Source: Muribaculaceae bacterium (GTDB taxonomy: Bacteria > Bacteroidota > Bacteroidia > Bacteroidales > Muribaculaceae). From it: a stretch of DNA of 64,000 nt. Location of the stretch: positions 1 to 64,000 of the forward strand of contig JAIDXM010000022.1 of NCBI GenBank assembly GCA_029058745.1, read 5' to 3'. The notes under the pieces are model-generated. The model was not told the origin of the DNA. It saw only the letters and a program-made list of their open reading frames with translations, and did not search any database. Shown piece by piece: positions 1 to 64,000 of the stretch (the stretch's first letter is position 1; each line of letters begins with the position of its first letter). A program made the translations under genes and the position numbers.

Positions 1-45
1 CCCTAATCCTCGCCAGCGTCAGATTTTTTTAAGATACTGATCCAG

Positions 46-147
46 ATGAACCCGCAATTGCAACAACAAGTGCAGTCAGACCCGCAATTGCAACAGCAGA
101 TGCAGATGAACCCGCAATTGCAACAGCAAGCGCAGCCAGACCCGCAG
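46..147 (+). repeat. 30-nt tandem repeat (about 3.4 units) encoding [M/S/P][N/D]PQLQQQxQ
   Basis: Units atgaacccgcaattgcaacaacaagtgcag / tcagacccgcaattgcaacagcagatgcag / atgaacccgcaattgcaacagcaagcgcag / ccagacccgcag. Confidence 0.9.
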
Positions 148-1545
148 ATGCAGATGCCAACCCAACAGCAAATGTGGCAACAGCAGATGATGCAACAGCA
201 GATGCCGGGTTATCCTCCACAAATGCCCACAGGCAACAGGAGCATGTTCGGCAACAGCCAACAGCAGATGCAACAGCAAGCTCCGGCATGCCCCAACCTC
301 ATTCCCGACAATCCCTTCAGGGTGATTGATTACAAGCCAATGCGGCTTTTCTCTGACAGCGACCACAATTTCTCGCTCACGGAAGCCAATGCAGTGGCTA
401 ACTTCGTTTCACAAAAACAAGGAGACAGAGCCAAGAACCTTTATCTGTGTTTCGATATTGGCGGAAGCACCACCGACATATCCGCTCTATACAAACTCGA
501 CTCCGGATTGACAATGATTAAGCAGAACTCAATCCGTTTTGCGGCACAGAGAGTATCGGAGGCAACAAGGCATGTGGTAGGATTTGAGAAAGTACTCATG
601 CAGATATGCGAGAAATTCAATATCACAATCCTCGGTCTGAACCAAGGCGACCGTAGATTCTCATCAGAGACGGCGCCCTACTACTTCAACCAGATTGTTG
701 ACAAACTTGATGACAATCAATTGCCCGACTTCTACAAGATAATCGCAGCAGAATGCCCGCAACTTATGTGGATTAACATGTATGTCACAGGGCTTCTTCT
801 CTTCTATGCCGGACAGATTGCCAGCAAGCTTGTGGACGACATCGCCCATACGAACTGGAGCGAACTCGCCCCAATCAACAACACCTCTCCGAAAGTGACA
901 GTTGTTTTCGCAGGTAAAGGCTCGCGTCTTCTCCAATGGCTAACGACTACAAAAGGAGATGCCGGGAAGGACTACTACAACCAGCTGTTTGAGGAAGGGT
1001 ATGTTGGAGAGCGTCAGATATTCCCCCCTATTGAAAGTCTTGAGATTGAATATCCCACAATCGACAATTCTCAGGATATAAAATATGAGGTATCGAAAGG
1101 TTTGGCAAAAAGCGCCACACAATTGTGCAATCCGGCAGATGACACCCCAAGCGAGATTATCGGTGAGTCTGGATTCTCCGTAAGGTCGCTCGACGGCAAT
1201 ATATATCCAGTGGAATATGTGAATTCCATTACCCCGGAGATGATGGAATGGATTGGAAACCTCTTCAATCCGGACGATTCCGCACCTTGTGGCAAGTTCT
1301 TCCAGTTCTGCAACATATTCTATGGCGCGGCGCAACAGTTCTTCGACATGAAAGTGTCGCAGGAGGTGTTTATGGAAGGATTCAGGAAGATGAATATCGT
1401 GCAATACGTGCAGAACCTTCCCGAATTTGTGGAGGCTAAACGCGACAAGAACAAGAAAAACGGAAAGTTTGATTTCGTCGCCCCGATCATCATTCTGGAG
1501 GGGATGAAATTCTACGACGACTATCTGCTGAAATCTTTAAGATGA
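46..1545 (+). CDS. Hsp70/actin-like ATPase-fold protein, Gln-rich N-terminus; probably the C-terminal part of a longer gene
   Basis: LYLCFDIGGSTTDIS resembles the phosphate-2 motif of Hsp70/actin folds; VVFAGKGSRLLQWL resembles the adenosine motif; no phosphate-1 motif in the ORF; stop overlaps the next ATG (ATGA). Confidence 0.65.
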   Translation: MNPQLQQQVQSDPQLQQQMQMNPQLQQQAQPDPQMQMPTQQQMWQQQMMQQQMPGYPPQMPTGNRSMFGNSQQQMQQQAPACPNLIPDNPFRVIDYKPMRLFSDSDHNFSLTEANAVANFVSQKQGDRAKNLYLCFDIGGSTTDISALYKLDSGLTMIKQNSIRFAAQRVSEATRHVVGFEKVLMQICEKFNITILGLNQGDRRFSSETAPYYFNQIVDKLDDNQLPDFYKIIAAECPQLMWINMYVTGLLLFYAGQIASKLVDDIAHTNWSELAPINNTSPKVTVVFAGKGSRLLQWLTTTKGDAGKDYYNQLFEEGYVGERQIFPPIESLEIEYPTIDNSQDIKYEVSKGLAKSATQLCNPADDTPSEIIGESGFSVRSLDGNIYPVEYVNSITPEMMEWIGNLFNPDDSAPCGKFFQFCNIFYGAAQQFFDMKVSQEVFMEGFRKMNIVQYVQNLPEFVEAKRDKNKKNGKFDFVAPIIILEGMKFYDDYLLKSLR

Positions 1546-2954
1546 GCATACCATTTATCATAATCAACCTGTCGGGGAAATTCATTTCCCTGGAATATTT
1601 ACGCGAGGGGGGGACTGCTGTCCCCTCCCCTTTCCCTCGCGGGAACTGGCCGATGCCGCTGTCGCAGTTTTCCAGACGGCTACTCACCGGCTATGACTCC
1701 AATTTCGTGTTCGACATCACGAAAAGAATCGGGGAGCTTCTTGAGGACTCTTTCACCGAAGCCGGTGAACTCGAATCCCTGAAAGGTTCTCTCCCTATTC
1801 TCTTCATGATTGAAAACGACGTGACGGACAATGATGCCGACTCGATAAAAGAGAATTTCAACAAATTGGGGTTCGCGAATGTCAGCACCCTTCGCCGCGA
1901 CATGGCCATCGCCGATTACTATGCCCGCGACTACAGACCCGAGGGGGTGGTCACGGCAAGCTCCGACGGCAAAGACCTTTTCATATCCCTTTCTCTCCAC
2001 TCTCAGTCGGGAGCCGTGGCGCGAAAGACATTACCTGGTGAAGCCTGCGACCCGAGGGCAGAAGACCTCGCCAACAAAATATGGGAACAGGTGCGCGACT
2101 ATACCATCGACCTCCACCGGGAGAATGAGACAGCGGCTCTCACCAAAGCGGCTCTTGATTATCTGAAAAGCGGAAAATCGGAATTGGAAGGGTGCGTGAG
2201 GCTTTCAGATGGCGCGGAATATGACTATTTCGTCAACCGCTCGATGGTAAACAACGAAGGGACAAGACAGCTCCAGACAAAAATCACGGAGTTCCTGACA
2301 GAGTTCGGGCTCGCTGACAGGAGCCGCAGTGTAATAGTGCTTTGCGGAGAAGCCATCTCCAGCAACTACATCCGGCAGTCGCTGACCCCGGGATTCGGAG
2401 AGGTGGCCACTCTCGACGGACATCTGCGCGACGCAATCTTGCGTCTCGCCACAAATCTCTCCTCCTTTGCATGGAAAGAAACTGCATTAGACAAACCCGT
2501 CGCCCCTCCGGAAAAACCATCTCCCCGTAAGCCGGAATACACGCAACCGAAGCCTTACACCCGGCAACCGGCGGAACCGGAGGAAGAACCGGAGACTACT
2601 GACTCCGAGGGTCTGATGCCTATTGAACTGGAGGCTTCCGTAGAGTCGGTCAAGGCCGGGTTCATGAAGAGGAAGAAGGTTCTGAAAATAAGGGTGACAT
2701 CGCCAATGGGAGGAAAGATTCCTTGGCACAGTGTGCTGTGTGTGCAGGAAAAACCGCTATCGACTATCGACATGCAGAATGTGGTGCAGGACTACGACCG
2801 TGGCGACAGGCTACCTTTCAGCCTCGAACTCGACTTGCCCCTGAAACAGTGTCCCGACGCGAAACGGCTCAGGATTTATTTCAAACCTCATCCCGACGAA
2901 CCGGTGGGCATCAACAATGCATACGAGGTGGCTCCACTCACTGTCAACCTATGA
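1542..2954 (+). CDS. Second, divergent Hsp70/actin-like fold protein of the GTPase operon
   Basis: 4-nt overlap with the previous CDS; SVIVLCGEAISSNYIRQSL resembles an adenosine-type motif; acidic/proline linker then a C-terminal beta-rich domain. Confidence 0.5.
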   Translation: MSIPFIIINLSGKFISLEYLREGGTAVPSPFPRGNWPMPLSQFSRRLLTGYDSNFVFDITKRIGELLEDSFTEAGELESLKGSLPILFMIENDVTDNDADSIKENFNKLGFANVSTLRRDMAIADYYARDYRPEGVVTASSDGKDLFISLSLHSQSGAVARKTLPGEACDPRAEDLANKIWEQVRDYTIDLHRENETAALTKAALDYLKSGKSELEGCVRLSDGAEYDYFVNRSMVNNEGTRQLQTKITEFLTEFGLADRSRSVIVLCGEAISSNYIRQSLTPGFGEVATLDGHLRDAILRLATNLSSFAWKETALDKPVAPPEKPSPRKPEYTQPKPYTRQPAEPEEEPETTDSEGLMPIELEASVESVKAGFMKRKKVLKIRVTSPMGGKIPWHSVLCVQEKPLSTIDMQNVVQDYDRGDRLPFSLELDLPLKQCPDAKRLRIYFKPHPDEPVGINNAYEVAPLTVNL

Positions 2955-2965
2955 TAAATACATTC

Positions 2966-2997
2966 GCAAATCGGAGAATACATTATCTCTGATTTGC
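2966..2997 (+). other. Intergenic hairpin (12-bp stem, one G-U, 8-nt loop) between operon genes 2 and 3
   Basis: GCAAATCGGAGA atacatta TCTCTGATTTGC. Confidence 0.6.
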
Positions 2998-3003
2998 AAC
3001 CAA

Positions 3004-3024
3004 ACATGCCGGAGGCATGTCCCC
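3004..3024 (-). repeat. REP-like 7-3-7 palindrome (copy A)
   Basis: Minus strand GGGGACATGCC TCC GGCATGT; matches copies at 40169, 40251, 40356 and 47379. Confidence 0.6.
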
Positions 3025-3071
3025 ACAACCGAGACATGCCTCCATTCTAAAAACAGTTAAAACCTAACATC

Positions 3072-4331
3072 ATGGCTTCAAAAAAAATACTTTGCCCCTA
3101 CTGCTTCGAGGAGTTTGAGAACACTCAGGCCTGGTATCAGTGTGAGAGCGAGGAACGCGACAATGACGGGGACTTCCGTTGCAAACGCGTCACGAGCGAC
3201 GAGTATGACAAATATTGGAAAGGGAAAGACCTCCTGATGCGTAATGTCTGGCAACAGAAGAGCGGATTCTTCGCACGCCTTTCGGGGCCTAAACTCAATG
3301 CCCAGAAATGCCCGCAATGCGGCTATAACTCACGTCGTTTCGTGTGTCCACACTGTTTCAACTGGCTTCCAACCGAAATGATTGAGAACGGTGCGGAGAT
3401 TATCTCTGTAATAGGTAGTCCTTCGAGCGGAAAGACAAATTATATTGTCGCACTTATCCATCAGCTGCGCAAATACGGCTACAAGATGAACCTGCAAGTA
3501 ATTCCAACGCAGCTTTATCGCGATGGTCATAAGGAAGAGTCAACCCAGAACCTTTTCAAAAGAATGGAGTCGCAACTTTTCACAGAAAAAACAGTCCTAC
3601 AGAAAACATCAAAGAAAACAAATGATATTCCGTGGATTTTTCATCTCTCTCAGCCAACTACAGGGAAGAGTATTTATCTCGTATTTTACGACACAGCCGG
3701 TGAAAAATTTACGGATGATATAAAAAATAACACGAAATATCTGAAGGAGTCATCAGCTGTCATATTGATTCTCGACACCTTGTCAATTAACTATATCAAA
3801 GAAATACTTACTAAAAAGGGGCTCCAAGACCTTGGAGGAGCAAGTGCAGACTACAAAGAAATACAAACGGCTCTCAACATGTTCAGAGGCCAATCGGGCG
3901 TTAAAATTGAAAACAAACCGTTTGCTTTTGTATTCAGTAAATTCGATGCCGTCATAGATCATAAGAATGATCTTGATTTTGCTGCCGATGAGTTTGTTAT
4001 CGGTGACAAGAAATCAGATAGCAGCTATATCAAGACAGGGATTCTAAACCTGTCGAAAATCGATTCAATTAGCGAATCTATTGAAGAAGCCCTCTTTGAA
4101 CAATGGGATATGGGAGCTTTGGCAAGTTATGCAAACAACTGGAGCGCGAAGCGTGGCATGCGCGACCCCAATAACCCTGCCAATAAATACAAGTTCTTCG
4201 GTGTCTCCGCCTTCGGCACTATGCCCGATGAGAACGGAGAGCTTGAGAAAGTGGAGCCTTATCGAGTGATGGACCCTCTTGTATGGATTCTCCATAAACT
4301 CGGTCAATTTGATATTCCAACTAAAAAATAA
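3072..4331 (+). CDS. Zinc-ribbon P-loop GTPase (double-GTPase/DO-GTPase2-like)
   Basis: CPYC...CPQCGYNSRRFVCPHC zinc ribbon; GSPSSGKTNY Walker A; LVFYDTAGE (DxxG); FVFSKFDAV (NKxD-like). Confidence 0.75.
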   Translation: MASKKILCPYCFEEFENTQAWYQCESEERDNDGDFRCKRVTSDEYDKYWKGKDLLMRNVWQQKSGFFARLSGPKLNAQKCPQCGYNSRRFVCPHCFNWLPTEMIENGAEIISVIGSPSSGKTNYIVALIHQLRKYGYKMNLQVIPTQLYRDGHKEESTQNLFKRMESQLFTEKTVLQKTSKKTNDIPWIFHLSQPTTGKSIYLVFYDTAGEKFTDDIKNNTKYLKESSAVILILDTLSINYIKEILTKKGLQDLGGASADYKEIQTALNMFRGQSGVKIENKPFAFVFSKFDAVIDHKNDLDFAADEFVIGDKKSDSSYIKTGILNLSKIDSISESIEEALFEQWDMGALASYANNWSAKRGMRDPNNPANKYKFFGVSAFGTMPDENGELEKVEPYRVMDPLVWILHKLGQFDIPTKK

Positions 4332-4339
4332 CCTACGCC

Positions 4340-6811
4340 ATGAGATACGCCCACGTAATTTACAACTCTTCTGAGAAGAGCCAGTCAGGAGCTGTCGGGT
4401 TCGGAGTGAGATGCACCACTGAAGGCACTCCCGTAGAACTGACAGAAGCCATGCAGGACAACGATATCTTCTCTTTCATTGAAGCAGGTCCTGCCCTGAC
4501 CCCGTCTGCACTTGCCGCCAATCCGGATGCAATCCGTCAGATTGTGCCGACATATTTCTTCAAGTCAATCCCTCTGCACGACAAAAGCCGCGCATTCGTG
4601 CTTGGCCGCAAGATTGCCGTGGGCTTCGACTACACTTTCTATCTCAACGGGAAACCGGGACGACTCGGCAACTACGTCGTGGATTCATACGTGTTCCCGC
4701 AACCTCCTACGGCCAGGGAATTCGAAATCCTGCTTGAGGACGCCGACTCCGGAAGCAACCACTTCATCCCGGTGTCACCCTCTCCCACTCCCGACAACCG
4801 TGAGATGATTGAGATTTCACTCGGCCACAAACCATATCTCCCAGTTGAGGAGAGACCTTTCACCTCTCGATCTATGGTTAGGGTGAGTCCGCAGGCTATC
4901 GAACTTCTCTTCTCATTCATACAAAGCAGGAAGGAGGGGAAACCTGTGCTCGTGAAAAGCGATGTCGCATCCCCGCCACGACTTATGGCCGAACTCGCCA
5001 AGCTTGTCCCGGAGAAACAGATTGAGAATCTGACGTTCCTGACAAACCACACGGATGAGGGGAAAAAACAGGGTATCAACATCATTTTCATCAACGAGTT
5101 TTATTCTTTCGAAGTCTTTAAAAAGCAATGGATATGGCTCGACCTTGAAAACGGGGACCGTTGCGAGAGTCCGGAGGCAACCCTGTTCCGCGATAAGGTG
5201 GCGGCATATGTGGCATCCGGGAACTTCGACGCGATACACAAACTCGTGGGGTGGTGCATGTCTGACATGTATGAGAAAGGGAAGGCCTTCCCGACTGAGA
5301 CACAGACACAGCTCTACAACTACATTTACAACTACGATGAATTCCGTCTCCCTCTCATGGCTTCCGACGCGAATCTTCGCAACACCCTCAACGATTATTT
5401 CAAGAGCAATCCGGAAGAGAAACGGAAGTTTGACAAATCGATGCAGGACTGGTTCGGAAATATAGCCGACATCAACGGACTATGGAAATGGATTGACTTT
5501 ATCCTCGCCGTAGGTCCCGTAGATTGTTCTCTCGCAATCAACACCAACCGCCCGGTTATCACCAACGAGATTTTCAAGTCGGCTGATAGCTTCAGCAATT
5601 TCCACAACCGTTTCAAGCCACGTTTCCGCGAGGTGCTGAAGTTTGTTGACAGCAACGCATTCAAGGAGCACGACTCCTTCCTTTCCGAGATGCCGAACGA
5701 CTGGGAAGCCCTCTATCCGCTTTTCTTTTCGGAAAGAGTAGCCGACCACAGGATGCTCGTGGAAAGGATGATTGCCGACAACATCGAGCCTTCGATGAGA
5801 AGCCGCATCGTTGCCAAGGAAATCAGGCCCCCGGAAGCATACATCAACACCCTGGTGGAGATTCTGAAGAATCAACCGGTCAGAAATGAATGGAAAGTGA
5901 CAAAAATTCTGGCTGAGGAACTCTCCAACCAGAACAGGGTGATTCCTGACTTCTTCATGCTTTTCCCCGGGAAAATAGAAGATGGAATCTATAACAGACT
6001 GTTCCACTGGCAACTACAGAATTTCTATCCCAAAGGTGCGGCCGATGCCAGAAAGCTTGCTGACTACCTCATCAGGTTCCAGCGCAACGACATGGCAATG
6101 ACCCTTAACGGCTCCAATGTATTCACCCGCCTCTACTCGGCCATAAAGGAAGCCGTGAAGCGCAAGGAGATGACACGCGACGATGCCGTAAGGATATGCC
6201 GCGCCATGTTCCAGTCTTCTTACGATGCGGCAACCACCAGTCCGTTCCGCCTTCTCGACAAAGTGCTGTGTCACGCCGACATTCACGGGGAGAACAGAGT
6301 GGAACAGATATGGGAAATCTCAAAAGAATTGGGCGACAGGCAGTATCTCGCCACTCTCATTCCTGCCTTCCTGGCAAGCAAAGAGGCGAGCGCTCCCAAG
6401 GAACTCGCAAAAATATGCGATTTCATACTCAAAAATTCCTTGATGTCGAGGGAAGCGCTCACCTCCCTCGCCAAGACCTCCCGAATGGGCAACGAATACT
6501 ATGTCGGGATTCTCCTGCATGACAACCTCAAGCCGCAGGAAGAGCTGGAATTTCTTGTCAACGATGCCGGGATGACCGACGAACAGGCCCTCAACTTCCT
6601 TGAACGCTATTTCCCGGACAGCCACAAGAAGATTCTGAAAAGCCGAAAACCATCGGTGTTCCAGAAAATGTCTGGAATGTTCAAAGGGATGTTCGGAAAG
6701 AAAACTGACACTCCTGAAGAAGACGACGAGGAAACGGATGACACGACAAACGATACCTCCTCTGCCAACGGCAGAAAAGGGAAGGATAATAACCGAAATA
6801 AAAAACACTGA
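4340..6811 (+). CDS. Large GTPase-associated protein (GAP1-like)
   Basis: N-terminus MRYAHVIYNSSEKSQSGAVGFGVRC resembles the GAP1-N family; lies between two GTPase genes; helical C-terminal half. Confidence 0.6.
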   Translation: MRYAHVIYNSSEKSQSGAVGFGVRCTTEGTPVELTEAMQDNDIFSFIEAGPALTPSALAANPDAIRQIVPTYFFKSIPLHDKSRAFVLGRKIAVGFDYTFYLNGKPGRLGNYVVDSYVFPQPPTAREFEILLEDADSGSNHFIPVSPSPTPDNREMIEISLGHKPYLPVEERPFTSRSMVRVSPQAIELLFSFIQSRKEGKPVLVKSDVASPPRLMAELAKLVPEKQIENLTFLTNHTDEGKKQGINIIFINEFYSFEVFKKQWIWLDLENGDRCESPEATLFRDKVAAYVASGNFDAIHKLVGWCMSDMYEKGKAFPTETQTQLYNYIYNYDEFRLPLMASDANLRNTLNDYFKSNPEEKRKFDKSMQDWFGNIADINGLWKWIDFILAVGPVDCSLAINTNRPVITNEIFKSADSFSNFHNRFKPRFREVLKFVDSNAFKEHDSFLSEMPNDWEALYPLFFSERVADHRMLVERMIADNIEPSMRSRIVAKEIRPPEAYINTLVEILKNQPVRNEWKVTKILAEELSNQNRVIPDFFMLFPGKIEDGIYNRLFHWQLQNFYPKGAADARKLADYLIRFQRNDMAMTLNGSNVFTRLYSAIKEAVKRKEMTRDDAVRICRAMFQSSYDAATTSPFRLLDKVLCHADIHGENRVEQIWEISKELGDRQYLATLIPAFLASKEASAPKELAKICDFILKNSLMSREALTSLAKTSRMGNEYYVGILLHDNLKPQEELEFLVNDAGMTDEQALNFLERYFPDSHKKILKSRKPSVFQKMSGMFKGMFGKKTDTPEEDDEETDDTTNDTSSANGRKGKDNNRNKKH

Positions 6812-6813
6812 CC

Positions 6814-8850
6814 ATGAAACGACTTCTGAACATTCTGATGCTGTTTCTCCTGGCGCTATCATTCTCGCCGGGAATTTCAGCCGCCGAATTCGGTGAACAT
6901 CCGGAAAGGTGCAGCCAACGATATGTGGTGACTCCCGGAAAGAAACTTAACGTGCGCACAAAACCCTCCACAAAAGGGAAGCTCATCTATCAGCTCCGTC
7001 CGGGAGACGTGGTGTATATCGACTCCTTGCGTGTCACCACAGCCGGAGGGTATGACTGGATATCAATCAACGACAGATGGGGCCAGGGATTCCCGCAGAC
7101 AGGCTACGTGACAAACCTCAACCGTTTCACTGCGGAGCCGAACCCTCTCTATGACCCTCCCACTGAGGAACAGATGAAAATCGAGGATGCCGTGGAGAGT
7201 TCGCAAGCCGTGGCCAAATGGATTATGCTTGCGCTCACAATCATATTCGCCATATGGTTCATATGGGCTTATTTCGCCAACGAAGGGAAGGAAAAGCTTA
7301 TCGGCTACAGGCTGTATGGAATGAGAAAGACATTCTTCTTCAACTCGCAACCCTACAAGTCGGTAATCTACATCACCCTGTTCCTCATGGCCGCCATCGC
7401 GGCATCGGTGGTGGCGCTTATGGCCATCGGCGGAGTGGTGTTCCTCTTTCTATGGATTGTCAAGATTCTGTGCTACGCGGTGGTATGGATTGGCATAATA
7501 CTCTGCATAGCATGCGCCATCGCCACTGTGTGCGGGGCTTTCGTGGCAGTCGTGGGTGTCCTTATAGGAGGCGCCATATGGTATTACGATGATAAAATCG
7601 AGAGTTTCGCGGAAGCATGCGCCGACACAGGGCTCAGGTTTTTCAACGAGTTCAACATCTTCGGATTCACCGTTGACCTATCAATACAGTATTGGCAGCC
7701 GGCTCTCATTGCGGTGGCCACTCCTATCGCCCTTTTCCTCGCACTTGCCGTGATATGGCTCCTCGCCGCAGGAGCGTTGATTCTGTTTGAGAAAATAATG
7801 ACCAAACGCTACAGCATCAAGCATCCGTGTCCCCACTGCCAGCAACCGTCGGAACCTGCCACCTACATGTCGAAGGGAGCCAACGGATATGAATATATCC
7901 CCAACGACATTCAGTTGCGTCCCGGAATGTATGGACTATTCCATATCACGCACCCCGTCACAGGAGAGAGGATGCCCACGATGATTCTCAACGGACGCGA
8001 CAAGATGCCGCGTGAATGTGCCAACTGCGGCAAGCGCATCCAGGCCGACGAGGGCACGGAACTGCATGTGGCAATGGTCGGAACAGCACAGTCTGGCAAG
8101 AGCACTCTCACCTACAGGATGATTGCCGAGATTTTCTCTCGCGCAGGGGCCGACAAGGTGGATTTCACTGACGCACGCAACACCATCAGAGATCGTGAGA
8201 TGGAAAAGAAAATCAAGTCAATCAGTAGTAAAGGATACATTTCCGATGATGATATGCCGGCGAAAACCGCAGTACAGGACACTGCCTCAACGCAGCTCAT
8301 CATCAAGAGAAACCACCTCCCGGTGCCTTACAGACTTTTCATCAACGATGTGGGCGGAGAGCTTTTCGACCCTGAACACAAGTCGCAGAAATCGGACGCG
8401 ACACGGTTTTTCCGCAACGTCGATTCCATTCTCATGATGATCGACCCTGTGACAACCGACCTCTCTGACTGCGACCCTTCCGACGATTTCAAGGAATGGG
8501 TGGAGAAATTCGACAAGGACGTGGCCGTGAAGCTACGTGTGAAAGACATCCAGGACACAATCGACAACCAGATTGACCAGCACGGCAACAAGCACAAGAG
8601 AATACATCTCAATATCGTGTTGCCGAAGAAGGACCTCGGATATATCCCGGACCACATCAGACATGACTCGCAGGAAGACCTGAAGAGATATATGACTGAG
8701 GAGATGGGACTCGGCGACCTGCTGAATTGGAGCAACAGGTTCGCATCAGTGTCATTCCACGCCATTGGGGCAATCTCAAAAGGTAAGGAGGCAAATATCA
8801 CCCCTCTTATCGATCATGTAATCGTGGGTCAGCTTGGCATAAAAATCTGA
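6814..8850 (+). CDS. SH3b, multi-TM, zinc-ribbon, P-loop GTPase membrane protein (DO-GTPase1-like)
   Basis: Signal peptide; YVVTPGKKLNVRTKPSTKGKLIYQLRPGD SH3b; several hydrophobic helices; CPHC...CANC; MVGTAQSGKSTLTY Walker A; LFINDVGGE. Confidence 0.75.
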   Translation: MKRLLNILMLFLLALSFSPGISAAEFGEHPERCSQRYVVTPGKKLNVRTKPSTKGKLIYQLRPGDVVYIDSLRVTTAGGYDWISINDRWGQGFPQTGYVTNLNRFTAEPNPLYDPPTEEQMKIEDAVESSQAVAKWIMLALTIIFAIWFIWAYFANEGKEKLIGYRLYGMRKTFFFNSQPYKSVIYITLFLMAAIAASVVALMAIGGVVFLFLWIVKILCYAVVWIGIILCIACAIATVCGAFVAVVGVLIGGAIWYYDDKIESFAEACADTGLRFFNEFNIFGFTVDLSIQYWQPALIAVATPIALFLALAVIWLLAAGALILFEKIMTKRYSIKHPCPHCQQPSEPATYMSKGANGYEYIPNDIQLRPGMYGLFHITHPVTGERMPTMILNGRDKMPRECANCGKRIQADEGTELHVAMVGTAQSGKSTLTYRMIAEIFSRAGADKVDFTDARNTIRDREMEKKIKSISSKGYISDDDMPAKTAVQDTASTQLIIKRNHLPVPYRLFINDVGGELFDPEHKSQKSDATRFFRNVDSILMMIDPVTTDLSDCDPSDDFKEWVEKFDKDVAVKLRVKDIQDTIDNQIDQHGNKHKRIHLNIVLPKKDLGYIPDHIRHDSQEDLKRYMTEEMGLGDLLNWSNRFASVSFHAIGAISKGKEANITPLIDHVIVGQLGIKI

Positions 8851-8886
8851 CAGCATAACCGGTCATACCGGAAACCTTATACGGCA

Positions 8887-8921
8887 GGGGTCATATCATA
8901 ACCGGGTTATGATATGACCCC
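8887..8921 (+). terminator. Perfect 17-bp inverted repeat after the GTPase operon
   Basis: GGGGTCATATCATAACC G GGTTATGATATGACCCC. Confidence 0.65.
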
Positions 8922-8998
8922 GCTCCTTTCTCCCCCTCCCTTCATGCCAACCTTCGAACGCCGCTGTTTGTTCTATCTTCGAGCAAACAAGTTTTCCC

Positions 8999-10027
8999 AT
9001 GGCAGTAAACACCATATTCACCCGTTACCTCAAGGAGCTGAAGGTGCCACACACGGCATACTATTCCGATTCAATGTTCCACGGCATGACTTTCAAGTCG
9101 CTCTACGGTCTTTCGCATCTGCTGAAAACCTACGGGATAGATAACGAAGGAATGAGGTTGTCTGATAAAGACGAACTTACCAAGATGCCGGTTCCGTTTC
9201 TCGCGCAGACCAAAGACGGCATTTTCGTGATTGTAAAAGAAATCGCCCCCTCTAACAGCTCTGTAACCTACGACTCTCTGGGAGAAACTGAGACAATAGA
9301 CCTGGAGAGCTTCAAGAAAGGATGGAACGGGATAGCCCTTGTGGCCTTCCCTGATGAATCATCGCGTGAGCCTGACTATGCATCCCATCATCTCACCGAG
9401 ATTGTGTCGCGCATGTCGGGTTATCTGCTCGCGCTCTCCGCAATCGCTGTGTTCATCTACTTCTTTATCACCCGCCACGTATATTCCCACCTCTCCACAG
9501 TGCTGATAACGCTTCTCGACGGTGGCGGACTATATCTCTCATACCTTCTCCTCCAGAAATCTCTCAATATCCACACAGCCGCCTCCGACCGCGTGTGCGG
9601 TGTGCTGGAGAAAGGGGGATGCGACACGGTGATGTCGCTGAAAGTGTCGAAACTGTTCGGTGTCTTTTCCTGGAGCGAGGTAGGGTTCGGATATTTCAGT
9701 GTGTCGATGGCCACCCTCCTGCTGTTTCCGCATCTGTGGGGTTCACTCGCCCTCTGCAACCTATGCTGTCTCCCCTACACGTTCTGGAGCATATGGTACC
9801 AGAAATTCCGTGCCCGACACTGGTGCACACTGTGTGTAGGCGTACAGTCAACCCTCTGGCTACTCTTCTTCTGTTATCTTGCGGGAGGATGGTTTCACGC
9901 GGCGTTCCCGATTCATCCCGACATATGCATCCTCATCGCCGTATATGTGCTGTCGGTGCTCTTCTTAAATATGATTCTCCGAATATTCAAAAATCTCCCC
10001 ACCCATGAAAAAAATAACCATGCCTGA
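8999..10027 (+). CDS. VKOR-family disulfide oxidoreductase with an N-terminal C39-peptidase-like domain lacking the catalytic Cys
   Basis: CGVLEKGGCDTVM, LCNLCCLPYTFW and CTLC in a multi-TM domain; N-terminal half has C39-like layout without the N-terminal Cys. Confidence 0.75.
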   Translation: MAVNTIFTRYLKELKVPHTAYYSDSMFHGMTFKSLYGLSHLLKTYGIDNEGMRLSDKDELTKMPVPFLAQTKDGIFVIVKEIAPSNSSVTYDSLGETETIDLESFKKGWNGIALVAFPDESSREPDYASHHLTEIVSRMSGYLLALSAIAVFIYFFITRHVYSHLSTVLITLLDGGGLYLSYLLLQKSLNIHTAASDRVCGVLEKGGCDTVMSLKVSKLFGVFSWSEVGFGYFSVSMATLLLFPHLWGSLALCNLCCLPYTFWSIWYQKFRARHWCTLCVGVQSTLWLLFFCYLAGGWFHAAFPIHPDICILIAVYVLSVLFLNMILRIFKNLPTHEKNNHA

Positions 10028-10145
10028 ACTTAAAAGCGCGACTATACTGAAAGCCGCCGAAATGAATATGATCCACTTCGGCGGCAACCATTCCCCTCTC
10101 ACTCCAGACCGTCTGAAAGCCATCGCGACTTCCGGGAAGTCCTGA
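10005..10145 (+). CDS. Small ORF (46 aa) with an internal Gly-Gly; candidate peptide precursor
   Basis: MKKITMPELKSATILKAAEMNMIHFGGNHSPLTPDRLKAIATSGKS; overlaps the VKOR 3' end in another frame; below the ORF-track cutoff. Confidence 0.4.
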   Translation: MKKITMPELKSATILKAAEMNMIHFGGNHSPLTPDRLKAIATSGKS

Positions 10146-10192
10146 ATTCCGGCTTACTCAGAATTAAAAGAGAAACGGGATATATGTGATTT

Positions 10193-11428
10193 CTATACTT
10201 CCTTGGATTCGGCGTTCAGTTCAGCGAGCCTGTTCAATGCCTCCATGTAATAATAGTCGGCATAGATAATCGACGCGTCAATTTCCGAGCCTGCCGGATG
10301 ATGACCTGTGGAATGCAACAGGAACGATGAATGGTCATCATCCGAACGATATGCCGGAGAGGAAAGCGACGCAAGCATCTTACGCGAGAGTCCGACATAC
10401 CTGTCAGCCTGCTCCTTCCCTACATATTTGGAGAGTTCGAGAAGAGCAGAGGCCACCACGCATGCCGCCGAGGCATCGCGGGGCGCGTCTGGAATCGAGG
10501 GGTCGTCGAAATCCCAATATGGCACATAATCCTCCGGAAGACGAGAAAGGTAAGCGTCTGTCACCTTCTGCGCGAACTCCAGGAACCTCGGGTCGCGGGT
10601 CTCCCTATACACCACCGTATATCCGTATATCGCCCACGACTGTCCACGTGCCCACGTGCTGTTGTCGGCATATCCCTGATGGGTGCATCCTTTGATAAAC
10701 TCACCTGACTCCGGGTCATAAACAGCCACATGATAGCATGTGCCGTCGGGACGGAAATGATGCTCCATAGTGGTTTCCGCATGTCTCACCGCCATGTCAT
10801 ACAGTCCCTTGTCTCCCCCGTTGCGCGCTGCCCAGAAAAGCATCTCCAGATTTATCATGGTGTCCATGATGGTGTTGTGCCCGCCAAACATCTCCACATT
10901 CCTTGGCCATGCCATAAGCGTGCCGACCTTTGGATTGAATAGCGTGGCCAAAGAATCGGCCGCCGCTATAATCGTTGACTTATAGCTCTCGTCGCCTGTC
11001 ACCTCATAACCCTTCCCATAGCTGCAGAAAAACAGGAATCCAAGATCATGGTCGAATACAGGGCGGTCGAGGATGGGGCCTATTTGCGCGGTGAATAATT
11101 CCGCCTGCCGCCTTATCTCCGGGTCTTTTGTCTTCGCATAGTCCATCCAGAGGATTCCGGGCCAAAAACCGCTGCACCATTCCTCGGCACAAGACTTGCG
11201 GCAATGCCACTCCTTGGAATCACCCTCCACATTACGCGGCATCATCGTATAGTCGATGGAATCGCCATCACCCCCGAGACGCGACAACGCGAGACTCACC
11301 TTGTCGTGGCAACGTCCAAGCTCCCTGTCCGTATCCACAACCCCCTCAGCGGAGGCCTCGGCACAGGAATGAATCATAACACCTGCCACTACGCTTAAAA
11401 ATCCTACTGCTATATGTTTTATATTCAT
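10193..11428 (-). CDS. GH88-family unsaturated glucuronyl hydrolase
   Basis: HNTIMDTMINLEMLFWAA and THQGYADNSTWARGQSWAIYGY; signal peptide. Confidence 0.85.
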   Translation of the reverse strand: MNIKHIAVGFLSVVAGVMIHSCAEASAEGVVDTDRELGRCHDKVSLALSRLGGDGDSIDYTMMPRNVEGDSKEWHCRKSCAEEWCSGFWPGILWMDYAKTKDPEIRRQAELFTAQIGPILDRPVFDHDLGFLFFCSYGKGYEVTGDESYKSTIIAAADSLATLFNPKVGTLMAWPRNVEMFGGHNTIMDTMINLEMLFWAARNGGDKGLYDMAVRHAETTMEHHFRPDGTCYHVAVYDPESGEFIKGCTHQGYADNSTWARGQSWAIYGYTVVYRETRDPRFLEFAQKVTDAYLSRLPEDYVPYWDFDDPSIPDAPRDASAACVVASALLELSKYVGKEQADRYVGLSRKMLASLSSPAYRSDDDHSSFLLHSTGHHPAGSEIDASIIYADYYYMEALNRLAELNAESKEV

Positions 11429-11508
11429 TATGATATTGGTTAATTATTTTCGAGTACCGTTCTCCGTCATAAGTTTATGCATTAGAAAATGCCCAAAATC
11501 TAAAGCCC

Positions 11509-11601
11509 AATGACTGACGACTAATGTCTAAAAAGCAATGTCTAAAGACTAATGACTATTGACTAATGACTATTGACTAATGACTAATGACTAACGACTA
11601 A
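11509..11601. repeat. Heptamer-type array (minus-strand TTAGTCA/TTAGTCG/ATAGTCA)
   Basis: gactaatgactattgactaatgactattgactaatgactaatgactaacgactaa; includes the GH43 stop codon. Confidence 0.8.
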
Positions 11602-13237
11602 TCGCGAAATCATCGACATCAATCCATCCCCTGTCAGGACAATCGGAAGGCTGCACGCTGAAAAAGCCAACCTTAGCGCCTACCCACTTCCCTTCGCGGG
11701 CTTTGAAAGGCTCCTTGATTTTCTCAAATCTCTTACCATCCGTACTGTAGGAAAAATGGCATATACCATTTTCAACCTTCACTCTTAGCCATAAATCGCG
11801 CTCATAGTTGGGATGAAGTCCGGCCTTATACATCCGGCAATCCACCTCTCCGACGGGAATTACGGTTTCCTTACCCCCCTTTTCGGCATCCTTACAGGTG
11901 ATTAGTTTAATCTCGAACTTGTCGCCAACCTTCTCCACGGCAAGGCGCGCATAATCCCAACCCATCACAATCAAGCCGGACTGCTGACCATCTTTCCGGG
12001 CCGAAACCTTCACCTTGGCTGTGGCAGTAAACGAATCAGAAGGGAATTTCTGTGTCAACAGATTCGGCACCTCCCAGAAGTTCACAAACTCAGGGCTCAG
12101 GAAATGACCATACACCCTCATAAACCCATCGGACGAGGGGAACCCGAACAACGGCTGATAATTAGCGCTCCAACTCCACTGTGGCGAGAGACGAGGTGCA
12201 TTGAAATCGTCCGACTCCTGAGGGGTCATCACAAGTTTCGACTTCACGGGTTTCTCTCCTGTTTTCACCGGCTCGCCACATCCGTCGCCATCCTTGTCAG
12301 TTCCCATCACAGGCCACCCGTCAACCCAGTTGACAGGATTGAGATGTATCACGCGTCCCAGGAATCCCTTGTCCTGGAAATTGATAAACCAGGACTTCCC
12401 GTCGGGAGTATCAACGAGTCCACCCTGATGTGGCCCATTGATGTCGGTGGTTCCCTGCGCCATAACAATCTTGCTTTCATAAGGCCCGAAAGGACTCTTT
12501 GAACGCATAGCGAGCTGCCAGCCCTTGTCAACGCCACCGGCAGGCGCGAGTATGTAATACCATCCATCGCGCTTATAGAATTTAGGGCCCTCTACAGTAT
12601 GGTTCACCCCGTCGTTGCCGTCAAACACAATCACAGGGTCGCCTATTAATTCCGTTCCTTCAGGATTCATCTCCGTCACGGTCAATATACTGTTCATCCC
12701 GCTGCGACTGGCAGCCCAGGCGTTCACCATGTAAGCACGCCCGTCATCATCCCAGAGTGGAGTAGTGTCGATTATCCCCTTGTAACCTTTCACAAGCACC
12801 GGCTTCTCCCACTCCCCTCGCGGATTCCTGGTCTTTACCATGTATATCCCGAAATCAGGGTCGCCATAATATATATAGAACTCTCCGTTGTGATACCTTA
12901 TCGAGGGAGCCCAAACCCCTTTCCCATGACGGGGCACGGCATAAAAGTCGGCAGGCTCAAGCACAGGAAGCGCGTTGTTTACTATCTCCCAGTTCACAAG
13001 GTCGGTGGAATACAGAATCGGGAGTCCCGGCGACTGCGAGAAACTTGACGCGGTCATATAATACTCACCATCCACCTCCACCACATCCGGGTCGCTGTAG
13101 TCGGCGTTGATAATTGGGTTGACATATCGTCCGTTTCCCTTATCGGCCACCCACACCTCCGACACATAGGCCTCGGCTCCGGATGCCATCCCGGCAAAAA
13201 TCATGAGGAGAGCGGTCTTTATTACAGTCTTCTTCAT
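11591..13237 (-). CDS. GH43-family arabinosidase/xylosidase-like enzyme with C-terminal beta-sandwich
   Basis: NPIINADYSDPDVVEVDGEYYMTASSF; GVWAPSIRYHNGEFYIYYGD; NHTVEGPKFYKRDGWYYILAPAGG. Confidence 0.9.
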   Translation of the reverse strand: MKKTVIKTALLMIFAGMASGAEAYVSEVWVADKGNGRYVNPIINADYSDPDVVEVDGEYYMTASSFSQSPGLPILYSTDLVNWEIVNNALPVLEPADFYAVPRHGKGVWAPSIRYHNGEFYIYYGDPDFGIYMVKTRNPRGEWEKPVLVKGYKGIIDTTPLWDDDGRAYMVNAWAASRSGMNSILTVTEMNPEGTELIGDPVIVFDGNDGVNHTVEGPKFYKRDGWYYILAPAGGVDKGWQLAMRSKSPFGPYESKIVMAQGTTDINGPHQGGLVDTPDGKSWFINFQDKGFLGRVIHLNPVNWVDGWPVMGTDKDGDGCGEPVKTGEKPVKSKLVMTPQESDDFNAPRLSPQWSWSANYQPLFGFPSSDGFMRVYGHFLSPEFVNFWEVPNLLTQKFPSDSFTATAKVKVSARKDGQQSGLIVMGWDYARLAVEKVGDKFEIKLITCKDAEKGGKETVIPVGEVDCRMYKAGLHPNYERDLWLRVKVENGICHFSYSTDGKRFEKIKEPFKAREGKWVGAKVGFFSVQPSDCPDRGWIDVDDFAISR

Positions 13238-13241
13238 CTTA

Positions 13242-15104
13242 TCATTTTTTTGGAGTCAGGTAAATAGCCACCCCGCCCTTAGGCTGGAGTTTGAATGAAA
13301 TAGCATCTTTCGAAGTTACAGTACGTGTGGTGCAACCAACTTTCGTGGCGGTGGCCGCTTTCGGGTCGTCGGAATATATACGAGCGGTAAACTTCCTGCC
13401 CTCCGGGAGGAAACTGAAATCCACTTTGGCAGTGCGTGCATCGTTGTTGGTCATAGCCCCCACCCACCATCTGTCGCCTTTATTCCTGGCTATGGTGATG
13501 TTCTCACCCGGAAAGCCGTCAAGCACCTTCGTGTCGTCGAACGTGGTCTCCAGATTCTCAAACCATTCAATCTCCGGTTCCCCGTGGTAACGGTCGGGGG
13601 TATCATACCAAAGGATTGTCTGCAACGGACTGTAGAACACAATAGAAGCAGCCAGCTGATGGGCATGTGTATTCTTGAGGCGGGGGTCAAAATAACAGAT
13701 TGTATAGTCGGCGGCCCCACATAGCATTCTGGTGAACGGCAGCGTCACGTTATGCGTGGCGTCGGGCCATTCCTCGTTGCCGCAAATGCCTTCCTGCGTC
13801 AGAAGATTCGGATATGTGCGTGAGAATCCGGAAGGGCGGAACTCGTCATGTATGTTCATGAGAAGCTTATTGTCGGCGGCCGCTCTCACGAGGTTGTGGA
13901 GCCATGTGGCCCACCGGTGGGAGGCATATTGCACGAAACCGCTCTTCACACCCACTATACCCCACTCCCTAAGCAATGGCAACAGCTCGTCTTGCTGCTT
14001 CATAAGCGCATGTTGGTTGACGTATAGCCATACGCCCACCCCTTTCTCCTTGCCGTAGTCAACCACCCGCTTCATATCGAGGTTGTCAACCACCTTCGTC
14101 GCATCGCCGTCATGGCTCGTGCATGGAAGATACCATAGCCAGTCGAAAAGCATATAAGGAATCTTATGCTCTGCGCAGAAGTCTATATTGCGCAGTCCGG
14201 CTTCGGTGTCTATTTTTGTGCAACGCATAATCGTGCCGGGCTTTACCCACTCTTCCGCATCGGCAATCTCGCATCCGGGGTTCAGGTTCAGAATCACGTC
14301 GTTGCCTTCAAGAAGCGATGTCGGCGAATCGGCAATCATAATCACTTTCCACGGTGTAGAGGCATATGTCACGACATCCACAGGAGAATACATCACCGAT
14401 TTCAACGTGTCGGAACCTGCCGACGCGGCCTGAAGGCGGGTAAGACACCAGTCGTCAACATCTGCGTCGGTGATTGCCAGCCATGTGCCGTCGGGATACT
14501 GCACAGTAAGCGGACGCTCCACCGGTTCGTCAATATCCCCTATCGGCAACTTATCCACAGGAGCCTGGGCCCATCTCTGCGCCCATGCCGTCACTCCTGC
14601 CGGGAAATGATACTCCGTCAGGTCATCAACAACCTTATGGAACACTGCCGTCGGATGCTCCGGGAAGAAATAGCGGAACGCGACCGCATTGTCATAGACA
14701 CGGAATTCTACATCGAGACGATAGTTGGAACCATCGGTTTTCGACATATGGACTGTGCCTCCGTTATAATTATCCCTAACTGCCGACCGTTCCCCGTAAA
14801 GCGGATGCCATGTCTCGTCGTGGGTATTATAGCTTACCGAATCCACTTTCAATCCCTCCATCCATGGCTTCGTGGAGTCAAGCTTCCGTCCGGCAAGGGC
14901 AATTGCCCTCTCCCACGTCTTGTTGTCAAGTTCAAGGCCAAGCCTGGAGTCAAGAATCACCGGCCGCCCGTTATAGTCGATACAGTAACTTTTGCCGTCA
15001 GCCTCCACCTTGACGTTTCCGCCGGGCGACTGCAAACTCATCACCTGCGCGTTCATGCCGAACGCGCAGAGTGACGAGAGCAAGGTTATATAGGTTAACT
15101 TCAT
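13242..15104 (-). CDS. GH97-family alpha-glycosidase
   Basis: N-terminal LQSPGGNVKVEAD; YGKEKGVGVWLYVNQHA; GVKSGFVQYASHRW; EWPDATHNVTLPFTRMLCGAADYT. Confidence 0.9.
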   Translation of the reverse strand: MKLTYITLLSSLCAFGMNAQVMSLQSPGGNVKVEADGKSYCIDYNGRPVILDSRLGLELDNKTWERAIALAGRKLDSTKPWMEGLKVDSVSYNTHDETWHPLYGERSAVRDNYNGGTVHMSKTDGSNYRLDVEFRVYDNAVAFRYFFPEHPTAVFHKVVDDLTEYHFPAGVTAWAQRWAQAPVDKLPIGDIDEPVERPLTVQYPDGTWLAITDADVDDWCLTRLQAASAGSDTLKSVMYSPVDVVTYASTPWKVIMIADSPTSLLEGNDVILNLNPGCEIADAEEWVKPGTIMRCTKIDTEAGLRNIDFCAEHKIPYMLFDWLWYLPCTSHDGDATKVVDNLDMKRVVDYGKEKGVGVWLYVNQHALMKQQDELLPLLREWGIVGVKSGFVQYASHRWATWLHNLVRAAADNKLLMNIHDEFRPSGFSRTYPNLLTQEGICGNEEWPDATHNVTLPFTRMLCGAADYTICYFDPRLKNTHAHQLAASIVFYSPLQTILWYDTPDRYHGEPEIEWFENLETTFDDTKVLDGFPGENITIARNKGDRWWVGAMTNNDARTAKVDFSFLPEGRKFTARIYSDDPKAATATKVGCTTRTVTSKDAISFKLQPKGGVAIYLTPKK

Positions 15105-15108
15105 ATCT

Positions 15109-17370
15109 TCAGTTCTTGCTTCTTATGCTTATTATTCCCGTTTTCGGTCGAACTGCCATCTCCCTTCCGTTTACTTTCAACTTATTCACTGAAGACTTGA
15201 GCGAAAGGTTGACACGTGGCTGTCCCGTCACCTCAAGGTTGTCGCCATCGAAAATGTAGCTGAGTTTCGCAAGCGACGAAGAATAGATGTCGTCGCCTCT
15301 CTTCAGCGAACTCCCATTGGAAACAAACACCCTTGAAGGTTTCTCCGGCTTGCCGTTCTTAGGATATGTCACGGCAAACATATAGGCGTCGGTAGTCCAT
15401 CCGTCGGCGTCAATCCACGAATTGAGATGCATGAGCCGTCCGTCGGCAAGCTGGTTGATATAGACATCGGTCACGTTCTTCCCGTCGTCGATGGTCAGGC
15501 CAATCCAGTTCTTGCCGTCCTTGCGGGTTATCACAGGAAGTTCCTTCTGGTCGGGGGAATCCTTCAATATTATGGCTGTGACTCCCTTCACCCTGTCGGT
15601 TGTGGCGGGAAGATGGAGACTCCAATACTGTTCGGTTCCGTCCATACTCTCCTTCGGGGCATCAATTATCTCCCAATACAGCATGTCGGGATAGTCGTGC
15701 ACGAAATTGCTCGGCGCGAGTGTCTGAGGATAAAGGGGACGTATCACCACTGCCGACTCACCATTGGTGACTTCAAGATCGCCGCCACGCTTTTTAACCT
15801 CCCCACCGGGATGCCAGAGCCATTCGAACTTTCCGGGTTCATGGCTCTCGATATCGTCAATCACAAGAATCACACTGTCAAGCCACAGGAAATGGCGTAA
15901 GTTCCGGGAAAAGAGATGCGACATCGGCCCGGTGCCGTTTGCAAGCACATATCTTACCCCGCTTCCGTCAATAAGCCCTGACATCGAACCGGGCAGCATG
16001 GTGCCCTGGTACTGCTGACGGCGAGGCTGTCCCTCTCCATTGAATTTCACTACATTATGGGCATCCGTTTGGAAGAAGTAGTTGCGGTATTCCGGCTTGC
16101 CGTAACTGCAATTGCCGGCATCCTTTATTATATCCACACCCTTGTGGAAGAGTATCAGCGAATTGGCATCGGCATGGGAGTGATTCCAGGTCATACCGCT
16201 TTTCACGGCGAGCATCGTGGCGTCTTTATCCCAGGAATCACGCATCGTGGCCCATCCGAAATCCTTCCATATATGCGACTTCGAAAGGGATGGTGACGCC
16301 GGAGCATTCGAAAGATCGGGAGTGTAAAGGAATCCCATCGGGAAATGACGGGGAAAGCCCTCCCTATGCTGACCGGGTTCCAACTGATTGATATACCATA
16401 GTGTCGCGGGGTCTTTTTCACCCATCTCATATGCCAGAATCATGGAACTCTCGCCGGTCACATTCTTATGGCTGTCGCCAAAGTTGATGCTATAAAGCAT
16501 ACCCTCCCGAGGATAGCTCACATGACTGAAGAAGTCGGCGAGTTTCCCCATCTGCGGAATCTTCTCAAGCGACGCTCCAGGATGAGAGTTCAGCCAGGCA
16601 AGACGAAGGAGCAAAGCCTCGGTGGTCCCGAAACTCGCATAGTTGATGCTCTCATACATCCCTCCGGCATCATCAAAGGTCTTCGGCTTATGCTGAATCT
16701 CATCTCCCGCGAAATCAAACCATTCAGGAAGCGACTCCACCGCCATCCGGGCATACTCTCCCGCCTGCGGCACCTCGTTGGAGATTGCGAGTCCGAGCAA
16801 CGCTCCCATACCCACGCATGAAGTCCACCAGTTATGACCCATAGAGTTAAGCGAGTGTATGCGGGTCTGGGGCACGAGCCAGTCTCCTAAAAGCGGCTCC
16901 ACGGCAAGGCGGTAAAGGCCGTCGGCTATCTCCTTCCTCTCCTTTTTCGAAAGAAGGCCATAAACGGCATCATATGCCACGGCAAGCTGGAAAGAGCGAT
17001 GTGCCATCTGCAACTCGCTGCGCCACGCCGGGTTGCGCTGCATCATCTCCGCGTCAGCCCACGATTTGGTCTTGGACACATTCAGGAGCATATCCTTAAT
17101 CTTGTCGGCATATTTCTTATCTCCTGTCAGCTGATAGGCCAACGCCAGATACTCCAGCTTCATCACATCATTGCGCTGAAGCTGCGCATCGGCCGTAGCC
17201 ATTATACTCTTATATGCATTCGCCTGGACAGAGTCTGTCGAAATCCTCTGCCTGGCCGCCGCCACCTTCTCCGGAGTGAAAAGAAGCGACGGATGTTTTA
17301 TATCTGCGCTCCCGGAAGCCGCGAAAGCCAACGAAAGCAATATCGGGAAATATATCTTTTTCATTACCAT
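15109..17370 (-). CDS. Heparinase II/III-like family protein
   Basis: Alpha/alpha toroid-like N-terminal half; MTWNHSHADANSLILFHKGVDIIKDAGNCSYG; C-terminal beta-sandwich. Confidence 0.75.
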   Translation of the reverse strand: MVMKKIYFPILLSLAFAASGSADIKHPSLLFTPEKVAAARQRISTDSVQANAYKSIMATADAQLQRNDVMKLEYLALAYQLTGDKKYADKIKDMLLNVSKTKSWADAEMMQRNPAWRSELQMAHRSFQLAVAYDAVYGLLSKKERKEIADGLYRLAVEPLLGDWLVPQTRIHSLNSMGHNWWTSCVGMGALLGLAISNEVPQAGEYARMAVESLPEWFDFAGDEIQHKPKTFDDAGGMYESINYASFGTTEALLLRLAWLNSHPGASLEKIPQMGKLADFFSHVSYPREGMLYSINFGDSHKNVTGESSMILAYEMGEKDPATLWYINQLEPGQHREGFPRHFPMGFLYTPDLSNAPASPSLSKSHIWKDFGWATMRDSWDKDATMLAVKSGMTWNHSHADANSLILFHKGVDIIKDAGNCSYGKPEYRNYFFQTDAHNVVKFNGEGQPRRQQYQGTMLPGSMSGLIDGSGVRYVLANGTGPMSHLFSRNLRHFLWLDSVILVIDDIESHEPGKFEWLWHPGGEVKKRGGDLEVTNGESAVVIRPLYPQTLAPSNFVHDYPDMLYWEIIDAPKESMDGTEQYWSLHLPATTDRVKGVTAIILKDSPDQKELPVITRKDGKNWIGLTIDDGKNVTDVYINQLADGRLMHLNSWIDADGWTTDAYMFAVTYPKNGKPEKPSRVFVSNGSSLKRGDDIYSSSLAKLSYIFDGDNLEVTGQPRVNLSLKSSVNKLKVNGREMAVRPKTGIISIRSKN

Positions 17371-17416
17371 GTATTATCTCTCCTACCTGCTAAACTCATA
17401 GACTGACATCCAATCT

Positions 17417-17465
17417 CCAACAACTAATCTCTAACGACTAACGACTAATCTCTAATGACTAACAT
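17417..17465. repeat. Second heptamer-type array (minus-strand TTAGTCG/TTAGAGA)
   Basis: caacaactaatctctaacgactaacgactaatctctaatgactaac; includes the stop of the adjacent CDS. Confidence 0.7.
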
Positions 17466-18909
17466 CAAAAGTCACATCCTCGACATGCTCTCCGATATAC
17501 ATACGGCACATGTCGGATGTCTTATACCATCCCGGTTTTCCCGGCATCGTGTCATAGATAAGCTCGCCGTTAATCTTCAGATTAGTGAAATGCACACCCT
17601 TCACCTTATGGTCCTCATCATATCCTACGACAAGGGAAAGCTCGGAACGGTCACCGTTATACGTGATGTCCTTGAATTCGATGTTCTCTATGCATGCACC
17701 GGGAGCCGCGCAATATTTCTTGTTGAAAGGTATGCGGATATCAAAAAGCTTACCCTGGCGGAAATTCTCGACACGGATATCCTCAAACCTGATGTCTCGC
17801 ACTATGTTGTTGTCGCCGGCAAGAATCGCGAACACACCCTGATAATCTATCTGAAGCTCCTTCATGTCGAGCACGTCGATGTTGCGGTAAACAACATTCT
17901 GAATAGTGTCGGCAGGAGCCTCCACCCCAAGCTCGGCGGCGCTCCCGTGCAGCCCTATCATAAAGGGATGTGCCACATCTGCCCAAAGCACAGCATTCTC
18001 GGTCTGGATATTGCGGCATCCACCGTTGAATCCCTTGCGGGTGGCATAGACCGTGGTGCAGTCATCACTTGTTCTCGCAAAGATATTGCTGTAGCTTACG
18101 TCATTGCTCGCGAAGACGTTGAACCCGTCGCCCCAGCCATAGCTGCTCATCACCTTTACATTGTCAACCTTCACACGATTGCTTCCTCCGATGGGACACT
18201 GTGTGGTGAAAATGCCCTCTATCTCGACATCGTTCGAACGCATCACATATATCCCCTCGCCTCTCTTTTCCGGCATGATGATGCCGCGTCCGCATACCTT
18301 GACTCCATCCCCTTTCACATGGATATACCCATCGACATAGGCCCCGCCTGCGATATACACAGTCTTTCCGGAACCCACAACCATTATCGTGTCAAGCTTG
18401 TGATAGCCGGGACCGATGTATATGTTCTCTTTTTTCCTCGCCCATTTCTTCAGATTGGCCGGAGCGTTGGTGTCAAGCGGGTTCGCGAACAGCTGAAGAT
18501 TATTGAAACGGTCGCCGTTAACCTCCACGCTCACCTGACGCGGACGGTCGAGTGTGAACGTAATCGTATCTCCACTAACTGCCGGAGCTATGGCATAACT
18601 CTGAGGACGGACATCGCACGACTTAACTTCCTGTCGGTTGCTAACCACCCTAACCTCTGCCGTTCCGTCGAAATCAAAAGTAGCCACTGATGTAAGCACC
18701 ACATTGTGCTTCCCTCCTTCTGTCTTGTCAACCTTTATGGCATAGACGTCAACAGGTTGCCATTTCCCAGCATCCTGCCTCACCTCAACACTGAACGCGT
18801 CATTGCGGGGAGCCTCAGAAGGAGCCGGATATGCCACCACCTTCGCGGATACAGAGACTGCCATAGTCATCATTGCCGCTGAAAGCAATATGCTGGATAT
18901 ATTCACCAT
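17452..18909 (-). CDS. Right-handed beta-helix glycoside hydrolase (GH28/GH49-like)
   Basis: VYIAGGAYVDGYIHVKGDGVKVCGRGII...YGWGDGFNVFASNDVSYSNIFARTSDDCTTVYA. Confidence 0.7.
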   Translation of the reverse strand: MVNISSILLSAAMMTMAVSVSAKVVAYPAPSEAPRNDAFSVEVRQDAGKWQPVDVYAIKVDKTEGGKHNVVLTSVATFDFDGTAEVRVVSNRQEVKSCDVRPQSYAIAPAVSGDTITFTLDRPRQVSVEVNGDRFNNLQLFANPLDTNAPANLKKWARKKENIYIGPGYHKLDTIMVVGSGKTVYIAGGAYVDGYIHVKGDGVKVCGRGIIMPEKRGEGIYVMRSNDVEIEGIFTTQCPIGGSNRVKVDNVKVMSSYGWGDGFNVFASNDVSYSNIFARTSDDCTTVYATRKGFNGGCRNIQTENAVLWADVAHPFMIGLHGSAAELGVEAPADTIQNVVYRNIDVLDMKELQIDYQGVFAILAGDNNIVRDIRFEDIRVENFRQGKLFDIRIPFNKKYCAAPGACIENIEFKDITYNGDRSELSLVVGYDEDHKVKGVHFTNLKINGELIYDTMPGKPGWYKTSDMCRMYIGEHVEDVTFDVSH

Positions 18910-19206
18910 CTATTTTTAATTTAACTCTGTTTTATCGCATGTCCTATAATCACGGATTAGTCGTATCCCATAATTCCAATTCCGTGCAACACATGCTTTG
19001 TAAAATTACATATATAAATCCGTATAAGTCCTCCCGAATACTCAGTCCCCTATCTTTTTTATTTTCCACAGAGATATCATAGACCTCATTTCCTGCACAA
19101 TAAGATAAAAGAAATCGGACTGTGTCACAACAACCCGATTTTCTAAAAACAATCTTTTTACCTTATAAATTTATACCGGCGCCATTTCTGAAGCTAATAG
19201 TCCGAT

Positions 19207-22029
19207 TTATTTAATGAGAACTTTCTTACCCCTTCTGACATACAGTCCTTTCGGAAGCCTGTTTATGTCTTTTCCGCAATAAATCCCTGTAAGAGTGAAG
19301 ATGCCGGCATCTGAATCCTGTCCGCACGTGTCGGGAGCAATCCCCTCCACTTCCGAGAATGGAGAATCCTCGTCATTGACAGCAGCCTGAAGTTCCTCTA
19401 CCGAACGGAATGTTGCCACCCAATAAATTCCGGCCTGAGACATTGCCGGGCCAGCAAAGCGAAGTTGGAGAGGAAGAGGAGTGACGCCATCTTCTGAAAC
19501 GGTAAGCTTGGTAACTCCCTTGCTGTTCTGAAAAGAGCCCTTCGTAAAATCATAATAATATACATCATCGCCGATTTTGCCGTCAAACGTATCATAACCG
19601 TTGTTCCATGAATTGCTTCCGGAATACAAAGCCATGGTCATACCTTCCGCCCTTTCCATACGGAATGCGAGAATAGGGAAATTGCCGGCATGGAAAGGAT
19701 ATGACCAACCACGTCCCAAACGTGCCGCCCCGGCCGAAGTACAAGTGATGTCATACCGTTCTCCGGAATATACACCTGTACCATTATTTCCGGGAATCGA
19801 CCACTCCGATTCCTCCTCGCTTCTGAACCAGTCGGAAAGTGCTCCCCACTCAAACATGACAGGATCACTCAATCGAGTCTCATTGCCTGTGGTATATCTC
19901 AGTCTATAAACATAGCCCGACACTGAGTCTGACAAGGTATCATCCACATAATACCCGAATGTATTGCCTGCTGACACAACCTCTGCCGTGGACTCGTCGC
20001 CAATGATATTCCTCACCACATCCACGTCAGAGACAAGCATTCCCGAGAATTTCCAATCCATGTGAAACTGTCGGCTTCTCGCATCAAGCACGCCGTTAAA
20101 TTCCACAGACTCCTCTTCCTCCGGATTATATTCCACGCGTATCTCTGCTATATGCAGCCCTTCGCAAGACCCTTTCGCCGACAAACGGAGCACTGATGCC
20201 CCAGCCGGAAACAGCAATCCGCCAATCTTATGTTCAGTATAAGTCTGAGAAACCGGGAGTTCTGCATATATCGCTTCTGACCCGGAAACAGCCACTCCAA
20301 GTGACGACAGACCGGATGAACGGTATGTAACATACACGTCATAATTATCTGACACAGGACATGACAACGTATAATTCATCCATTCGCCGTCAACCATGTC
20401 CGCAATCACCCACTTATCCTCGTCAGATATGATGGAGACACCTCCGTCAGGACGATAATCAGATGTCGGGGAAGGCGTGATTTTATGGTAAGTATGTCCT
20501 TCTCCATTCTCGCTTATATTGTAATAGTCATAATCTGCGGCAGATATTACACCCGGCATTACATGGATACCTGATATTCTTTCTCCATTGACAAACCTAA
20601 CCGGATCGCCCGCCATCCATGTGTGCAAAGTCTTGGTGAGGGTTCCCCATCCGTTCCACTCATAAAACCAGCTCGGAGCGGTGCCGGAGGTCTCAAAGCC
20701 ATATTTGTCCAACACATAGTCATGCGCGCGACGCAACCATGTTGTATTGCCGTCGCTCTCTCCGGCTCGCACTACATAATGCGCGTATGCCGATTCTCTC
20801 GACCCCACGTTGCTAATGCCGCCACGTCCGTCCGGACTCGGTTTCACCGACTCCCAACGTCCGCTGCGGGTACGTGTCTGGAGATACATGCCATTGTCGA
20901 GAGTCACTGCATCCCAGTCAGTGGTGTAGCCTGACGGCTCCCAAGGTTCCGGTTGGTCGGGATACTGCTTGAAGAACGAAAGGTTGTAACGGAGATTGAA
21001 CTCTATCCCCTTCAGCAGACGATTGTCAAGCAAGGAATAGAACCGGTCGCCTTGGTTCCAGGCAATCTCTGCAAACTCTATATATTTGTGCATCCCGGCA
21101 AGCACATGCCCCTGGTCGCGGGAAGACTCCTGACACTGGCCGTTGGGATAGAAATAGTATTGCAACAGCTCATCATAGCCGTAATCCTCAATATCATTCT
21201 TACGTCCGTTCAGGTTGTAAGTCTTCATATATTCGTTTGAAGATGTCGGCTTCGCGCTCGTCACCGGAGGCCCTGACACATAGGGGAGGTCATCCTCTCT
21301 GTGCGGAAGTCCTGACACATAACGCAATGCTCGGTCGTACATTATCTCGTTGTCGAGATATACCCCCATCGAGAGCATCGCAAGCATGCCGAACATACCT
21401 TGGTTGCCATGACGGCCTGCATCGCCGTTGAAGATGTTCCAATAGAATGTTATGCCGTTGGCTGAATCGTCAGTCCAGTTTACATATTTCGCACACACGT
21501 CTTCTGTATTGGAATAATATGGATATGTGAGCATATCCTTAAATTTCTGTTGCTCATCGGCATCCCATCCATCATAATCACGCATCAACTCAGCCGCCTC
21601 TATCAGGAGGTTGATTTTGCCGTTGTCGAGAGGGCCTGTGCCTCGTGCTGACGTGTTGGTGTAATGATTGTTGGCATTCAGATACTCCACTGCCTTGTCT
21701 GCGTAGCGGCGGTCGCCCGTCAGCTTCCAGAGCAACGCAAGGTCATGGGCGCAACGCCCATCTATTCCGATGGTGCCGTTAAACTGCCCCTCCCGTATTT
21801 GTGTACCCCGGTCAACCACATTTCTTGACAATGAGGCATGTTCTGAATTCTTAAGATTTAGAAAGGTGGTATAATACGGTTCCACCTTAGCCTCCACCAT
21901 CGCTTTCATACGGTCGAGTTGTCCCTGCGTGTAAGACAAGCCGGGATGCACGAACTTACGCTCCGCACTCGCACTGAACGTCACGAGCAACATAAGCAGT
22001 GGCAAAATAATCGATGTCTTGTGTGTCAT
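19207..22029 (-). CDS. Alginate-lyase-family (alpha/alpha toroid) protein with CBM-like modules and a C-terminal sorting-like tail
   Basis: HPGLSYTQGQLDRMKAMVEAKVEPYYTTF; CAHDLALLWKLTGDRRYADKAVEYLNA; start revised to the Met before the signal peptide MTHKTSIILPLLMLL. Confidence 0.7.
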   Translation of the reverse strand: MTHKTSIILPLLMLLVTFSASAERKFVHPGLSYTQGQLDRMKAMVEAKVEPYYTTFLNLKNSEHASLSRNVVDRGTQIREGQFNGTIGIDGRCAHDLALLWKLTGDRRYADKAVEYLNANNHYTNTSARGTGPLDNGKINLLIEAAELMRDYDGWDADEQQKFKDMLTYPYYSNTEDVCAKYVNWTDDSANGITFYWNIFNGDAGRHGNQGMFGMLAMLSMGVYLDNEIMYDRALRYVSGLPHREDDLPYVSGPPVTSAKPTSSNEYMKTYNLNGRKNDIEDYGYDELLQYYFYPNGQCQESSRDQGHVLAGMHKYIEFAEIAWNQGDRFYSLLDNRLLKGIEFNLRYNLSFFKQYPDQPEPWEPSGYTTDWDAVTLDNGMYLQTRTRSGRWESVKPSPDGRGGISNVGSRESAYAHYVVRAGESDGNTTWLRRAHDYVLDKYGFETSGTAPSWFYEWNGWGTLTKTLHTWMAGDPVRFVNGERISGIHVMPGVISAADYDYYNISENGEGHTYHKITPSPTSDYRPDGGVSIISDEDKWVIADMVDGEWMNYTLSCPVSDNYDVYVTYRSSGLSSLGVAVSGSEAIYAELPVSQTYTEHKIGGLLFPAGASVLRLSAKGSCEGLHIAEIRVEYNPEEEESVEFNGVLDARSRQFHMDWKFSGMLVSDVDVVRNIIGDESTAEVVSAGNTFGYYVDDTLSDSVSGYVYRLRYTTGNETRLSDPVMFEWGALSDWFRSEEESEWSIPGNNGTGVYSGERYDITCTSAGAARLGRGWSYPFHAGNFPILAFRMERAEGMTMALYSGSNSWNNGYDTFDGKIGDDVYYYDFTKGSFQNSKGVTKLTVSEDGVTPLPLQLRFAGPAMSQAGIYWVATFRSVEELQAAVNDEDSPFSEVEGIAPDTCGQDSDAGIFTLTGIYCGKDINRLPKGLYVRRGKKVLIK

Positions 22030-22098
22030 ATTAGTTCGTTTTCTGATATATTCGTCCATAATCCCCCGATTACTTAGATTCCTTACATAAAAAAGATA

Positions 22099-22132
22099 AC
22101 GGAAGGCAAGAATTATATTCCACGCCTTCCGT
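22099..22132 (-). terminator. Hairpin with minus-strand T-tract
   Basis: ACGGAAGGC...GCCTTCCGT, followed on the minus strand by ATCTTTTTT. Confidence 0.75.
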
Positions 22133-22165
22133 CATCTGTTGTTATGGATTCGCTTTGGGCGAAAA

Positions 22166-23206
22166 TCAACGAACGATAGCCTTCACTGTCGAAACAGCAC
22201 CGTTCTTCTCTGCCATTATAACATAGATGCCATTTTCAAGCTCTACACTGTCAACGCCTGTAGCAACGAGTTTTCCATCAATTCCATAAGCCTTGATGGT
22301 GTCAGCCCCAGGAGCGACTGCAGTGCGGCCGTTCTTAAGATAAATCTTCACACTCTCCTCAGCGCTGATGCCGGCAACAGAAGATTCAACATCATCGTCG
22401 TCGCGCACTTCCTGGCCTCCCTCTCCGTTGGCATAGTCCTCGCAGACCATGAGAGCGTCGCTTGAATCAGCTACCGTACCTGTATAGTGGATAGTGAATG
22501 TGGGCTGGTCGCTTGTAACAGTCGCGTTCTTGGCAATGCAGACAAAACCCATCCAGGAACGCTGCTGAACACCACCCTCTCCGTTTGCATCCGGCTCTAC
22601 AACTGTCTCGAACGCGTTTAGATTGGGCATATATACGTCACCGGCACTGAAAAGAAGACCTTCTGTCTTATCATCGTCGGTAGCGCGAACCTTGTTGAGG
22701 TCGATTACGATGACATCCTCTGTATATACATCTTCGGTGCCGTTGTTGATGCGAGAGCCGAGGAGCTGGTATAGATCCGCGCCATACTCGTCAACCACCT
22801 TCAGCTTGTCGCCACGGAATGACGGGTACGTTTCATGGAATGAGTCGGTATTGCCACCCCACTTAACAGAACCGTCTTCATTAAGACCCTCTGAGCATTT
22901 GCGCTGGAGCATATACTCAAACTTGAAGTCATTGAGATTCCATGCACACCCTTCGGTAGTGATCTGCACTACCAGATACGGCTCTTCCTCCTTGAGGTTG
23001 GCGGTTGCCGCATAACGGATGTCTGCACGCCACTGGCCATCACCCTTTCCGAGTTTGTTCACAGCGCATTTGCCGTCCTCGCTTACCGGAAGAATGGTCT
23101 TGCCATTGTCGGTTGCCCATGAATTTGCAGGGTTCCAACGTACCTGCGCACTTGCTGTGCCTGCGAAGGCGATTGCCGCGATAGCGGCCAAAGTAAATTT
23201 GTTCAT
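22166..23206 (-). CDS. Secreted hypothetical protein in SusC/D operon; putative surface glycan-binding protein
   Basis: Signal peptide MNKFTLAAIAAIAFAGTASAQ; downstream of susD; C-terminal YGIDGKLVATGVDSVELENGIYVIMAEKNGAVSTVKAIVR resembles Bacteroidota C-terminal sorting-like tails. Confidence 0.5.
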   Translation of the reverse strand: MNKFTLAAIAAIAFAGTASAQVRWNPANSWATDNGKTILPVSEDGKCAVNKLGKGDGQWRADIRYAATANLKEEEPYLVVQITTEGCAWNLNDFKFEYMLQRKCSEGLNEDGSVKWGGNTDSFHETYPSFRGDKLKVVDEYGADLYQLLGSRINNGTEDVYTEDVIVIDLNKVRATDDDKTEGLLFSAGDVYMPNLNAFETVVEPDANGEGGVQQRSWMGFVCIAKNATVTSDQPTFTIHYTGTVADSSDALMVCEDYANGEGGQEVRDDDDVESSVAGISAEESVKIYLKNGRTAVAPGADTIKAYGIDGKLVATGVDSVELENGIYVIMAEKNGAVSTVKAIVR

Positions 23207-23260
23207 AATAGATTGGGTTAATTGTGATTTATGATGATGGATTCACATGAATCAAAAAGG

Positions 23261-23299
23261 AAAGAGGCGGGAGTCGGGAAATCCTTGTCCCGCCTCTTT
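23261..23299 (-). terminator. Terminator hairpin after susD
   Basis: AAAGAGGCGGGA...TCCCGCCTCTTT; minus-strand T-run follows. Confidence 0.75.
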
Positions 23300-23361
23300 T
23301 TAATCTATATTCGTATCAGGAGGGAAGATTACTCTGTCTCCCCCCCTTTTTTTGATTTTTT

Positions 23362-25305
23362 TTAGTTCCAGAAAGGATTCTGTACAAGATTGGGATTTAG
23401 TATCATCTGGTCGAGCGGCAAAGGCATCATGTAGGTACGGATCTCAAACTTGCGGTTCTCTTTCGGTTCGATGAGATAATGTCCGTCATCGCTGACCGGC
23501 GCACCGTCTGAAAGAGTCTTTGTCGGATCGGCCCCTACGAAGAATGTCTTGCCATCGGGTCCTTTCTTACTTGAAGCCTGGTCATAGGTGGGCATGTTGG
23601 CGGGGTCACAGAACACATAGAGCCACTTGTCCCCCTTTTCAAGTCTTGTCCATCTATAGTTGTTAAGAATATCCCATGTAAGGCTTTTGACCTGTACCGT
23701 ATAACAAGGTGATGCCACAAAGATATCCTTCCGTTCAGCAGTGCTCTTGCCGATATAGAGACCCTCTAAGTCATCCCCGAAAAGCTCGTCTCCCTTAGCC
23801 CATCTACGCACATCATCGACACGATAACCTTCAAGATAAAGCTCGCATGCGCGTTCATCACGTATATCTTGAAGCGTCCAGCTCTGCTTCACTGGCATAT
23901 GGGCTCGCTTGCGCAGGAGATTGATATGCTCGTTTTCGCCCACTGTTATCGCCCCTCCGCCATTCAGCTCACTAAGAATCTCTGCATAGTCAAGATATAC
24001 ACCTCCAAGGCGTATTACAGGAACATCATACGATGCGTCGTTGGCTCCGCAGGTAGTCTCCACACTCCACTTTCCAACTGCAGGAAGGAACGATATGTTG
24101 GAGTTCACAGTCGGCCTACCCACTTCATCGTAACTGTCCCGGTTAGAACTGTAGGCCCATATGTAGTCCATGAAATGCACACCTACTTCGGAAAGACGAG
24201 GATCGGTGTTTGAATCAAACCAATAGTCTGGCTTACTATAATCTGTTGAACGGGGAGAACCGTCTTTTGTGCCGAACGACTCCAACAGATGACGTGATAT
24301 GCCTGAGCTACGGTAGGTGTGTACCCAGTTCTGACCGGCAAGTTTCGTGGTGTTGTCGAAACGGTTGGCGAGGATATACTCGTGGTTGGCGGCTTTCAAT
24401 ATCCCTGCCGGATTCCTTGCCACGGAACTCTCTAAGATGAACATATATTTATATGAAGCCTGTCCGAGAGCCTCGCTATAGAAAAGCTCATAGCTATTGT
24501 CGGAAATCACCTTCTCAAGGGCAGCCTTACCCTTCTCAAGAAGATACTTGCTACGCTCTGCACGCGATGCGGCGGTGGTGGGATTGTTGGCCTCAGGATA
24601 ATTGTCCATCTCGGTGTGATATTTCTGCCATGTGCCTTCGAAAAGGCAGATGTGTCCCAAGAGGGCATTGGCGGCTCCGGCTGTGATACGTCCCTCGTTG
24701 GCAGTACGGCGTATGTCGGCCTCCTTGGGAAGCTTGCCGGAAGCGATAGCCCATTCAAGATCTTCAATCATGAAATCCACGAACTCATCGCGTGTGTTGC
24801 GTGCTTGCATAACTTCCGGAGAAGAGGGGTCGAGCACTCCTTTTACTATCGTACCCGGTCCGAAGTCGCGGAAGAATATCCAGCTCTGATAGGCACGGAA
24901 GAAACGGGCCTGCGCACGATGCCAGTCAAGGTCTGACTGGTCGCCATTATAATATTTTGCGGCGTAATAGTCCAGATAGTTGAAGGAACGCACATACTCA
25001 TAATATTTTGTATATCGTCTGTTGCTCTCTGGCTGGCTCATCTTGGATGCAGATATCGCACCCGACATGCCGGTGCTGAAGTCACAGTCGCCATCACGTG
25101 CCGCAAGACCCTGAATGTCTCCTGAGTCCATAAGCTTCGGGAGCCAAGAATACCAATTGTTGACCTCGGCATCGTAATATGCGATTTTGTCCATGGTGTT
25201 GGACTCGTTGGTAGTGATTTCCGGATAGAAATCAAGCGCGTCGTCGCATCCGGTCAGGGCGATGCTTGCGAGAGCGGCCAATGTCAGGATTTTTATTGTT
25301 TTCAT
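23362..25305 (-). CDS. SusD/RagB-family outer-membrane lipoprotein
   Basis: Lipobox LTGCDD; VIRLGGVYLDYAEILSELNGG; DERACELYLEGYRVDDVRRW; C-terminal NPNLVQNPFWN. Confidence 0.95.
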   Translation of the reverse strand: MKTIKILTLAALASIALTGCDDALDFYPEITTNESNTMDKIAYYDAEVNNWYSWLPKLMDSGDIQGLAARDGDCDFSTGMSGAISASKMSQPESNRRYTKYYEYVRSFNYLDYYAAKYYNGDQSDLDWHRAQARFFRAYQSWIFFRDFGPGTIVKGVLDPSSPEVMQARNTRDEFVDFMIEDLEWAIASGKLPKEADIRRTANEGRITAGAANALLGHICLFEGTWQKYHTEMDNYPEANNPTTAASRAERSKYLLEKGKAALEKVISDNSYELFYSEALGQASYKYMFILESSVARNPAGILKAANHEYILANRFDNTTKLAGQNWVHTYRSSGISRHLLESFGTKDGSPRSTDYSKPDYWFDSNTDPRLSEVGVHFMDYIWAYSSNRDSYDEVGRPTVNSNISFLPAVGKWSVETTCGANDASYDVPVIRLGGVYLDYAEILSELNGGGAITVGENEHINLLRKRAHMPVKQSWTLQDIRDERACELYLEGYRVDDVRRWAKGDELFGDDLEGLYIGKSTAERKDIFVASPCYTVQVKSLTWDILNNYRWTRLEKGDKWLYVFCDPANMPTYDQASSKKGPDGKTFFVGADPTKTLSDGAPVSDDGHYLIEPKENRKFEIRTYMMPLPLDQMILNPNLVQNPFWN

Positions 25306-25323
25306 TCTCTTATTGTCTTGAGG

Positions 25324-28300
25324 TTAGAATGTGAGGTTTAGGCCGACGGTGTAAGAGCGATAGAATGGATAGGCATTCGCACCTGATGTGCCGCCGAGCG
25401 GATTTGTACCCGTATTTTCGGGGTCGGTTTTGTCTTTATTGAATTTGATTGTGAAGAGGTCAGTACCGGTGAAATAGATACGCACTTTCTGAATGCCGAC
25501 CTTTGATGTGAGGTTAGCGGGGAGAGTATAGCCCACTGTAAGGTTCTTAAGTCGGCAATATGCCATGTTCTGAAGCCTGTACCATGCGTCGCTGTAGAGA
25601 TAATTGTAGCCGCATGTCGAACGGTTCCAGCGCGGAGCGGCGTCATAGGGATTGTTGTAGGGTGTACGGTAGTCGCCCGCAGTTGTAGTGACGGTGGTAG
25701 GAACGAGATTCCCGGTCGCATCCACGGTATAATAGTCGATTGTCTGACCAACCATTCGAGGGTCGCTGCCAAGGTCGTATCCCCAGGTCTTGTCATACCA
25801 CTGTCCACCCTGAATCTGATATATGTTACGTCCGGGTGAAGTGAGAGCCGTGACATCGCGAATCAGCTTGTTCTGACCCACACCCTGGAATATGGCGTTG
25901 ATGTCTATGCCTTTCCAATTGGCGCCGAGATTGAACGAGAAGGAATATCTCGGATTGTTAGAGCCAAGGAGCTTAACGTCATCATAGTCGATATTGCCGT
26001 CGCCATCAAGGTCTGCATACATCGCGTCTCCGATTCCGAGCAATGAAGTGTCAACGCCGAGCGATTGGCCGTCGGATGCATCAAGCATAGCCTTATAGGA
26101 AGCGAGTTCCTGTTCGTTTTCGATGAGTTTCACGAATTCAAGGCCAAACATGGAGTTGAGCTCATATCCTTCGCGACGCCTTGTGATGCCGTTTTGAGTA
26201 TAGCCAAGCGTATTGGGCATGGACACGAGTTTGTTGCGGGCATCTGAGAGATTGAACCCTACGTTATATGTCACCTCTCCTATTCTGTCGCGCCAGTCAA
26301 CCTGGAGTTCCCAACCTTTCACAGTGAGCTTGCCGCTGTTGGTGGAAGGAGCTGTAGCACCGAACACACCGGGATAGGTCACGCCCACAAGCATATTGTC
26401 GTTAGTCTTCCAGAAATACTCGAATGTGCCGCTGAGACGTCCGTTGAGCACGGCGAAATCAAAACCGACATTTGTGTTCTTTACCACCTCCCAAGTACGG
26501 TCGAGGGCTATCACATTGCCCTGCCAGAGAGTCTGTAGCGGAGAAGCAGAACCTGTGGGGCCGAAGAGTCCTGCAGATGTGGTGTTAGAGCCATTGACAC
26601 TGGTGTTTATATTACCCACGAAGTCATAGTTGCCGATTCCGTTCTGGTTACCGGTCTCACCGTACGACCCACGGATTTTGAGGTTGGACAGCCATGTTAT
26701 GTCGCGCATGAATTTCTCCTCGCTGATGCGCCATCCGGCAGAGGCACCGAAGAATCCCTTCCATTTCTTACCGCGCACAAACTTTGATGAGCCGTCATAA
26801 CGTCCTATGAGTTCCACAAGGTAACGTCCCTTGTAGTCGTAGTTGATACGCCCGAAATAGGATGCGATTGCAGTAGTGTACTTATCGTCGGAGAACTCAA
26901 CTTTCGATGTCTCGGGATTGTAGGAAGATGAAAGCGACTCCAGGAATCCATCGGCAAGATTGAGAAGCTTTGACTGAGTGGATTCACTGTCATCGCGCTC
27001 ATAGCTGGCTCCGAGCATAACATTTATATTATGCGTGTCATCCGTGCCAAAATCAGTGAGATAGTTGAGATAGCCCTGGTAAATCTGATATTTGGCAGAG
27101 CGGTTGTAGCGAGTGAAACGGTTGTCGGTCGGACGCATCATGGTCTCGATTTTCTCATTGTCCCAGTTATACATGTAGTTCTTGAACTGAGTCTCCTGAC
27201 GTGTCCAGTCTTTGATCGTGTAACCCACGGTTCCCACGAAGTCAAGTCCGGGAAGTATATGGAATGTGGGGCGAAGGTTCACGACAGTCTCGTTGTAGGT
27301 CTCTTTCCATGTTCCTCCGAGTTTGGCTACAGCCACGTCTGAATAGTTGTTCAGCCATCCGAAAGCGTGCTGACCGTCAGAACTGAATATCGGGGAACCC
27401 GGAGGGTTGCCGTTTACTCCGGATGGATTGTTGAGAGGACGGGTATTCTCTCTACGTGCGAATGCTACGGTAGTAGAGAGGTCAAACCAACTCGCTATCT
27501 TAAAGTCATTGTTGGCGCGTGCGTTGTAGCGGCGTGATTTCTCCTCAATGTCGAATTTCAATGGCGTGCCGTCATACATGTATCCGAGACTCACGTTATA
27601 GCGTGCCGCGTCAGAACCTCCGCTTACAGAGAGGGTATGCGACTGTGAGAATGCGTTGCCGAATGTATCACTGTACTGGTCGGAGTCTATGAATCCTATG
27701 TCGGCAATTGCATCCGCGTTGCCGCCAAGAGCGGAATAGCTCTGGACTGTGCCGATAAAATTAGGGTCCATTGTCTTCATTGCGTAAATCGCGGCATAAG
27801 GCATCGCGCCTACGGGAGTGAACGTAGAAAGGGTTCCGCTGGAAATGCCCTCGTTATAAAGCACCTCCTCCACACAACGTGCCCACTGCTGGAGAGTCAT
27901 CCACTGCACCTGCGGGTCAGACACTTTCCAAGTGACATTGCCGCTATATGTGACTACTGGTTTTTTCCCGGAGTGTGAGCCTCGTTTGGTGGTCACAAGC
28001 ACTACGCCGCCGGCCGCACGCGCACCGTAAATAGCCGCCGACGCGTCCTTAAGCACTGACACATTCTCGATGTCATCGGGGTTTAGGTCGGTGATGCTGC
28101 CAGGCACACCGTCAACAATCACAAGAGCACTCGTATTGTTGACTGAAGATTCACCTCGGATTTTGAAATCCCAGCCCTCACGTCCGGGAGCTGACGAGCT
28201 TCTTGTGACAGTCATTCCGGGAATCTGACCCTGCAGGTCAGCAAGAGGGTTGGTGGTGGTGGCCTTGTCGGCAAAAGCCTTCTCTCCTACCTGGGACACA

Positions 28301-28713
28301 GCCCCGGTGAGCGACGCTTTCTTCTGGACACCATATCCGACAACTACCACCTCGTCAAGAAGTGCCGTGTCTTCTGTCATTGTCACTTTCATATCTTTCC
28401 CGGCGGCAATCTCTATGGTCTTGTAGCCGATATAAGAGAATACGAGGGTCTTGCCAGTCACATTCTTCAGGCTGAACGCTCCGTCGATATCTGTGGTGGT
28501 TCCGTTGGAGGTTCCTTTCACCATCACGGTCACCCCTATCAGCGGTTCTCCCTGCTCGTCGGTGACAACTCCGGATGCCGTGACAGTGGCATTCCGGGTC
28601 ACTGCGGCCTCTGCCGCCGGCAATGACATGGACTCGGCATACATACTGCCGCTTCCAAGAATCGCCATGACAGTCATACCTACAGCCTGTCGTTTTGAAA
28701 ATGATAATTTCAT
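25324..28713 (-). CDS. SusC/RagA-family TonB-dependent transporter
   Basis: GVVTDEQGEPLIGVTVMVKGTSNGTTTDIDGAF; plug motif NVSVLKDASAAIYGARAAGGVVLVTTKRG. Confidence 0.97.
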   Translation of the reverse strand: MKLSFSKRQAVGMTVMAILGSGSMYAESMSLPAAEAAVTRNATVTASGVVTDEQGEPLIGVTVMVKGTSNGTTTDIDGAFSLKNVTGKTLVFSYIGYKTIEIAAGKDMKVTMTEDTALLDEVVVVGYGVQKKASLTGAVSQVGEKAFADKATTTNPLADLQGQIPGMTVTRSSSAPGREGWDFKIRGESSVNNTSALVIVDGVPGSITDLNPDDIENVSVLKDASAAIYGARAAGGVVLVTTKRGSHSGKKPVVTYSGNVTWKVSDPQVQWMTLQQWARCVEEVLYNEGISSGTLSTFTPVGAMPYAAIYAMKTMDPNFIGTVQSYSALGGNADAIADIGFIDSDQYSDTFGNAFSQSHTLSVSGGSDAARYNVSLGYMYDGTPLKFDIEEKSRRYNARANNDFKIASWFDLSTTVAFARRENTRPLNNPSGVNGNPPGSPIFSSDGQHAFGWLNNYSDVAVAKLGGTWKETYNETVVNLRPTFHILPGLDFVGTVGYTIKDWTRQETQFKNYMYNWDNEKIETMMRPTDNRFTRYNRSAKYQIYQGYLNYLTDFGTDDTHNINVMLGASYERDDSESTQSKLLNLADGFLESLSSSYNPETSKVEFSDDKYTTAIASYFGRINYDYKGRYLVELIGRYDGSSKFVRGKKWKGFFGASAGWRISEEKFMRDITWLSNLKIRGSYGETGNQNGIGNYDFVGNINTSVNGSNTTSAGLFGPTGSASPLQTLWQGNVIALDRTWEVVKNTNVGFDFAVLNGRLSGTFEYFWKTNDNMLVGVTYPGVFGATAPSTNSGKLTVKGWELQVDWRDRIGEVTYNVGFNLSDARNKLVSMPNTLGYTQNGITRRREGYELNSMFGLEFVKLIENEQELASYKAMLDASDGQSLGVDTSLLGIGDAMYADLDGDGNIDYDDVKLLGSNNPRYSFSFNLGANWKGIDINAIFQGVGQNKLIRDVTALTSPGRNIYQIQGGQWYDKTWGYDLGSDPRMVGQTIDYYTVDATGNLVPTTVTTTAGDYRTPYNNPYDAAPRWNRSTCGYNYLYSDAWYRLQNMAYCRLKNLTVGYTLPANLTSKVGIQKVRIYFTGTDLFTIKFNKDKTDPENTGTNPLGGTSGANAYPFYRSYTVGLNLTF

Positions 28714-28758
28714 AGATGATAAAGTTATGTTGAGTTTTTATAGTTTTTTATAATAGAA

Positions 28759-29262
28759 TCATATGCATAATCTCAAGCTGACCCTCATCTGGCGGGTACC
28801 GGTCAGCAGATGGTTTTCCACGGTGCGGCTCGATAGCCCCAGGCGTGCGGCAATATCCTTTGCACTCATGTCGCCGAAACGACGCATGGCATATATTTTC
28901 CTTCTTTGTGAGGAGAACGTCATCAGGAACTTTTTCTCAAGGCGTGCTACATCACGTGCGACAATTCCGCTTTCGGTATCATTGCTCGATGTCTGTGCGT
29001 ATAATGCGATATAGGCGTCTGCCTCGGTCTTCACATAATGATGCCGCAACCAGTCGATGACGACATTGCGGGCAATTCTGAACACCATGGCCTCACCGGC
29101 TTTCCTGCTAAGAATGACAGTGCGCGACTCCAACAGACGCATAAACACGTCTTGAGCCAGGTCGCGGGCGCTCTCTGTGTCATTTATCCTGTAGGCTATA
29201 TAGCTTACAAGTTTCGGGAGCAGCGTTGTGTAAATCTGTGTGATCTGGATGTCGCTTTGCAT
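28759..29262 (-). CDS. ECF-type RNA polymerase sigma factor
   Basis: ESARDLAQDVFMRLLE; FRIARNVVIDWLRHH; MSAKDIAARLGLSSRTVENHL. Confidence 0.93.
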   Translation of the reverse strand: MQSDIQITQIYTTLLPKLVSYIAYRINDTESARDLAQDVFMRLLESRTVILSRKAGEAMVFRIARNVVIDWLRHHYVKTEADAYIALYAQTSSNDTESGIVARDVARLEKKFLMTFSSQRRKIYAMRRFGDMSAKDIAARLGLSSRTVENHLLTGTRQMRVSLRLCI

Positions 29263-29327
29263 GATGCTATAGATTTTTATGGTTTGCCACTAAAGACTCT
29301 CCCGGCTGTCCGGAAGCCTTACGGATA

Positions 29328-29359
29328 CAAAATTACACCGCAGGCAGGCTTGTGTCAAG
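29328..29359 (-). promoter_or_regulatory. Bacteroidota-type promoter candidate for the ECF gene
   Basis: Minus strand CTTG - 20 nt - TAATTTTG (consensus TTTG/TAnnTTTG). Confidence 0.45.
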
Positions 29360-29489
29360 TGTTGCTGACATTAATATAGCCCACAAAACTTGAAACCAGT
29401 ATCAATCTTTTTAAATAATTATCTTAAAGCGATTTACCAACTAATAAAATGAGTACCAAAAAACTTGAAACTCTTATTTTGGACGCAAA

Positions 29490-32258
29490 TCATTCACGGT
29501 TCCACTCGGAATCCGTCACCTGGAAGCCCTTCTGCTGGCAATACTCCAGGGGGGTCATCCCGGCGATTCCCTTGAAGGCCCGGTAGAAGGTGGTCTTGCT
29601 TCCGAACCCGCATTTCTCGGAGAGGGCCTTGAGCGTGATGCGCGACAGCTGCCCATCCTTGATGCACCGTTTCACCTCGTTCACCCTATAGGTGTTGACA
29701 AACTTGTTCCAGTTCACATCCATCCTCGTGTTGAGGAGCCTTGACAATTCGGTGTCGGTGGTCTCGAGGTCTTTCGCCACCTCCTTTATGGTCAGTCTGG
29801 AATTAGTGTATGGCTTGTTCTCGTCCATATAGAGGAGGAGCTTGTCCATCAACAGCTCATGCCCGCTATCCTCCTGCGACGGTTTCCGTGAGTTTTCCTT
29901 CACCTCGCTCACCGATGTCAGAATCTGCCGTTCTTTCCTCATCCTGAGCTTCAGCTTCCATATCCTATAGGAGAAGTAGGCCATCAGCGCCAACACAATA
30001 AGGCAAATGCCGGCAATCACACTCATCCACAGATAGGATATCCTTACCTTCACAGGTATCGACGTGGATTTCCCGGTGTCGCCGTTGCGCACATGAAACA
30101 CATAGTCGCCCGACGGAAGGTTACGGTAGGAAATCCGGCTTCTCCCTCCGAGCCGCCGCCAGTCGGAGTCATATCCCTCAAGCCTGTATTCATATGAATT
30201 GGAATAAGGGAGGGTATAGTCCATCGACGACACCCTGAACGTCGCAACCGCAGTCCCGGAGGGGAGTTCGAAACCATCCTTCCAGTTGATGTCCATGATA
30301 TCTGTGGAGACGCCGTCGGCGATACATTCCACCACCATCGGGGCAATCTCACCCATCAGAGGGTTCTCGACATTAGATGTGGAGGCATACACGAGCCCAC
30401 CCTCGTTTGTGAAATATATGACGCTGTCGGATGCAATAAAGCTGTTGAAGTTGAACGGCAGAGAAGGGAGTCCGTCCTGACGCTCGAATTTCTGCAACAC
30501 ACTGTCCTTTATGGAATACTTCACAATCTCGCGGTCGGTGGCTATCCAATATGTGTCGTTGCCAACTTCCTTGACACTGCGGGGTTTGTTGCCGTTGAGC
30601 CAGCTGTCGAGACCGAACCGCCTCACAACCTTCAAGGAGGAATCCACCACCGAAAGCCCTGACATCCCACACACGAAAGTGTTACCCCTTTTGTCGTGAT
30701 AAAGGTAATGGACATGGTCGCGGGCCGGGATGTCGATATTGTCGAGGGTGGCGCTTCCTGTCTTAGTGTCAATCAGTACAAGCCCGAATTTGGTGCCCAC
30801 CCACAGACGGCGGTGTGAGTCGAGACAGACCCTGCGCACAATCGACGTGGGAAGCGATGAATTCTGACGCGTGTAATGCGCCAGGACATCCCCCTTTACC
30901 GTAGCGTGGAAGAGACCCTCTTGGGTGGCCACCCACATGTTCTCGTCATGGTCGGGGATAAACTGGAAGACACATCCATAACGGAACAGGTTGTTGTCTG
31001 CCACGTCTTCAAGACACTGTGTCTGGCGGTTAAAGCGCGAGATGCCGCCGCCATATGTGCCAACAAGCACTTCCTCCCCGATCTTCCCGATATATGTGAT
31101 TATGTCGGAGCGCACTCCCGGCGTGCCGCCCCATATGGAATAGTGCTTTCTGGTCCCTCCTTTCTCATCGATGAAATAGAGTCCCTCTCTTGTGCCTATA
31201 AGCTTCGCCCCGTCGGGGTAGATATAGAACGAGGCCACCCTATGCTCGGCTGAATTGAAATCCCCGCTACTGTAGATCATAAACTTGTCTTTCGAACGGG
31301 GTGAATAGCTCACCCCTCCGAACTGGGTGCCTGTCCAGAGAAGCCCGTCATCGTAAAGAAACGACGCCACGGTGTTCGACATCAGGCCGCTGTTGTGGCG
31401 CTGGCGTGCCGTGAGTGTCCCGAGGTCTTTGCCAGAGGTGGAGACTATGCGGAGTCCGCGTCCGTTGGTACCTACGTAAAGACGGTCGCCGCTGACTCCG
31501 ATGCATTGTATGAGGTTGTGCTCAAAACCCTCTATCTCACTGAATTCACGCGACCTGACATTATATCTGAACAATCCTTTGTTGAATCCACCCACAAAAA
31601 GGGTGTCTCCTTTTACCGCGAGACAGGTGAAATGATTCCCTTTCCCCATCTTGTCAGGCATCCTGTGGAGAAGGGGATATCTCGACTTGAGATCGAGATA
31701 TACGAGTCCGTCTGCCGTGGAACACCATATATTGAGGGAATCCTGCATTGCAATCCCTGTGATGTCGTTCGACGAGGAGAGACCGCTCTCTATCGGAATC
31801 CTCTCCACCTTCCCGTTCTCATACAGATAGAGACCAACGTCCGTGCCTATGGCATAGCATGTAGGCGACACCTTCTTCACAACCCTCACATGCGACTGTG
31901 GAAATTCCACCTCTTTCAGAATGCCTCCATAGCGGTCGAAGGTCATGAGCCGCGACACGGTCCCAATCAGCAGATTCCGCGAATCCATCTCCTCGATGGC
32001 CCAGACCTCCTCACTCTCTGTGGAAGGATAGCTTTTCACCTGGTTGCCGTCGAATCGGGCAAGGCCCTTCTCCGTGCCGAACCACATGAACCCGTGGCGG
32101 TCCTTATGGATAGCCAATACTGCGTTCGACGGCAGGCCGTCTTCTATTGAAAGAGTGTGAAGGAAGGATGGCATGACTCCGCTCTCTTCTCCTGACACAG
32201 TTTGGGGAAGAAAAGCCGCCATCAGGCCTATGAGTATGCATGATATCAGGTTGTTCAT
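29490..32258 (-). CDS. Propeller/Y_Y_Y sensor, TM, AraC-type HTH regulator without histidine kinase or receiver
   Basis: Reg_prop-like repeats (MWFGTEKGLARFDG); YEYRLEGYDSDWRRLGG; TM; C-terminal ALSEKCGFGSKTTFYRAFKGIAGMTPLEY; no H/N/G boxes between TM and HTH. Confidence 0.9.
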   Translation of the reverse strand: MNNLISCILIGLMAAFLPQTVSGEESGVMPSFLHTLSIEDGLPSNAVLAIHKDRHGFMWFGTEKGLARFDGNQVKSYPSTESEEVWAIEEMDSRNLLIGTVSRLMTFDRYGGILKEVEFPQSHVRVVKKVSPTCYAIGTDVGLYLYENGKVERIPIESGLSSSNDITGIAMQDSLNIWCSTADGLVYLDLKSRYPLLHRMPDKMGKGNHFTCLAVKGDTLFVGGFNKGLFRYNVRSREFSEIEGFEHNLIQCIGVSGDRLYVGTNGRGLRIVSTSGKDLGTLTARQRHNSGLMSNTVASFLYDDGLLWTGTQFGGVSYSPRSKDKFMIYSSGDFNSAEHRVASFYIYPDGAKLIGTREGLYFIDEKGGTRKHYSIWGGTPGVRSDIITYIGKIGEEVLVGTYGGGISRFNRQTQCLEDVADNNLFRYGCVFQFIPDHDENMWVATQEGLFHATVKGDVLAHYTRQNSSLPTSIVRRVCLDSHRRLWVGTKFGLVLIDTKTGSATLDNIDIPARDHVHYLYHDKRGNTFVCGMSGLSVVDSSLKVVRRFGLDSWLNGNKPRSVKEVGNDTYWIATDREIVKYSIKDSVLQKFERQDGLPSLPFNFNSFIASDSVIYFTNEGGLVYASTSNVENPLMGEIAPMVVECIADGVSTDIMDINWKDGFELPSGTAVATFRVSSMDYTLPYSNSYEYRLEGYDSDWRRLGGRSRISYRNLPSGDYVFHVRNGDTGKSTSIPVKVRISYLWMSVIAGICLIVLALMAYFSYRIWKLKLRMRKERQILTSVSEVKENSRKPSQEDSGHELLMDKLLLYMDENKPYTNSRLTIKEVAKDLETTDTELSRLLNTRMDVNWNKFVNTYRVNEVKRCIKDGQLSRITLKALSEKCGFGSKTTFYRAFKGIAGMTPLEYCQQKGFQVTDSEWNRE

Positions 32259-32666
32259 CTTCTTTTGCTAATGATAATGATATTAATAAAAACTTTTGTC
32301 TGCCTGCAATCGTATTAAACACATTCCGTTTCAAGCATCCACTCTCTTCAGGACACAATGTGGATAAAAAATTACTTGAACGACATCCGTTGCAGTTGAA
32401 AATATTTTGTAAAGTTATATAAAAAAACATTAAAAAAGGGACACTCACGTTTCAAAGTTTATCCATCCCGATTTTTTTGGCAGAGCCTCAATGACGGCGG
32501 AATTGAATGGGAAATGAGTGGCACAGAACAGTTTCAAATAAATTGGCACTCATTTTCAGATTCCATATATATCTATGTCACAGCAATATCCGCCAGTTCG
32601 CGACATTCCCATTTTATTCGGGACACATATGTCCCCCTTTTCTTTCCCCACATCCGGCATTAGTGA

Positions 32667-32674
32667 TAATTTTG
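32667..32674 (+). promoter_or_regulatory. TAnnTTTG-like -7 element before the solo AraC gene
   Basis: TAATTTTG, with TTTC about 20 nt upstream. Confidence 0.35.
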
Positions 32675-32680
32675 CATTTG

Positions 32681-33109
32681 ATGGAAAAGAATCACCACAC
32701 ATTTGACCTTGTCTCATATGCCGTCACGCACGCTGCCGTGGATGAACCGGACAAGAGGTTTCTCGAGCGTTTCCTCTCCATTCTCGACACCCACACCTCA
32801 TCCCCCGACATCAACGTCACGATGATTGAATCGATGATGAACACGAGCCATTCCACCCTGTTCCGGAAAATGAAACGGCTGACAGGACGTTCTCCACAGG
32901 ATATTGTGGCAGACTACCGTGTCACCCGAGGCATGCACTTCCTCAGGGAAGGGTTCAACGTCTCTGAATCCGCCTACAAAAGCGGATTCTCGAATCCCAA
33001 ATACTTCAAGACATGTTTCCTGAAGAAGTATGGAATCCTGCCCTCAAAATATAAAAAGATGATTGCGGATGGCCTGTCAAATGTCGAGCTGGCTGGAGAG
33101 AGTAAGTGA
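32681..33109 (+). CDS. Stand-alone AraC-type HTH protein resembling the DNA-binding end of an HTCS
   Basis: MMNTSHSTLFRKMKRLTGRSPQDIVADYRV...GFSNPKYFKTCFLKKYGILPSKYKK; start taken at internal ATG 32681 rather than 32507. Confidence 0.8.
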   Translation: MEKNHHTFDLVSYAVTHAAVDEPDKRFLERFLSILDTHTSSPDINVTMIESMMNTSHSTLFRKMKRLTGRSPQDIVADYRVTRGMHFLREGFNVSESAYKSGFSNPKYFKTCFLKKYGILPSKYKKMIADGLSNVELAGESK

Positions 33110-33802
33110 TTTCGTGGGATACACCTTGCTCACCTGCGACATCACCGAGAGAAGGTCTGTATAGGCGTGCGCGAGTATCACGAAGTTGATTTCTGTCTCC
33201 CCTTTCTCATAGTCATATTCCACATAGAAGGTAGATAGATGCACGCGATTGTCGCGGAACACCTCACGGTATCGCTCTATGTTCTCCACCACACTCCCCA
33301 CAGTGACGCTCACCACCTTCGACTCCTGCCCCAACTTGCGCCGCTTCTCATAATGCTCGAATGCCACAAGGGTGAGAAGAATAAGTATTGTGGCCCCTAT
33401 CGAGCACATATACATCCCCACCCCGACGGCCATCCCTATTATGGCTGTCATCCAGATTCCGGCGGCCGTGGTGAGTCCCCTCACAGCCCCTTTCATATGT
33501 ATCATGGCCCCGCCGCCTATGAAACCGATGCCGGTGATTACCTGCGCCGCTATCCTCCCCGGGTCGCCGTTCTTCAGCCCCATATACACCTGCGGCACAT
33601 AAATCGACAGCAGCATGGCGAGGCATGCCCCCATGGAGATGAGTGCGAATGTCCTGATTCCGGCTATCTGCCCCTTCCTCTTGCGCTCCGCGCCCACCAC
33701 CATTCCGAGAACCATGCTCAACACAAGACGGAAGATGCTGTTGAGCATATTTACCTCAAGGGAATTTATACTGTCTGCGACAATCTGAAAATACTGATTC
33801 AT
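33077..33802 (-). CDS. MgtC/SapB-family membrane protein
   Basis: RLVLSMVLGMVVGAERKRKGQIAGIRTFALISMGACLAMLLS; GIGFIGGGAMIHMKGAVRGLTTAAGIWMTAIIGMAVG. Confidence 0.93.
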   Translation of the reverse strand: MNQYFQIVADSINSLEVNMLNSIFRLVLSMVLGMVVGAERKRKGQIAGIRTFALISMGACLAMLLSIYVPQVYMGLKNGDPGRIAAQVITGIGFIGGGAMIHMKGAVRGLTTAAGIWMTAIIGMAVGVGMYMCSIGATILILLTLVAFEHYEKRRKLGQESKVVSVTVGSVVENIERYREVFRDNRVHLSTFYVEYDYEKGETEINFVILAHAYTDLLSVMSQVSKVYPTKSLTLSSQLDI

Positions 33803-33807
33803 ATCGG

Positions 33808-33838
33808 CAAAATTAATAAATATCCGCCATAATACAAC
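33808..33838 (-). promoter_or_regulatory. Promoter candidate for the MgtC-like gene
   Basis: Minus strand GTTG - 19 nt - TAATTTTG. Confidence 0.4.
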
Positions 33839-33973
33839 CTCACATCCCTATTCCGGCAATTTTTTTCAAAAAAATTTCGCGTCTGACATGAACCTTTCCC
33901 CTCCCCGGTTTGTATTATATACAGAAAATCGTTTCATGATGTTAGGTTAGTTTGAAAAAGTATTATGGAAAAC

Positions 33974-34005
33974 AAAAGGCGGCCGATGTGAATCGGTCGC
34001 CTTTT
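33974..34005 (-). terminator. Terminator after the GH2 gene
   Basis: AAAAGGCGGCCGAT gtga ATCGGTCGCCTTTT. Confidence 0.8.
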
Positions 34006-34024
34006 ACTTTCAGAATCCGGCACG

Positions 34025-37000
34025 TCAGAGCACCTTCAGGAAATCAGCCTCTATGATTCGGAGCTCGTTGTTAACCTTGTCGCCTCCCTCTGCCTTGAAG
34101 AGGTCGAGGTCGTTGGCCACAGGAGCCACAAGCTCTGTAATCTGGCCGAATCCCTCGCTTTCTGTCGCGCTCCCTTTCAGGCGTATGGTGAGCGAACCCG
34201 TCTTGACCGGTTTCAGCTTCAGATTGCAGTAGCCGAGTGAGGTCGGGGTGTTGCCTTCCCACACCATCTCGCCATTGTCGGCGGTTATCTCTATGGGATA
34301 GCTGCGGCGGCGCCAGCCGGTGAGCTTGATGTCGAGTTCATCCACCACCGTGGGTTCGGCAAACGAATACTTTATCCAGGCATTCTTGAGCGACCCGTCG
34401 TTTCTCCACTCCGACGACTCGTTGTCATCGACACTGGCGGCGGCGAGTTCCTGGTTGCATCCGGCGGTGACACTCGCCACGCGGACTGTCTTCTTCAAAT
34501 CCTTATACGACGGTGTGTCCGGGGTCTCTCCCCTCTCCAGGCTCAACGGAAGTGTGGCACGCTGCTCATAAGTGGTGAGTCCGTCTTTCACCTTCACGGC
34601 TTTCGACTTCAGTTCTATCTTCTCCTCCGGAAGCCCCTCGGCCTGCGCATATACCTTTATCACGCCGGGCTTGTCAAGACTGCGCACGAAGACTCTGTTG
34701 ACTCCACATTCCACGGGGAGTGTGGTGGAGAAGGCCATATTGTCGTCGCCCTTGGCGATGCCGCCACGCCATTCCGCAGGTCCTTCCACCCGGAAAGAGA
34801 CATTGCGGTTGTCGAGCGGACAGCGGCGTCCCTCGGAATCGACCACCTCATATTCTATCAAGGCCAAGTCGGCCCCGTCGGCCATAAGTCCGCCGGGGGC
34901 TGTCATCACCGTCATGTTAAGTCGTGCCGGGGCTCCGGCGGTGGTTAGGGTGTATTCCGAGAGGGTGTTGCCCTTCTCGTCGAGAGAGACAGCCTTCAGT
35001 GTCCCTGGCTCGTAAGCTATGGAATCGAACGTGTGGAGGAAATGGTAATCCACCTTCTCGCGCCCCACCGGCTTCCCGTTGAGAAGAAGCTCGACACGCG
35101 GAGCGTCGGAAACCACATACACCGGTTTCACAGTGCCCTTGTCGTAGTTCCAGTGACCCATGATATAAGTGCGGCTCTTTTCGGGAGTCACCCAGCCGTC
35201 CCACATCACCTGATGTGCATAATAGGAGTCTTTCGGAAGACGCATGGCGTCGCTGACGCCGCTCGTGCGGTAGTTTGACTCTCCACGGCAGTGTGTCTGC
35301 GTGTCGGAGAATATAATCTTCACGCCACCCGAGCTCACGCGGTCGCCCATACCGGGACGCTCCTGCCAATAGTCGTGCCAGCGGCGCACATGCTCCACGG
35401 CGAGCTGGTCCTGGTTGCGGTTGTAGTCGGAAGCGTCGGCGTTGCGGTAGAGGGGGCCGTCGCCACTCTTGTGATATGGGAAACTCCAGTCGTCCCAGTA
35501 ACGGCGCAGACCCTCGTCGCGGCTATATTCCATGGCCCAGACAGGCTGTCCGGCGCTCTTGTTGATATAGAGCATCTCGCCGCCATATTCCGACACCTTG
35601 CTGGCAAGCATCTCGCGGCTTCCGGCCGCGCGCCCGCCGTGGGGGTCATATTTGTCGCGTATCGCCTTCAGCTCCTGCATATGCTCGTCGGAGATTCCCT
35701 TGTTGCCCCCTTCGTAGAATATGATGCTCGGATTGTTGCGGTTGTAGATGATGGCGTCGCGCATCACCTCCGTGCGGTGTTCCCAGCGGCGTCCCGTCAC
35801 GTCTCTCTCGGAGTCGCCGGCGGGCATGGCCTGGATGAGTCCGACGCGGTCGCACGATTCCACATCCTGCTTCCAGGGGGCCACATGCATCCATCTCACG
35901 ACATTGCCTCCCGAACGCACCATCTCAAGATTTGAATAGTCGCTGAGCCATGCCGGGACACTCATCCCCACTCCGGGCCATTCATTGCTCGTGCGCTGGG
36001 CATAACCGTGCACCATCATCGTGCGGTCGTTGAGCTTGAACTGCCCGTCCTTGAACTCGGTCTTGCGGAAGCCGGTGCGGGTATCCACCGTGTCCCCCTT
36101 TTTACCATCCACCACGAGGGTTGTCTTCACGTTGTAGAGATAGCCGTAGCCCCAGCTCCAGAAATGGAGGTCGCTGAGTGGCTTGGAAGCCTTAAGCACC
36201 GTCATACCGCCGGGCTGCACAGTGGCCGACGGGGAGCTGTAGGACGCCACAACCTTTCCGTCGGCATCCGTAATCTCTACGTCGAGCGACACCTTGGCGG
36301 CTTTCTTGCTGTCGTTTTTCACTTCCGACTCCACATACACTTTCGCGCTTCTCTTCTTGATGTCGATATCCTTGGCATAGACATACACACCCGTAGTGCC
36401 AAGCGAGGAATAGAGAGGGAGTGTCTGATACACCTCTCCGGTTATATGCAGACGCACATTCTTGGGCAGTCCGCCGTAGTTGGCGTTAAAGTTCTTGTCG
36501 TTCCACTGATATACGCTTCCTGACGAACGTTCGTGATAACGCCAGTTGTTGTCTGTGCGCACGGCCACCACGTTCTCCTTGCCGGGTTTCACGTAGGGGG
36601 TGATGTCAAAGCCGAATGCCATCACACCGTTCTCGTTGAGGCCCACGTGCTCTCCGTTGACATACACGTCGGCGCCCTGACGTGCCCCCTCGAACTCTAT
36701 GAACACCTTCTTCCCTTTGGCCGATGAGGGCACCTTGAAATGCTTGCGATACCACGCTACTGTGTCGGTGAGCTGTGCAATCGGTATCTTGTATGCCTCA
36801 TCCTCGTTGAAAGCCCGGGGAAGCGTCACCTTCTTCCAGTCGCTGTCGTTGAAGGAGGGATTCTCGGCTCCTGAGGAGTCGCCGATATGGAGAAGCCAGC
36901 CTGGATTGAAGTTATACACCTCGGAAGCCTCTGCCGTCACCCACGGCGACATAGCGGCCGCGAGGGCGAGGGCGTAAATCATTCTCTCTGTTTTTTTCAT
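34025..37000 (-). CDS. GH2-family glycoside hydrolase with C-terminal discoidin-like module
   Basis: WYRKHFKVPSSAKGKKVFIEFEGARQGADVYVNGEHVG; NNPSIIFYEGGNKG; DNESSEWRNDGSLKNAWIKYSF. Confidence 0.88.
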   Translation of the reverse strand: MKKTERMIYALALAAAMSPWVTAEASEVYNFNPGWLLHIGDSSGAENPSFNDSDWKKVTLPRAFNEDEAYKIPIAQLTDTVAWYRKHFKVPSSAKGKKVFIEFEGARQGADVYVNGEHVGLNENGVMAFGFDITPYVKPGKENVVAVRTDNNWRYHERSSGSVYQWNDKNFNANYGGLPKNVRLHITGEVYQTLPLYSSLGTTGVYVYAKDIDIKKRSAKVYVESEVKNDSKKAAKVSLDVEITDADGKVVASYSSPSATVQPGGMTVLKASKPLSDLHFWSWGYGYLYNVKTTLVVDGKKGDTVDTRTGFRKTEFKDGQFKLNDRTMMVHGYAQRTSNEWPGVGMSVPAWLSDYSNLEMVRSGGNVVRWMHVAPWKQDVESCDRVGLIQAMPAGDSERDVTGRRWEHRTEVMRDAIIYNRNNPSIIFYEGGNKGISDEHMQELKAIRDKYDPHGGRAAGSREMLASKVSEYGGEMLYINKSAGQPVWAMEYSRDEGLRRYWDDWSFPYHKSGDGPLYRNADASDYNRNQDQLAVEHVRRWHDYWQERPGMGDRVSSGGVKIIFSDTQTHCRGESNYRTSGVSDAMRLPKDSYYAHQVMWDGWVTPEKSRTYIMGHWNYDKGTVKPVYVVSDAPRVELLLNGKPVGREKVDYHFLHTFDSIAYEPGTLKAVSLDEKGNTLSEYTLTTAGAPARLNMTVMTAPGGLMADGADLALIEYEVVDSEGRRCPLDNRNVSFRVEGPAEWRGGIAKGDDNMAFSTTLPVECGVNRVFVRSLDKPGVIKVYAQAEGLPEEKIELKSKAVKVKDGLTTYEQRATLPLSLERGETPDTPSYKDLKKTVRVASVTAGCNQELAAASVDDNESSEWRNDGSLKNAWIKYSFAEPTVVDELDIKLTGWRRRSYPIEITADNGEMVWEGNTPTSLGYCNLKLKPVKTGSLTIRLKGSATESEGFGQITELVAPVANDLDLFKAEGGDKVNNELRIIEADFLKVL

Positions 37001-37037
37001 CGCTTTGGTGTTGGTTTTATTTATGGTCTGTTTTGTT

Positions 37038-37074
37038 GAAAAGCGGATGATGTCTGTGTCATCGTCCGCTTTTC
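37038..37074 (-). terminator. Hairpin downstream of the CE12-like gene
   Basis: GAAAAGCGGATGATG tctgtgt CATCGTCCGCTTTTC. Confidence 0.65.
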
Positions 37075-37082
37075 AGTAAGTG

Positions 37083-37101
37083 CCTGTGCCGGCGGCACAG
37101 G
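37083..37101. repeat. 8-3-8 palindrome, possible divergent REP-like element
   Basis: CCTGTGCC GGC GGCACAGG. Confidence 0.35.
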
Positions 37102-37310
37102 GAGGAAGTCGTGATAAGGAAGTTGTCGGGGAGAAAGGTATTTCTTTAGTTATGGATTAACAGTTAAAAGTTATGGATTAATTTAAACTCGGACTAAGGT
37201 CTTTCAAATCATGAAAACTAACTTCCACTATAACAACTAATTCATTATCTTTATCAGCATCAGGGACTGACGGGATATTCCTGCCTCCCCGGATGCCTTG
37301 AACCTAAAAA

Positions 37311-40121
37311 TCAGTTTCCGTAGGGTTTTTGGAAATCAATCACCGCCGAATCCCTCCAGTAGAAACTCTCGGGAGAATCGGGGGTGGAGGGTGAATAACC
37401 GGAGAAATTCACCACATGTCCCCATAGTTCCGGCACCTGCGTCCTGATTCCCTCCAGCACACACTTGGCCACCTGGGATGCCCCGAAGGTATTGAAGTGG
37501 GTGTTGTCGGCAAGGGCCTTCTCCTGGCCGGGATATGTCCCGGCGGGATAGTGCACGAATGCCTTCTTCGACCCTTCCACGCCCATGGCTCCGTAGAGTG
37601 TGCGTGTCATCGCGTCAAGGTCAATGAGGGGCACATTCTCGCGGCGGGCCACTTCCTTCATGGCGGCGGGATAGTCGCCGTGGGTGTCGCGCAGGGTGCC
37701 GTCTTTCTCGAAATGACGGCGGGCCGTAGGTGTGAGCAACACCGGGTTGAGTCCGGCGGCGCGGGCACGGTCAATCATTGTCTTCAGGTTGTGGGTATAG
37801 TTATACCATGCTCCCGAACCCGGGGCCTTGTCTTTCTCGTCGTTGTGGCCGAACTCTATGAACACCCAGTCACCGGGCTTCGCCATCGACATCACCTTGT
37901 CGAATCTCTTCGTGGCCAGGAATGAGGAGGTGCGTTCTCCGCTCTCGGCATTGTTGGCCACGGAGATTGTCTCGTCGAAATATGCCGGGATAATCTGTCC
38001 CCAGCTTGCCCAGGGCTCGCCGGTCTGGTCCACCACCGTGCTGTCGCCGCAGAAGAAGAGTGTGGTGACACTGTCGTTCTCCTCCACCGGAACGATGGTG
38101 ACGCTTTCCACTGCCGGAGCCTCTCCGGTGAATTCAAACGTCAGCTTGTCATCCCAGGTAGGGGTACCCACCTCGCGGGGATTGATTCTCACGGAGTCCT
38201 TGAGGTTGATGCCCCGGCTGCGCTTGTTGACAATGAAGGAACGCTCTTCGAACTTCCCTTTCTTCGTGTCAACGCGGTCGAGCATGAGACGGCGGCTCTC
38301 CGCCCTCACCACTGTAGAGCCTTTACGCTTCTTGTCGCCGAACCTGACAGTAACCTTATAGTTGCCGTCGGGCACCCTAACGGAGAAGAAATAAGGTTTG
38401 GAGCCGTCCTTCGAGGGCGCGGTCTTGTAGTCGTAGCCATAACCGTCAAACTCATTGTAGGCCGGCACAGTCGCGTCGAGCTTGTAGCTGTATTCCACAG
38501 GCTTAAGATAATCCTTGAGCTTGCAGTCGGTGCCCCGGAGTCCCTCGGCGATGCTTGCCGCGTTGAGACGCGCACCCTTCAGTGAAGTGTGGGTATGGTC
38601 GTTCTTATAATATTCGGGAGTCTTCTCAGGGCCGATGGCCTGGAATTTCTTCCCGGAGATGGCGTTGAGGTCGATATAGTAGGCCCCGGCCTGCTGCGCG
38701 GCCTGGCGAGCCCAGAGTCCGTAGCTGTTGGCGTTGCTCTCTATCTTCCCCTTCTCCCATTTGTTGCGGGGAGTGTGGCTGAGCACGATTGGAATGGCCC
38801 CTTTCTCCTTGCAGTCCATGATGAACTTGCGGATATACCATCCGTAGGTGTAGATTACCTGGTTCTTCCCTGTGGCCTCCATCTTGAACACCTTGCTTTC
38901 CGGGCCGGCCCCGTGGAGCTCGCCGCGTGCCTTCCCGGTGTTGATGTCGCCTCCGTCGTTGTGGCCGAACTGCATGATTACGTAGTCGCCGGGCTGGAGC
39001 GCGTTATATACCTTGTCCCAACGCCCTTCGTCGAGGAATGTGCGTGCGCTTCTTCCGGCCATGGCATGATTCTCCACGGAGATGCTGTCGAGATTGAAGA
39101 GTTCGGCAATCACGCTGCCCCATCCCCACATGCTGTCGCCGTTGTCCTTGTTCTTGACGGTGCTGTCGCCGATTGTGAAGAGCACTGGCTGTCCCGGCTT
39201 ACGCGATGAACCGGTCTCGGTATCCACCGGGGCGGGGAGGAGATAGTCTTTCAGCTCCACACCCTCAAGGCCGCGCAGTCCCTCCACAGCCGATTCCGCG
39301 TTGACACGGGCGCCAAATGCAGAAGTGTGTATGCGGTCGATATAGAACATCGTCTTGACTTTCTCTTTGCCGAATTTCTCAAACTTGGTGGCGGTGATGT
39401 CGTTCAGGTCAACAAACGGCACGTTCTCGGCCTCTGCCACCTGCTTTGCCCAAAGTCCGAAAGTCTTGTTGACGCGGGTCACTATGGTGCTGTCCTTATC
39501 CACCCAAGCGTTTCTCGGAGTCAGGGAGAAGAGGATTGGCTTGCCGCCACGGGCTTTCACCTCGCGCACGTAACGGCGCATGTATTCCCCGTAGGTATAT
39601 ACGGTGTCGGGTTTTCCGGTCTCCTTGATGGTTACGGCCAGGGTCTCCTTGCCGATTCCGGGTATAGAGGCGCGTGCGCGTCCGCTGTCGTATGGGCCGT
39701 TGTCGTTGTGGCCAAGCTCGATTATCACCCAGTCGCCGGGACGGATACCCTCGAGGACATCCTTCCAGAGCACGTTGTAGAACGTGCGGCTGCTCATCCC
39801 TCCGAGGGCATGGTTCTCAACCGTGATTTTATCCTGGTCAAAGTATTCGGGCATGAAGTACCCCCACCCCCATTGACCGTTGTCGCCGTTGCCGAGAGTG
39901 CCGGTTCTCATCGTGGAATTACCCACAAGGAAAAGCACAGGGTTGTTACCCTTACGTGTGGAACCCGAAATCGGGCGCACGGTACGTGCCTTGTTGAGGC
40001 TGTCAAGCGTATTGTCAATCACGCCGTTGACATCCTCCATCGGAGAAGCGATTTTCTCCTGGCTCCACGCCGCCGGCATTGAGATGGCCATGGAAGCCAA
40101 TAGTATGGAGATTTTTTTCAT
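37311..40121 (-). CDS. Triple SGNH/GDSL (CE12 rhamnogalacturonan-acetylesterase-like) protein
   Basis: Three block I motifs (FLVGNSTM, FTIGDSTV, FFCGDSTV), three GHND motifs, three D-x(1-3)-H motifs. Confidence 0.88.
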   Translation of the reverse strand: MKKISILLASMAISMPAAWSQEKIASPMEDVNGVIDNTLDSLNKARTVRPISGSTRKGNNPVLFLVGNSTMRTGTLGNGDNGQWGWGYFMPEYFDQDKITVENHALGGMSSRTFYNVLWKDVLEGIRPGDWVIIELGHNDNGPYDSGRARASIPGIGKETLAVTIKETGKPDTVYTYGEYMRRYVREVKARGGKPILFSLTPRNAWVDKDSTIVTRVNKTFGLWAKQVAEAENVPFVDLNDITATKFEKFGKEKVKTMFYIDRIHTSAFGARVNAESAVEGLRGLEGVELKDYLLPAPVDTETGSSRKPGQPVLFTIGDSTVKNKDNGDSMWGWGSVIAELFNLDSISVENHAMAGRSARTFLDEGRWDKVYNALQPGDYVIMQFGHNDGGDINTGKARGELHGAGPESKVFKMEATGKNQVIYTYGWYIRKFIMDCKEKGAIPIVLSHTPRNKWEKGKIESNANSYGLWARQAAQQAGAYYIDLNAISGKKFQAIGPEKTPEYYKNDHTHTSLKGARLNAASIAEGLRGTDCKLKDYLKPVEYSYKLDATVPAYNEFDGYGYDYKTAPSKDGSKPYFFSVRVPDGNYKVTVRFGDKKRKGSTVVRAESRRLMLDRVDTKKGKFEERSFIVNKRSRGINLKDSVRINPREVGTPTWDDKLTFEFTGEAPAVESVTIVPVEENDSVTTLFFCGDSTVVDQTGEPWASWGQIIPAYFDETISVANNAESGERTSSFLATKRFDKVMSMAKPGDWVFIEFGHNDEKDKAPGSGAWYNYTHNLKTMIDRARAAGLNPVLLTPTARRHFEKDGTLRDTHGDYPAAMKEVARRENVPLIDLDAMTRTLYGAMGVEGSKKAFVHYPAGTYPGQEKALADNTHFNTFGASQVAKCVLEGIRTQVPELWGHVVNFSGYSPSTPDSPESFYWRDSAVIDFQKPYGN

Positions 40122-40160
40122 TAGTTGTTAGTTGTTAGTTAGTTGTTAGCCGTTAGTTGG
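40120..40160. repeat. Third heptamer-type array (minus-strand AACTAAC)
   Basis: ttagttgttagttgttagttagttgttagccgttagttgg, immediately upstream of the CE12-like start codon. Confidence 0.7.
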
Positions 40161-40164
40161 ATAT

Positions 40165-40185
40165 AGGGACATGCCTTTGGCATGT
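40165..40185 (+). repeat. REP-like palindrome copy B
   Basis: taGGGACATGCC TTT GGCATGTTG. Confidence 0.7.
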
Positions 40186-40244
40186 TGAATCGCATTCTGT
40201 AGAATCGCTCAGATTTCCTACGTGCTTTCTATAAATGCTCTCCT

Positions 40245-40267
40245 GTAGGGACATGCCTTTGGCATGT
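40245..40267 (+). repeat. REP-like palindrome copy C, with GTAG
   Basis: GTAGGG ACATGCC TTT GGCATGT. Confidence 0.75.
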
Positions 40268-40355
40268 TGAATCGGGCCTACTGTGGGATTTCCTATATGC
40301 TCTTCAATCTGTATTCAAGCAGAAGAAGACTGTAATCATTCGGCAACCCACTCCT

Positions 40356-40378
40356 ACATGCCAAAGGCATGTCCCTAC
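40356..40378 (-). repeat. REP-like palindrome copy D, inverted, with GTAG
   Basis: Minus strand GTAGGG ACATGCC TTT GGCATGT. Confidence 0.75.
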
Positions 40379-40465
40379 ATTTATAGTCTGTAAACGCTTT
40401 CGTGATTCATCATGTCATGGCATCGGTTCTATCCTGACGCGCCACTGATGACCAATCCAAAAACC

Positions 40466-42361
40466 TTATTTAATCACTGTACCACGGAACTTGGTACCCT
40501 TCTTGAGGTCGGGACCGAAATAGAACCCGGCCTCGGCAGGCTGGTTGTAACCGATATTCTCATTGGCTACGCTCGTGCGATAGACGGGATCCTCCATGAA
40601 TGTGTGGAACCTGTAGTCTGTCGGGGCAGTAGTCACATAAATACGGAGATTGTTGCTGTCGTTGGTGCGCATCAGAACTTCCTCGCGCCAGTCGCCCAGG
40701 ATGTCGGCATGCAGACAGGGATTGGCTTTTGTGCCGTTGTTCCACATCGTGCCCTCGAATTCGGCGATTACGTCGCAGCCGCCGGTCTCGGGATTATACT
40801 TGAACACCTTGTTCTTGTCGAGAAGTTCACGGAGAAGGTCGCCGTCCCACCACACGGCCATGTTGACAGGCACTCCGGCGGCAACCTCGCTCTTGAATTC
40901 CATCTTCGGGGAAATCAGATTACCCTTGAAGTCCCTTACGCCTCCGGAATTGGGCGACCATACCTCCACACCCTCATGATTGGGATCGATGTCGGCGGCC
41001 ATGCAGCGGCCTATGTCCTTGTTGCTCTTGAACTGGAAGAGAACCTCTCCTGTGGCGGCGTCGCGCATTGAGGAACCGTCAATCTTATTCTCATGGCAGC
41101 ACCACACATAATATTTCTCATTGTTGACATCGGAGATGAGATGTATGGCGTCGCCATGATACATCCCGGTAGAGTAGAGACCCTTTCCGTCATGGTCAAC
41201 GGTCATCTGCCCGTAGATAATCTCGTCGCATCCGTCGCCATCGACATCGGCCACGCGCAGGTTATGGTTCCCCTGTCCGGCATATTTCCCATTGCCGGGG
41301 TCATTGCTGTCGAACACCCAACGCACCTTCAGGTCTTTGCCGTCCCAGTCGTAGGCGGCGAGCACGCTGCGGGTGTAGTAGCCACGACACATCACCGCAG
41401 AAGGTTTCACCCCGTCGAGATATGCGACGGCAGCCAAGAAGCGATCGGAACGGTTGGCATAGCTGTCGCCCCAATCCTTGAGTTCCCCTCGCGGAGGGAT
41501 ATAGTCGGCAGTGGCCATCGCGGCTCCTGTCTTGCCATTGAAGACGGTGACATACTCCGGCCCGGAAACCACACGACCCTTCATGTTGCGGAAGTCGGCA
41601 CGACGGTCGCCGATTATCTTCCCGGTGCCGTCCTGAGTGCCGTCGGCGGTCTTGCAAATCAGCTCCGCGCATCCGTCGCCGTCGAAGTCAGCCACGAGGA
41701 ACTGTGTGTAGTGCGCCCCGGAACGGATGTTCTCACCGAGGTCTATTCTCCACAGGCGTGTGCCGTCGAGCTTGTAGCAATCGATAAGAGTGGGTCCGGT
41801 GAATCCGTCATGAGCGTTGTCGTGAGAGTTCGTGGGATCCCATTTCAGGAATATCTCATACTGGCCGTCGCCATCCACGTCTCCCACCGACGCGTCGTTG
41901 GCCGTATAGAAATACTCCTTGCCGAACGGGTCAACACCGAGAGCCGGCTTGTCGAGAGGGATATTGACATATCCGAGAGGCGCGTTCTCCGGGAGTGTGA
42001 ACTCGCCCGACGATTTCCCCTTGGATGCCTTCACCTCATATTTCGCGGCCTTGGAGCCCTTATAATTGTCTTTGAAGAAAGTGACGTCCTTGATTGGTGA
42101 CTTGTTGACCTTCTTGCCATCACGATAAACGTCGAACGTCTGGTTTTCCGGATCGGATGAGAGGTAGCGCCACGACACCATCACTGTCTCCGGATTCTCT
42201 CTGAGAGCCACAACTCCCCTGTCGAGTTTCTCCATCTGAATCTTGGAGAAATCATACTTACCCTGCGAATACACGGGCGCTGACGCGAGGGCCATCATCG
42301 ACACCGCCGCGCAGAGTCCGCGCACGGAGAAAAGCCCCTTTATCACTCTTGAATCTGTCAT
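40466..42361 (-). CDS. PL11-family rhamnogalacturonan lyase
   Basis: MEKLDRGVVALRENPETVMVSWRYLSSDP; DASVGDVDGDGQYEIFLKWDPTNSHDN; VADFDGDGCAELICKTADGTQDGTG. Confidence 0.95.
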   Translation of the reverse strand: MTDSRVIKGLFSVRGLCAAVSMMALASAPVYSQGKYDFSKIQMEKLDRGVVALRENPETVMVSWRYLSSDPENQTFDVYRDGKKVNKSPIKDVTFFKDNYKGSKAAKYEVKASKGKSSGEFTLPENAPLGYVNIPLDKPALGVDPFGKEYFYTANDASVGDVDGDGQYEIFLKWDPTNSHDNAHDGFTGPTLIDCYKLDGTRLWRIDLGENIRSGAHYTQFLVADFDGDGCAELICKTADGTQDGTGKIIGDRRADFRNMKGRVVSGPEYVTVFNGKTGAAMATADYIPPRGELKDWGDSYANRSDRFLAAVAYLDGVKPSAVMCRGYYTRSVLAAYDWDGKDLKVRWVFDSNDPGNGKYAGQGNHNLRVADVDGDGCDEIIYGQMTVDHDGKGLYSTGMYHGDAIHLISDVNNEKYYVWCCHENKIDGSSMRDAATGEVLFQFKSNKDIGRCMAADIDPNHEGVEVWSPNSGGVRDFKGNLISPKMEFKSEVAAGVPVNMAVWWDGDLLRELLDKNKVFKYNPETGGCDVIAEFEGTMWNNGTKANPCLHADILGDWREEVLMRTNDSNNLRIYVTTAPTDYRFHTFMEDPVYRTSVANENIGYNQPAEAGFYFGPDLKKGTKFRGTVIK

Positions 42362-42455
42362 CTTATGTATAAGGTTGGTTTGATTTTCGGTTTTGTGAGT
42401 TTTATGGAATCGGCATGTCGGAATCTCACATGCCGCGTTGATTTCGTTCCGAACG

Positions 42456-42488
42456 CAAAATTATAAAAAACTCTCCTTTTATTCCAAA
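42456..42488 (-). promoter_or_regulatory. Promoter candidate for PL11
   Basis: Minus strand TTTG - 21 nt - TAATTTTG. Confidence 0.6.
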
Positions 42489-42647
42489 GATTTTCATTCA
42501 TAAATAATTGAACATATGTCAAATTTCTTCATTTTTCTGTCATGGTATCTGATATGCAATATCTCTCCATACTTTTTGACAGATTTGGCAGGAGAATGAC
42601 TGATTTCTCCACGTCCTGGCATCATGCGACGACATGCCTGAATGAAA

Positions 42648-42679
42648 GGGGCGGCATCCCACATGTGGAATGCCGCCCC
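42648..42679 (-). terminator. Strong GC-rich hairpin after the PL11/PATR gene
   Basis: GGGGCGGCATCCCACATGTGGAATGCCGCCCC. Confidence 0.65.
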
Positions 42680-42701
42680 AAGCATGACATATTGCGTAAC
42701 G

Positions 42702-45700
42702 TCAGAATTGAATCTTCATAGTCTCCGACTGTTTTCCTGTCTCAAGCGTGATGACATAGATTCCCTGACGGAGATTTAGTTCGCGGCGTGCCGCCTCTGA
42801 CACATCGGATTTGGTGGACTCGAATGTGCCAAGCAATACACCCGTGATGTCAAACACCTTGCATGTCACCACAGCGGAATCCTCAATCATGCCCACTCCT
42901 GAAGACGCCGCCACTCTGAGCACGCCGGAGGCGTCCTGGAGTCCGGTGATGTCCCATTCAAGACCCTCCGGGAGTTCGGGGAGCTCGAAGGTTGGCTCGC
43001 CCTTGAAGTTTTCGGTAATCCAGAGACGGAACTCATCTCCCACTGCAGGGACATAATCGGGATTCATCTCAATCGCCACCGTACCGTTCAAGGAAAGGGT
43101 GCCCTTGACACTTATATAGGAGCAGTCATTGCTCTTTCCGGCCACTCGGAGATACAGGCTCAACGTGGCGCCCTGGTTGACGGTCACATTCCCGGTAGAG
43201 AAAACTGGTCCGTAACGATATGGATTGCTGTCTGAATACGAACCGGGTTCGAGCACACCGCCACTTGAAACCGTTATGTCAGCGACAGAGCCGCGACCGC
43301 GAAGTTTTCCGTTCCCGCCAATGGTGAGCGGTCTGTCAAGGAAGACAGTGTTATACGGAGTCTTTGAGGCCATCAGGCTGAGAGTCCCGTCGTTTACGGT
43401 GAATGTGGATATCCCGCTCATAAGCTTCGTCAGCCTCATGTCGCATTTACCCGTCTTCACCACCTTGGGATTCCCGGAGAAAGTTCCGGTAAAGCCTACT
43501 GTCGTGTCATCGTTGCCTATAGTCAGGGTTCCGGTGCCGTTGTATGCTCCCGATCCCTTGAGGTTGGCAACCTTCATATCGTATGTCTGAGCGTTGAAGG
43601 TTGCGCCCGAAGCGATATTGAGGGTAGCGTATGGCATCCCATACGTGTTGTCCCACTTGAAATCCGGGTCATAGCTGCTTCCGCGTTTGAAATGGGCCGC
43701 GATAAGCTCTCCTTTGAAATCCGACCAGTTCCCTTTGAGGTCACATCTTGGACCTGCCGCATATACGCTCAACGTCCCTTCTCCTGTCAGTTTTCCGGTA
43801 TATGTGCATCGTGTGTCAAGATAAAGCGACCCGCTGTTGCCGGCGCCGACATAATAATTTGTGGCGTTGTTGCTGTAGGTATAAATATCCGCTGGATCGT
43901 AAAGGGAACCCTTCACGAATTCCACCGTATTCGCGATTGAAATTGCCGATGAAGATGTCTCCGAAGCATTCACCACACCATCCTCAATCACAAGACGGGT
44001 CATTGTATTGCCTGCGGCAAGATTGAGTGTACCTTTGCCTCGTTTGTAAAGGAACTGGCCGATGTCGGCTGTCTGTATGGCTGACGTGGTGGTAAGTTCA
44101 ACGCCATCCGGCACTTCAAGCGCGGAATTTCCCATTCTCATGGTGATGCGCTGTCCGAGTGTGCCTGAGGTGTTCACTGCCAATGTCGCGTCACGGCCAA
44201 GATAGATGCGTGAGTTTATGTCAGAGAGCGCGCCTACATCCGTGCCTATATTATTGGCAAACACTCCGGCCACAAGCTTGCCGCCGTTGATGTATGTTCC
44301 ACCCGTGTAGCTGTTGATGTTGTTGACAGTAAGCGTTCCTGTCCCTTCTTTCACAAGAGACCCGGCACCCACAATCTGTCCGTCGCCGGAGAGTGTATAG
44401 TCTTTCTCGTTGTTGCTGAAAGTCACACTTGCCGGTTTGAGGCGTCCGGAAATGACCACATCCGTATTCTCCGCAGAGTCGTCGAATGTCACGGCGTCAC
44501 CGGGCACAAAAACATCAGCCTCCCCTGTCTCTGTGTCTTTGAATGTCAGTGAGTGGTCGAGGTCCCACAGTGCTGTCTCGCCGCCGGCCCAGGTCTTCAC
44601 TCCTGCGTCATATGCCGAAAGCTCCACATAAAGCTTGCCGTCCTCATAGAGGAGAGACTTCTTCATGTCGTCGATTCCGAGAATCACCAGGTCAGACAGA
44701 TTGCCGTCAATCTCCCCTACCTCACCAATCAGGTATTTTCCCATAGGCACTGTCTCGCTCCCTTCTGCAGGATGGTCGGTGAACCTGATGATGGGCTGGA
44801 GATATTCCGGGCCGTTGGTCCAGTCTTTTGTCTCTATGGTGAGCTTGGACGCATTCACCTTGTCGATTGTCTCATCTGCGAAAATGTCGAGTTCCACGAT
44901 GGCCCCGAATCCGAGAGTAAGGTCACCTACGGTGACAGTCCCCGCCTTGGTGTCGTCGCCAAGTCTGAGCACAGACGCATACTCCATGTCGAGACCTTTC
45001 GGAAGGTTGAGCGACGATGTCTCGAGCACGCCGAAACGGTTCAGCCATACCGGACTGTTGGTGAGTTCGCCGTCCAGGGCGACTGTACCTGCCCATACGT
45101 CGGTATTTCCGCTGTAAGTGTGTGTCCCGGCGGGCATCACAAGCTTGCCGTCACCCTGCTTTATGAGTTTCATATCTCCGGTGAAGAGTCCGGAAGAAAT
45201 GGTATGGGTGAAAGTCTGCTTCGTGATGTTGCTATTGGAGTTGTGACCCTCAATCCATATGGGGGCATTGACAGTCAGCACGGATGGAGAGACTCCGTCG
45301 GCGGCGGATATTGTCATGTCGCCTGTCTCGCACACAATCACATGCTTACCGTTGAGGGAAGCGTCGATGGTGCCGTTGTTGGCCACCTCAGTGCGTCCGG
45401 TCATCGTGAGAGGAGCCGGAGGAACGGTGATGTCCTCAAACTGGCTGAGCGCGAAGCTCACGTGGGGCGGCTGGTTGTAGCCGCACATCTGCCACACCAT
45501 CGCGTTGCGGTACTGATGGTCATACCATAGTGAATAGATGCGGTACTCTGTCGGGATATCGGTGGAATAGATGCGGATGTTGTTGTCGGCGTCGCGCATA
45601 ATATACTCCTCGCGCCAGTCGCCGAGGATATCACCCTGGAAGCATGGTGTTCCCTTCGTGTCGTTGTTGGTCTTGCTTCCTTCAAGGAGGGCGATCCTTC

Positions 45701-47285
45701 CCTCTCTCGGCTTATATATCGCGCCTGCGGTATTCTTTCCGTTGTCATAGTCAAACGACTCGTCGCAGAGGTCGCCATCCCAGAACACCCTGAAATTCTG
45801 TGTGATTGATACTGATGATTTGCTGTCGCCGACAACTGATTTATGGGATGCCCCGCCGATCAGATTGTCATCGTGGGCTGACACTCCCTCTGAACCCGGA
45901 TATTCATCTATGAAGTTACCCATGTTGGCACGACCGTCGTCACTTCCGCTTACTGTGCGGTAATATATTTTCGATGTCGTCGCGTCACGGTAGTTGTTGT
46001 TGGGAAGATCCTCGTTGCAGGCAAAAATCTCCTGACCCCAGGTGTAAGGGTCGAAGTCTCCGCAATGCTGCGCGTCGCCATGTCCGAGTCCTGTGGTGGA
46101 GAGGCCGAACCCATTGTCGTCAATCACCATTGAACCATAGACAATCTCGTCACGTCCATCCCAATCGACATCCGCAATTCCCATGTTGTGGTACCCTTGT
46201 CCATACCATGCGCCACCTATGTCGTTCCATCTCCAACGTTCCACAAGCTTATGGCTCGCAGGGTCTATATCATAGGTAATGAATTTGTGTTTCGTATAGA
46301 TTCCTCGTCCGAGGAAAAGACTCGGCTTGCGCCCGTCAAGATAGGGAGCGGCGAAGAAATACTTGCTGCTACGGTGGCCATAGCCGTCGCCCCATTCATT
46401 GTTCACGAGAGCATCGTAGGCGCTTCCGCTCAGAATCCCGTTGGGATTGTTGGCTTCCTCCACTCTCACAAGCGGGAAGTCTATACATTCATACGGTTCA
46501 CAGGTAAGACCGTCGGCATATACGAGATATTCCTTCCCCCAGTGCATGAACCATTGGCCGTCGGGCCAAGTGTTGCCACGATAGTTGATGGACGCGTCGC
46601 CTACGGTGTAGGTGGTGCCGTCGGCCTTGTGTATCACAGTGCCGTCGGCTGCGCGGAACACAACCTCGGCCCTTCCGTCGCCATCCCAGTCATAAGCGAT
46701 GATATTGATTTCGTTGTTCTGGAAATCACCCATGTTCGGACCGAAATTAATCCACCATTTCACCGTGCCATCCATCTCCAGACACTCCACCACTGTGAAT
46801 ATTCCGTCATCGCCATTGTGGAAGTCAGTGCTTGTATTGTCATACTTCATGATGATTTCAAGCTCGCCATCGCCATCCACGTCCGCCACAGTAGCATCAT
46901 TTGGCACAAGGGCGGTCTTGATTTCTGCCGGGTGTTTCGGGGTGATGATAGTGTAGTTCTTCTCCCACACCTTCACAGGGTCGCAGGCGGCTGACTCCAC
47001 ACCATCCACCACGGCCCTCACCGTATATGTAGCGTCGAGTGAGCCGGACGGGTCTGTGAAATTGGATACTTTCAGCGGTGTGCTGTTTAGTTTTGTGGAG
47101 CCACGGTATATGTTATACTCCGTGCCCTCCCACTCTTCGGCTGTGATACGCCACGAGCAATAAACGCCGCCATCGGTCTTCATGGCCACCAGTCCGCGGC
47201 CAAGCACGTCGGTGACACGCTGAGCCATAATCCCCGGTGCGATAGCCATTGAAGCCGCCATGGCGAGCAGAATCTTTCTTCTCAT
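42702..47285 (-). CDS. PL11-type lyase fused to autotransporter-type (PATR-like) beta-helix repeats and a T9SS-like C-terminal domain
   Basis: N-terminal DVLGRGLVAMKTDGGVYCSWRITAEEW, DATVADVDGDGELEIIMKYD; repeats GTGTLTVNNINSYTGGTYINGGKLVAG; tail CKVFDITGVLLGTFES...LRQGIYVITLETGKQSETMKIQF. Confidence 0.88.
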   Translation of the reverse strand: MRRKILLAMAASMAIAPGIMAQRVTDVLGRGLVAMKTDGGVYCSWRITAEEWEGTEYNIYRGSTKLNSTPLKVSNFTDPSGSLDATYTVRAVVDGVESAACDPVKVWEKNYTIITPKHPAEIKTALVPNDATVADVDGDGELEIIMKYDNTSTDFHNGDDGIFTVVECLEMDGTVKWWINFGPNMGDFQNNEINIIAYDWDGDGRAEVVFRAADGTVIHKADGTTYTVGDASINYRGNTWPDGQWFMHWGKEYLVYADGLTCEPYECIDFPLVRVEEANNPNGILSGSAYDALVNNEWGDGYGHRSSKYFFAAPYLDGRKPSLFLGRGIYTKHKFITYDIDPASHKLVERWRWNDIGGAWYGQGYHNMGIADVDWDGRDEIVYGSMVIDDNGFGLSTTGLGHGDAQHCGDFDPYTWGQEIFACNEDLPNNNYRDATTSKIYYRTVSGSDDGRANMGNFIDEYPGSEGVSAHDDNLIGGASHKSVVGDSKSSVSITQNFRVFWDGDLCDESFDYDNGKNTAGAIYKPREGRIALLEGSKTNNDTKGTPCFQGDILGDWREEYIMRDADNNIRIYSTDIPTEYRIYSLWYDHQYRNAMVWQMCGYNQPPHVSFALSQFEDITVPPAPLTMTGRTEVANNGTIDASLNGKHVIVCETGDMTISAADGVSPSVLTVNAPIWIEGHNSNSNITKQTFTHTISSGLFTGDMKLIKQGDGKLVMPAGTHTYSGNTDVWAGTVALDGELTNSPVWLNRFGVLETSSLNLPKGLDMEYASVLRLGDDTKAGTVTVGDLTLGFGAIVELDIFADETIDKVNASKLTIETKDWTNGPEYLQPIIRFTDHPAEGSETVPMGKYLIGEVGEIDGNLSDLVILGIDDMKKSLLYEDGKLYVELSAYDAGVKTWAGGETALWDLDHSLTFKDTETGEADVFVPGDAVTFDDSAENTDVVISGRLKPASVTFSNNEKDYTLSGDGQIVGAGSLVKEGTGTLTVNNINSYTGGTYINGGKLVAGVFANNIGTDVGALSDINSRIYLGRDATLAVNTSGTLGQRITMRMGNSALEVPDGVELTTTSAIQTADIGQFLYKRGKGTLNLAAGNTMTRLVIEDGVVNASETSSSAISIANTVEFVKGSLYDPADIYTYSNNATNYYVGAGNSGSLYLDTRCTYTGKLTGEGTLSVYAAGPRCDLKGNWSDFKGELIAAHFKRGSSYDPDFKWDNTYGMPYATLNIASGATFNAQTYDMKVANLKGSGAYNGTGTLTIGNDDTTVGFTGTFSGNPKVVKTGKCDMRLTKLMSGISTFTVNDGTLSLMASKTPYNTVFLDRPLTIGGNGKLRGRGSVADITVSSGGVLEPGSYSDSNPYRYGPVFSTGNVTVNQGATLSLYLRVAGKSNDCSYISVKGTLSLNGTVAIEMNPDYVPAVGDEFRLWITENFKGEPTFELPELPEGLEWDITGLQDASGVLRVAASSGVGMIEDSAVVTCKVFDITGVLLGTFESTKSDVSEAARRELNLRQGIYVITLETGKQSETMKIQF

Positions 47286-47378
47286 AATGTAAGATTGCTA
47301 TAGAAAAAATAAATAATTGTCAATAATAGTTATAGAAAACCCTCAATCGGTTTGTGTATCCGTTATTTATGTATCCCA

Positions 47379-47401
47379 ACATGCCGGAGGCACGTCTCTA
47401 C
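47379..47401 (-). repeat. REP-like palindrome copy E, with GTAG
   Basis: Minus strand GTAGAG ACGTGCC TCC GGCATGTTG. Confidence 0.65.
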
Positions 47402-47495
47402 ACACCGGAACGCACAAATACTTTCTGTTTTATCTATAAAATAACCTGTTAGGACGCACGAAAAGTTCAAATTGCGTATTAGAAAGGCTTATCCG

Positions 47496-47527
47496 CAAAT
47501 TTACAATAATTTACCGACACCCACAAC
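47496..47527 (-). promoter_or_regulatory. Promoter candidate for the PL11/PATR gene
   Basis: Minus strand GTTG - 20 nt - TAAATTTG. Confidence 0.45.
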
Positions 47528-47608
47528 ATTAACCATTTTTTTTTGATAAATTTGACATAATAAATGATATAATGCCAAACAGCTCGATGATAAGACGAAG
47601 CAACAACC

Positions 47609-47625
47609 ACGTTTCAAAGAAACGT
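47609..47625 (-). repeat. 7-3-7 palindrome upstream of RAYT
   Basis: ACGTTTC AAA GAAACGT. Confidence 0.75.
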
Positions 47626-47681
47626 TATACTCAACACGAGAACACTTATCAATCAAGAGCGAATTTATCAAGAGGCATCAA

Positions 47682-47749
47682 TTCTTCATCAGAATGCATT
47701 CCATCAAAGGGAAATTATTTTCTTCATCAGAATGCATTCCATCAAAGGG
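47682..47749 (+). repeat. Two 30-bp direct repeats separated by 8 bp
   Basis: ttcttcatcagaatgcattccatcaaaggg at 47682-47711 and 47720-47749. Confidence 0.95.
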
Positions 47750-47789
47750 GCATACTTGAGGATTTAAGAGAATCCGACTGTCCGGTGGA

Positions 47790-47806
47790 GCGTTTCTTTG
47801 AAACGC
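47790..47806 (+). repeat. 7-3-7 palindrome upstream of RAYT
   Basis: GCGTTTC TTT GAAACGC. Confidence 0.75.
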
Positions 47807-47837
47807 TTGCATAGAATAAGATTATTTGCTATTTTTG
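47806..47837 (+). promoter_or_regulatory. Promoter candidate for the RAYT gene
   Basis: CTTG - 20 nt - TATTTTTG. Confidence 0.5.
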
Positions 47838-47889
47838 CATATCATCGATTCTCGTAAAATCAGGATTCCAAATACCAAATCATCAACCT

Positions 47890-48927
47890 ATGCCCATCAT
47901 GGAAAACTCCTTCGAAATCTCATATCAGAATATCAACTGGAATCCTGCCTGCCAGGACATCATCACTCATTCGCAGAACCGCAGGGCTTTCTGGAACGAC
48001 TATAAATCGCGACGCATATATATGGTGACAATCACACGCAACAGTCGGCTCAACACGCCGTTTTCGCGCGTGACATATGCCGGGCATGACAACGACGGAA
48101 GAATAAAAGCCATCACACAACCGTCTGATTATGGCAAAATTATCAGTGAGGAATTATATCGGATGGAAAGATTCTTCAATGAGATAAAATTACTGAAAAA
48201 TGAAATCATGCCCGACCATCTGCATTTCATCATCTTTGTAAAGGAAAGGCTGGATATAGGTCTTGGAGGTGTGGTGAAGTTCTTCAAAGGGAACTGCACC
48301 AAGCGTCTCAGGGAAGTATTCCCCAAGTTTGAAGAGATGGGCATCTCTGTATTCGGCAGTGGTTATAACGACAGGATTGTATATCGTGAAGGAGCGCTTG
48401 ACATAATGATGAATTATGTCACCGACAATCCGCGACGTCTGCTACTCAGACAAATGTATCCTTCATATTTTAGAAAAGCATGCAGACTGAAAATCGGAGG
48501 AAGGGTATTTGACGCATACGGCAATCTTGATTTGCTTTACGAGCCAATCAAAAGTCCTTTGATTGTAAGCAGCAGATTTACAGTTCAGGAAAAAAAAGAA
48601 TATGAAAATGAATGGCATGAGACTGCACGATGCGGAGGAGCACTGGTGTCGCCATTCATCAGCGAATCAGAAAAAGAGAAAAGAAATACGCTTCTGAGAG
48701 AAGGAGCCAGCGCGATTCATATAGTTGATTACAGATTCGGGGAAAGGTACAAGCCGTCCGGGAAAATGTTTGACCTGTGTGCGGCGGGAAGACTGCTTCT
48801 GCTTTCCGAGATATGCACGCAAACCGAAGAAAAGGAGATGAGCAGACTACGAGCCCTACACATGAACGACACCGCAAGATGGCTTGTCTCTGCCACCACA
48901 TCCCAATCAATAAAGATTTCCCGATAA
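47890..48927 (+). CDS. REP-associated tyrosine transposase-like protein (Y1 HUH fold) with C-terminal Rossmann/DprA-like extension
   Basis: NEIMPDHLHFIIFV (HxH metal motif); YVTDNPRRLLLRQMYP (candidate catalytic Tyr helix); extension GGALVSPFISESEKEKRNTLLREGASAIHIVDYRFGERYKPSGKMFDLCAAGRLLLLSE. Confidence 0.8.
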   Translation: MPIMENSFEISYQNINWNPACQDIITHSQNRRAFWNDYKSRRIYMVTITRNSRLNTPFSRVTYAGHDNDGRIKAITQPSDYGKIISEELYRMERFFNEIKLLKNEIMPDHLHFIIFVKERLDIGLGGVVKFFKGNCTKRLREVFPKFEEMGISVFGSGYNDRIVYREGALDIMMNYVTDNPRRLLLRQMYPSYFRKACRLKIGGRVFDAYGNLDLLYEPIKSPLIVSSRFTVQEKKEYENEWHETARCGGALVSPFISESEKEKRNTLLREGASAIHIVDYRFGERYKPSGKMFDLCAAGRLLLLSEICTQTEEKEMSRLRALHMNDTARWLVSATTSQSIKISR

Positions 48928-48975
48928 CCTCGACATGGGAGCGAATGCACAATAGAAGATTGTGGATGGAAAAAG

Positions 48976-49003
48976 AGAGGGGAAGCCGGATGGCTTCCCC
49001 TCT
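48976..49003 (-). terminator. Terminator after the 49025 CDS
   Basis: AGAGGGGAAGCC ggat GGCTTCCCCTCT. Confidence 0.8.
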
Positions 49004-49024
49004 TGGATTTATGACTATGAAAGA

Positions 49025-51187
49025 TTATTTTACGATAACCTTCTTGCCATTGTGGATGTAGATGCCGGGACGAGTAGGCTGTGCCATGCGTACACCGTCG
49101 ATTGAGTAGTACCAGTTGTCACCCTCAACCTCTGCCTCTACACCGGCAACACCGCTCTGAGAGCCAGCCTGCTGGAAGACAGTAATCTTGGTGCAGGCAG
49201 TGTCGATACGATAGAGAGGATGAGTAACGTCATAAAGACCGGTCTCCTCGTTGAGCACGCCGTCAGCAGCTACGCTATAAACTGTATTGTCACCACCGAG
49301 AAGAGCGTAGTAATCTTCAGCAGTTGCGCATACAGGATGTACAGAGTTGCTACCGTAATCGTTGATATAGTTAACAACAACGAAATCATCCTTGTCAAGA
49401 TCCTTAACGATGATGTTCTTGTAGTTACCGCCTGCTGTAGCGTTGTTGTAGATACCGATACGGTACATTGCGCTCACATTCTGGCCTGCGAATACAGTAA
49501 GACCCTCGAACAGACCCTCACCGGTCTCGTTGGCATCCTTCTCGATATAATTGATTACGTTAACCGTGTTGTCCTCTGAGAGGAAGCCGAAAGGATAAGC
49601 AACCTCAAGAACAGCATTGCCATTGTCATCAACAACCGGAGTGCCGTCCTCACCTACCTGCTGGGTGCCTTCAACATTGTAATAGAGACGCTTGCGGGCA
49701 GTCCAGTTATTGAAACCGGAAGTAGTGGCAGAATTAAGAACCTTCCATTCAGATACACCAAGTGCAGCTGCAAGTTCTTCCTGAGTCATGCGTGCGAAAT
49801 CGTAAAGCTTCTTAGTCTCGAACTCGATATCATTCTCAACTGTCACAGACTTAGACTCGAAACCGAATGCCTCTGAAGTGACGGTAAGTGTACCGGCCTC
49901 CTCTACAGAAAGTTTGAAACCGGAAGCCTCGTCAGAACCTGAGATGCTCTGGCCGCTCACACCGTCAAATTTGTAGCTGATGAAGATAGTCGGACGCAAA
50001 GGAACTGACTCATTGCTTACAGTGAAGGTATAAGTCTTGGCATAGCCTTCAGACACTGCAGAGATGGTAGACACAACTTCGGGAAGCACTATAGGTGTGC
50101 AGTCAACCTCTACCTCAACAACCTGTGAAGTAGCGCCATCGCAAGTTGTCCAAGCCTTGAGAGTACCGCTTGTTGTAGTATTGTATTTGTACTCGCCGTC
50201 ACAGTCAGCATAATCAACCTCTACAGTCTGGCCGTCAGTGCCGGTTACGTGGAGAGTCTCACCGTCAATGAATGTGATTGTGTACTGACGGAAGTTGAGG
50301 TCAAGTTCCTCTTCAGGAGTCTTGCCGACACCTGTGAGAGCCACTGTCGGGTCGTTTGCATAGCCCTCGGAAGTCTCATAGGAAATCTTGATGTTGTCAA
50401 TACGGATAGTTGTCTGATAACGGGCAAGCATCAGGAACATACCCTCTGCATACATGCTGACGGGGAGCTCGCTTGTTGTGAGGCCGTCTTCACCGTTCTC
50501 ATATACCACCTGAGTCTCAGGTACAGTTCTTACGCCGGTCTTAACGATGTTGTAGTTAACGTCAAGTACGGTGTACTCTACCTCACGGTTCTCAACATCT
50601 ACATTGAGTTCTACAGTGTACCAAGCGCCATCAGCGAATGTGGTGGGCTCGGAGGTATCGATACTCCAGGCAACAGGAGTCTCAGCTGTCGGGTCGCCAC
50701 CGATAGCGGGAGCGTCAACTGCATACTGGAGGGACTGACCGTTAACCTGCGACATGTCGAAGAGATATGTCTCCCAAGAGTTGATGGGAGTCGCCCATGG
50801 GTTACGGTAGGGCTGGTTGTCGATACCGGTGTGGTTAGTGAAGATTGTGAACGCACCGTTGTACTGGTTGTTAGAACCGGTTGCGATGCAGAAGTCATAA
50901 GAGAGGGTGTATGTGCCATCCTCAAGCATTGACTGACCTTCGTCATTTAAGAAGATATCCTGTCCCCAGGTTACCTTACCTGAACGGCCGTTGTTCTGGC
51001 CGAGAGCGAGCTCGAGGAACTTACCGAACTCGTCGGAAGCGATAGTCTGCGATGCTCCGCCGAACGACCAGCCTGCCTCGGCGGCATCAGCTACGTTCTC
51101 GAAGTTCTGCTGATACAGTATTCGCGTGGTGGCGAATGAAGAAAGGGCCAGGGAGCCGACCCCAAGAGTTAATAAAAATTTTTTCAT
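49025..51187 (-). CDS. Secreted putative glycan-binding protein with sorting-like C-terminus
   Basis: Signal peptide; LamG-like N-terminal region (QNFENVADAAEAGWSFGG); C-terminal YYSIDGVRMAQPTRPGIYIHNGKKVIVK. Confidence 0.55.
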   Translation of the reverse strand: MKKFLLTLGVGSLALSSFATTRILYQQNFENVADAAEAGWSFGGASQTIASDEFGKFLELALGQNNGRSGKVTWGQDIFLNDEGQSMLEDGTYTLSYDFCIATGSNNQYNGAFTIFTNHTGIDNQPYRNPWATPINSWETYLFDMSQVNGQSLQYAVDAPAIGGDPTAETPVAWSIDTSEPTTFADGAWYTVELNVDVENREVEYTVLDVNYNIVKTGVRTVPETQVVYENGEDGLTTSELPVSMYAEGMFLMLARYQTTIRIDNIKISYETSEGYANDPTVALTGVGKTPEEELDLNFRQYTITFIDGETLHVTGTDGQTVEVDYADCDGEYKYNTTTSGTLKAWTTCDGATSQVVEVEVDCTPIVLPEVVSTISAVSEGYAKTYTFTVSNESVPLRPTIFISYKFDGVSGQSISGSDEASGFKLSVEEAGTLTVTSEAFGFESKSVTVENDIEFETKKLYDFARMTQEELAAALGVSEWKVLNSATTSGFNNWTARKRLYYNVEGTQQVGEDGTPVVDDNGNAVLEVAYPFGFLSEDNTVNVINYIEKDANETGEGLFEGLTVFAGQNVSAMYRIGIYNNATAGGNYKNIIVKDLDKDDFVVVNYINDYGSNSVHPVCATAEDYYALLGGDNTVYSVAADGVLNEETGLYDVTHPLYRIDTACTKITVFQQAGSQSGVAGVEAEVEGDNWYYSIDGVRMAQPTRPGIYIHNGKKVIVK

Positions 51188-51314
51188 GGAAAAAATGTTA
51201 GTTAATAAAAAAATTTGGAAAAGGTTAGTTGAATAAACTTCTCTTAAATAATAAGACTTAATATTTCATAAAAAGTTTAAACAAGCCTCTTTGTTTTTGT
51301 CTGATTGTTTTGTC

Positions 51315-51349
51315 CTTGCGGACAGGATTGATTGAATCCTGCCCGCAAG
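51315..51349 (-). terminator. Terminator after susD
   Basis: CTTGCGGaCAGGAT...ATCCTGcCCGCAAG. Confidence 0.75.
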
Positions 51350-51358
51350 AATCAATAA

Positions 51359-53095
51359 TTACCAGCCGGGATTCTGGTTGAGCGCCCCACCTGACTTGAG
51401 CACATCAGCCTGCGGAAGCGGCCAGAGATACTGGTGGTCGCCACCCCATGTGCGCTTGGTGATATAAGCGGGATTCTCCTTTGGTGTGAAAAGGAGGTTG
51501 TCGCCGTTCTTGGTTATCTCCATAACCTTTATATTCACGAAATACTGCGGAGCCTTCATCCAGCGACGCACGTCGAAGATACGGTGTCCCTCAAATGCGA
51601 GCTCCACGAAACGCTCGTTCTCATATCTCTTGGTGAAGGCATCGAAATCAAGACCGACAGGGAGTTCAGGCTGCCCAGCACGCTTGCGAATCATATTCAC
51701 AGCATCAGCCGCAGACCTGGTGAACCCTTCCGGCATATCATAACCGCTTCCGGTGTAATTGAGCAACGCCTCGGCATAGTCGAGATAAACCTGCCCGACA
51801 CGGAAGAGAATCCAGGTGTGGTTGGTGGTAGTAGTACTGTTGCCGGATATCTTCTGCTCCCCATTCAGATATTTCTTGAGGTAATAACCGGTGGGGGTAC
51901 CGTAAGTGACACTGCGGGAGTTGGCACCGCCTACCCACGTCTCAAGGGCGTCGATGTTAAGGGTGGTTGGCCACTTCTCACCATTCACAGCTACCGTAGC
52001 AGCAAGACGTGCGTCTCTGTTGGCATACGGATTCTGCGGATCATAGATGGAATTCGGGTCATCAATCGACAGACCGTCTGTCGTCTCATATGCAGACACG
52101 AGATTCTCGGTCGGGCAGTTGCCGCCATTTCCTCCGGGCATACCAATCGGGAAGTTGCGGTTCTCAAGATTCCTGTCGGCCGCCACGCGACGAGCGAAGA
52201 TAATCTCCTTCACAGACTGTGTGTTCTGCCAGTTGTCAGTGCCGAACAATACCGAATAGTTGTTGGCAAGGCCATAACCGAACTTCGACAAAGAGTCGAG
52301 ACACTCCTTGTTGCGGAGCGCAGCCTGATGCCAAAGCTCCTTCTTCTCACCGTCTGTCTTGTCTTTGGAGAACAAGGGGGACGCGTGATAAAGGGCGGCA
52401 CGCGCACGGAGGGCGATTACTCCGAGTTTGTTGACACGGCCGGACTCATTCTCGATTGAGTTGTATGCTCCGGAATAGTTGGCGATGATGCTGTCGCGGA
52501 TAGCATAGCACTCGCTGTCGATAAACTCGAAAATCTCGTCGGCGGTTGCACGCGGCTGGGCGTTTGCCTCATCCGCGTTCAGATTGGAAGTAATCAAAGG
52601 CACCCCGCCATACTGACGAAGGAGAAGGAAATAGTAGTAAGCACGCATGAAGCGAACCTCCCACTGATAGTTCCTATACTTTATCATCTGGTCCTGGTAG
52701 TCTTTCTCCAACTCATGGTCAGGGAAAGTCAGATCGGTGAAACGGTCGAGGTATAGATTGCAATACGCGATTGCATCCCAACAGGTACCCCAGATGCTGG
52801 AGTTCGCATTGGTGGGACTCCAGGCGCCGTTGTAGTATGACTCGATGGCATTACCCTGGTGGCTATACACAGCCTCATCGGTTGCAGAGCAAAGTGAGGC
52901 CCCGCCATACATCTGGCCATGGTCATAGTCAAGAGCCTTGTATATATGGGTGGTTATCTTGCCCACCTTGTCGAAGTCTCTCTTTATGATGTCCTCACCG
53001 TCAATCTTGAACTCCTTGTAGTCCATCTGGTCAGAACAAGCCGAAAGACAAAGCGACAGGAGAGCCGCACCGCTTATTAAATATTTCAGTTTCAT
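51359..53095 (-). CDS. SusD/RagB-family lipoprotein
   Basis: Lipobox LSACSD; LFRVGQVYLDYAEALLNY; ENERFVELAFEGHRIFDVRRW; GGALNQNPGW. Confidence 0.95.
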   Translation of the reverse strand: MKLKYLISGAALLSLCLSACSDQMDYKEFKIDGEDIIKRDFDKVGKITTHIYKALDYDHGQMYGGASLCSATDEAVYSHQGNAIESYYNGAWSPTNANSSIWGTCWDAIAYCNLYLDRFTDLTFPDHELEKDYQDQMIKYRNYQWEVRFMRAYYYFLLLRQYGGVPLITSNLNADEANAQPRATADEIFEFIDSECYAIRDSIIANYSGAYNSIENESGRVNKLGVIALRARAALYHASPLFSKDKTDGEKKELWHQAALRNKECLDSLSKFGYGLANNYSVLFGTDNWQNTQSVKEIIFARRVAADRNLENRNFPIGMPGGNGGNCPTENLVSAYETTDGLSIDDPNSIYDPQNPYANRDARLAATVAVNGEKWPTTLNIDALETWVGGANSRSVTYGTPTGYYLKKYLNGEQKISGNSTTTTNHTWILFRVGQVYLDYAEALLNYTGSGYDMPEGFTRSAADAVNMIRKRAGQPELPVGLDFDAFTKRYENERFVELAFEGHRIFDVRRWMKAPQYFVNIKVMEITKNGDNLLFTPKENPAYITKRTWGGDHQYLWPLPQADVLKSGGALNQNPGW

Positions 53096-53123
53096 TAATC
53101 TTAATGTTTATAAGGATGAAAGG

Positions 53124-55964
53124 TTAGAAAGTGAGTTTCACACCGACCACAACCTGACGGCTGAGAGGAGACACGATGCCGGTGGCTTCCTGGTCAAGAC
53201 CGGTGAGCTTGTCGTCACCGCCGGTAGCGATGTTGAAGAGATCCACGCCACGCACAAACACCTTGGCCCCGTTGATGAACTTGGTCTTGGCGAGAAGTGA
53301 CTTGCTGAAGTTGTAGTAAAGCTCGATGTTGCGGAGCTTCAGATATGAGCGGTCACGCTGCCAGAAAGTACTTGTACGGTAGTTGTTGGCGTTTGTAGAA
53401 GAGCTCAGACGGGGATAGAGCGCGTTGGCGTCGTTGTTTTCAGGACTCCAGCGGTTGTCATATACCTCCTGTGCGAGTGAGCTGTTGTTGATGAGACCCC
53501 AGTAGTAACCCTGTGAGCTGAGGTTGCAGGTGTAGTTGCCGACTCCCTGGAAGTGAGCCACAAGACCGAAACCCTTGTATTCAGCGCCAAGATTGAAGGT
53601 GTAGAATATCTCGGGACATACGGCATTGTTGCCAATCTTGGTCACGTCGTTCTCATCAATCTTGCCGTCGTTGTTGAGGTCGCGGTATTTGATATCACCG
53701 ACACGCACTGTAGAGAATGTCTGTGTCGGGGATTTGGCGATTTCCTCCTCCGAAGTGAAGAGACCCTCAGCGATAAGGCCATAGGTTGAACTCAGGGGAT
53801 TCCCGGTGTTCTTGAGGTTGTCAAAAGCCTTGGGTTCCTCCGCCATGTCGATAATCTTGCTCTTGGAGAGGAGGAATGAACCGCCGGCCATCACGTTCCA
53901 GTCGCCGAAGCTCTTGTTGAAATCAAGTTCGATGTCGATACCCTTGTTATCAACCTTACCCTGGTTCTTGAAAGGTGCGGTGAATCCGATAACGCTCGAA
54001 TATGCGCCTGCGCCATCCACGAAGATGTCATAATGACGGTTGTAGAAGACATCGGCGGTGAGGTTGATGCAGTTCAGGAAGCTTGCATCGATACCGATAT
54101 CATACTTGGCTACCTTCTCATGAGAAGGGTTGATCATCGGAAGCTGAAGCAACGTGGTCTCGCCATAGGTGGCGCCACCGTCATACTTGTCAGACCAGGG
54201 ATAGCCCGCGCCACTCACCTGATATGCCTGCAGATAGTAGTTCCAGACATTGTCGCCGGGGAGGCGGTCAAGATTCTGGATACCCCACGAACCGCGTGCC
54301 TTGAGGAAATTCACGGGAAGTGACTCGTTGTTGAGGATGACAGCGCCGAGCGACACGTTGGGAGAGAAGCTCCACTTGGTGCCGGGAGCGAGACGGGAAG
54401 AACCCATCTCCGAGATTGAGAATCCGAGTGAATACCTGTTGGCGAATGAGTACTGGCCCCACAATGAGATATTGTGGCGATAGACATTGTTGTTGGTGCC
54501 CATCGGGTCCTCATAGTCGTAATAATACTTCAACTGGCCCATCACGCGGTGGTCATCGCCGAATGTATTGTCGTAATTGAACGAGAGCCAAGCATTGAGA
54601 CGGCGTGCAAATGCCTTTGTGGCGGCGCCGGTACCCATCTCTGTGGCCTGGTCATCAATCTGCCAGTAAGAACCAACAGGAGCACCGTTTTCCCAACCGG
54701 TAACATTGGTCATACCGTAATTATACTTCTTTGAGTGGTCCTCTATGATATTAGCGACAACGTCGTAGCTTGCGCCGACATTGAACTTCAGACCATTTGT
54801 CACCATGCAAAGATCCTGGACAATCTCAGCGTTGAAGAAGAGCTGGCGGTCGAAAATCTTGTAGTAGGCCGCACCCATCGACTGTGCGACAGGGTTGTTG
54901 TCGCCAGACCAGGTTGCGTTACCTCCCCACACACCATACTCGTTCTTAACAGGGAATGCCGCAGCCGGTGTGCTGTAGATCATACTCCAAAGATTCGAGG
55001 CGGAGCCTGGCATTTGCATCTCACTCAAAGAGGTGAAGATGTTGGAGCGGAGCTGGGTATGTTTCCACAAATCAACGTCAAGATTGATGCGGATATTGGC
55101 ACGGTTGAACTTGTCCTGGGTGGAATAACCGGCGTTGCTGTTCGGATTCTTGATGAATCCGTCGCTGTAGGTGAAGTTCACCATTGAGAAATAGCGGAAC
55201 TTCTCGCCACCACCGGAAAACTCAACTGATGCGCGGTCGCCGTTGGCGTGATTGCGGAATGTCTCGTTCACCCAGTTCACATTGGGATAAAGGAAGGAAT
55301 AGCCTCCGCTCTTGAAAGCGTCGATATCCTGCTGGCTGTATCTCGCGTATGTCCCGTGTCCCTCATTGTAGAGAGCCTCGTTCATGGCCATGGCATAGGT
55401 GGCGCCATCCACGAACACAGGTTTGTTCTTGAAATTTGAGAAGATATGCTCATAGTTCACACGAATCACCTGCGAATTGTATTCGCCGCGTTTCGTGATG
55501 ATGTTGATGACACCGTCGGCGCCCTTGTAGCCGTAGAGCGCGGTGGCGGCGGCATCCTTGAGTATCTGAACCTCCTCAACCTCCTCCGGGTCAATCATGG
55601 TGATGTCGCGCTCGATACCATCCACGAGAATCAGCGGGGTGCTACCCGAAAGGCTCTGAAGGCCGCGGACATAGAACGTAGGATTCTGTTCGTAGTATGT
55701 TCCGCTGCTGGGGATGGTGATCAGGCCCTTGCCATGACCGATGAGCGAATTGCCGATATTCTTGGCAGAACGCTGGTTGACGGCGTCATTCTTGATTACA
55801 CTCACGGAGGCTGTGGAGTTCTCGCGGGTGATGCCCAGGTCAACACCGATGTTGTATTCCTGCGACAGCCACTGCTTCACCACGGTATCCTCCTTTTCCT
55901 GAGCCGTAACCGGCAGGACGATGCCTGCTGCGAGTGACATTAGAAATATATTTCTGGATTTCAT
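53124..55964 (-). CDS. SusC-like TonB-dependent transporter lacking the usual N-terminal carboxypeptidase-regulatory-like domain
   Basis: Plug FYVRGLQSLSGSTPLILVDGIERDITMIDPEEVEEVQILKDAAATALYGYKGADGVINIITKRG; no GxVxDxxGxPLxGA segment. Confidence 0.93.
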   Translation of the reverse strand: MKSRNIFLMSLAAGIVLPVTAQEKEDTVVKQWLSQEYNIGVDLGITRENSTASVSVIKNDAVNQRSAKNIGNSLIGHGKGLITIPSSGTYYEQNPTFYVRGLQSLSGSTPLILVDGIERDITMIDPEEVEEVQILKDAAATALYGYKGADGVINIITKRGEYNSQVIRVNYEHIFSNFKNKPVFVDGATYAMAMNEALYNEGHGTYARYSQQDIDAFKSGGYSFLYPNVNWVNETFRNHANGDRASVEFSGGGEKFRYFSMVNFTYSDGFIKNPNSNAGYSTQDKFNRANIRINLDVDLWKHTQLRSNIFTSLSEMQMPGSASNLWSMIYSTPAAAFPVKNEYGVWGGNATWSGDNNPVAQSMGAAYYKIFDRQLFFNAEIVQDLCMVTNGLKFNVGASYDVVANIIEDHSKKYNYGMTNVTGWENGAPVGSYWQIDDQATEMGTGAATKAFARRLNAWLSFNYDNTFGDDHRVMGQLKYYYDYEDPMGTNNNVYRHNISLWGQYSFANRYSLGFSISEMGSSRLAPGTKWSFSPNVSLGAVILNNESLPVNFLKARGSWGIQNLDRLPGDNVWNYYLQAYQVSGAGYPWSDKYDGGATYGETTLLQLPMINPSHEKVAKYDIGIDASFLNCINLTADVFYNRHYDIFVDGAGAYSSVIGFTAPFKNQGKVDNKGIDIELDFNKSFGDWNVMAGGSFLLSKSKIIDMAEEPKAFDNLKNTGNPLSSTYGLIAEGLFTSEEEIAKSPTQTFSTVRVGDIKYRDLNNDGKIDENDVTKIGNNAVCPEIFYTFNLGAEYKGFGLVAHFQGVGNYTCNLSSQGYYWGLINNSSLAQEVYDNRWSPENNDANALYPRLSSSTNANNYRTSTFWQRDRSYLKLRNIELYYNFSKSLLAKTKFINGAKVFVRGVDLFNIATGGDDKLTGLDQEATGIVSPLSRQVVVGVKLTF

Positions 55965-56023
55965 ATTTGTCGTTTAAAGTCTCGTTTGAGATGTTAGTTG
56001 AAACATTATGGGAGGACTCGGAA

Positions 56024-58111
56024 TCACCATCCCGGATTCTGGATAAGACCATAACCCTTGTTGATCTCATCCTGCGGGAAGGGGAACATAAGCCACTTCT
56101 TTACCTCGTCGGAGTTCGGATCCTTACCCCAGAGTGCACGCTTGCCCTGCTGGAGCTCGAACACCTCATACTCGAAACGTGCAGGCTCGGTCATACCGCT
56201 GTTCTTGTCGTCACCGAAATAGGGTGAGTTACGACGAATCCACTGGTTCTGTGAGTTCTGAATCATACGGAAAGTAGCCATACCGTGGAGAGGCTTAACC
56301 ATCCAGTCGGTGCGGCGGCGACGGACCATGTCGATGTAACGGGCATTGGTCATACCAAGCTCACACGCACGCTCACGAAGAATCTCCTCGATAAGATTCT
56401 CCTTGTTGGTAGAAAGCTGCTTGCTGGAGTTGTAGCTTGAGTTGATGCTCTTCATACCCACACGCGCCCTGACAAGGTCAACTTGCGCGATAGCATCAGA
56501 GAGACGATTATTCTCAGCAAGACACTCGGCATACATGAGAATCATGTCAGGAATTGTCAACACATTCCAGTGCATATTGGGGTCACGGTGCCACTCAATC
56601 TGGTTAAGCACATACTTGTATGCCGCGAAACCGGTGGGGCAATAAGATGTAAGAGACTCAACAAGAGTATTATCGGTGGGATGCTTCACACATTGGCCGG
56701 CATTCTGACCGCCAACCCAAAGCTCCATGATGTTGCCGGCGGCTACACCGTCGGGCGACTGGAGCGCGAGGTTCTCGAGAGTTCCGGATACGGTAGCGTT
56801 CTCATATAGACGCGGGTCACGTGAGTATGTCTTGCGGAAACCGCCACGCACCGCAGTATATGTATAGAACAACTTGTCATATGTGCCGGAGAGACATGTC
56901 AGGACATTCCATACTGAGCCGTCCTTGCCGGTAGAGGTTCCTGCGGCTTTCATATCTTTCTCACGATCGAACGGTGAGCCGTCGCTCCACGGGAACATCT
57001 CGATGTATTCGAGGGTAGGATGGTTGTTCGAACGGTTAACCGACCATGTGTTCCAGTTAAGCCAGCTGTAGGCGCCCTGTGTACCATAGATGCCGGCCAC
57101 CTTTGTCCAATGGATATTCTCGGGGCTGTCGTCAAACATATAGCCGCGACGGTAGGCGAGACGATATCCGTCGAGGGTCTTCGCAGTTGCCTGATAGAGG
57201 TGGTAATATTCACCGTTCTTGCGGTTCTCCTCCCAGAAATCCTCAAATGCGTCAAGTGCACGCTTCCAACGGCTCTGGTCGAAGTTTCCATACCACACAA
57301 GATTTTTTTCGATGGCCTCGGAAGCCCCGCTCATATAAGGCGTATTGGTGTTGTAATGGGGAGAAGCTGCAAGCCAGAGCACCTGTGCCTTGAGAGCCAT
57401 AACACCGGCCTTTGTCCAACGTCCGGTCTGGAGTGAACTTGACTCGGCGTCATTGCCGTTATAAGCCCAATAGAGGTCATCTTTCGCTTCGTCACACCAC
57501 CTTACGATGGCATTGACAGTCTCCTCGAAAGTAGCACGCTCCCCTACTCCGTTGCCTGCATCGCTGAGGGTGTTCTCTATGATCGGGAGACCACCGTAAT
57601 GAGGGAGAAGGAGTGAGTAAGCGTATGCCTGAAGAGCCTTGGCCTGAGCCACGATATAACGCTTCCTCTTGTCGGTCATGTTGGGAACCCTGTCAATGTT
57701 CTCCTTAATCAGCGAAACAAGGTGAACTGTCTCCCACACATAATCATTGGTGAAAGAGAGCAGTGGATCCTCTTTCGACGAGAATGTGCCGGAATAATAG
57801 GAAGTCCATACCTTGCAGTTCGACCAATGCATCTGGTAGAGGTCGGTCAAAGCGTCGAGTTTGCCGTTATAGGGACTCGCTGCCTGGTTCTTTTCCGTAT
57901 TGTTGTATGGAAGTCCGTAGTATTGTTTGTTGTAGATACCGGTCAGCAACTGGTTCACGTAATCCGGATTTGCGAAAATACTGTCCAGATTGATGGTGCC
58001 GCCGGGAGCCTTGTTCAGGAAGTCATCGCCGAACTGCACCTCATCCGTACAGCCGGTTACGGCCATACCTGCCAATATCATTGCGAATATGCTGTGAAAT
58101 GCTTTCTTCAT
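56024..58111 (-). CDS. SusD/RagB-family lipoprotein
   Basis: Lipobox VTGCTD; LTIPDMILMYAECLAENNRLSDAI; LREREACELG-like motif (ILRERACELGMTNARYIDMVRRRR); C-terminal LIQNPGW. Confidence 0.93.
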   Translation of the reverse strand: MKKAFHSIFAMILAGMAVTGCTDEVQFGDDFLNKAPGGTINLDSIFANPDYVNQLLTGIYNKQYYGLPYNNTEKNQAASPYNGKLDALTDLYQMHWSNCKVWTSYYSGTFSSKEDPLLSFTNDYVWETVHLVSLIKENIDRVPNMTDKRKRYIVAQAKALQAYAYSLLLPHYGGLPIIENTLSDAGNGVGERATFEETVNAIVRWCDEAKDDLYWAYNGNDAESSSLQTGRWTKAGVMALKAQVLWLAASPHYNTNTPYMSGASEAIEKNLVWYGNFDQSRWKRALDAFEDFWEENRKNGEYYHLYQATAKTLDGYRLAYRRGYMFDDSPENIHWTKVAGIYGTQGAYSWLNWNTWSVNRSNNHPTLEYIEMFPWSDGSPFDREKDMKAAGTSTGKDGSVWNVLTCLSGTYDKLFYTYTAVRGGFRKTYSRDPRLYENATVSGTLENLALQSPDGVAAGNIMELWVGGQNAGQCVKHPTDNTLVESLTSYCPTGFAAYKYVLNQIEWHRDPNMHWNVLTIPDMILMYAECLAENNRLSDAIAQVDLVRARVGMKSINSSYNSSKQLSTNKENLIEEILRERACELGMTNARYIDMVRRRRTDWMVKPLHGMATFRMIQNSQNQWIRRNSPYFGDDKNSGMTEPARFEYEVFELQQGKRALWGKDPNSDEVKKWLMFPFPQDEINKGYGLIQNPGW

Positions 58112-58143
58112 GATTGATTTTTTTCTTTTTTCGATAATACAAA

Positions 58144-61100
58144 TTAGAAACCTACCTTAAGACCGATAGTATAAGTGCGGGTCAAAGGATAGTCCGGCGA
58201 GCTGGACGCACGGTTCTCCGGGTCGCCCCATTTGTACTTCGAGAATGTGAAAAGGTTATAACCGCTCAACGAGAGCTGGAGATTCTTGATGCCGATAGTC
58301 TTCATCCAAGGCATATCGAAATCATAGGCAACCTGGAGCGACTTGCATCGGATATAGCTTGCATCCTTCTCCCAGAGGGTAGAGTTCGCATATGTGTGCG
58401 AAGTGTAGGCGAGAGTCGGACGTGGATATTCCGCGTTGCGGTTCTCGTTGGACCAGCTGTCGTAGAGGTGAGTCTTCAGAAGTCCACCCTGGCCGTCGCC
58501 GGTAGCGTTATAGAATGGGGTGCGGAATGCTCCGGAGATGCTGCGGGTAACGTCCCAAGCGCCTGTGAACTGAGCCGCGAGGCTGATGCCTCTCCAACCG
58601 AAACCGAAGTTGAGACCGGCGATGAAACGCGGGTCATCGGTCTTGCCGAGTTCAAGGCTATAGTCATTGCTGTCAATCTTGCCGTCGCCGTTAAGGTCAA
58701 CATAGATGGGGTCACCATAGTTAAGCTGGCTATTTGACTTGAGCTGTGCCGGAATCGGCTCGCCATACTGCGCGAGATACCTCTCGTCGGCAGTCTCGTC
58801 ATAATAACCCCAGAACTGGAGCTGCGAACGTGAGCCGATACGGTGGCCGGCAGTCTTCATATAGTCGTAGCTTTGGGGTGCCTGTCCGTCCTGTATAATC
58901 TTATTGTCATTGTACGATAGGTTGAAACGAGCCCAGTAGCTGAAATCCTTGCCAATCATGTCATTCCAGCCGATACTGAGTTCCCATCCCCAGCTGTCAA
59001 CGATACCATAGTTGGTCATAGCGGGGGTATATCCGAGAATTGCGGGAGCCGCGTAGTTCTGGAGCAAAATGTCGGTACGGTGCTCACGATAGTAGTCGAA
59101 GCTACCTTTGAGGCGGTCGTTGAAGAACTGGATATCTATACCATAATTCTGCTTGACAGCCTTCTCCCAAGTCACATCCGGATTGTTTTTCTGCATCTCC
59201 CAAGCGCCAAGCTGGGTAGCGTAGCCACCGTTGCCGGTACCGAAATTATAGCCATAAGGATTCTCGCTCGTGGGACGTTCGAGAAGCGCGCCGCCATTCA
59301 CACCGAACGGGTCGGCGAGATACATAAATCGGCTACCGCCCACCTTGTCGTTACCTACCTTACCGAGAGTGGCACGGAGCTTAAGGAACGAGAGATAAGG
59401 ATTGAGGCCCTCCATGAATTTCTCGTTGGAGACAACCCACCCGATTGAACCTGCCGGGAATGCGCCGAAACGCTTGCCGGGTGCGAAGTTCTCGGAACCG
59501 TTGTAACCGAAGTTGACCTCAGCGAGGTAACGGTTGTCATAAGAATATGTGACACGGCCAACGAAACCTACATAGCCACGGGCAATATCGGAATAGGTGG
59601 AAGGATAATAGTTCTTGCTCTGGTTGTAGAGGGCAAGGGCGGTAAGGCTGTTCAAGCCGAAGTCGCGGTTCCAGCTGAGACCGGCCTCCATATACCAATC
59701 ACGCCATTTGCTTGTAGCGTCAGACTTCTCTGAATAAGTGGGAGCATCCTCGAACGTCTCAGTGATGAATGCAAGAGTGCCGTCGGGCATCATACGGGGA
59801 GTCACAGTACCTGCAGATGAGGTAAGTGTCTTCTGCTGTGAGAAACCACTGTTGTAGGATCCCTTCACGGTAAGCAAGAGGTTCTTGGTGATGATGTCAA
59901 GTTTCTGCTTAACAATAAGGTCGGTGTTGATAGTATTTGCCGTAGTATGGTAAGCACCCGGCTGATAGGTGACATAGGTCATCGGGTGTGAACCGGTGAA
60001 CGGAAGCGTCACTGAATGGGGATTACCCTCCGCGTCATACTCGATGTTATAGTCAGCATCGGTATTGGTACGGATGAAACGGCCCTGCTCGTCAAAACCG
60101 GGAGAAGAGAACGGAGTCGCGGCATACACAGCCTTCACCATACCGCTCGCGCCCTGACCTGTGCGAGGCTTCGCGGAGTTGTCAATCTTACCTGCCACAT
60201 TCACGCTGATGGTGGTGGTGGGGGTGGCGCTGATGTCGAGGTTCGAACGGTAGTTGAAACGGTTGTAACGGTAGTCGAACGCGAAATCATCGCGGCCATA
60301 CTGGTCGAAGATACCGTCCTGGCTGAAGAAACCGGCCGAGATAAAGTAGCGAACCTTGTTGTTACCGCCGGAGATGTTGACGTTGTGCTGTTGCTGGAGT
60401 GTCACCTTCTTAAAGATATAGTCTGTCCAACGGATATTCGGGAAACGAATCTTGTCAATCGGGTTATCAGAAGAGAATCTGGAGATGATATCATCCGAGA
60501 ACAGGGCACTACCACCGTCACTTTCGCTCATATAATTATAGAACCTGGCATACTCTATTGAGTTGGCCATTTCAATGAGCTTTGTGGGAGACTGGCCTGA
60601 GAAGTTGAGCGAAACGTCGATTTTCGCCTTACCCTCCTGGCCACGCTTGGTAGTCACAAGTATGACACCGTTGGCACCGCGCACACCGAACACGGCTGTC
60701 GCGGATGCGTCCTTAAGAACGGAGATAGACTCGATTTCATTGGGGTCGATGTCCCACATGTCGCGCTCCACGCCATCCACCTGGATAAGAGGCTTGGAGT
60801 CAACCCAGGTGGCCTTACCACGCACGAAAATGTCAGCGGCGTCAGAACCCGGCTCACCGGAATACTGCACGGTTGACACACCTGAGAGCTGACCGGCGAG
60901 GACGTTGGTGACGGAGCTGACCGGAGTGCGGGTGATGTCTTCATTCTTGATTGAAGAAACCGCACCTGTCATAGTCACTTTCTTCTGCACGCCGTAGGCC
61001 ACAACCTCAACGGCTTCGAGCGAGGTCGCTCCCGATTTCATGGTGATGGTCATGCCGTTTTCGGCAGTCACCGTCATGGGGTCGTAACCTACATAAGAAA

Positions 61101-61359
61101 CCCTAAGCTTTGCGCCGGGCTTGCACTTGATTGAGAAGTTACCATCGATGTCGGTGGCGGTGCCTATGGTGGTGCCTTCCACAAGTACGGTGGCGCCAAT
61201 CAGTGCTTCGCCCGTGTCATCGATAACGGTACCCTTCAGAACTGTGTCTTGCGCACTGGCCGATACAACTGCAAACAGACACAGAAGACTTGCAAGAAGC
61301 CACCTGCATCCACGCAGCCGGACCAATGCCGACATAAATAGACTGCGATCGTCTTTCAT
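58144..61359 (-). CDS. SusC/RagA-family TonB-dependent transporter
   Basis: LKGTVIDDTGEALIGATVLVEGTTIGTATDIDGNFSI; SISVLKDASATAVFGVRGANGVILVTTKRG. Confidence 0.97.
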   Translation of the reverse strand: MKDDRSLFMSALVRLRGCRWLLASLLCLFAVVSASAQDTVLKGTVIDDTGEALIGATVLVEGTTIGTATDIDGNFSIKCKPGAKLRVSYVGYDPMTVTAENGMTITMKSGATSLEAVEVVAYGVQKKVTMTGAVSSIKNEDITRTPVSSVTNVLAGQLSGVSTVQYSGEPGSDAADIFVRGKATWVDSKPLIQVDGVERDMWDIDPNEIESISVLKDASATAVFGVRGANGVILVTTKRGQEGKAKIDVSLNFSGQSPTKLIEMANSIEYARFYNYMSESDGGSALFSDDIISRFSSDNPIDKIRFPNIRWTDYIFKKVTLQQQHNVNISGGNNKVRYFISAGFFSQDGIFDQYGRDDFAFDYRYNRFNYRSNLDISATPTTTISVNVAGKIDNSAKPRTGQGASGMVKAVYAATPFSSPGFDEQGRFIRTNTDADYNIEYDAEGNPHSVTLPFTGSHPMTYVTYQPGAYHTTANTINTDLIVKQKLDIITKNLLLTVKGSYNSGFSQQKTLTSSAGTVTPRMMPDGTLAFITETFEDAPTYSEKSDATSKWRDWYMEAGLSWNRDFGLNSLTALALYNQSKNYYPSTYSDIARGYVGFVGRVTYSYDNRYLAEVNFGYNGSENFAPGKRFGAFPAGSIGWVVSNEKFMEGLNPYLSFLKLRATLGKVGNDKVGGSRFMYLADPFGVNGGALLERPTSENPYGYNFGTGNGGYATQLGAWEMQKNNPDVTWEKAVKQNYGIDIQFFNDRLKGSFDYYREHRTDILLQNYAAPAILGYTPAMTNYGIVDSWGWELSIGWNDMIGKDFSYWARFNLSYNDNKIIQDGQAPQSYDYMKTAGHRIGSRSQLQFWGYYDETADERYLAQYGEPIPAQLKSNSQLNYGDPIYVDLNGDGKIDSNDYSLELGKTDDPRFIAGLNFGFGWRGISLAAQFTGAWDVTRSISGAFRTPFYNATGDGQGGLLKTHLYDSWSNENRNAEYPRPTLAYTSHTYANSTLWEKDASYIRCKSLQVAYDFDMPWMKTIGIKNLQLSLSGYNLFTFSKYKWGDPENRASSSPDYPLTRTYTIGLKVGF

Positions 61360-61530
61360 GATGAGTTGTTTAATTTAAGTATAGAAATTATTTATGGAGT
61401 TTTTGATTCGTTGGTTGTTTGCCACACACGCGGCACCGCAGACACCGTCTCCGACAGGCGGCTACGATTCACGACACTAACCGGGCATCGCTGAGAGAGG
61501 GAGGTTTGAGACTTTTCATGTCGCTTCGAC

Positions 61531-61564
61531 TTTAAGTTGTTTGTTGTTTTAAGTTGTTTGTTGT
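61531..61564. repeat. 17-bp direct repeat x2 in the susC leader
   Basis: tttaagttgtttgttgt twice. Confidence 0.8.
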
Positions 61565-61628
61565 TTTTATGATTATTTGATACCAACAGGGGGGTAACCC
61601 GGCTGTGCATTCAATTCTTTTAACATGG

Positions 61629-61660
61629 CAAAATTACATTATCTCGTCCAAAAGAACAAA
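61629..61660 (-). promoter_or_regulatory. Promoter candidate for the SusC/D operon
   Basis: Minus strand TTTG - 20 nt - TAATTTTG, matching the Bacteroidota consensus. Confidence 0.6.
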
Positions 61661-61758
61661 TGTTTTTATTTCATTTAACATCGTTTTTCTGTCAATCCAT
61701 TCTAAAAAGCGGTGAAACAGACTATTTCATCGGTCCAATTAGCATCTCCGGAGGCCTT

Positions 61759-64000
61759 TCAATGCCCTTCCCTATGCTTTTTGAAATACTGGGTCGGCGA
61801 CATCCCATACTCATCCTTGAACGCTCCGCGATAGTGTTCCGGGCTGTTGAAACCTGTCTTGAACGCTATTTCCGTGACATTGTAATCACGCGACAGCAGC
61901 AGCTCCACGCTCTTCCGCAATTTGAATTTCTTAACATAGTCGGCCGGCGGCATCCCGGTCAGCACTTTCACCTTCCGGTAGAGGGTGGAATGGCTCATGT
62001 TCATGTTGTCGGTCAGGAATGCCATGTCGAGCTTTACTATGCTCAGGTTCTCACCTATGATGTGGTCGAGTTTCTCCAGGAACTCCCTGTCGAGTCGGCT
62101 GAGCCTCGGCACACCCACGGCGGCTTCGGCAACCTCAGGAACTGACCCTCCTTCCACGGTGACGACTTCCCCGCATCCCGATTCAGCCGCGTCCGCACTC
62201 GCAACGACGGGTAGCGACTCCGGGGCTGTAGCCGGAGCCTCCGCGACTACGGGCGCGGCGACACTGCACATTATCAGGCGAGACAGCCGTTTGCGCCCTT
62301 CAAGGAGATTCACCACCCTCGCCTTCAGCAGGCGCGCGCTGAAGGGCTTGGTGATATACGAGTCGGCCCCGCTCTCATATCCCTCCTCCTTGTCGTTGAT
62401 GGTGTCCTTGGCTGTGAGGAGTATCACGGGGATATGGGATGTGCGGATATCCTCCTTGAGGCTCCGGCATAGCTGGATGCCGTCCATGCCGGGCATCATG
62501 ATATCGCTTATGACGATGTCGGGCATATTGCCGAGCGCAAGCTCAAGGCCCTCATTGCCGTCGGCCGCGCACAACACGGTGAAATCATCCTTGAATGACT
62601 CACTTATGTAATTGCGAATCTCGGCATTATCCTCAACGACAAGAATCACCTGCCGGTTGCCGTCCTTTCCGGCACCTTCATCTATCAGCAGGTCTTCTGC
62701 CACCGACTTGTCCGGCTCCTTGTGTTCTGCCTCCGGATAAATCTCGTTGACCCTTATAAGGAAACTGAATGTAGAACCGACCCCGAGACGGCTCTCCACC
62801 TTGAGCAGACCCTTGTGGAGGTCGGAAAGCGATTTAACCAGGGCGAGCCCGATTCCGGTGCCCGAGGCCTGATGTTTCCCTTTCGCTTGGAAATAGCGGT
62901 CGTAGATGCGGGGAAGCATCTCCGCGTCTATGCCATAGCCTGTGTCTTCCACCGAGATGCGGGCATATTGCTCGTCTCCTTCCATCACTGCGTCGAGCGA
63001 CAGACGTATATGGCCGTTGGCCGTGTATTTTATCGCGTTGGAGATAAAGTTGTTGACTATCGTGGTGATTATCTCCCTGTCGAAATAGACAGGCGTGTTC
63101 AGTTTCTCCACCGAGAGCTGGAATTCCACCTTGTCGTTCTTATAGAGTTCCTTATATCTCAGGCCAATCTCCGTGATGAGGTCCGGAAGGCTCCCTTTCA
63201 TCACCATCAGTTCCTTGTTCTGCGTCTCCGTCTTGCGGAATTCCATTATCTGGTTGATGAGATTCAGAAGACGTATCGAGCTTCCATGAATACCTTTCAC
63301 CTTCGATATCACTGACTCCGGAAGGGTGTCATCGTGGCAGAGGTCTTCAAGGGGGCCTATGATGAGAGTGAGGGGAGTGCGCAGTTCATGGGCGATATTC
63401 GTGTAGAAGCGCATCCGCTCGTTGTTGAGGTCCTGCTCGTCCTGACGCTGTTTGCGTTCAAGTTCGAGCGTGCGGCCCTGTATCTCCATACGGTTGTGGA
63501 GGTGGAGACGGCGGCGATACATATACATCGCGAAAATCACAACCCCCACGGCCACCACTCCATATATAAGGAGCGCATACCACGACAGCCATATGGGCGA
63601 GCCCACCTGGATGCGCACAACGAGGATGTCTTCATCGTTCCACTCCCCGTTTTTCATTCGGGCACGCAGCCTGAGCTTATATTTATGACCTCCCGGAAGA
63701 CTCTTGAAGTTGAGTTCATCGGTGTTGCCGATAAACTGCCAGTCCTTGTCGAGGTTCTCAAGCATATAGGAATATTCTATTTTCGAAGCCTCCGCATAAT
63801 TATCGACCGTGAAACGGATTCTGACCGAGTTCTTGTCGTAAGGGACATAATATACCCCCTTGTTTTTCGCTACAAGATTAATCTTATCGTCGGAATCGAC
63901 ACTCTCGAAGCTCACGAGCTGAAGCCGGGGATAGAAATGCGACTCATTGACCGACTGGCGGTTGAACTGGCTGAGACCTCCTATTGAACCCCAGTATATC
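61759..64000 (-). CDS. Hybrid two-component system (HTCS) regulator, 5' end outside the window
   Basis: Y_Y_Y domain; FYTNIAHELRTPLTLIIGPLEDL; DTGYGIDAEMLPRIYDRYFQAKG; receiver DIVISDIMMPGMDGIQLC; C-terminal AraC HTH; frame stays open to 64000 with propeller-like YWGSIGGLSQFNRQ. Confidence 0.95.
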   Translation of the reverse strand, partial: IYWGSIGGLSQFNRQSVNESHFYPRLQLVSFESVDSDDKINLVAKNKGVYYVPYDKNSVRIRFTVDNYAEASKIEYSYMLENLDKDWQFIGNTDELNFKSLPGGHKYKLRLRARMKNGEWNDEDILVVRIQVGSPIWLSWYALLIYGVVAVGVVIFAMYMYRRRLHLHNRMEIQGRTLELERKQRQDEQDLNNERMRFYTNIAHELRTPLTLIIGPLEDLCHDDTLPESVISKVKGIHGSSIRLLNLINQIMEFRKTETQNKELMVMKGSLPDLITEIGLRYKELYKNDKVEFQLSVEKLNTPVYFDREIITTIVNNFISNAIKYTANGHIRLSLDAVMEGDEQYARISVEDTGYGIDAEMLPRIYDRYFQAKGKHQASGTGIGLALVKSLSDLHKGLLKVESRLGVGSTFSFLIRVNEIYPEAEHKEPDKSVAEDLLIDEGAGKDGNRQVILVVEDNAEIRNYISESFKDDFTVLCAADGNEGLELALGNMPDIVISDIMMPGMDGIQLCRSLKEDIRTSHIPVILLTAKDTINDKEEGYESGADSYITKPFSARLLKARVVNLLEGRKRLSRLIMCSVAAPVVAEAPATAPESLPVVASADAAESGCGEVVTVEGGSVPEVAEAAVGVPRLSRLDREFLEKLDHIIGENLSIVKLDMAFLTDNMNMSHSTLYRKVKVLTGMPPADYVKKFKLRKSVELLLSRDYNVTEIAFKTGFNSPEHYRGAFKDEYGMSPTQYFKKHREGH

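What the first reader, a model, noticed from the sequence alone, without database searches (positions are those of the whole stretch)
1..8850. Five-gene GTPase-centred operon: candidate signalling or conflict system
Tightly packed co-directional genes encode two Hsp70/actin-like proteins, a zinc-ribbon GTPase, a GAP1-like protein and an SH3b/TM/zinc-ribbon GTPase. Double-GTPase and GAP1-type families were defined by comparative genomics as parts of GTPase-centred bacterial conflict systems. I recall that description but have not checked it here. Pairing two GTPases with two Hsp70-like ATPases and a membrane sensor-like module is not a standard housekeeping set, and function is unproven.
Basis: partly seen in the sequence, partly recalled or inferred. 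Interest (0 to 1): 0.8.

Follow-up and report, generated by a model that had tools for sequence, protein, structure and literature searches.

The report
Tubulin–Hsp70–GTPase envelope machine
The five genes are the second half of an eight-gene bacterial operon that joins a tubulin-like protein, two Hsp70/actin-like proteins and two membrane-linked GTPases, probably a switch-driven machine at the cell envelope that responds to damage or attack; both halves had been predicted separately before, but not joined in this form, and nobody has tested what it does.

Summary
The window begins at base 1 of contig C27. The gene continues on contig C72, and the break lies in a 30-bp Gln-coding tandem repeat. 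The whole operon has eight genes: vWA-like lipoprotein, small TM protein, tubulin-like protein (FtsZl1/Tubulin_2 type), giant Hsp70/actin-like ATPase (about 1,400 aa in relatives), a degenerate Hsp70-like protein, zinc-ribbon DO-GTPase, GAP1, and SH3b–TM–zinc-ribbon DO-GTPase. A strong terminator follows. All copies found in relatives keep this order. It is patchy within the genus (2 of 36 congeners plus this genome). The first four genes form a core that recurs across Bacteroidota and on cyanobacterial plasmids, with other partners: Zorya-like MotA/MotB, TerD or PP2C. The window's version combines the FtsZl1–vWA system (Makarova and Koonin 2010) with the DO-GTPase/GAP1 system (Kaur et al. 2020), where tubulin and HSP70 themes were described as non-overlapping. 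The Hsp70-like protein carries Gln-rich repeats in all four GTPase-type copies and in none of 26 others. Anatomy is secure. Function (envelope-sensing assembly switch, probably for conflict) is inferred. New variant of a known kind.

The parts
1..45 (+). contig-start bases, in-frame TAA at 4-6; probably a contig-end artefact inside the split Hsp70-like gene
   Evidence: relatives have one uninterrupted ORF here
46..1545 (+). C-terminal part of the giant Hsp70/actin-like ATPase (phosphate-2 motif FDIGGSTTD, adenosine motif VFAGKGSRL); N-terminal 914 aa are on contig C72 (L004:3-2744:-)
50..204 (+). Gln-rich repeat insert (QMQMNPQLQQ-like, period 30 bp, then 15 bp) inside the Hsp70-like protein; six more copies at the start of contig C72
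1542..2954 (+). second Hsp70/actin-fold protein, ATP-binding motifs not recognisable, with a C-terminal beta-rich domain
3072..4331 (+). DO-GTPase with N-terminal zinc ribbons (CPYC, CPQC, CPHC), P-loop GSPSSGKT, Walker B DTAGE
4340..6811 (+). GAP1 (GAP1-M above cutoff; GAP1-N2 weak, in 2 of 4 family members)
6814..8850 (+). DO-GTPase with signal peptide, SH3b-like domain, hydrophobic segments (129-156, 181-258, 293-330), zinc ribbon, P-loop GTAQSGKS, Walker B DVGGE
8887..8921 (+). intrinsic terminator, 16-bp stem, likely end of the operon

Best explanation
This is a membrane-anchored, nucleotide-driven assembly system made of two joined modules. Module 1, the core, is a periplasmic vWA-like lipoprotein, a small inner-membrane protein, a tubulin-like GTPase (FtsZl1 type) and a giant Hsp70/actin-like ATPase. 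Module 2, the switch, is a degenerate Hsp70-like partner, a soluble zinc-ribbon DO-GTPase, GAP1, and a DO-GTPase tied through TM helices to a periplasmic SH3b domain. Proposed working: the vWA-like and SH3b parts report envelope or cell-wall disturbance, for example phage entry; the two GTPases pair and switch under GAP1 control; the GTP state drives assembly of the tubulin-like protein and the Gln-rich Hsp70-like ATPase at the inner membrane; the assembly remodels or seals the membrane, or contains the invader or stops the cell. Shown here: gene content, domains and folds, nucleotide-binding motifs, conserved order, partner exchange. Inferred: sensing, GTPase pairing, polymerisation, outcome.
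For: Contig join and eight-gene order. DO-GTPase and GAP1-M above Pfam cutoffs. Tubulin-like family: 12 of 14 members match Tubulin_2, best E=3.2e-9; GGTG loop aligned to CetZ/FtsZ (E=0.03); E=2e-15 to a cyanobacterial plasmid protein, with another hit annotated as tubulin-like. Hsp70 folds: ORF2 and the giant ATPase family, with invariant phosphate-1, phosphate-2 and adenosine residues across 12 members. Envelope link: signal peptide, SH3b and TM on the second GTPase, lipobox on the vWA-like protein. Core reused with ZorB-like MotB (E=6.8e-13), TerD (4.3e-51) and PP2C (4.8e-16). Patchy: 2 of 36 congeners, core in 23 of 393 of the order. ORF2 and GAP1 are the most diverged in dN of the five.
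Against: No experiment on any member was found. The window's operon is not beside defence genes; the window continues into carbohydrate-use genes. No PADLOC model fits any component convincingly. No recognised toxin or effector domain. No FNIII component. The vWA call is motif-level, with an imperfect MIDAS (DFSDG). Operon divergence ranks like that of metG among the four genomes, so recent horizontal transfer is not shown.
Confidence: 0.5

Rival explanations
1. Membrane remodelling or vesicle-forming machinery without a role in conflict, as first proposed for FtsZl1 systems: the tubulin-like protein shapes the inner membrane, with vWA and GTPase partners.
For: Makarova and Koonin predicted this for FtsZl1 with vWA, a diverged GTPase and OmpA partners. 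The core occurs in about 3-6% of sampled genomes over a wide range, and also in Cyanobacteria, with envelope-facing partners.
Against: Sparse, patchy presence and partner exchange, including ZorB-like proteins, fit an accessory system better than basic cell biology.
Confidence: 0.25
2. Envelope-stress signalling system: the SH3b-linked GTPase senses peptidoglycan state and the other parts are a chaperone-like response.
For: SH3b and TM on the second GTPase. A paper on the phage shock response links DO-GTPases to membrane stress. MotB/OmpA-like and SH3 partners in related loci.
Against: No regulator gene was recognised in the operon, and a tubulin-like protein plus two Hsp70 folds is more than signalling needs.
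Confidence: 0.2
3. Chance neighbours or a decaying gene set of no joint function.
For: ORF1 appears broken at the window start; 117-bp gap between ORF2 and ORF3.
Against: Same order in four genomes with about 42-76% protein identity for ORF2-ORF5 and pN well below pS; the break is most simply an assembly break in a repeat.
Confidence: 0.02

Closest known systems
GAP1-N2-type DO-GTPase conflict systems (Kaur et al. 2020, PMC7159879)
   Same: Two DO-GTPases, one with two zinc ribbons, one with TM and SH3; GAP1 next to a DO-GTPase; tubulin, HSP70 and vWA partners.
   Different: Tubulin and Hsp70-like proteins are in one operon, whereas Kaur et al. describe tubulin and HSP70 themes of GAP1-N2 systems as non-overlapping; found in Bacteroidota, not listed there among the main GAP1-N2 phyla; no FNIII or GrpE found; Gln-rich repeat insert.
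FtsZl1-vWA membrane-remodelling system (Makarova and Koonin 2010, PMC2875224)
   Same: FtsZ-like protein of Tubulin_2 type next to a vWA-like protein and a diverged zinc-ribbon GTPase; patchy, wide distribution; Bacteroides caccae is named among the species in their alignment.
   Different: Their main text does not mention Hsp70 or DnaK; here an Hsp70/actin-like ATPase is the fixed neighbour of the tubulin, in Bacteroidota and Cyanobacteria.
Zorya (ZorA/ZorB motor)
   Same: The same four-gene core is followed by ZorB-like MotB and MotA-like genes in other Bacteroidota.
   Different: No MotA/MotB in the window's operon; ZorC, ZorD and ZorE were not looked for.
Hsp70/DnaK and MreB
   Same: Fold of the ATPase domain and its phosphate motifs.
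   Different: Large N-terminal domain of unknown fold, no substrate-binding domain recognised, Gln-rich insert, second copy without recognisable ATP motifs.

Membership tests
GAP1-N2-type DO-GTPase system | DO-GTPase with conserved glutamate in Walker B, often in two paralogous copies | tested here: met
   DTAGE and DVGGE; DO-GTPase1/2 above Pfam cutoff
GAP1-N2-type DO-GTPase system | GAP1 with N, M and C domains, N2 type | tested here: inconclusive
   GAP1-M above cutoff; GAP1-N2 in 2 of 4 family members, best E=0.0018; GAP1-C not detected
GAP1-N2-type DO-GTPase system | one GTPase with two zinc ribbons, the other with TM and SH3-like domain | tested here: met
   number of TM helices is from hydropathy only; SH3_3 match is below Pfam's cutoff
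GAP1-N2-type DO-GTPase system | FNIII-repeat protein | tested here: not met
   no fibronectin match in Pfam for any protein scanned; the beta-rich end of ORF2 has low model confidence. Hence classed as a variant, not a plain member
FtsZl1-vWA system | FtsZ-like protein with GTP-binding loop, Tubulin_2 type | tested here: met
   FGGTGAS loop; own protein 21.2 bits, below the 27 cutoff, but 12 of 14 family members match, best E=3.2e-9
FtsZl1-vWA system | neighbouring vWA protein with MIDAS DxSxS | tested here: inconclusive
   conserved lipoprotein upstream with DFSDG; no Pfam vWA match
FtsZl1-vWA system | coiled coil and helical C-terminal domain | not tested
   not examined
Zorya | ZorA/ZorB motor pair in the operon | tested here: not met
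   none in the window operon; present beside related cores
Hsp70 chaperone | nucleotide-binding domain plus substrate-binding domain, GrpE/DnaJ helpers | tested here: not met
   NBD fold met; substrate-binding domain and GrpE/DnaJ not found
anti-phage defence system | protects cells from phage | not testable with these tools
   needs experiment

The most novel reading that the evidence does not exclude
The vWA-small TM-tubulin-Hsp70-like set is an old, exchangeable assembly core that different defence or stress switches plug into (DO-GTPase/GAP1 with a Gln-rich Hsp70-like protein here; ZorA/ZorB-like motors, TerD or PP2C elsewhere), linking Zorya-type and GAP1-type systems to one cytoskeletal effector.
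Probability: 0.3. Interest if true: 0.8.

Novelty: new variant of a known kind. Interest (0 to 1): 0.55.

Why it matters
It joins two separately predicted and, as far as I found, untested systems in one operon, names Hsp70/actin-like ATPases as the fixed partner of FtsZl1-type tubulins, and ties that core to ZorB-like genes. It gives a defined gene set for asking whether bacterial tubulin and Hsp70-fold proteins act together in defence or membrane repair.

Tried and rejected
Sequence search of solved structures gave nothing useful for ORF2, GAP1, the narrow tubulin profile or the Hsp70 alignment, where only repeat-driven hits appeared. PADLOC and NCBIfam gave no convincing family for the operon's proteins. 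A single genome-contig scan with GAP1 found one relative. GAP1 found only this genome in a 396-genome phylum sample. No GAP1 relative in plasmids or viral contigs and no tubulin relative in phages. I looked for a conserved empty site beside metG, which abuts the operon in two relatives; upstream neighbours differ among the congeners, so there is no clean site. The VKOR/C39 gene at 8999 was rejected as an operon member: it lies beyond the terminator and is absent from the relatives' loci. The model of the giant Hsp70-like family has low confidence (mean pLDDT 51.5); only its match to Hsp70 ATPase domains, backed by conserved motifs, is used.

Full report
Observation. Pfam supports DO-GTPase for ORF3 and ORF5 and GAP1-M for ORF4 above curated cutoffs; ORF1 and ORF2 have no significant Pfam family. 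ORF2 was modelled (mean pLDDT 66; its first 290 residues mostly about 70-85), and its best structural matches are DnaK and MreB (best E=7.5e-10, probability 1.00, TM about 0.4-0.5). ORF2 shows no recognisable ATP-phosphate motifs in its alignment, so I read it as a degenerate partner.

The operon is cut. The window is contig C27 from base 1, and repeats at its start also occur at the start of contig C72 on the other strand. On C72, reading towards the break, lie a vWA-like lipoprotein gene (L004:4888-6372), a small TM gene (4440-4778), a tubulin-like gene (2751-4424) and the first 914 codons of the Hsp70-like gene. The break falls in a 30-bp repeat: 6.2 copies on C72, 3.2 in the window. In relatives the gene is one ORF of 1,379 and 1,480 codons. 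Bases 1-45 contain an in-frame stop, and bases 8-39 occur nowhere else in the genome; I take this stretch as a contig-end artefact, but this is not proven. The join itself is inferred from the shared repeat and the relatives' gene order. The operon ends at a terminator with a 16-bp stem, 8887-8921.

Conservation. Two of 36 congeners carry GAP1, and one further genome came from a public scan (L011, labelled Bacteroides sp.). All three keep the order, as far as their contigs reach: vWA-like (L011), tubulin (L010, L011), Hsp70-like, ORF2, DO-GTPase, GAP1, DO-GTPase. L009, L010 and L011 are cut by their contigs upstream. Identities range from 42% (GAP1, ORF2) to 76% (DO-GTPase 1). Changes at nonsynonymous sites (pN 0.15-0.37) are far below synonymous ones (pS 0.73-0.85); synonymous sites are near saturation, so only the direction is used. 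The ranking of relatedness follows metG (G027 and G000 85% and 84% identical to L011's, G006 76%), so old presence with losses fits as well as transfer.

The wider family. The tubulin profile finds 13 of 396 genomes in a phylum sample and, with a broader profile, 23 of 393 in the order. Around them the order vWA-like, small TM, tubulin, Hsp70-like recurs, followed by other genes: MotA/MotB-like in most, two unnamed families in others, ORF2 plus three TerD genes in one, PP2C or no recognised partner elsewhere. The MotB-like proteins match Zorya ZorB models (E=6.8e-13 and 7.7e-11) and one MotA-like protein matches ZorA weakly (3.5e-5). In a tubulin tree the GTPase-type copies are one clade (100/99) whose sister is the TerD-type copy (100/100), apart from the MotA/MotB group; the root is a midpoint and one row is very long. 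Cyanobacterial plasmids hold the same core: tubulin E=2e-72 and 5e-70, Hsp70-like E=4.7e-58 and 6.3e-45, vWA-like E=7.4e-11.

Hsp70-like ATPase and its insert. Across 12 members the phosphate-1, phosphate-2 and adenosine residues are invariant or nearly so. The model of one member is weak (mean pLDDT 51.5), but all 50 listed structural matches are Hsp70-type proteins or complexes that include one. Gln-rich stretches (33-50% Gln over 60 residues) occur in all four GTPase-type proteins and in none of 26 others, some of them contig fragments (at most 17%). The repeats differ in sequence and in position between members, so composition rather than sequence seems to be kept. The four form one clade, so this is one evolutionary association.

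Reading. The second GTPase has a signal peptide, an SH3b-like domain and long hydrophobic segments before its zinc ribbon and GTPase domain; the vWA-like protein has a lipobox. This puts sensors outside and nucleotide switches inside. I propose a GTPase-controlled assembly of tubulin-like and Hsp70-like proteins at the inner membrane. The literature offers two predictions: conflict (Kaur et al. 2020) and membrane remodelling (Makarova and Koonin 2010). Patchiness and partner exchange favour conflict modestly. No experimental study of FtsZl1 or DO-GTPase/GAP1 operons turned up in the library searched; that library is not complete.

Membership. It meets the DO-GTPase features, meets GAP1 in part, and lacks a detectable FNIII protein, so I call it a variant of the GAP1-N2-type systems. 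The tubulin meets the Tubulin_2/FtsZl1 features at family level. It is not Zorya, because the motor genes are absent.

Noticed in passing
window 8999-10027: Membrane protein with a C39-peptidase-like part and a VKOR domain, beyond the operon's terminator; possibly disulphide or peptide-maturation related.
   Followed up: no
window 10193-63999: Mostly minus-strand secreted enzymes and SusC/SusD-like and regulator-like genes, read by eye as carbohydrate-use clusters; not tested with profiles.
   Followed up: no
window 2955-3071: 117-bp gap between ORF2 and the first GTPase with palindromic stretches; the gap is about 10-53 bp in relatives. Could hold an internal signal.
   Followed up: no
L031, L035, L037, L039, L064, L065, L067, L068, L073, L075, L076: The same vWA-small TM-tubulin-Hsp70-like core followed by ZorA/ZorB-like genes.
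   Followed up: partly
L029 4172-6063: Three TerD genes and ORF2 follow the core in place of the GTPases.
   Followed up: partly
L091, L092: Core genes on cyanobacterial plasmids, one typed as mobilizable, annotated mostly as hypothetical.
   Followed up: partly
L009 (G027 contig C306): This contig also ends in the Gln-rich repeat, so the repeat breaks assemblies in two genomes.
   Followed up: no
L011: Record is labelled Bacteroides sp., but its metG is as close to this genome's as to that of a congener, so it may belong to the window's genus.
   Followed up: no

Follow-up and report, generated by a model that had tools for sequence, protein, structure and literature searches.

GTAG-tagged REPs organised as REPINs in a Muribaculaceae genome and their probable small RAYT partner in related genomes

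Introduction

Studies have shown that the REPINs of Pseudomonas fluorescens SBW25 are intergenic inverted doublets of REPs, which have preferred spacings (71 and 110 bp are common) and fold into a single hairpin (PMC3116915). GTAG-tagged palindromic repeats have been described as dispersed, intergenic short hairpins with GTAG directly at their 5' side, and the same survey listed Bacteroidetes under the CGTC-tagged family only (PMC3733652). RAYTs of subclass 2.4 (Bertels group 4) have already been described in Bacteroidetes, together with in-frame REPs within their genes, and RAYT loss has been named as a cause of RAYT-less REPs (PMC6006769). Our literature search found neither the ACATGCC REP sequence and its spread through Muribaculaceae nor a paper joining Muribaculaceae with repetitive extragenic palindromes.

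In this study, the window was a stretch of 64,000 nucleotides from a Muribaculaceae bacterium, and the assembly holding it comprises 3.17 Mb in 111 contigs and is 92.75% complete. We are fairly confident that the palindromes of the window belong to a GTAG-tagged REP family which spread as REPINs, that the cognate transposase is a subclass 2.4-type RAYT of about 175 aa found in relatives, that the REPs of the window are most likely orphans, and that a nearby 345-aa RAYT-like gene is a neighbour and not the partner.

Results and Discussion

A dispersed and intergenic REP family

The first-pass annotation had noticed five palindromes sharing ACRTGCC-TYY-GGCATGT in the window, at 3004, 40169, 40251, 40356 and 47379. 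All five matched ACRTGCCNNNGGCAYGT exactly, and in the shuffled window, with two mismatches tolerated, the mean number of sites was 0.62 and five were never reached. The copies and their layout were as follows:

3004 to 3026, minus strand: REP copy A; hairpin 3004-3020 (ACATGCC-TCC-GGCATGT on the minus strand), tag GTGGGG at 3021-3026, intergenic region 2955-3071
3034 to 3043: degenerate half-REP ACATGCCTCC, adjoining copy A
40163 to 40185, plus strand: REP copy B; tag ATAGGG at 40163-40168, hairpin 40169-40185 with loop TTT, intergenic region 40122-40465
40245 to 40267, plus strand: REP copy C, left half of a REPIN; tag GTAGGG at 40245-40250, hairpin 40251-40267
40356 to 40378, minus strand: REP copy D, right half of the REPIN; hairpin 40356-40372, tag GTAGGG at 40373-40378
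40245 to 40378: REPIN of copies C and D, an inverted pair with GTAG at both outer ends
47379 to 47401, minus strand: REP copy E; hairpin 47379-47395 (ACGTGCC-TCC-GGCATGT), tag GTAGAG at 47396-47401, intergenic region 47286-47889

The hexamers agree with the earlier reading that three copies carry GTAG and the other two GTGG and ATAG. The stem of copy E has one G-T position that is not a Watson-Crick pair, and this copy is among the more degenerate ones.

A genome-wide count and a look at intergenic enrichment had been proposed for these palindromes, and both came out in favour of a REP family. The whole assembly held 72 exact ACRTGCCNNNGGCAYGT sites, compared with 0 for the reversed-pattern control. 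The tag and flank statistics were taken from DNA stretches around the copies, in which the 72 sites gave 74 rows oriented by the pyrimidine loop, two sites being readable on both strands. GTAG stood directly 5' in 61 of the 74 rows and GTAGGG in 60, giving the consensus AT-GTAGGG-ACATGCC-TYY-GGCATGT; over all rows, conservation ran from the AT preceding GTAG through a weak TTGATTG 3' of the stem and ended there. ORFs of at least 90 aa excluded 59 of the 72 sites though they covered 86% of the sampled DNA (P~1e-38), and most of the remaining 13 sites lay within ORFs of about 100 aa, which are probably spurious. Divergent gene pairs flanked just 3 of 46 sites, so REPs are rare there, and all five palindromes of the window lay between called genes.

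These results place the five palindromes in a REP family with GTAG tags, dispersed between genes and of a type that RAYTs handle, and in the position of the tag, the dispersal and the intergenic placement they resemble the GTAG-tagged repeats surveyed before (PMC3733652). The tag had been read as a mark of RAYT-handled REPs in proteobacteria; the tag itself was borne out, and RAYT-handled GTAG REPs also occur outside proteobacteria, since subclass 2.4 has been described in Bacteroidetes (PMC6006769).

REPs paired into REPINs

The ACATGCC REPs are organised as REPINs. Inverted pairs with GTAG outward accounted for 38 of the 72 copies, and this over-represented arrangement was found in 19 of the 30 neighbour pairs lying at most 130 bp apart, with spacing modes of 69 and 97 bp. 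As single-stranded DNA, the REPIN of copies C and D (40243-40380) was predicted to fold into one long hairpin of -35.6 kcal/mol, compared with -13.9 +/- 2.5 kcal/mol for shuffled sequences (z=-8.75). Copy B is an additional REP beside this REPIN, and copies A and E are single. The REPINs of SBW25 (PMC3116915) are similar in being intergenic inverted doublets with preferred spacing and a single hairpin fold; they differ in having another stem sequence, far more copies and a host of another phylum, and the partner RAYT was not found in the assembly of the window.

By analogy with such systems, the REPINs would have been mobile in the past. The genes next to copy A are the same in the same-genus genomes G567 and G548, where the gap between the aligned blocks is much shorter (39 bp in G567 compared with 135 bp here; also shorter in G548). 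This is compatible with an insertion at copy A, with flanks that are just 67-76% identical.

About a dozen single-REP copies (L034, L046, L050, L058, L060 and others) lie within an element of about 105 bp of the form TAGTC...GACTA with inner complementary arms, and copy E (47379) retains part of one arm of it.

A small RAYT as the probable partner

The GTDB species genomes were scanned for GTAGGGACATGCCNNNGGCATGT, and most of the matches came from MAGs that bore the label Muribaculaceae, Porphyromonadaceae or Bacteroidales. In a phylum sample, the REP pattern occurred in 2 of 396 genomes, one of which was the window genome, and within the family it was patchy (14 of 149 genomes). In one Chloroflexi MAG (L180, L202), the pattern was read on both strands 6 bp apart and thus makes up GTAGGGACATGCCNNNGGCATGTCCCTAC, a palindrome of full symmetry ('double foot' form).

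At several GTAGGGACATGCCNNNGGCATGT loci, a small Y1 protein lay between or around the REPs. This small RAYT has about 175 aa, the N-terminus MEQYRK.PRARFLDY and the motifs NHIH, WQ and YIxNNVAKW. Its profile matched NCBIfam REP_Tyr_transpos at 1.3e-14 (54 bits, under the cut-off of 80) and, among solved structures, only the E. coli TnpA_REP (PDB 4ER8, E=3.7e-7). The two are alike in the HUH-Y1 core; TnpA_REP belongs to subclass 2.2 and the E. coli REP stem is bulged, whereas the ACATGCC REPs have perfect 7-bp stems. Judged by its motifs, the small RAYT has features of subclass 2.4 (NH[IFV]H, WQ, YIxNNP and in-frame REPs within the gene; PMC6006769): it carries NHIH or NHLH, WQ and YIxNN, with the final P changed to V in this clade.

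ACATGCC or ACGTGCC REPs adjoined the small RAYT, and often lay inside it, at L168/L243 (G137), L246 (G058), L244 (G148), L245 (G113), L247 (G091), L248 (G136), L154/L287 (G563) and L206/L285 (G576). The last two genomes belong to the genus of the window and carry the small RAYT amid 11 (G563) and 46 (G576) exact REP copies. The small RAYTs flanked by ACATGCC-like REPs formed one clade (support 99/96), with the exception of a distant Ignavibacteriae protein (L169), and other small RAYTs went with other REP types, such as GACGCACG, GACGCGA, GAGACGCGA, GACATGG and more.

Besides being bracketed by the REP in relatives, the small RAYT co-occurred with it. Homologs of at least 55% identity were present in 8 of the 149 family genomes, 7 of which were REP-positive (OR 134, p=9e-8, at a threshold chosen after inspection of the data and among genomes that share ancestry and are not independent observations). 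The eighth genome, G142, had the related REP ACATCGC, and in G582, of the window's genus, a homolog at 55% identity went with the different REP GACATGG.

Another candidate partner was a Y1 transposase in G078, located 475 bp from a REP; it was rejected, as it has features of subclass 1.2 (YIQNQYEHH), a class that is not REP-associated. The Y1 proteins of G128, G007 and G136 had motifs of the same kind.

REPs inside the small-RAYT genes

A REP was found within 19 small-RAYT genes, in most of them around codons 77-105, in the stretch that separates the HuH motif from WQ. In all 18 genes that had flanking REPs in reach, it was of the same type as these or nearly so. The match spans about nine REP types (L246, L154, L269 and others). 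The antisense in-gene ACATGCC REP encodes (T/S)CQRHVPT. From the constant coding region and the covariation with the flanks, we speculate, with considerable doubt, that the in-gene REP might be a functional part of a subclass 2.4-type system, for example by forming a hairpin, either in the gene or in its mRNA, that serves self-regulation, and that REPINs might outlive RAYT loss as orphans, as in the window genome.

Probable orphan REPs in the window genome

The small RAYT was not found in the assembly of the window genome, and in another high-copy genome, G054, which has 33 exact REP copies, the gene is frameshifted; the REPs of the window are therefore best read as orphans. Apparently intact, decayed and not-found states of the small RAYT occur side by side in the family, and the window genome looks like the not-found state, unless the gene lies in the unassembled part. 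With 92.75% completeness, 111 contigs and several REPs near contig ends, the gene may have escaped assembly rather than been lost.

Several REPs of G000 are close to a contig end, at a few hundred bases or less, on contigs C25, C57, C28, C12, C69 and C20, and C20, C25 and C57 have the flank TTTTTGCATATATATCTGTGACAGATGACT in common. The shared flank and these positions suggest that the assembly breaks at a long repeat which the REPs adjoin.

The 345-aa RAYT-like gene near copy E

A RAYT gene had been placed 0.5 kb from copy E, and its start indeed lies 489 bp from the tag of this copy. The features around it were as follows:

47610 to 47624: palindrome CGTTTC-AAA-GAAACG upstream of the gene, of a family different from the ACATGCC REPs
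47785 to 47805: palindrome GTGGAG-CGTTTC-TTT-GAAACG, about 100 bp upstream of the gene
47890 to 48927, plus strand: gene of a 345-aa Y1/HUH RAYT-like protein with the HuH motif DHLH, YVTDNP and a conserved C-terminal domain

The protein matched Pfam Y1_Tnp (E=9.5e-7) and NCBIfam REP_Tyr_transpos (E=1.1e-7, 31.8 bits, under the cut-off of 80). Its distance, its RAYT-like character and the presence of window-type RAYTs without a small RAYT in the REP-bearing genomes G000, G078 and G128 (53, 30 and 13 REPs) speak for it as the partner of the ACATGCC REPs, or as a transposase that took them over in trans. However, we consider this improbable. Homologs (E<=1e-3) occurred in 49 of the 149 family genomes; in the association test, 39 genomes counted as carrying a strong homolog, and only 5 of the 14 REP-positive genomes had one (Fisher OR 1.65, p=0.52). 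The ACATGCC hairpin was found within about 1.5 kb of none of 29 homologous RAYT loci (L092-L120). Near the gene itself, the only ACATGCC REP is the single degenerate copy E upstream; the gene adjoins the CGTTTC palindromes, and the two homologs nearest to it (40% identity) lie between hairpins of their own, AGCAAAC-TTCA-GTTTGC. G054 retains its 33 REPs without a match to the window-type RAYT. The absence of association, the 29 loci, the other palindrome pair and the presence of ACATGCC REPs at a different RAYT of about 175 aa leave the pairing unsupported, and the gene is a neighbour of copy E. A window-type RAYT may nevertheless help in trans, as among the four high-copy genomes that lack an intact small RAYT three carry one, and there may be a second route, as G078 and G128 are rich in REPs and the small RAYT was not found in them.

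CGTTTC-N3-GAAACG was rejected as a dispersed family, with three sites genome-wide, two of them upstream of the gene and one unrelated. The pair at 47610-47805 is about 180 bp apart, and a short direct repeat, CTTCATCAGAATGCATTCCATCAAAGGG, occurs twice in the interval. Pfam detected two Y1 proteins in the window genome (47890-48927; L061:2391-3341). Both belong to the 345-aa family, and no RAYT subclass in Table 1 of PMC6006769 fits their motifs (DHLH, F in place of the usual W, Y[VI]..NP). The C-terminal domain of this family (G.VLVSPFIS..EK...G...I....F..R.KP...F..C..GRLL....) had no Pfam match in the 345-aa protein and, in a homolog, none in Pfam, NCBIfam or PDB; a resemblance to DprA-like domains, seen by eye, is a lead only. 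The single-sequence structure prediction of the 345-aa protein was unusable (pLDDT 34.7).

Other explanations of the palindromes

E. coli REPs often gain protein-binding or terminator roles. The ACATGCC palindromes could likewise be a selected genomic signal, either a protein-binding site or a transcription terminator, which multiplied through selection without being mobile, and their intergenic placement and depletion between divergent genes would fit. We consider this very improbable in view of the patchy presence in the family and phylum, the paired layout with fixed spacings, the siting around a transposase gene with matching REP type, and the extra DNA at copy A compared with G567 and G548. 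It is equally hard to believe that the REPs are passengers of the MITE-like element of about 105 bp, with an unrelated transposase moving it: the window genome does contain a set of single-REP copies with the common flanks TAGTC..GTATTTGTGCATTTC and ..TGCACATTTATTTTGTG..GACTATA, but this is one layout among several, REPINs of 45-114 bp spacing have no TAGTC/GACTA ends, and conservation over all copies drops beyond GTAG..GGCATGTTTGAT.

Proposed mechanism and meaning

For a REPIN family with a small RAYT as its cognate, we propose the following by analogy with proteobacterial systems. The REPIN would fold into a hairpin in single-stranded DNA, and the Y1 HUH transposase would bind each REP hairpin, such as the GTAGGGACATGCC hairpins. 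The GTAG tag would guide the RAYT, and the single-stranded REP, such as GTAGGGACATGCCTTTGGCATGT, would be cut and rejoined. The RAYT of about 175 aa probably co-evolved with the ACATGCC REP, and relatives keep REP copies next to the gene and in some cases within it. The population in the window genome most likely remains from a RAYT that has since been lost or is located in the unassembled part.

Both in-gene REPs and the loss of RAYTs were known before, and the ACATGCC REP is a further member of the known REP/REPIN kind with its partner corrected. The natural error was to pair the REPs with the nearest RAYT; flanking sequence, clade and co-occurrence yielded a better-supported partner. The matched in-gene REPs provide a ready table showing which REP type goes with which RAYT type, for use in studies of recognition beyond proteobacteria. 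Since one family offers genomes in which the RAYT looks intact, is frameshifted or was not found, the fate of REPINs after RAYT loss becomes traceable.
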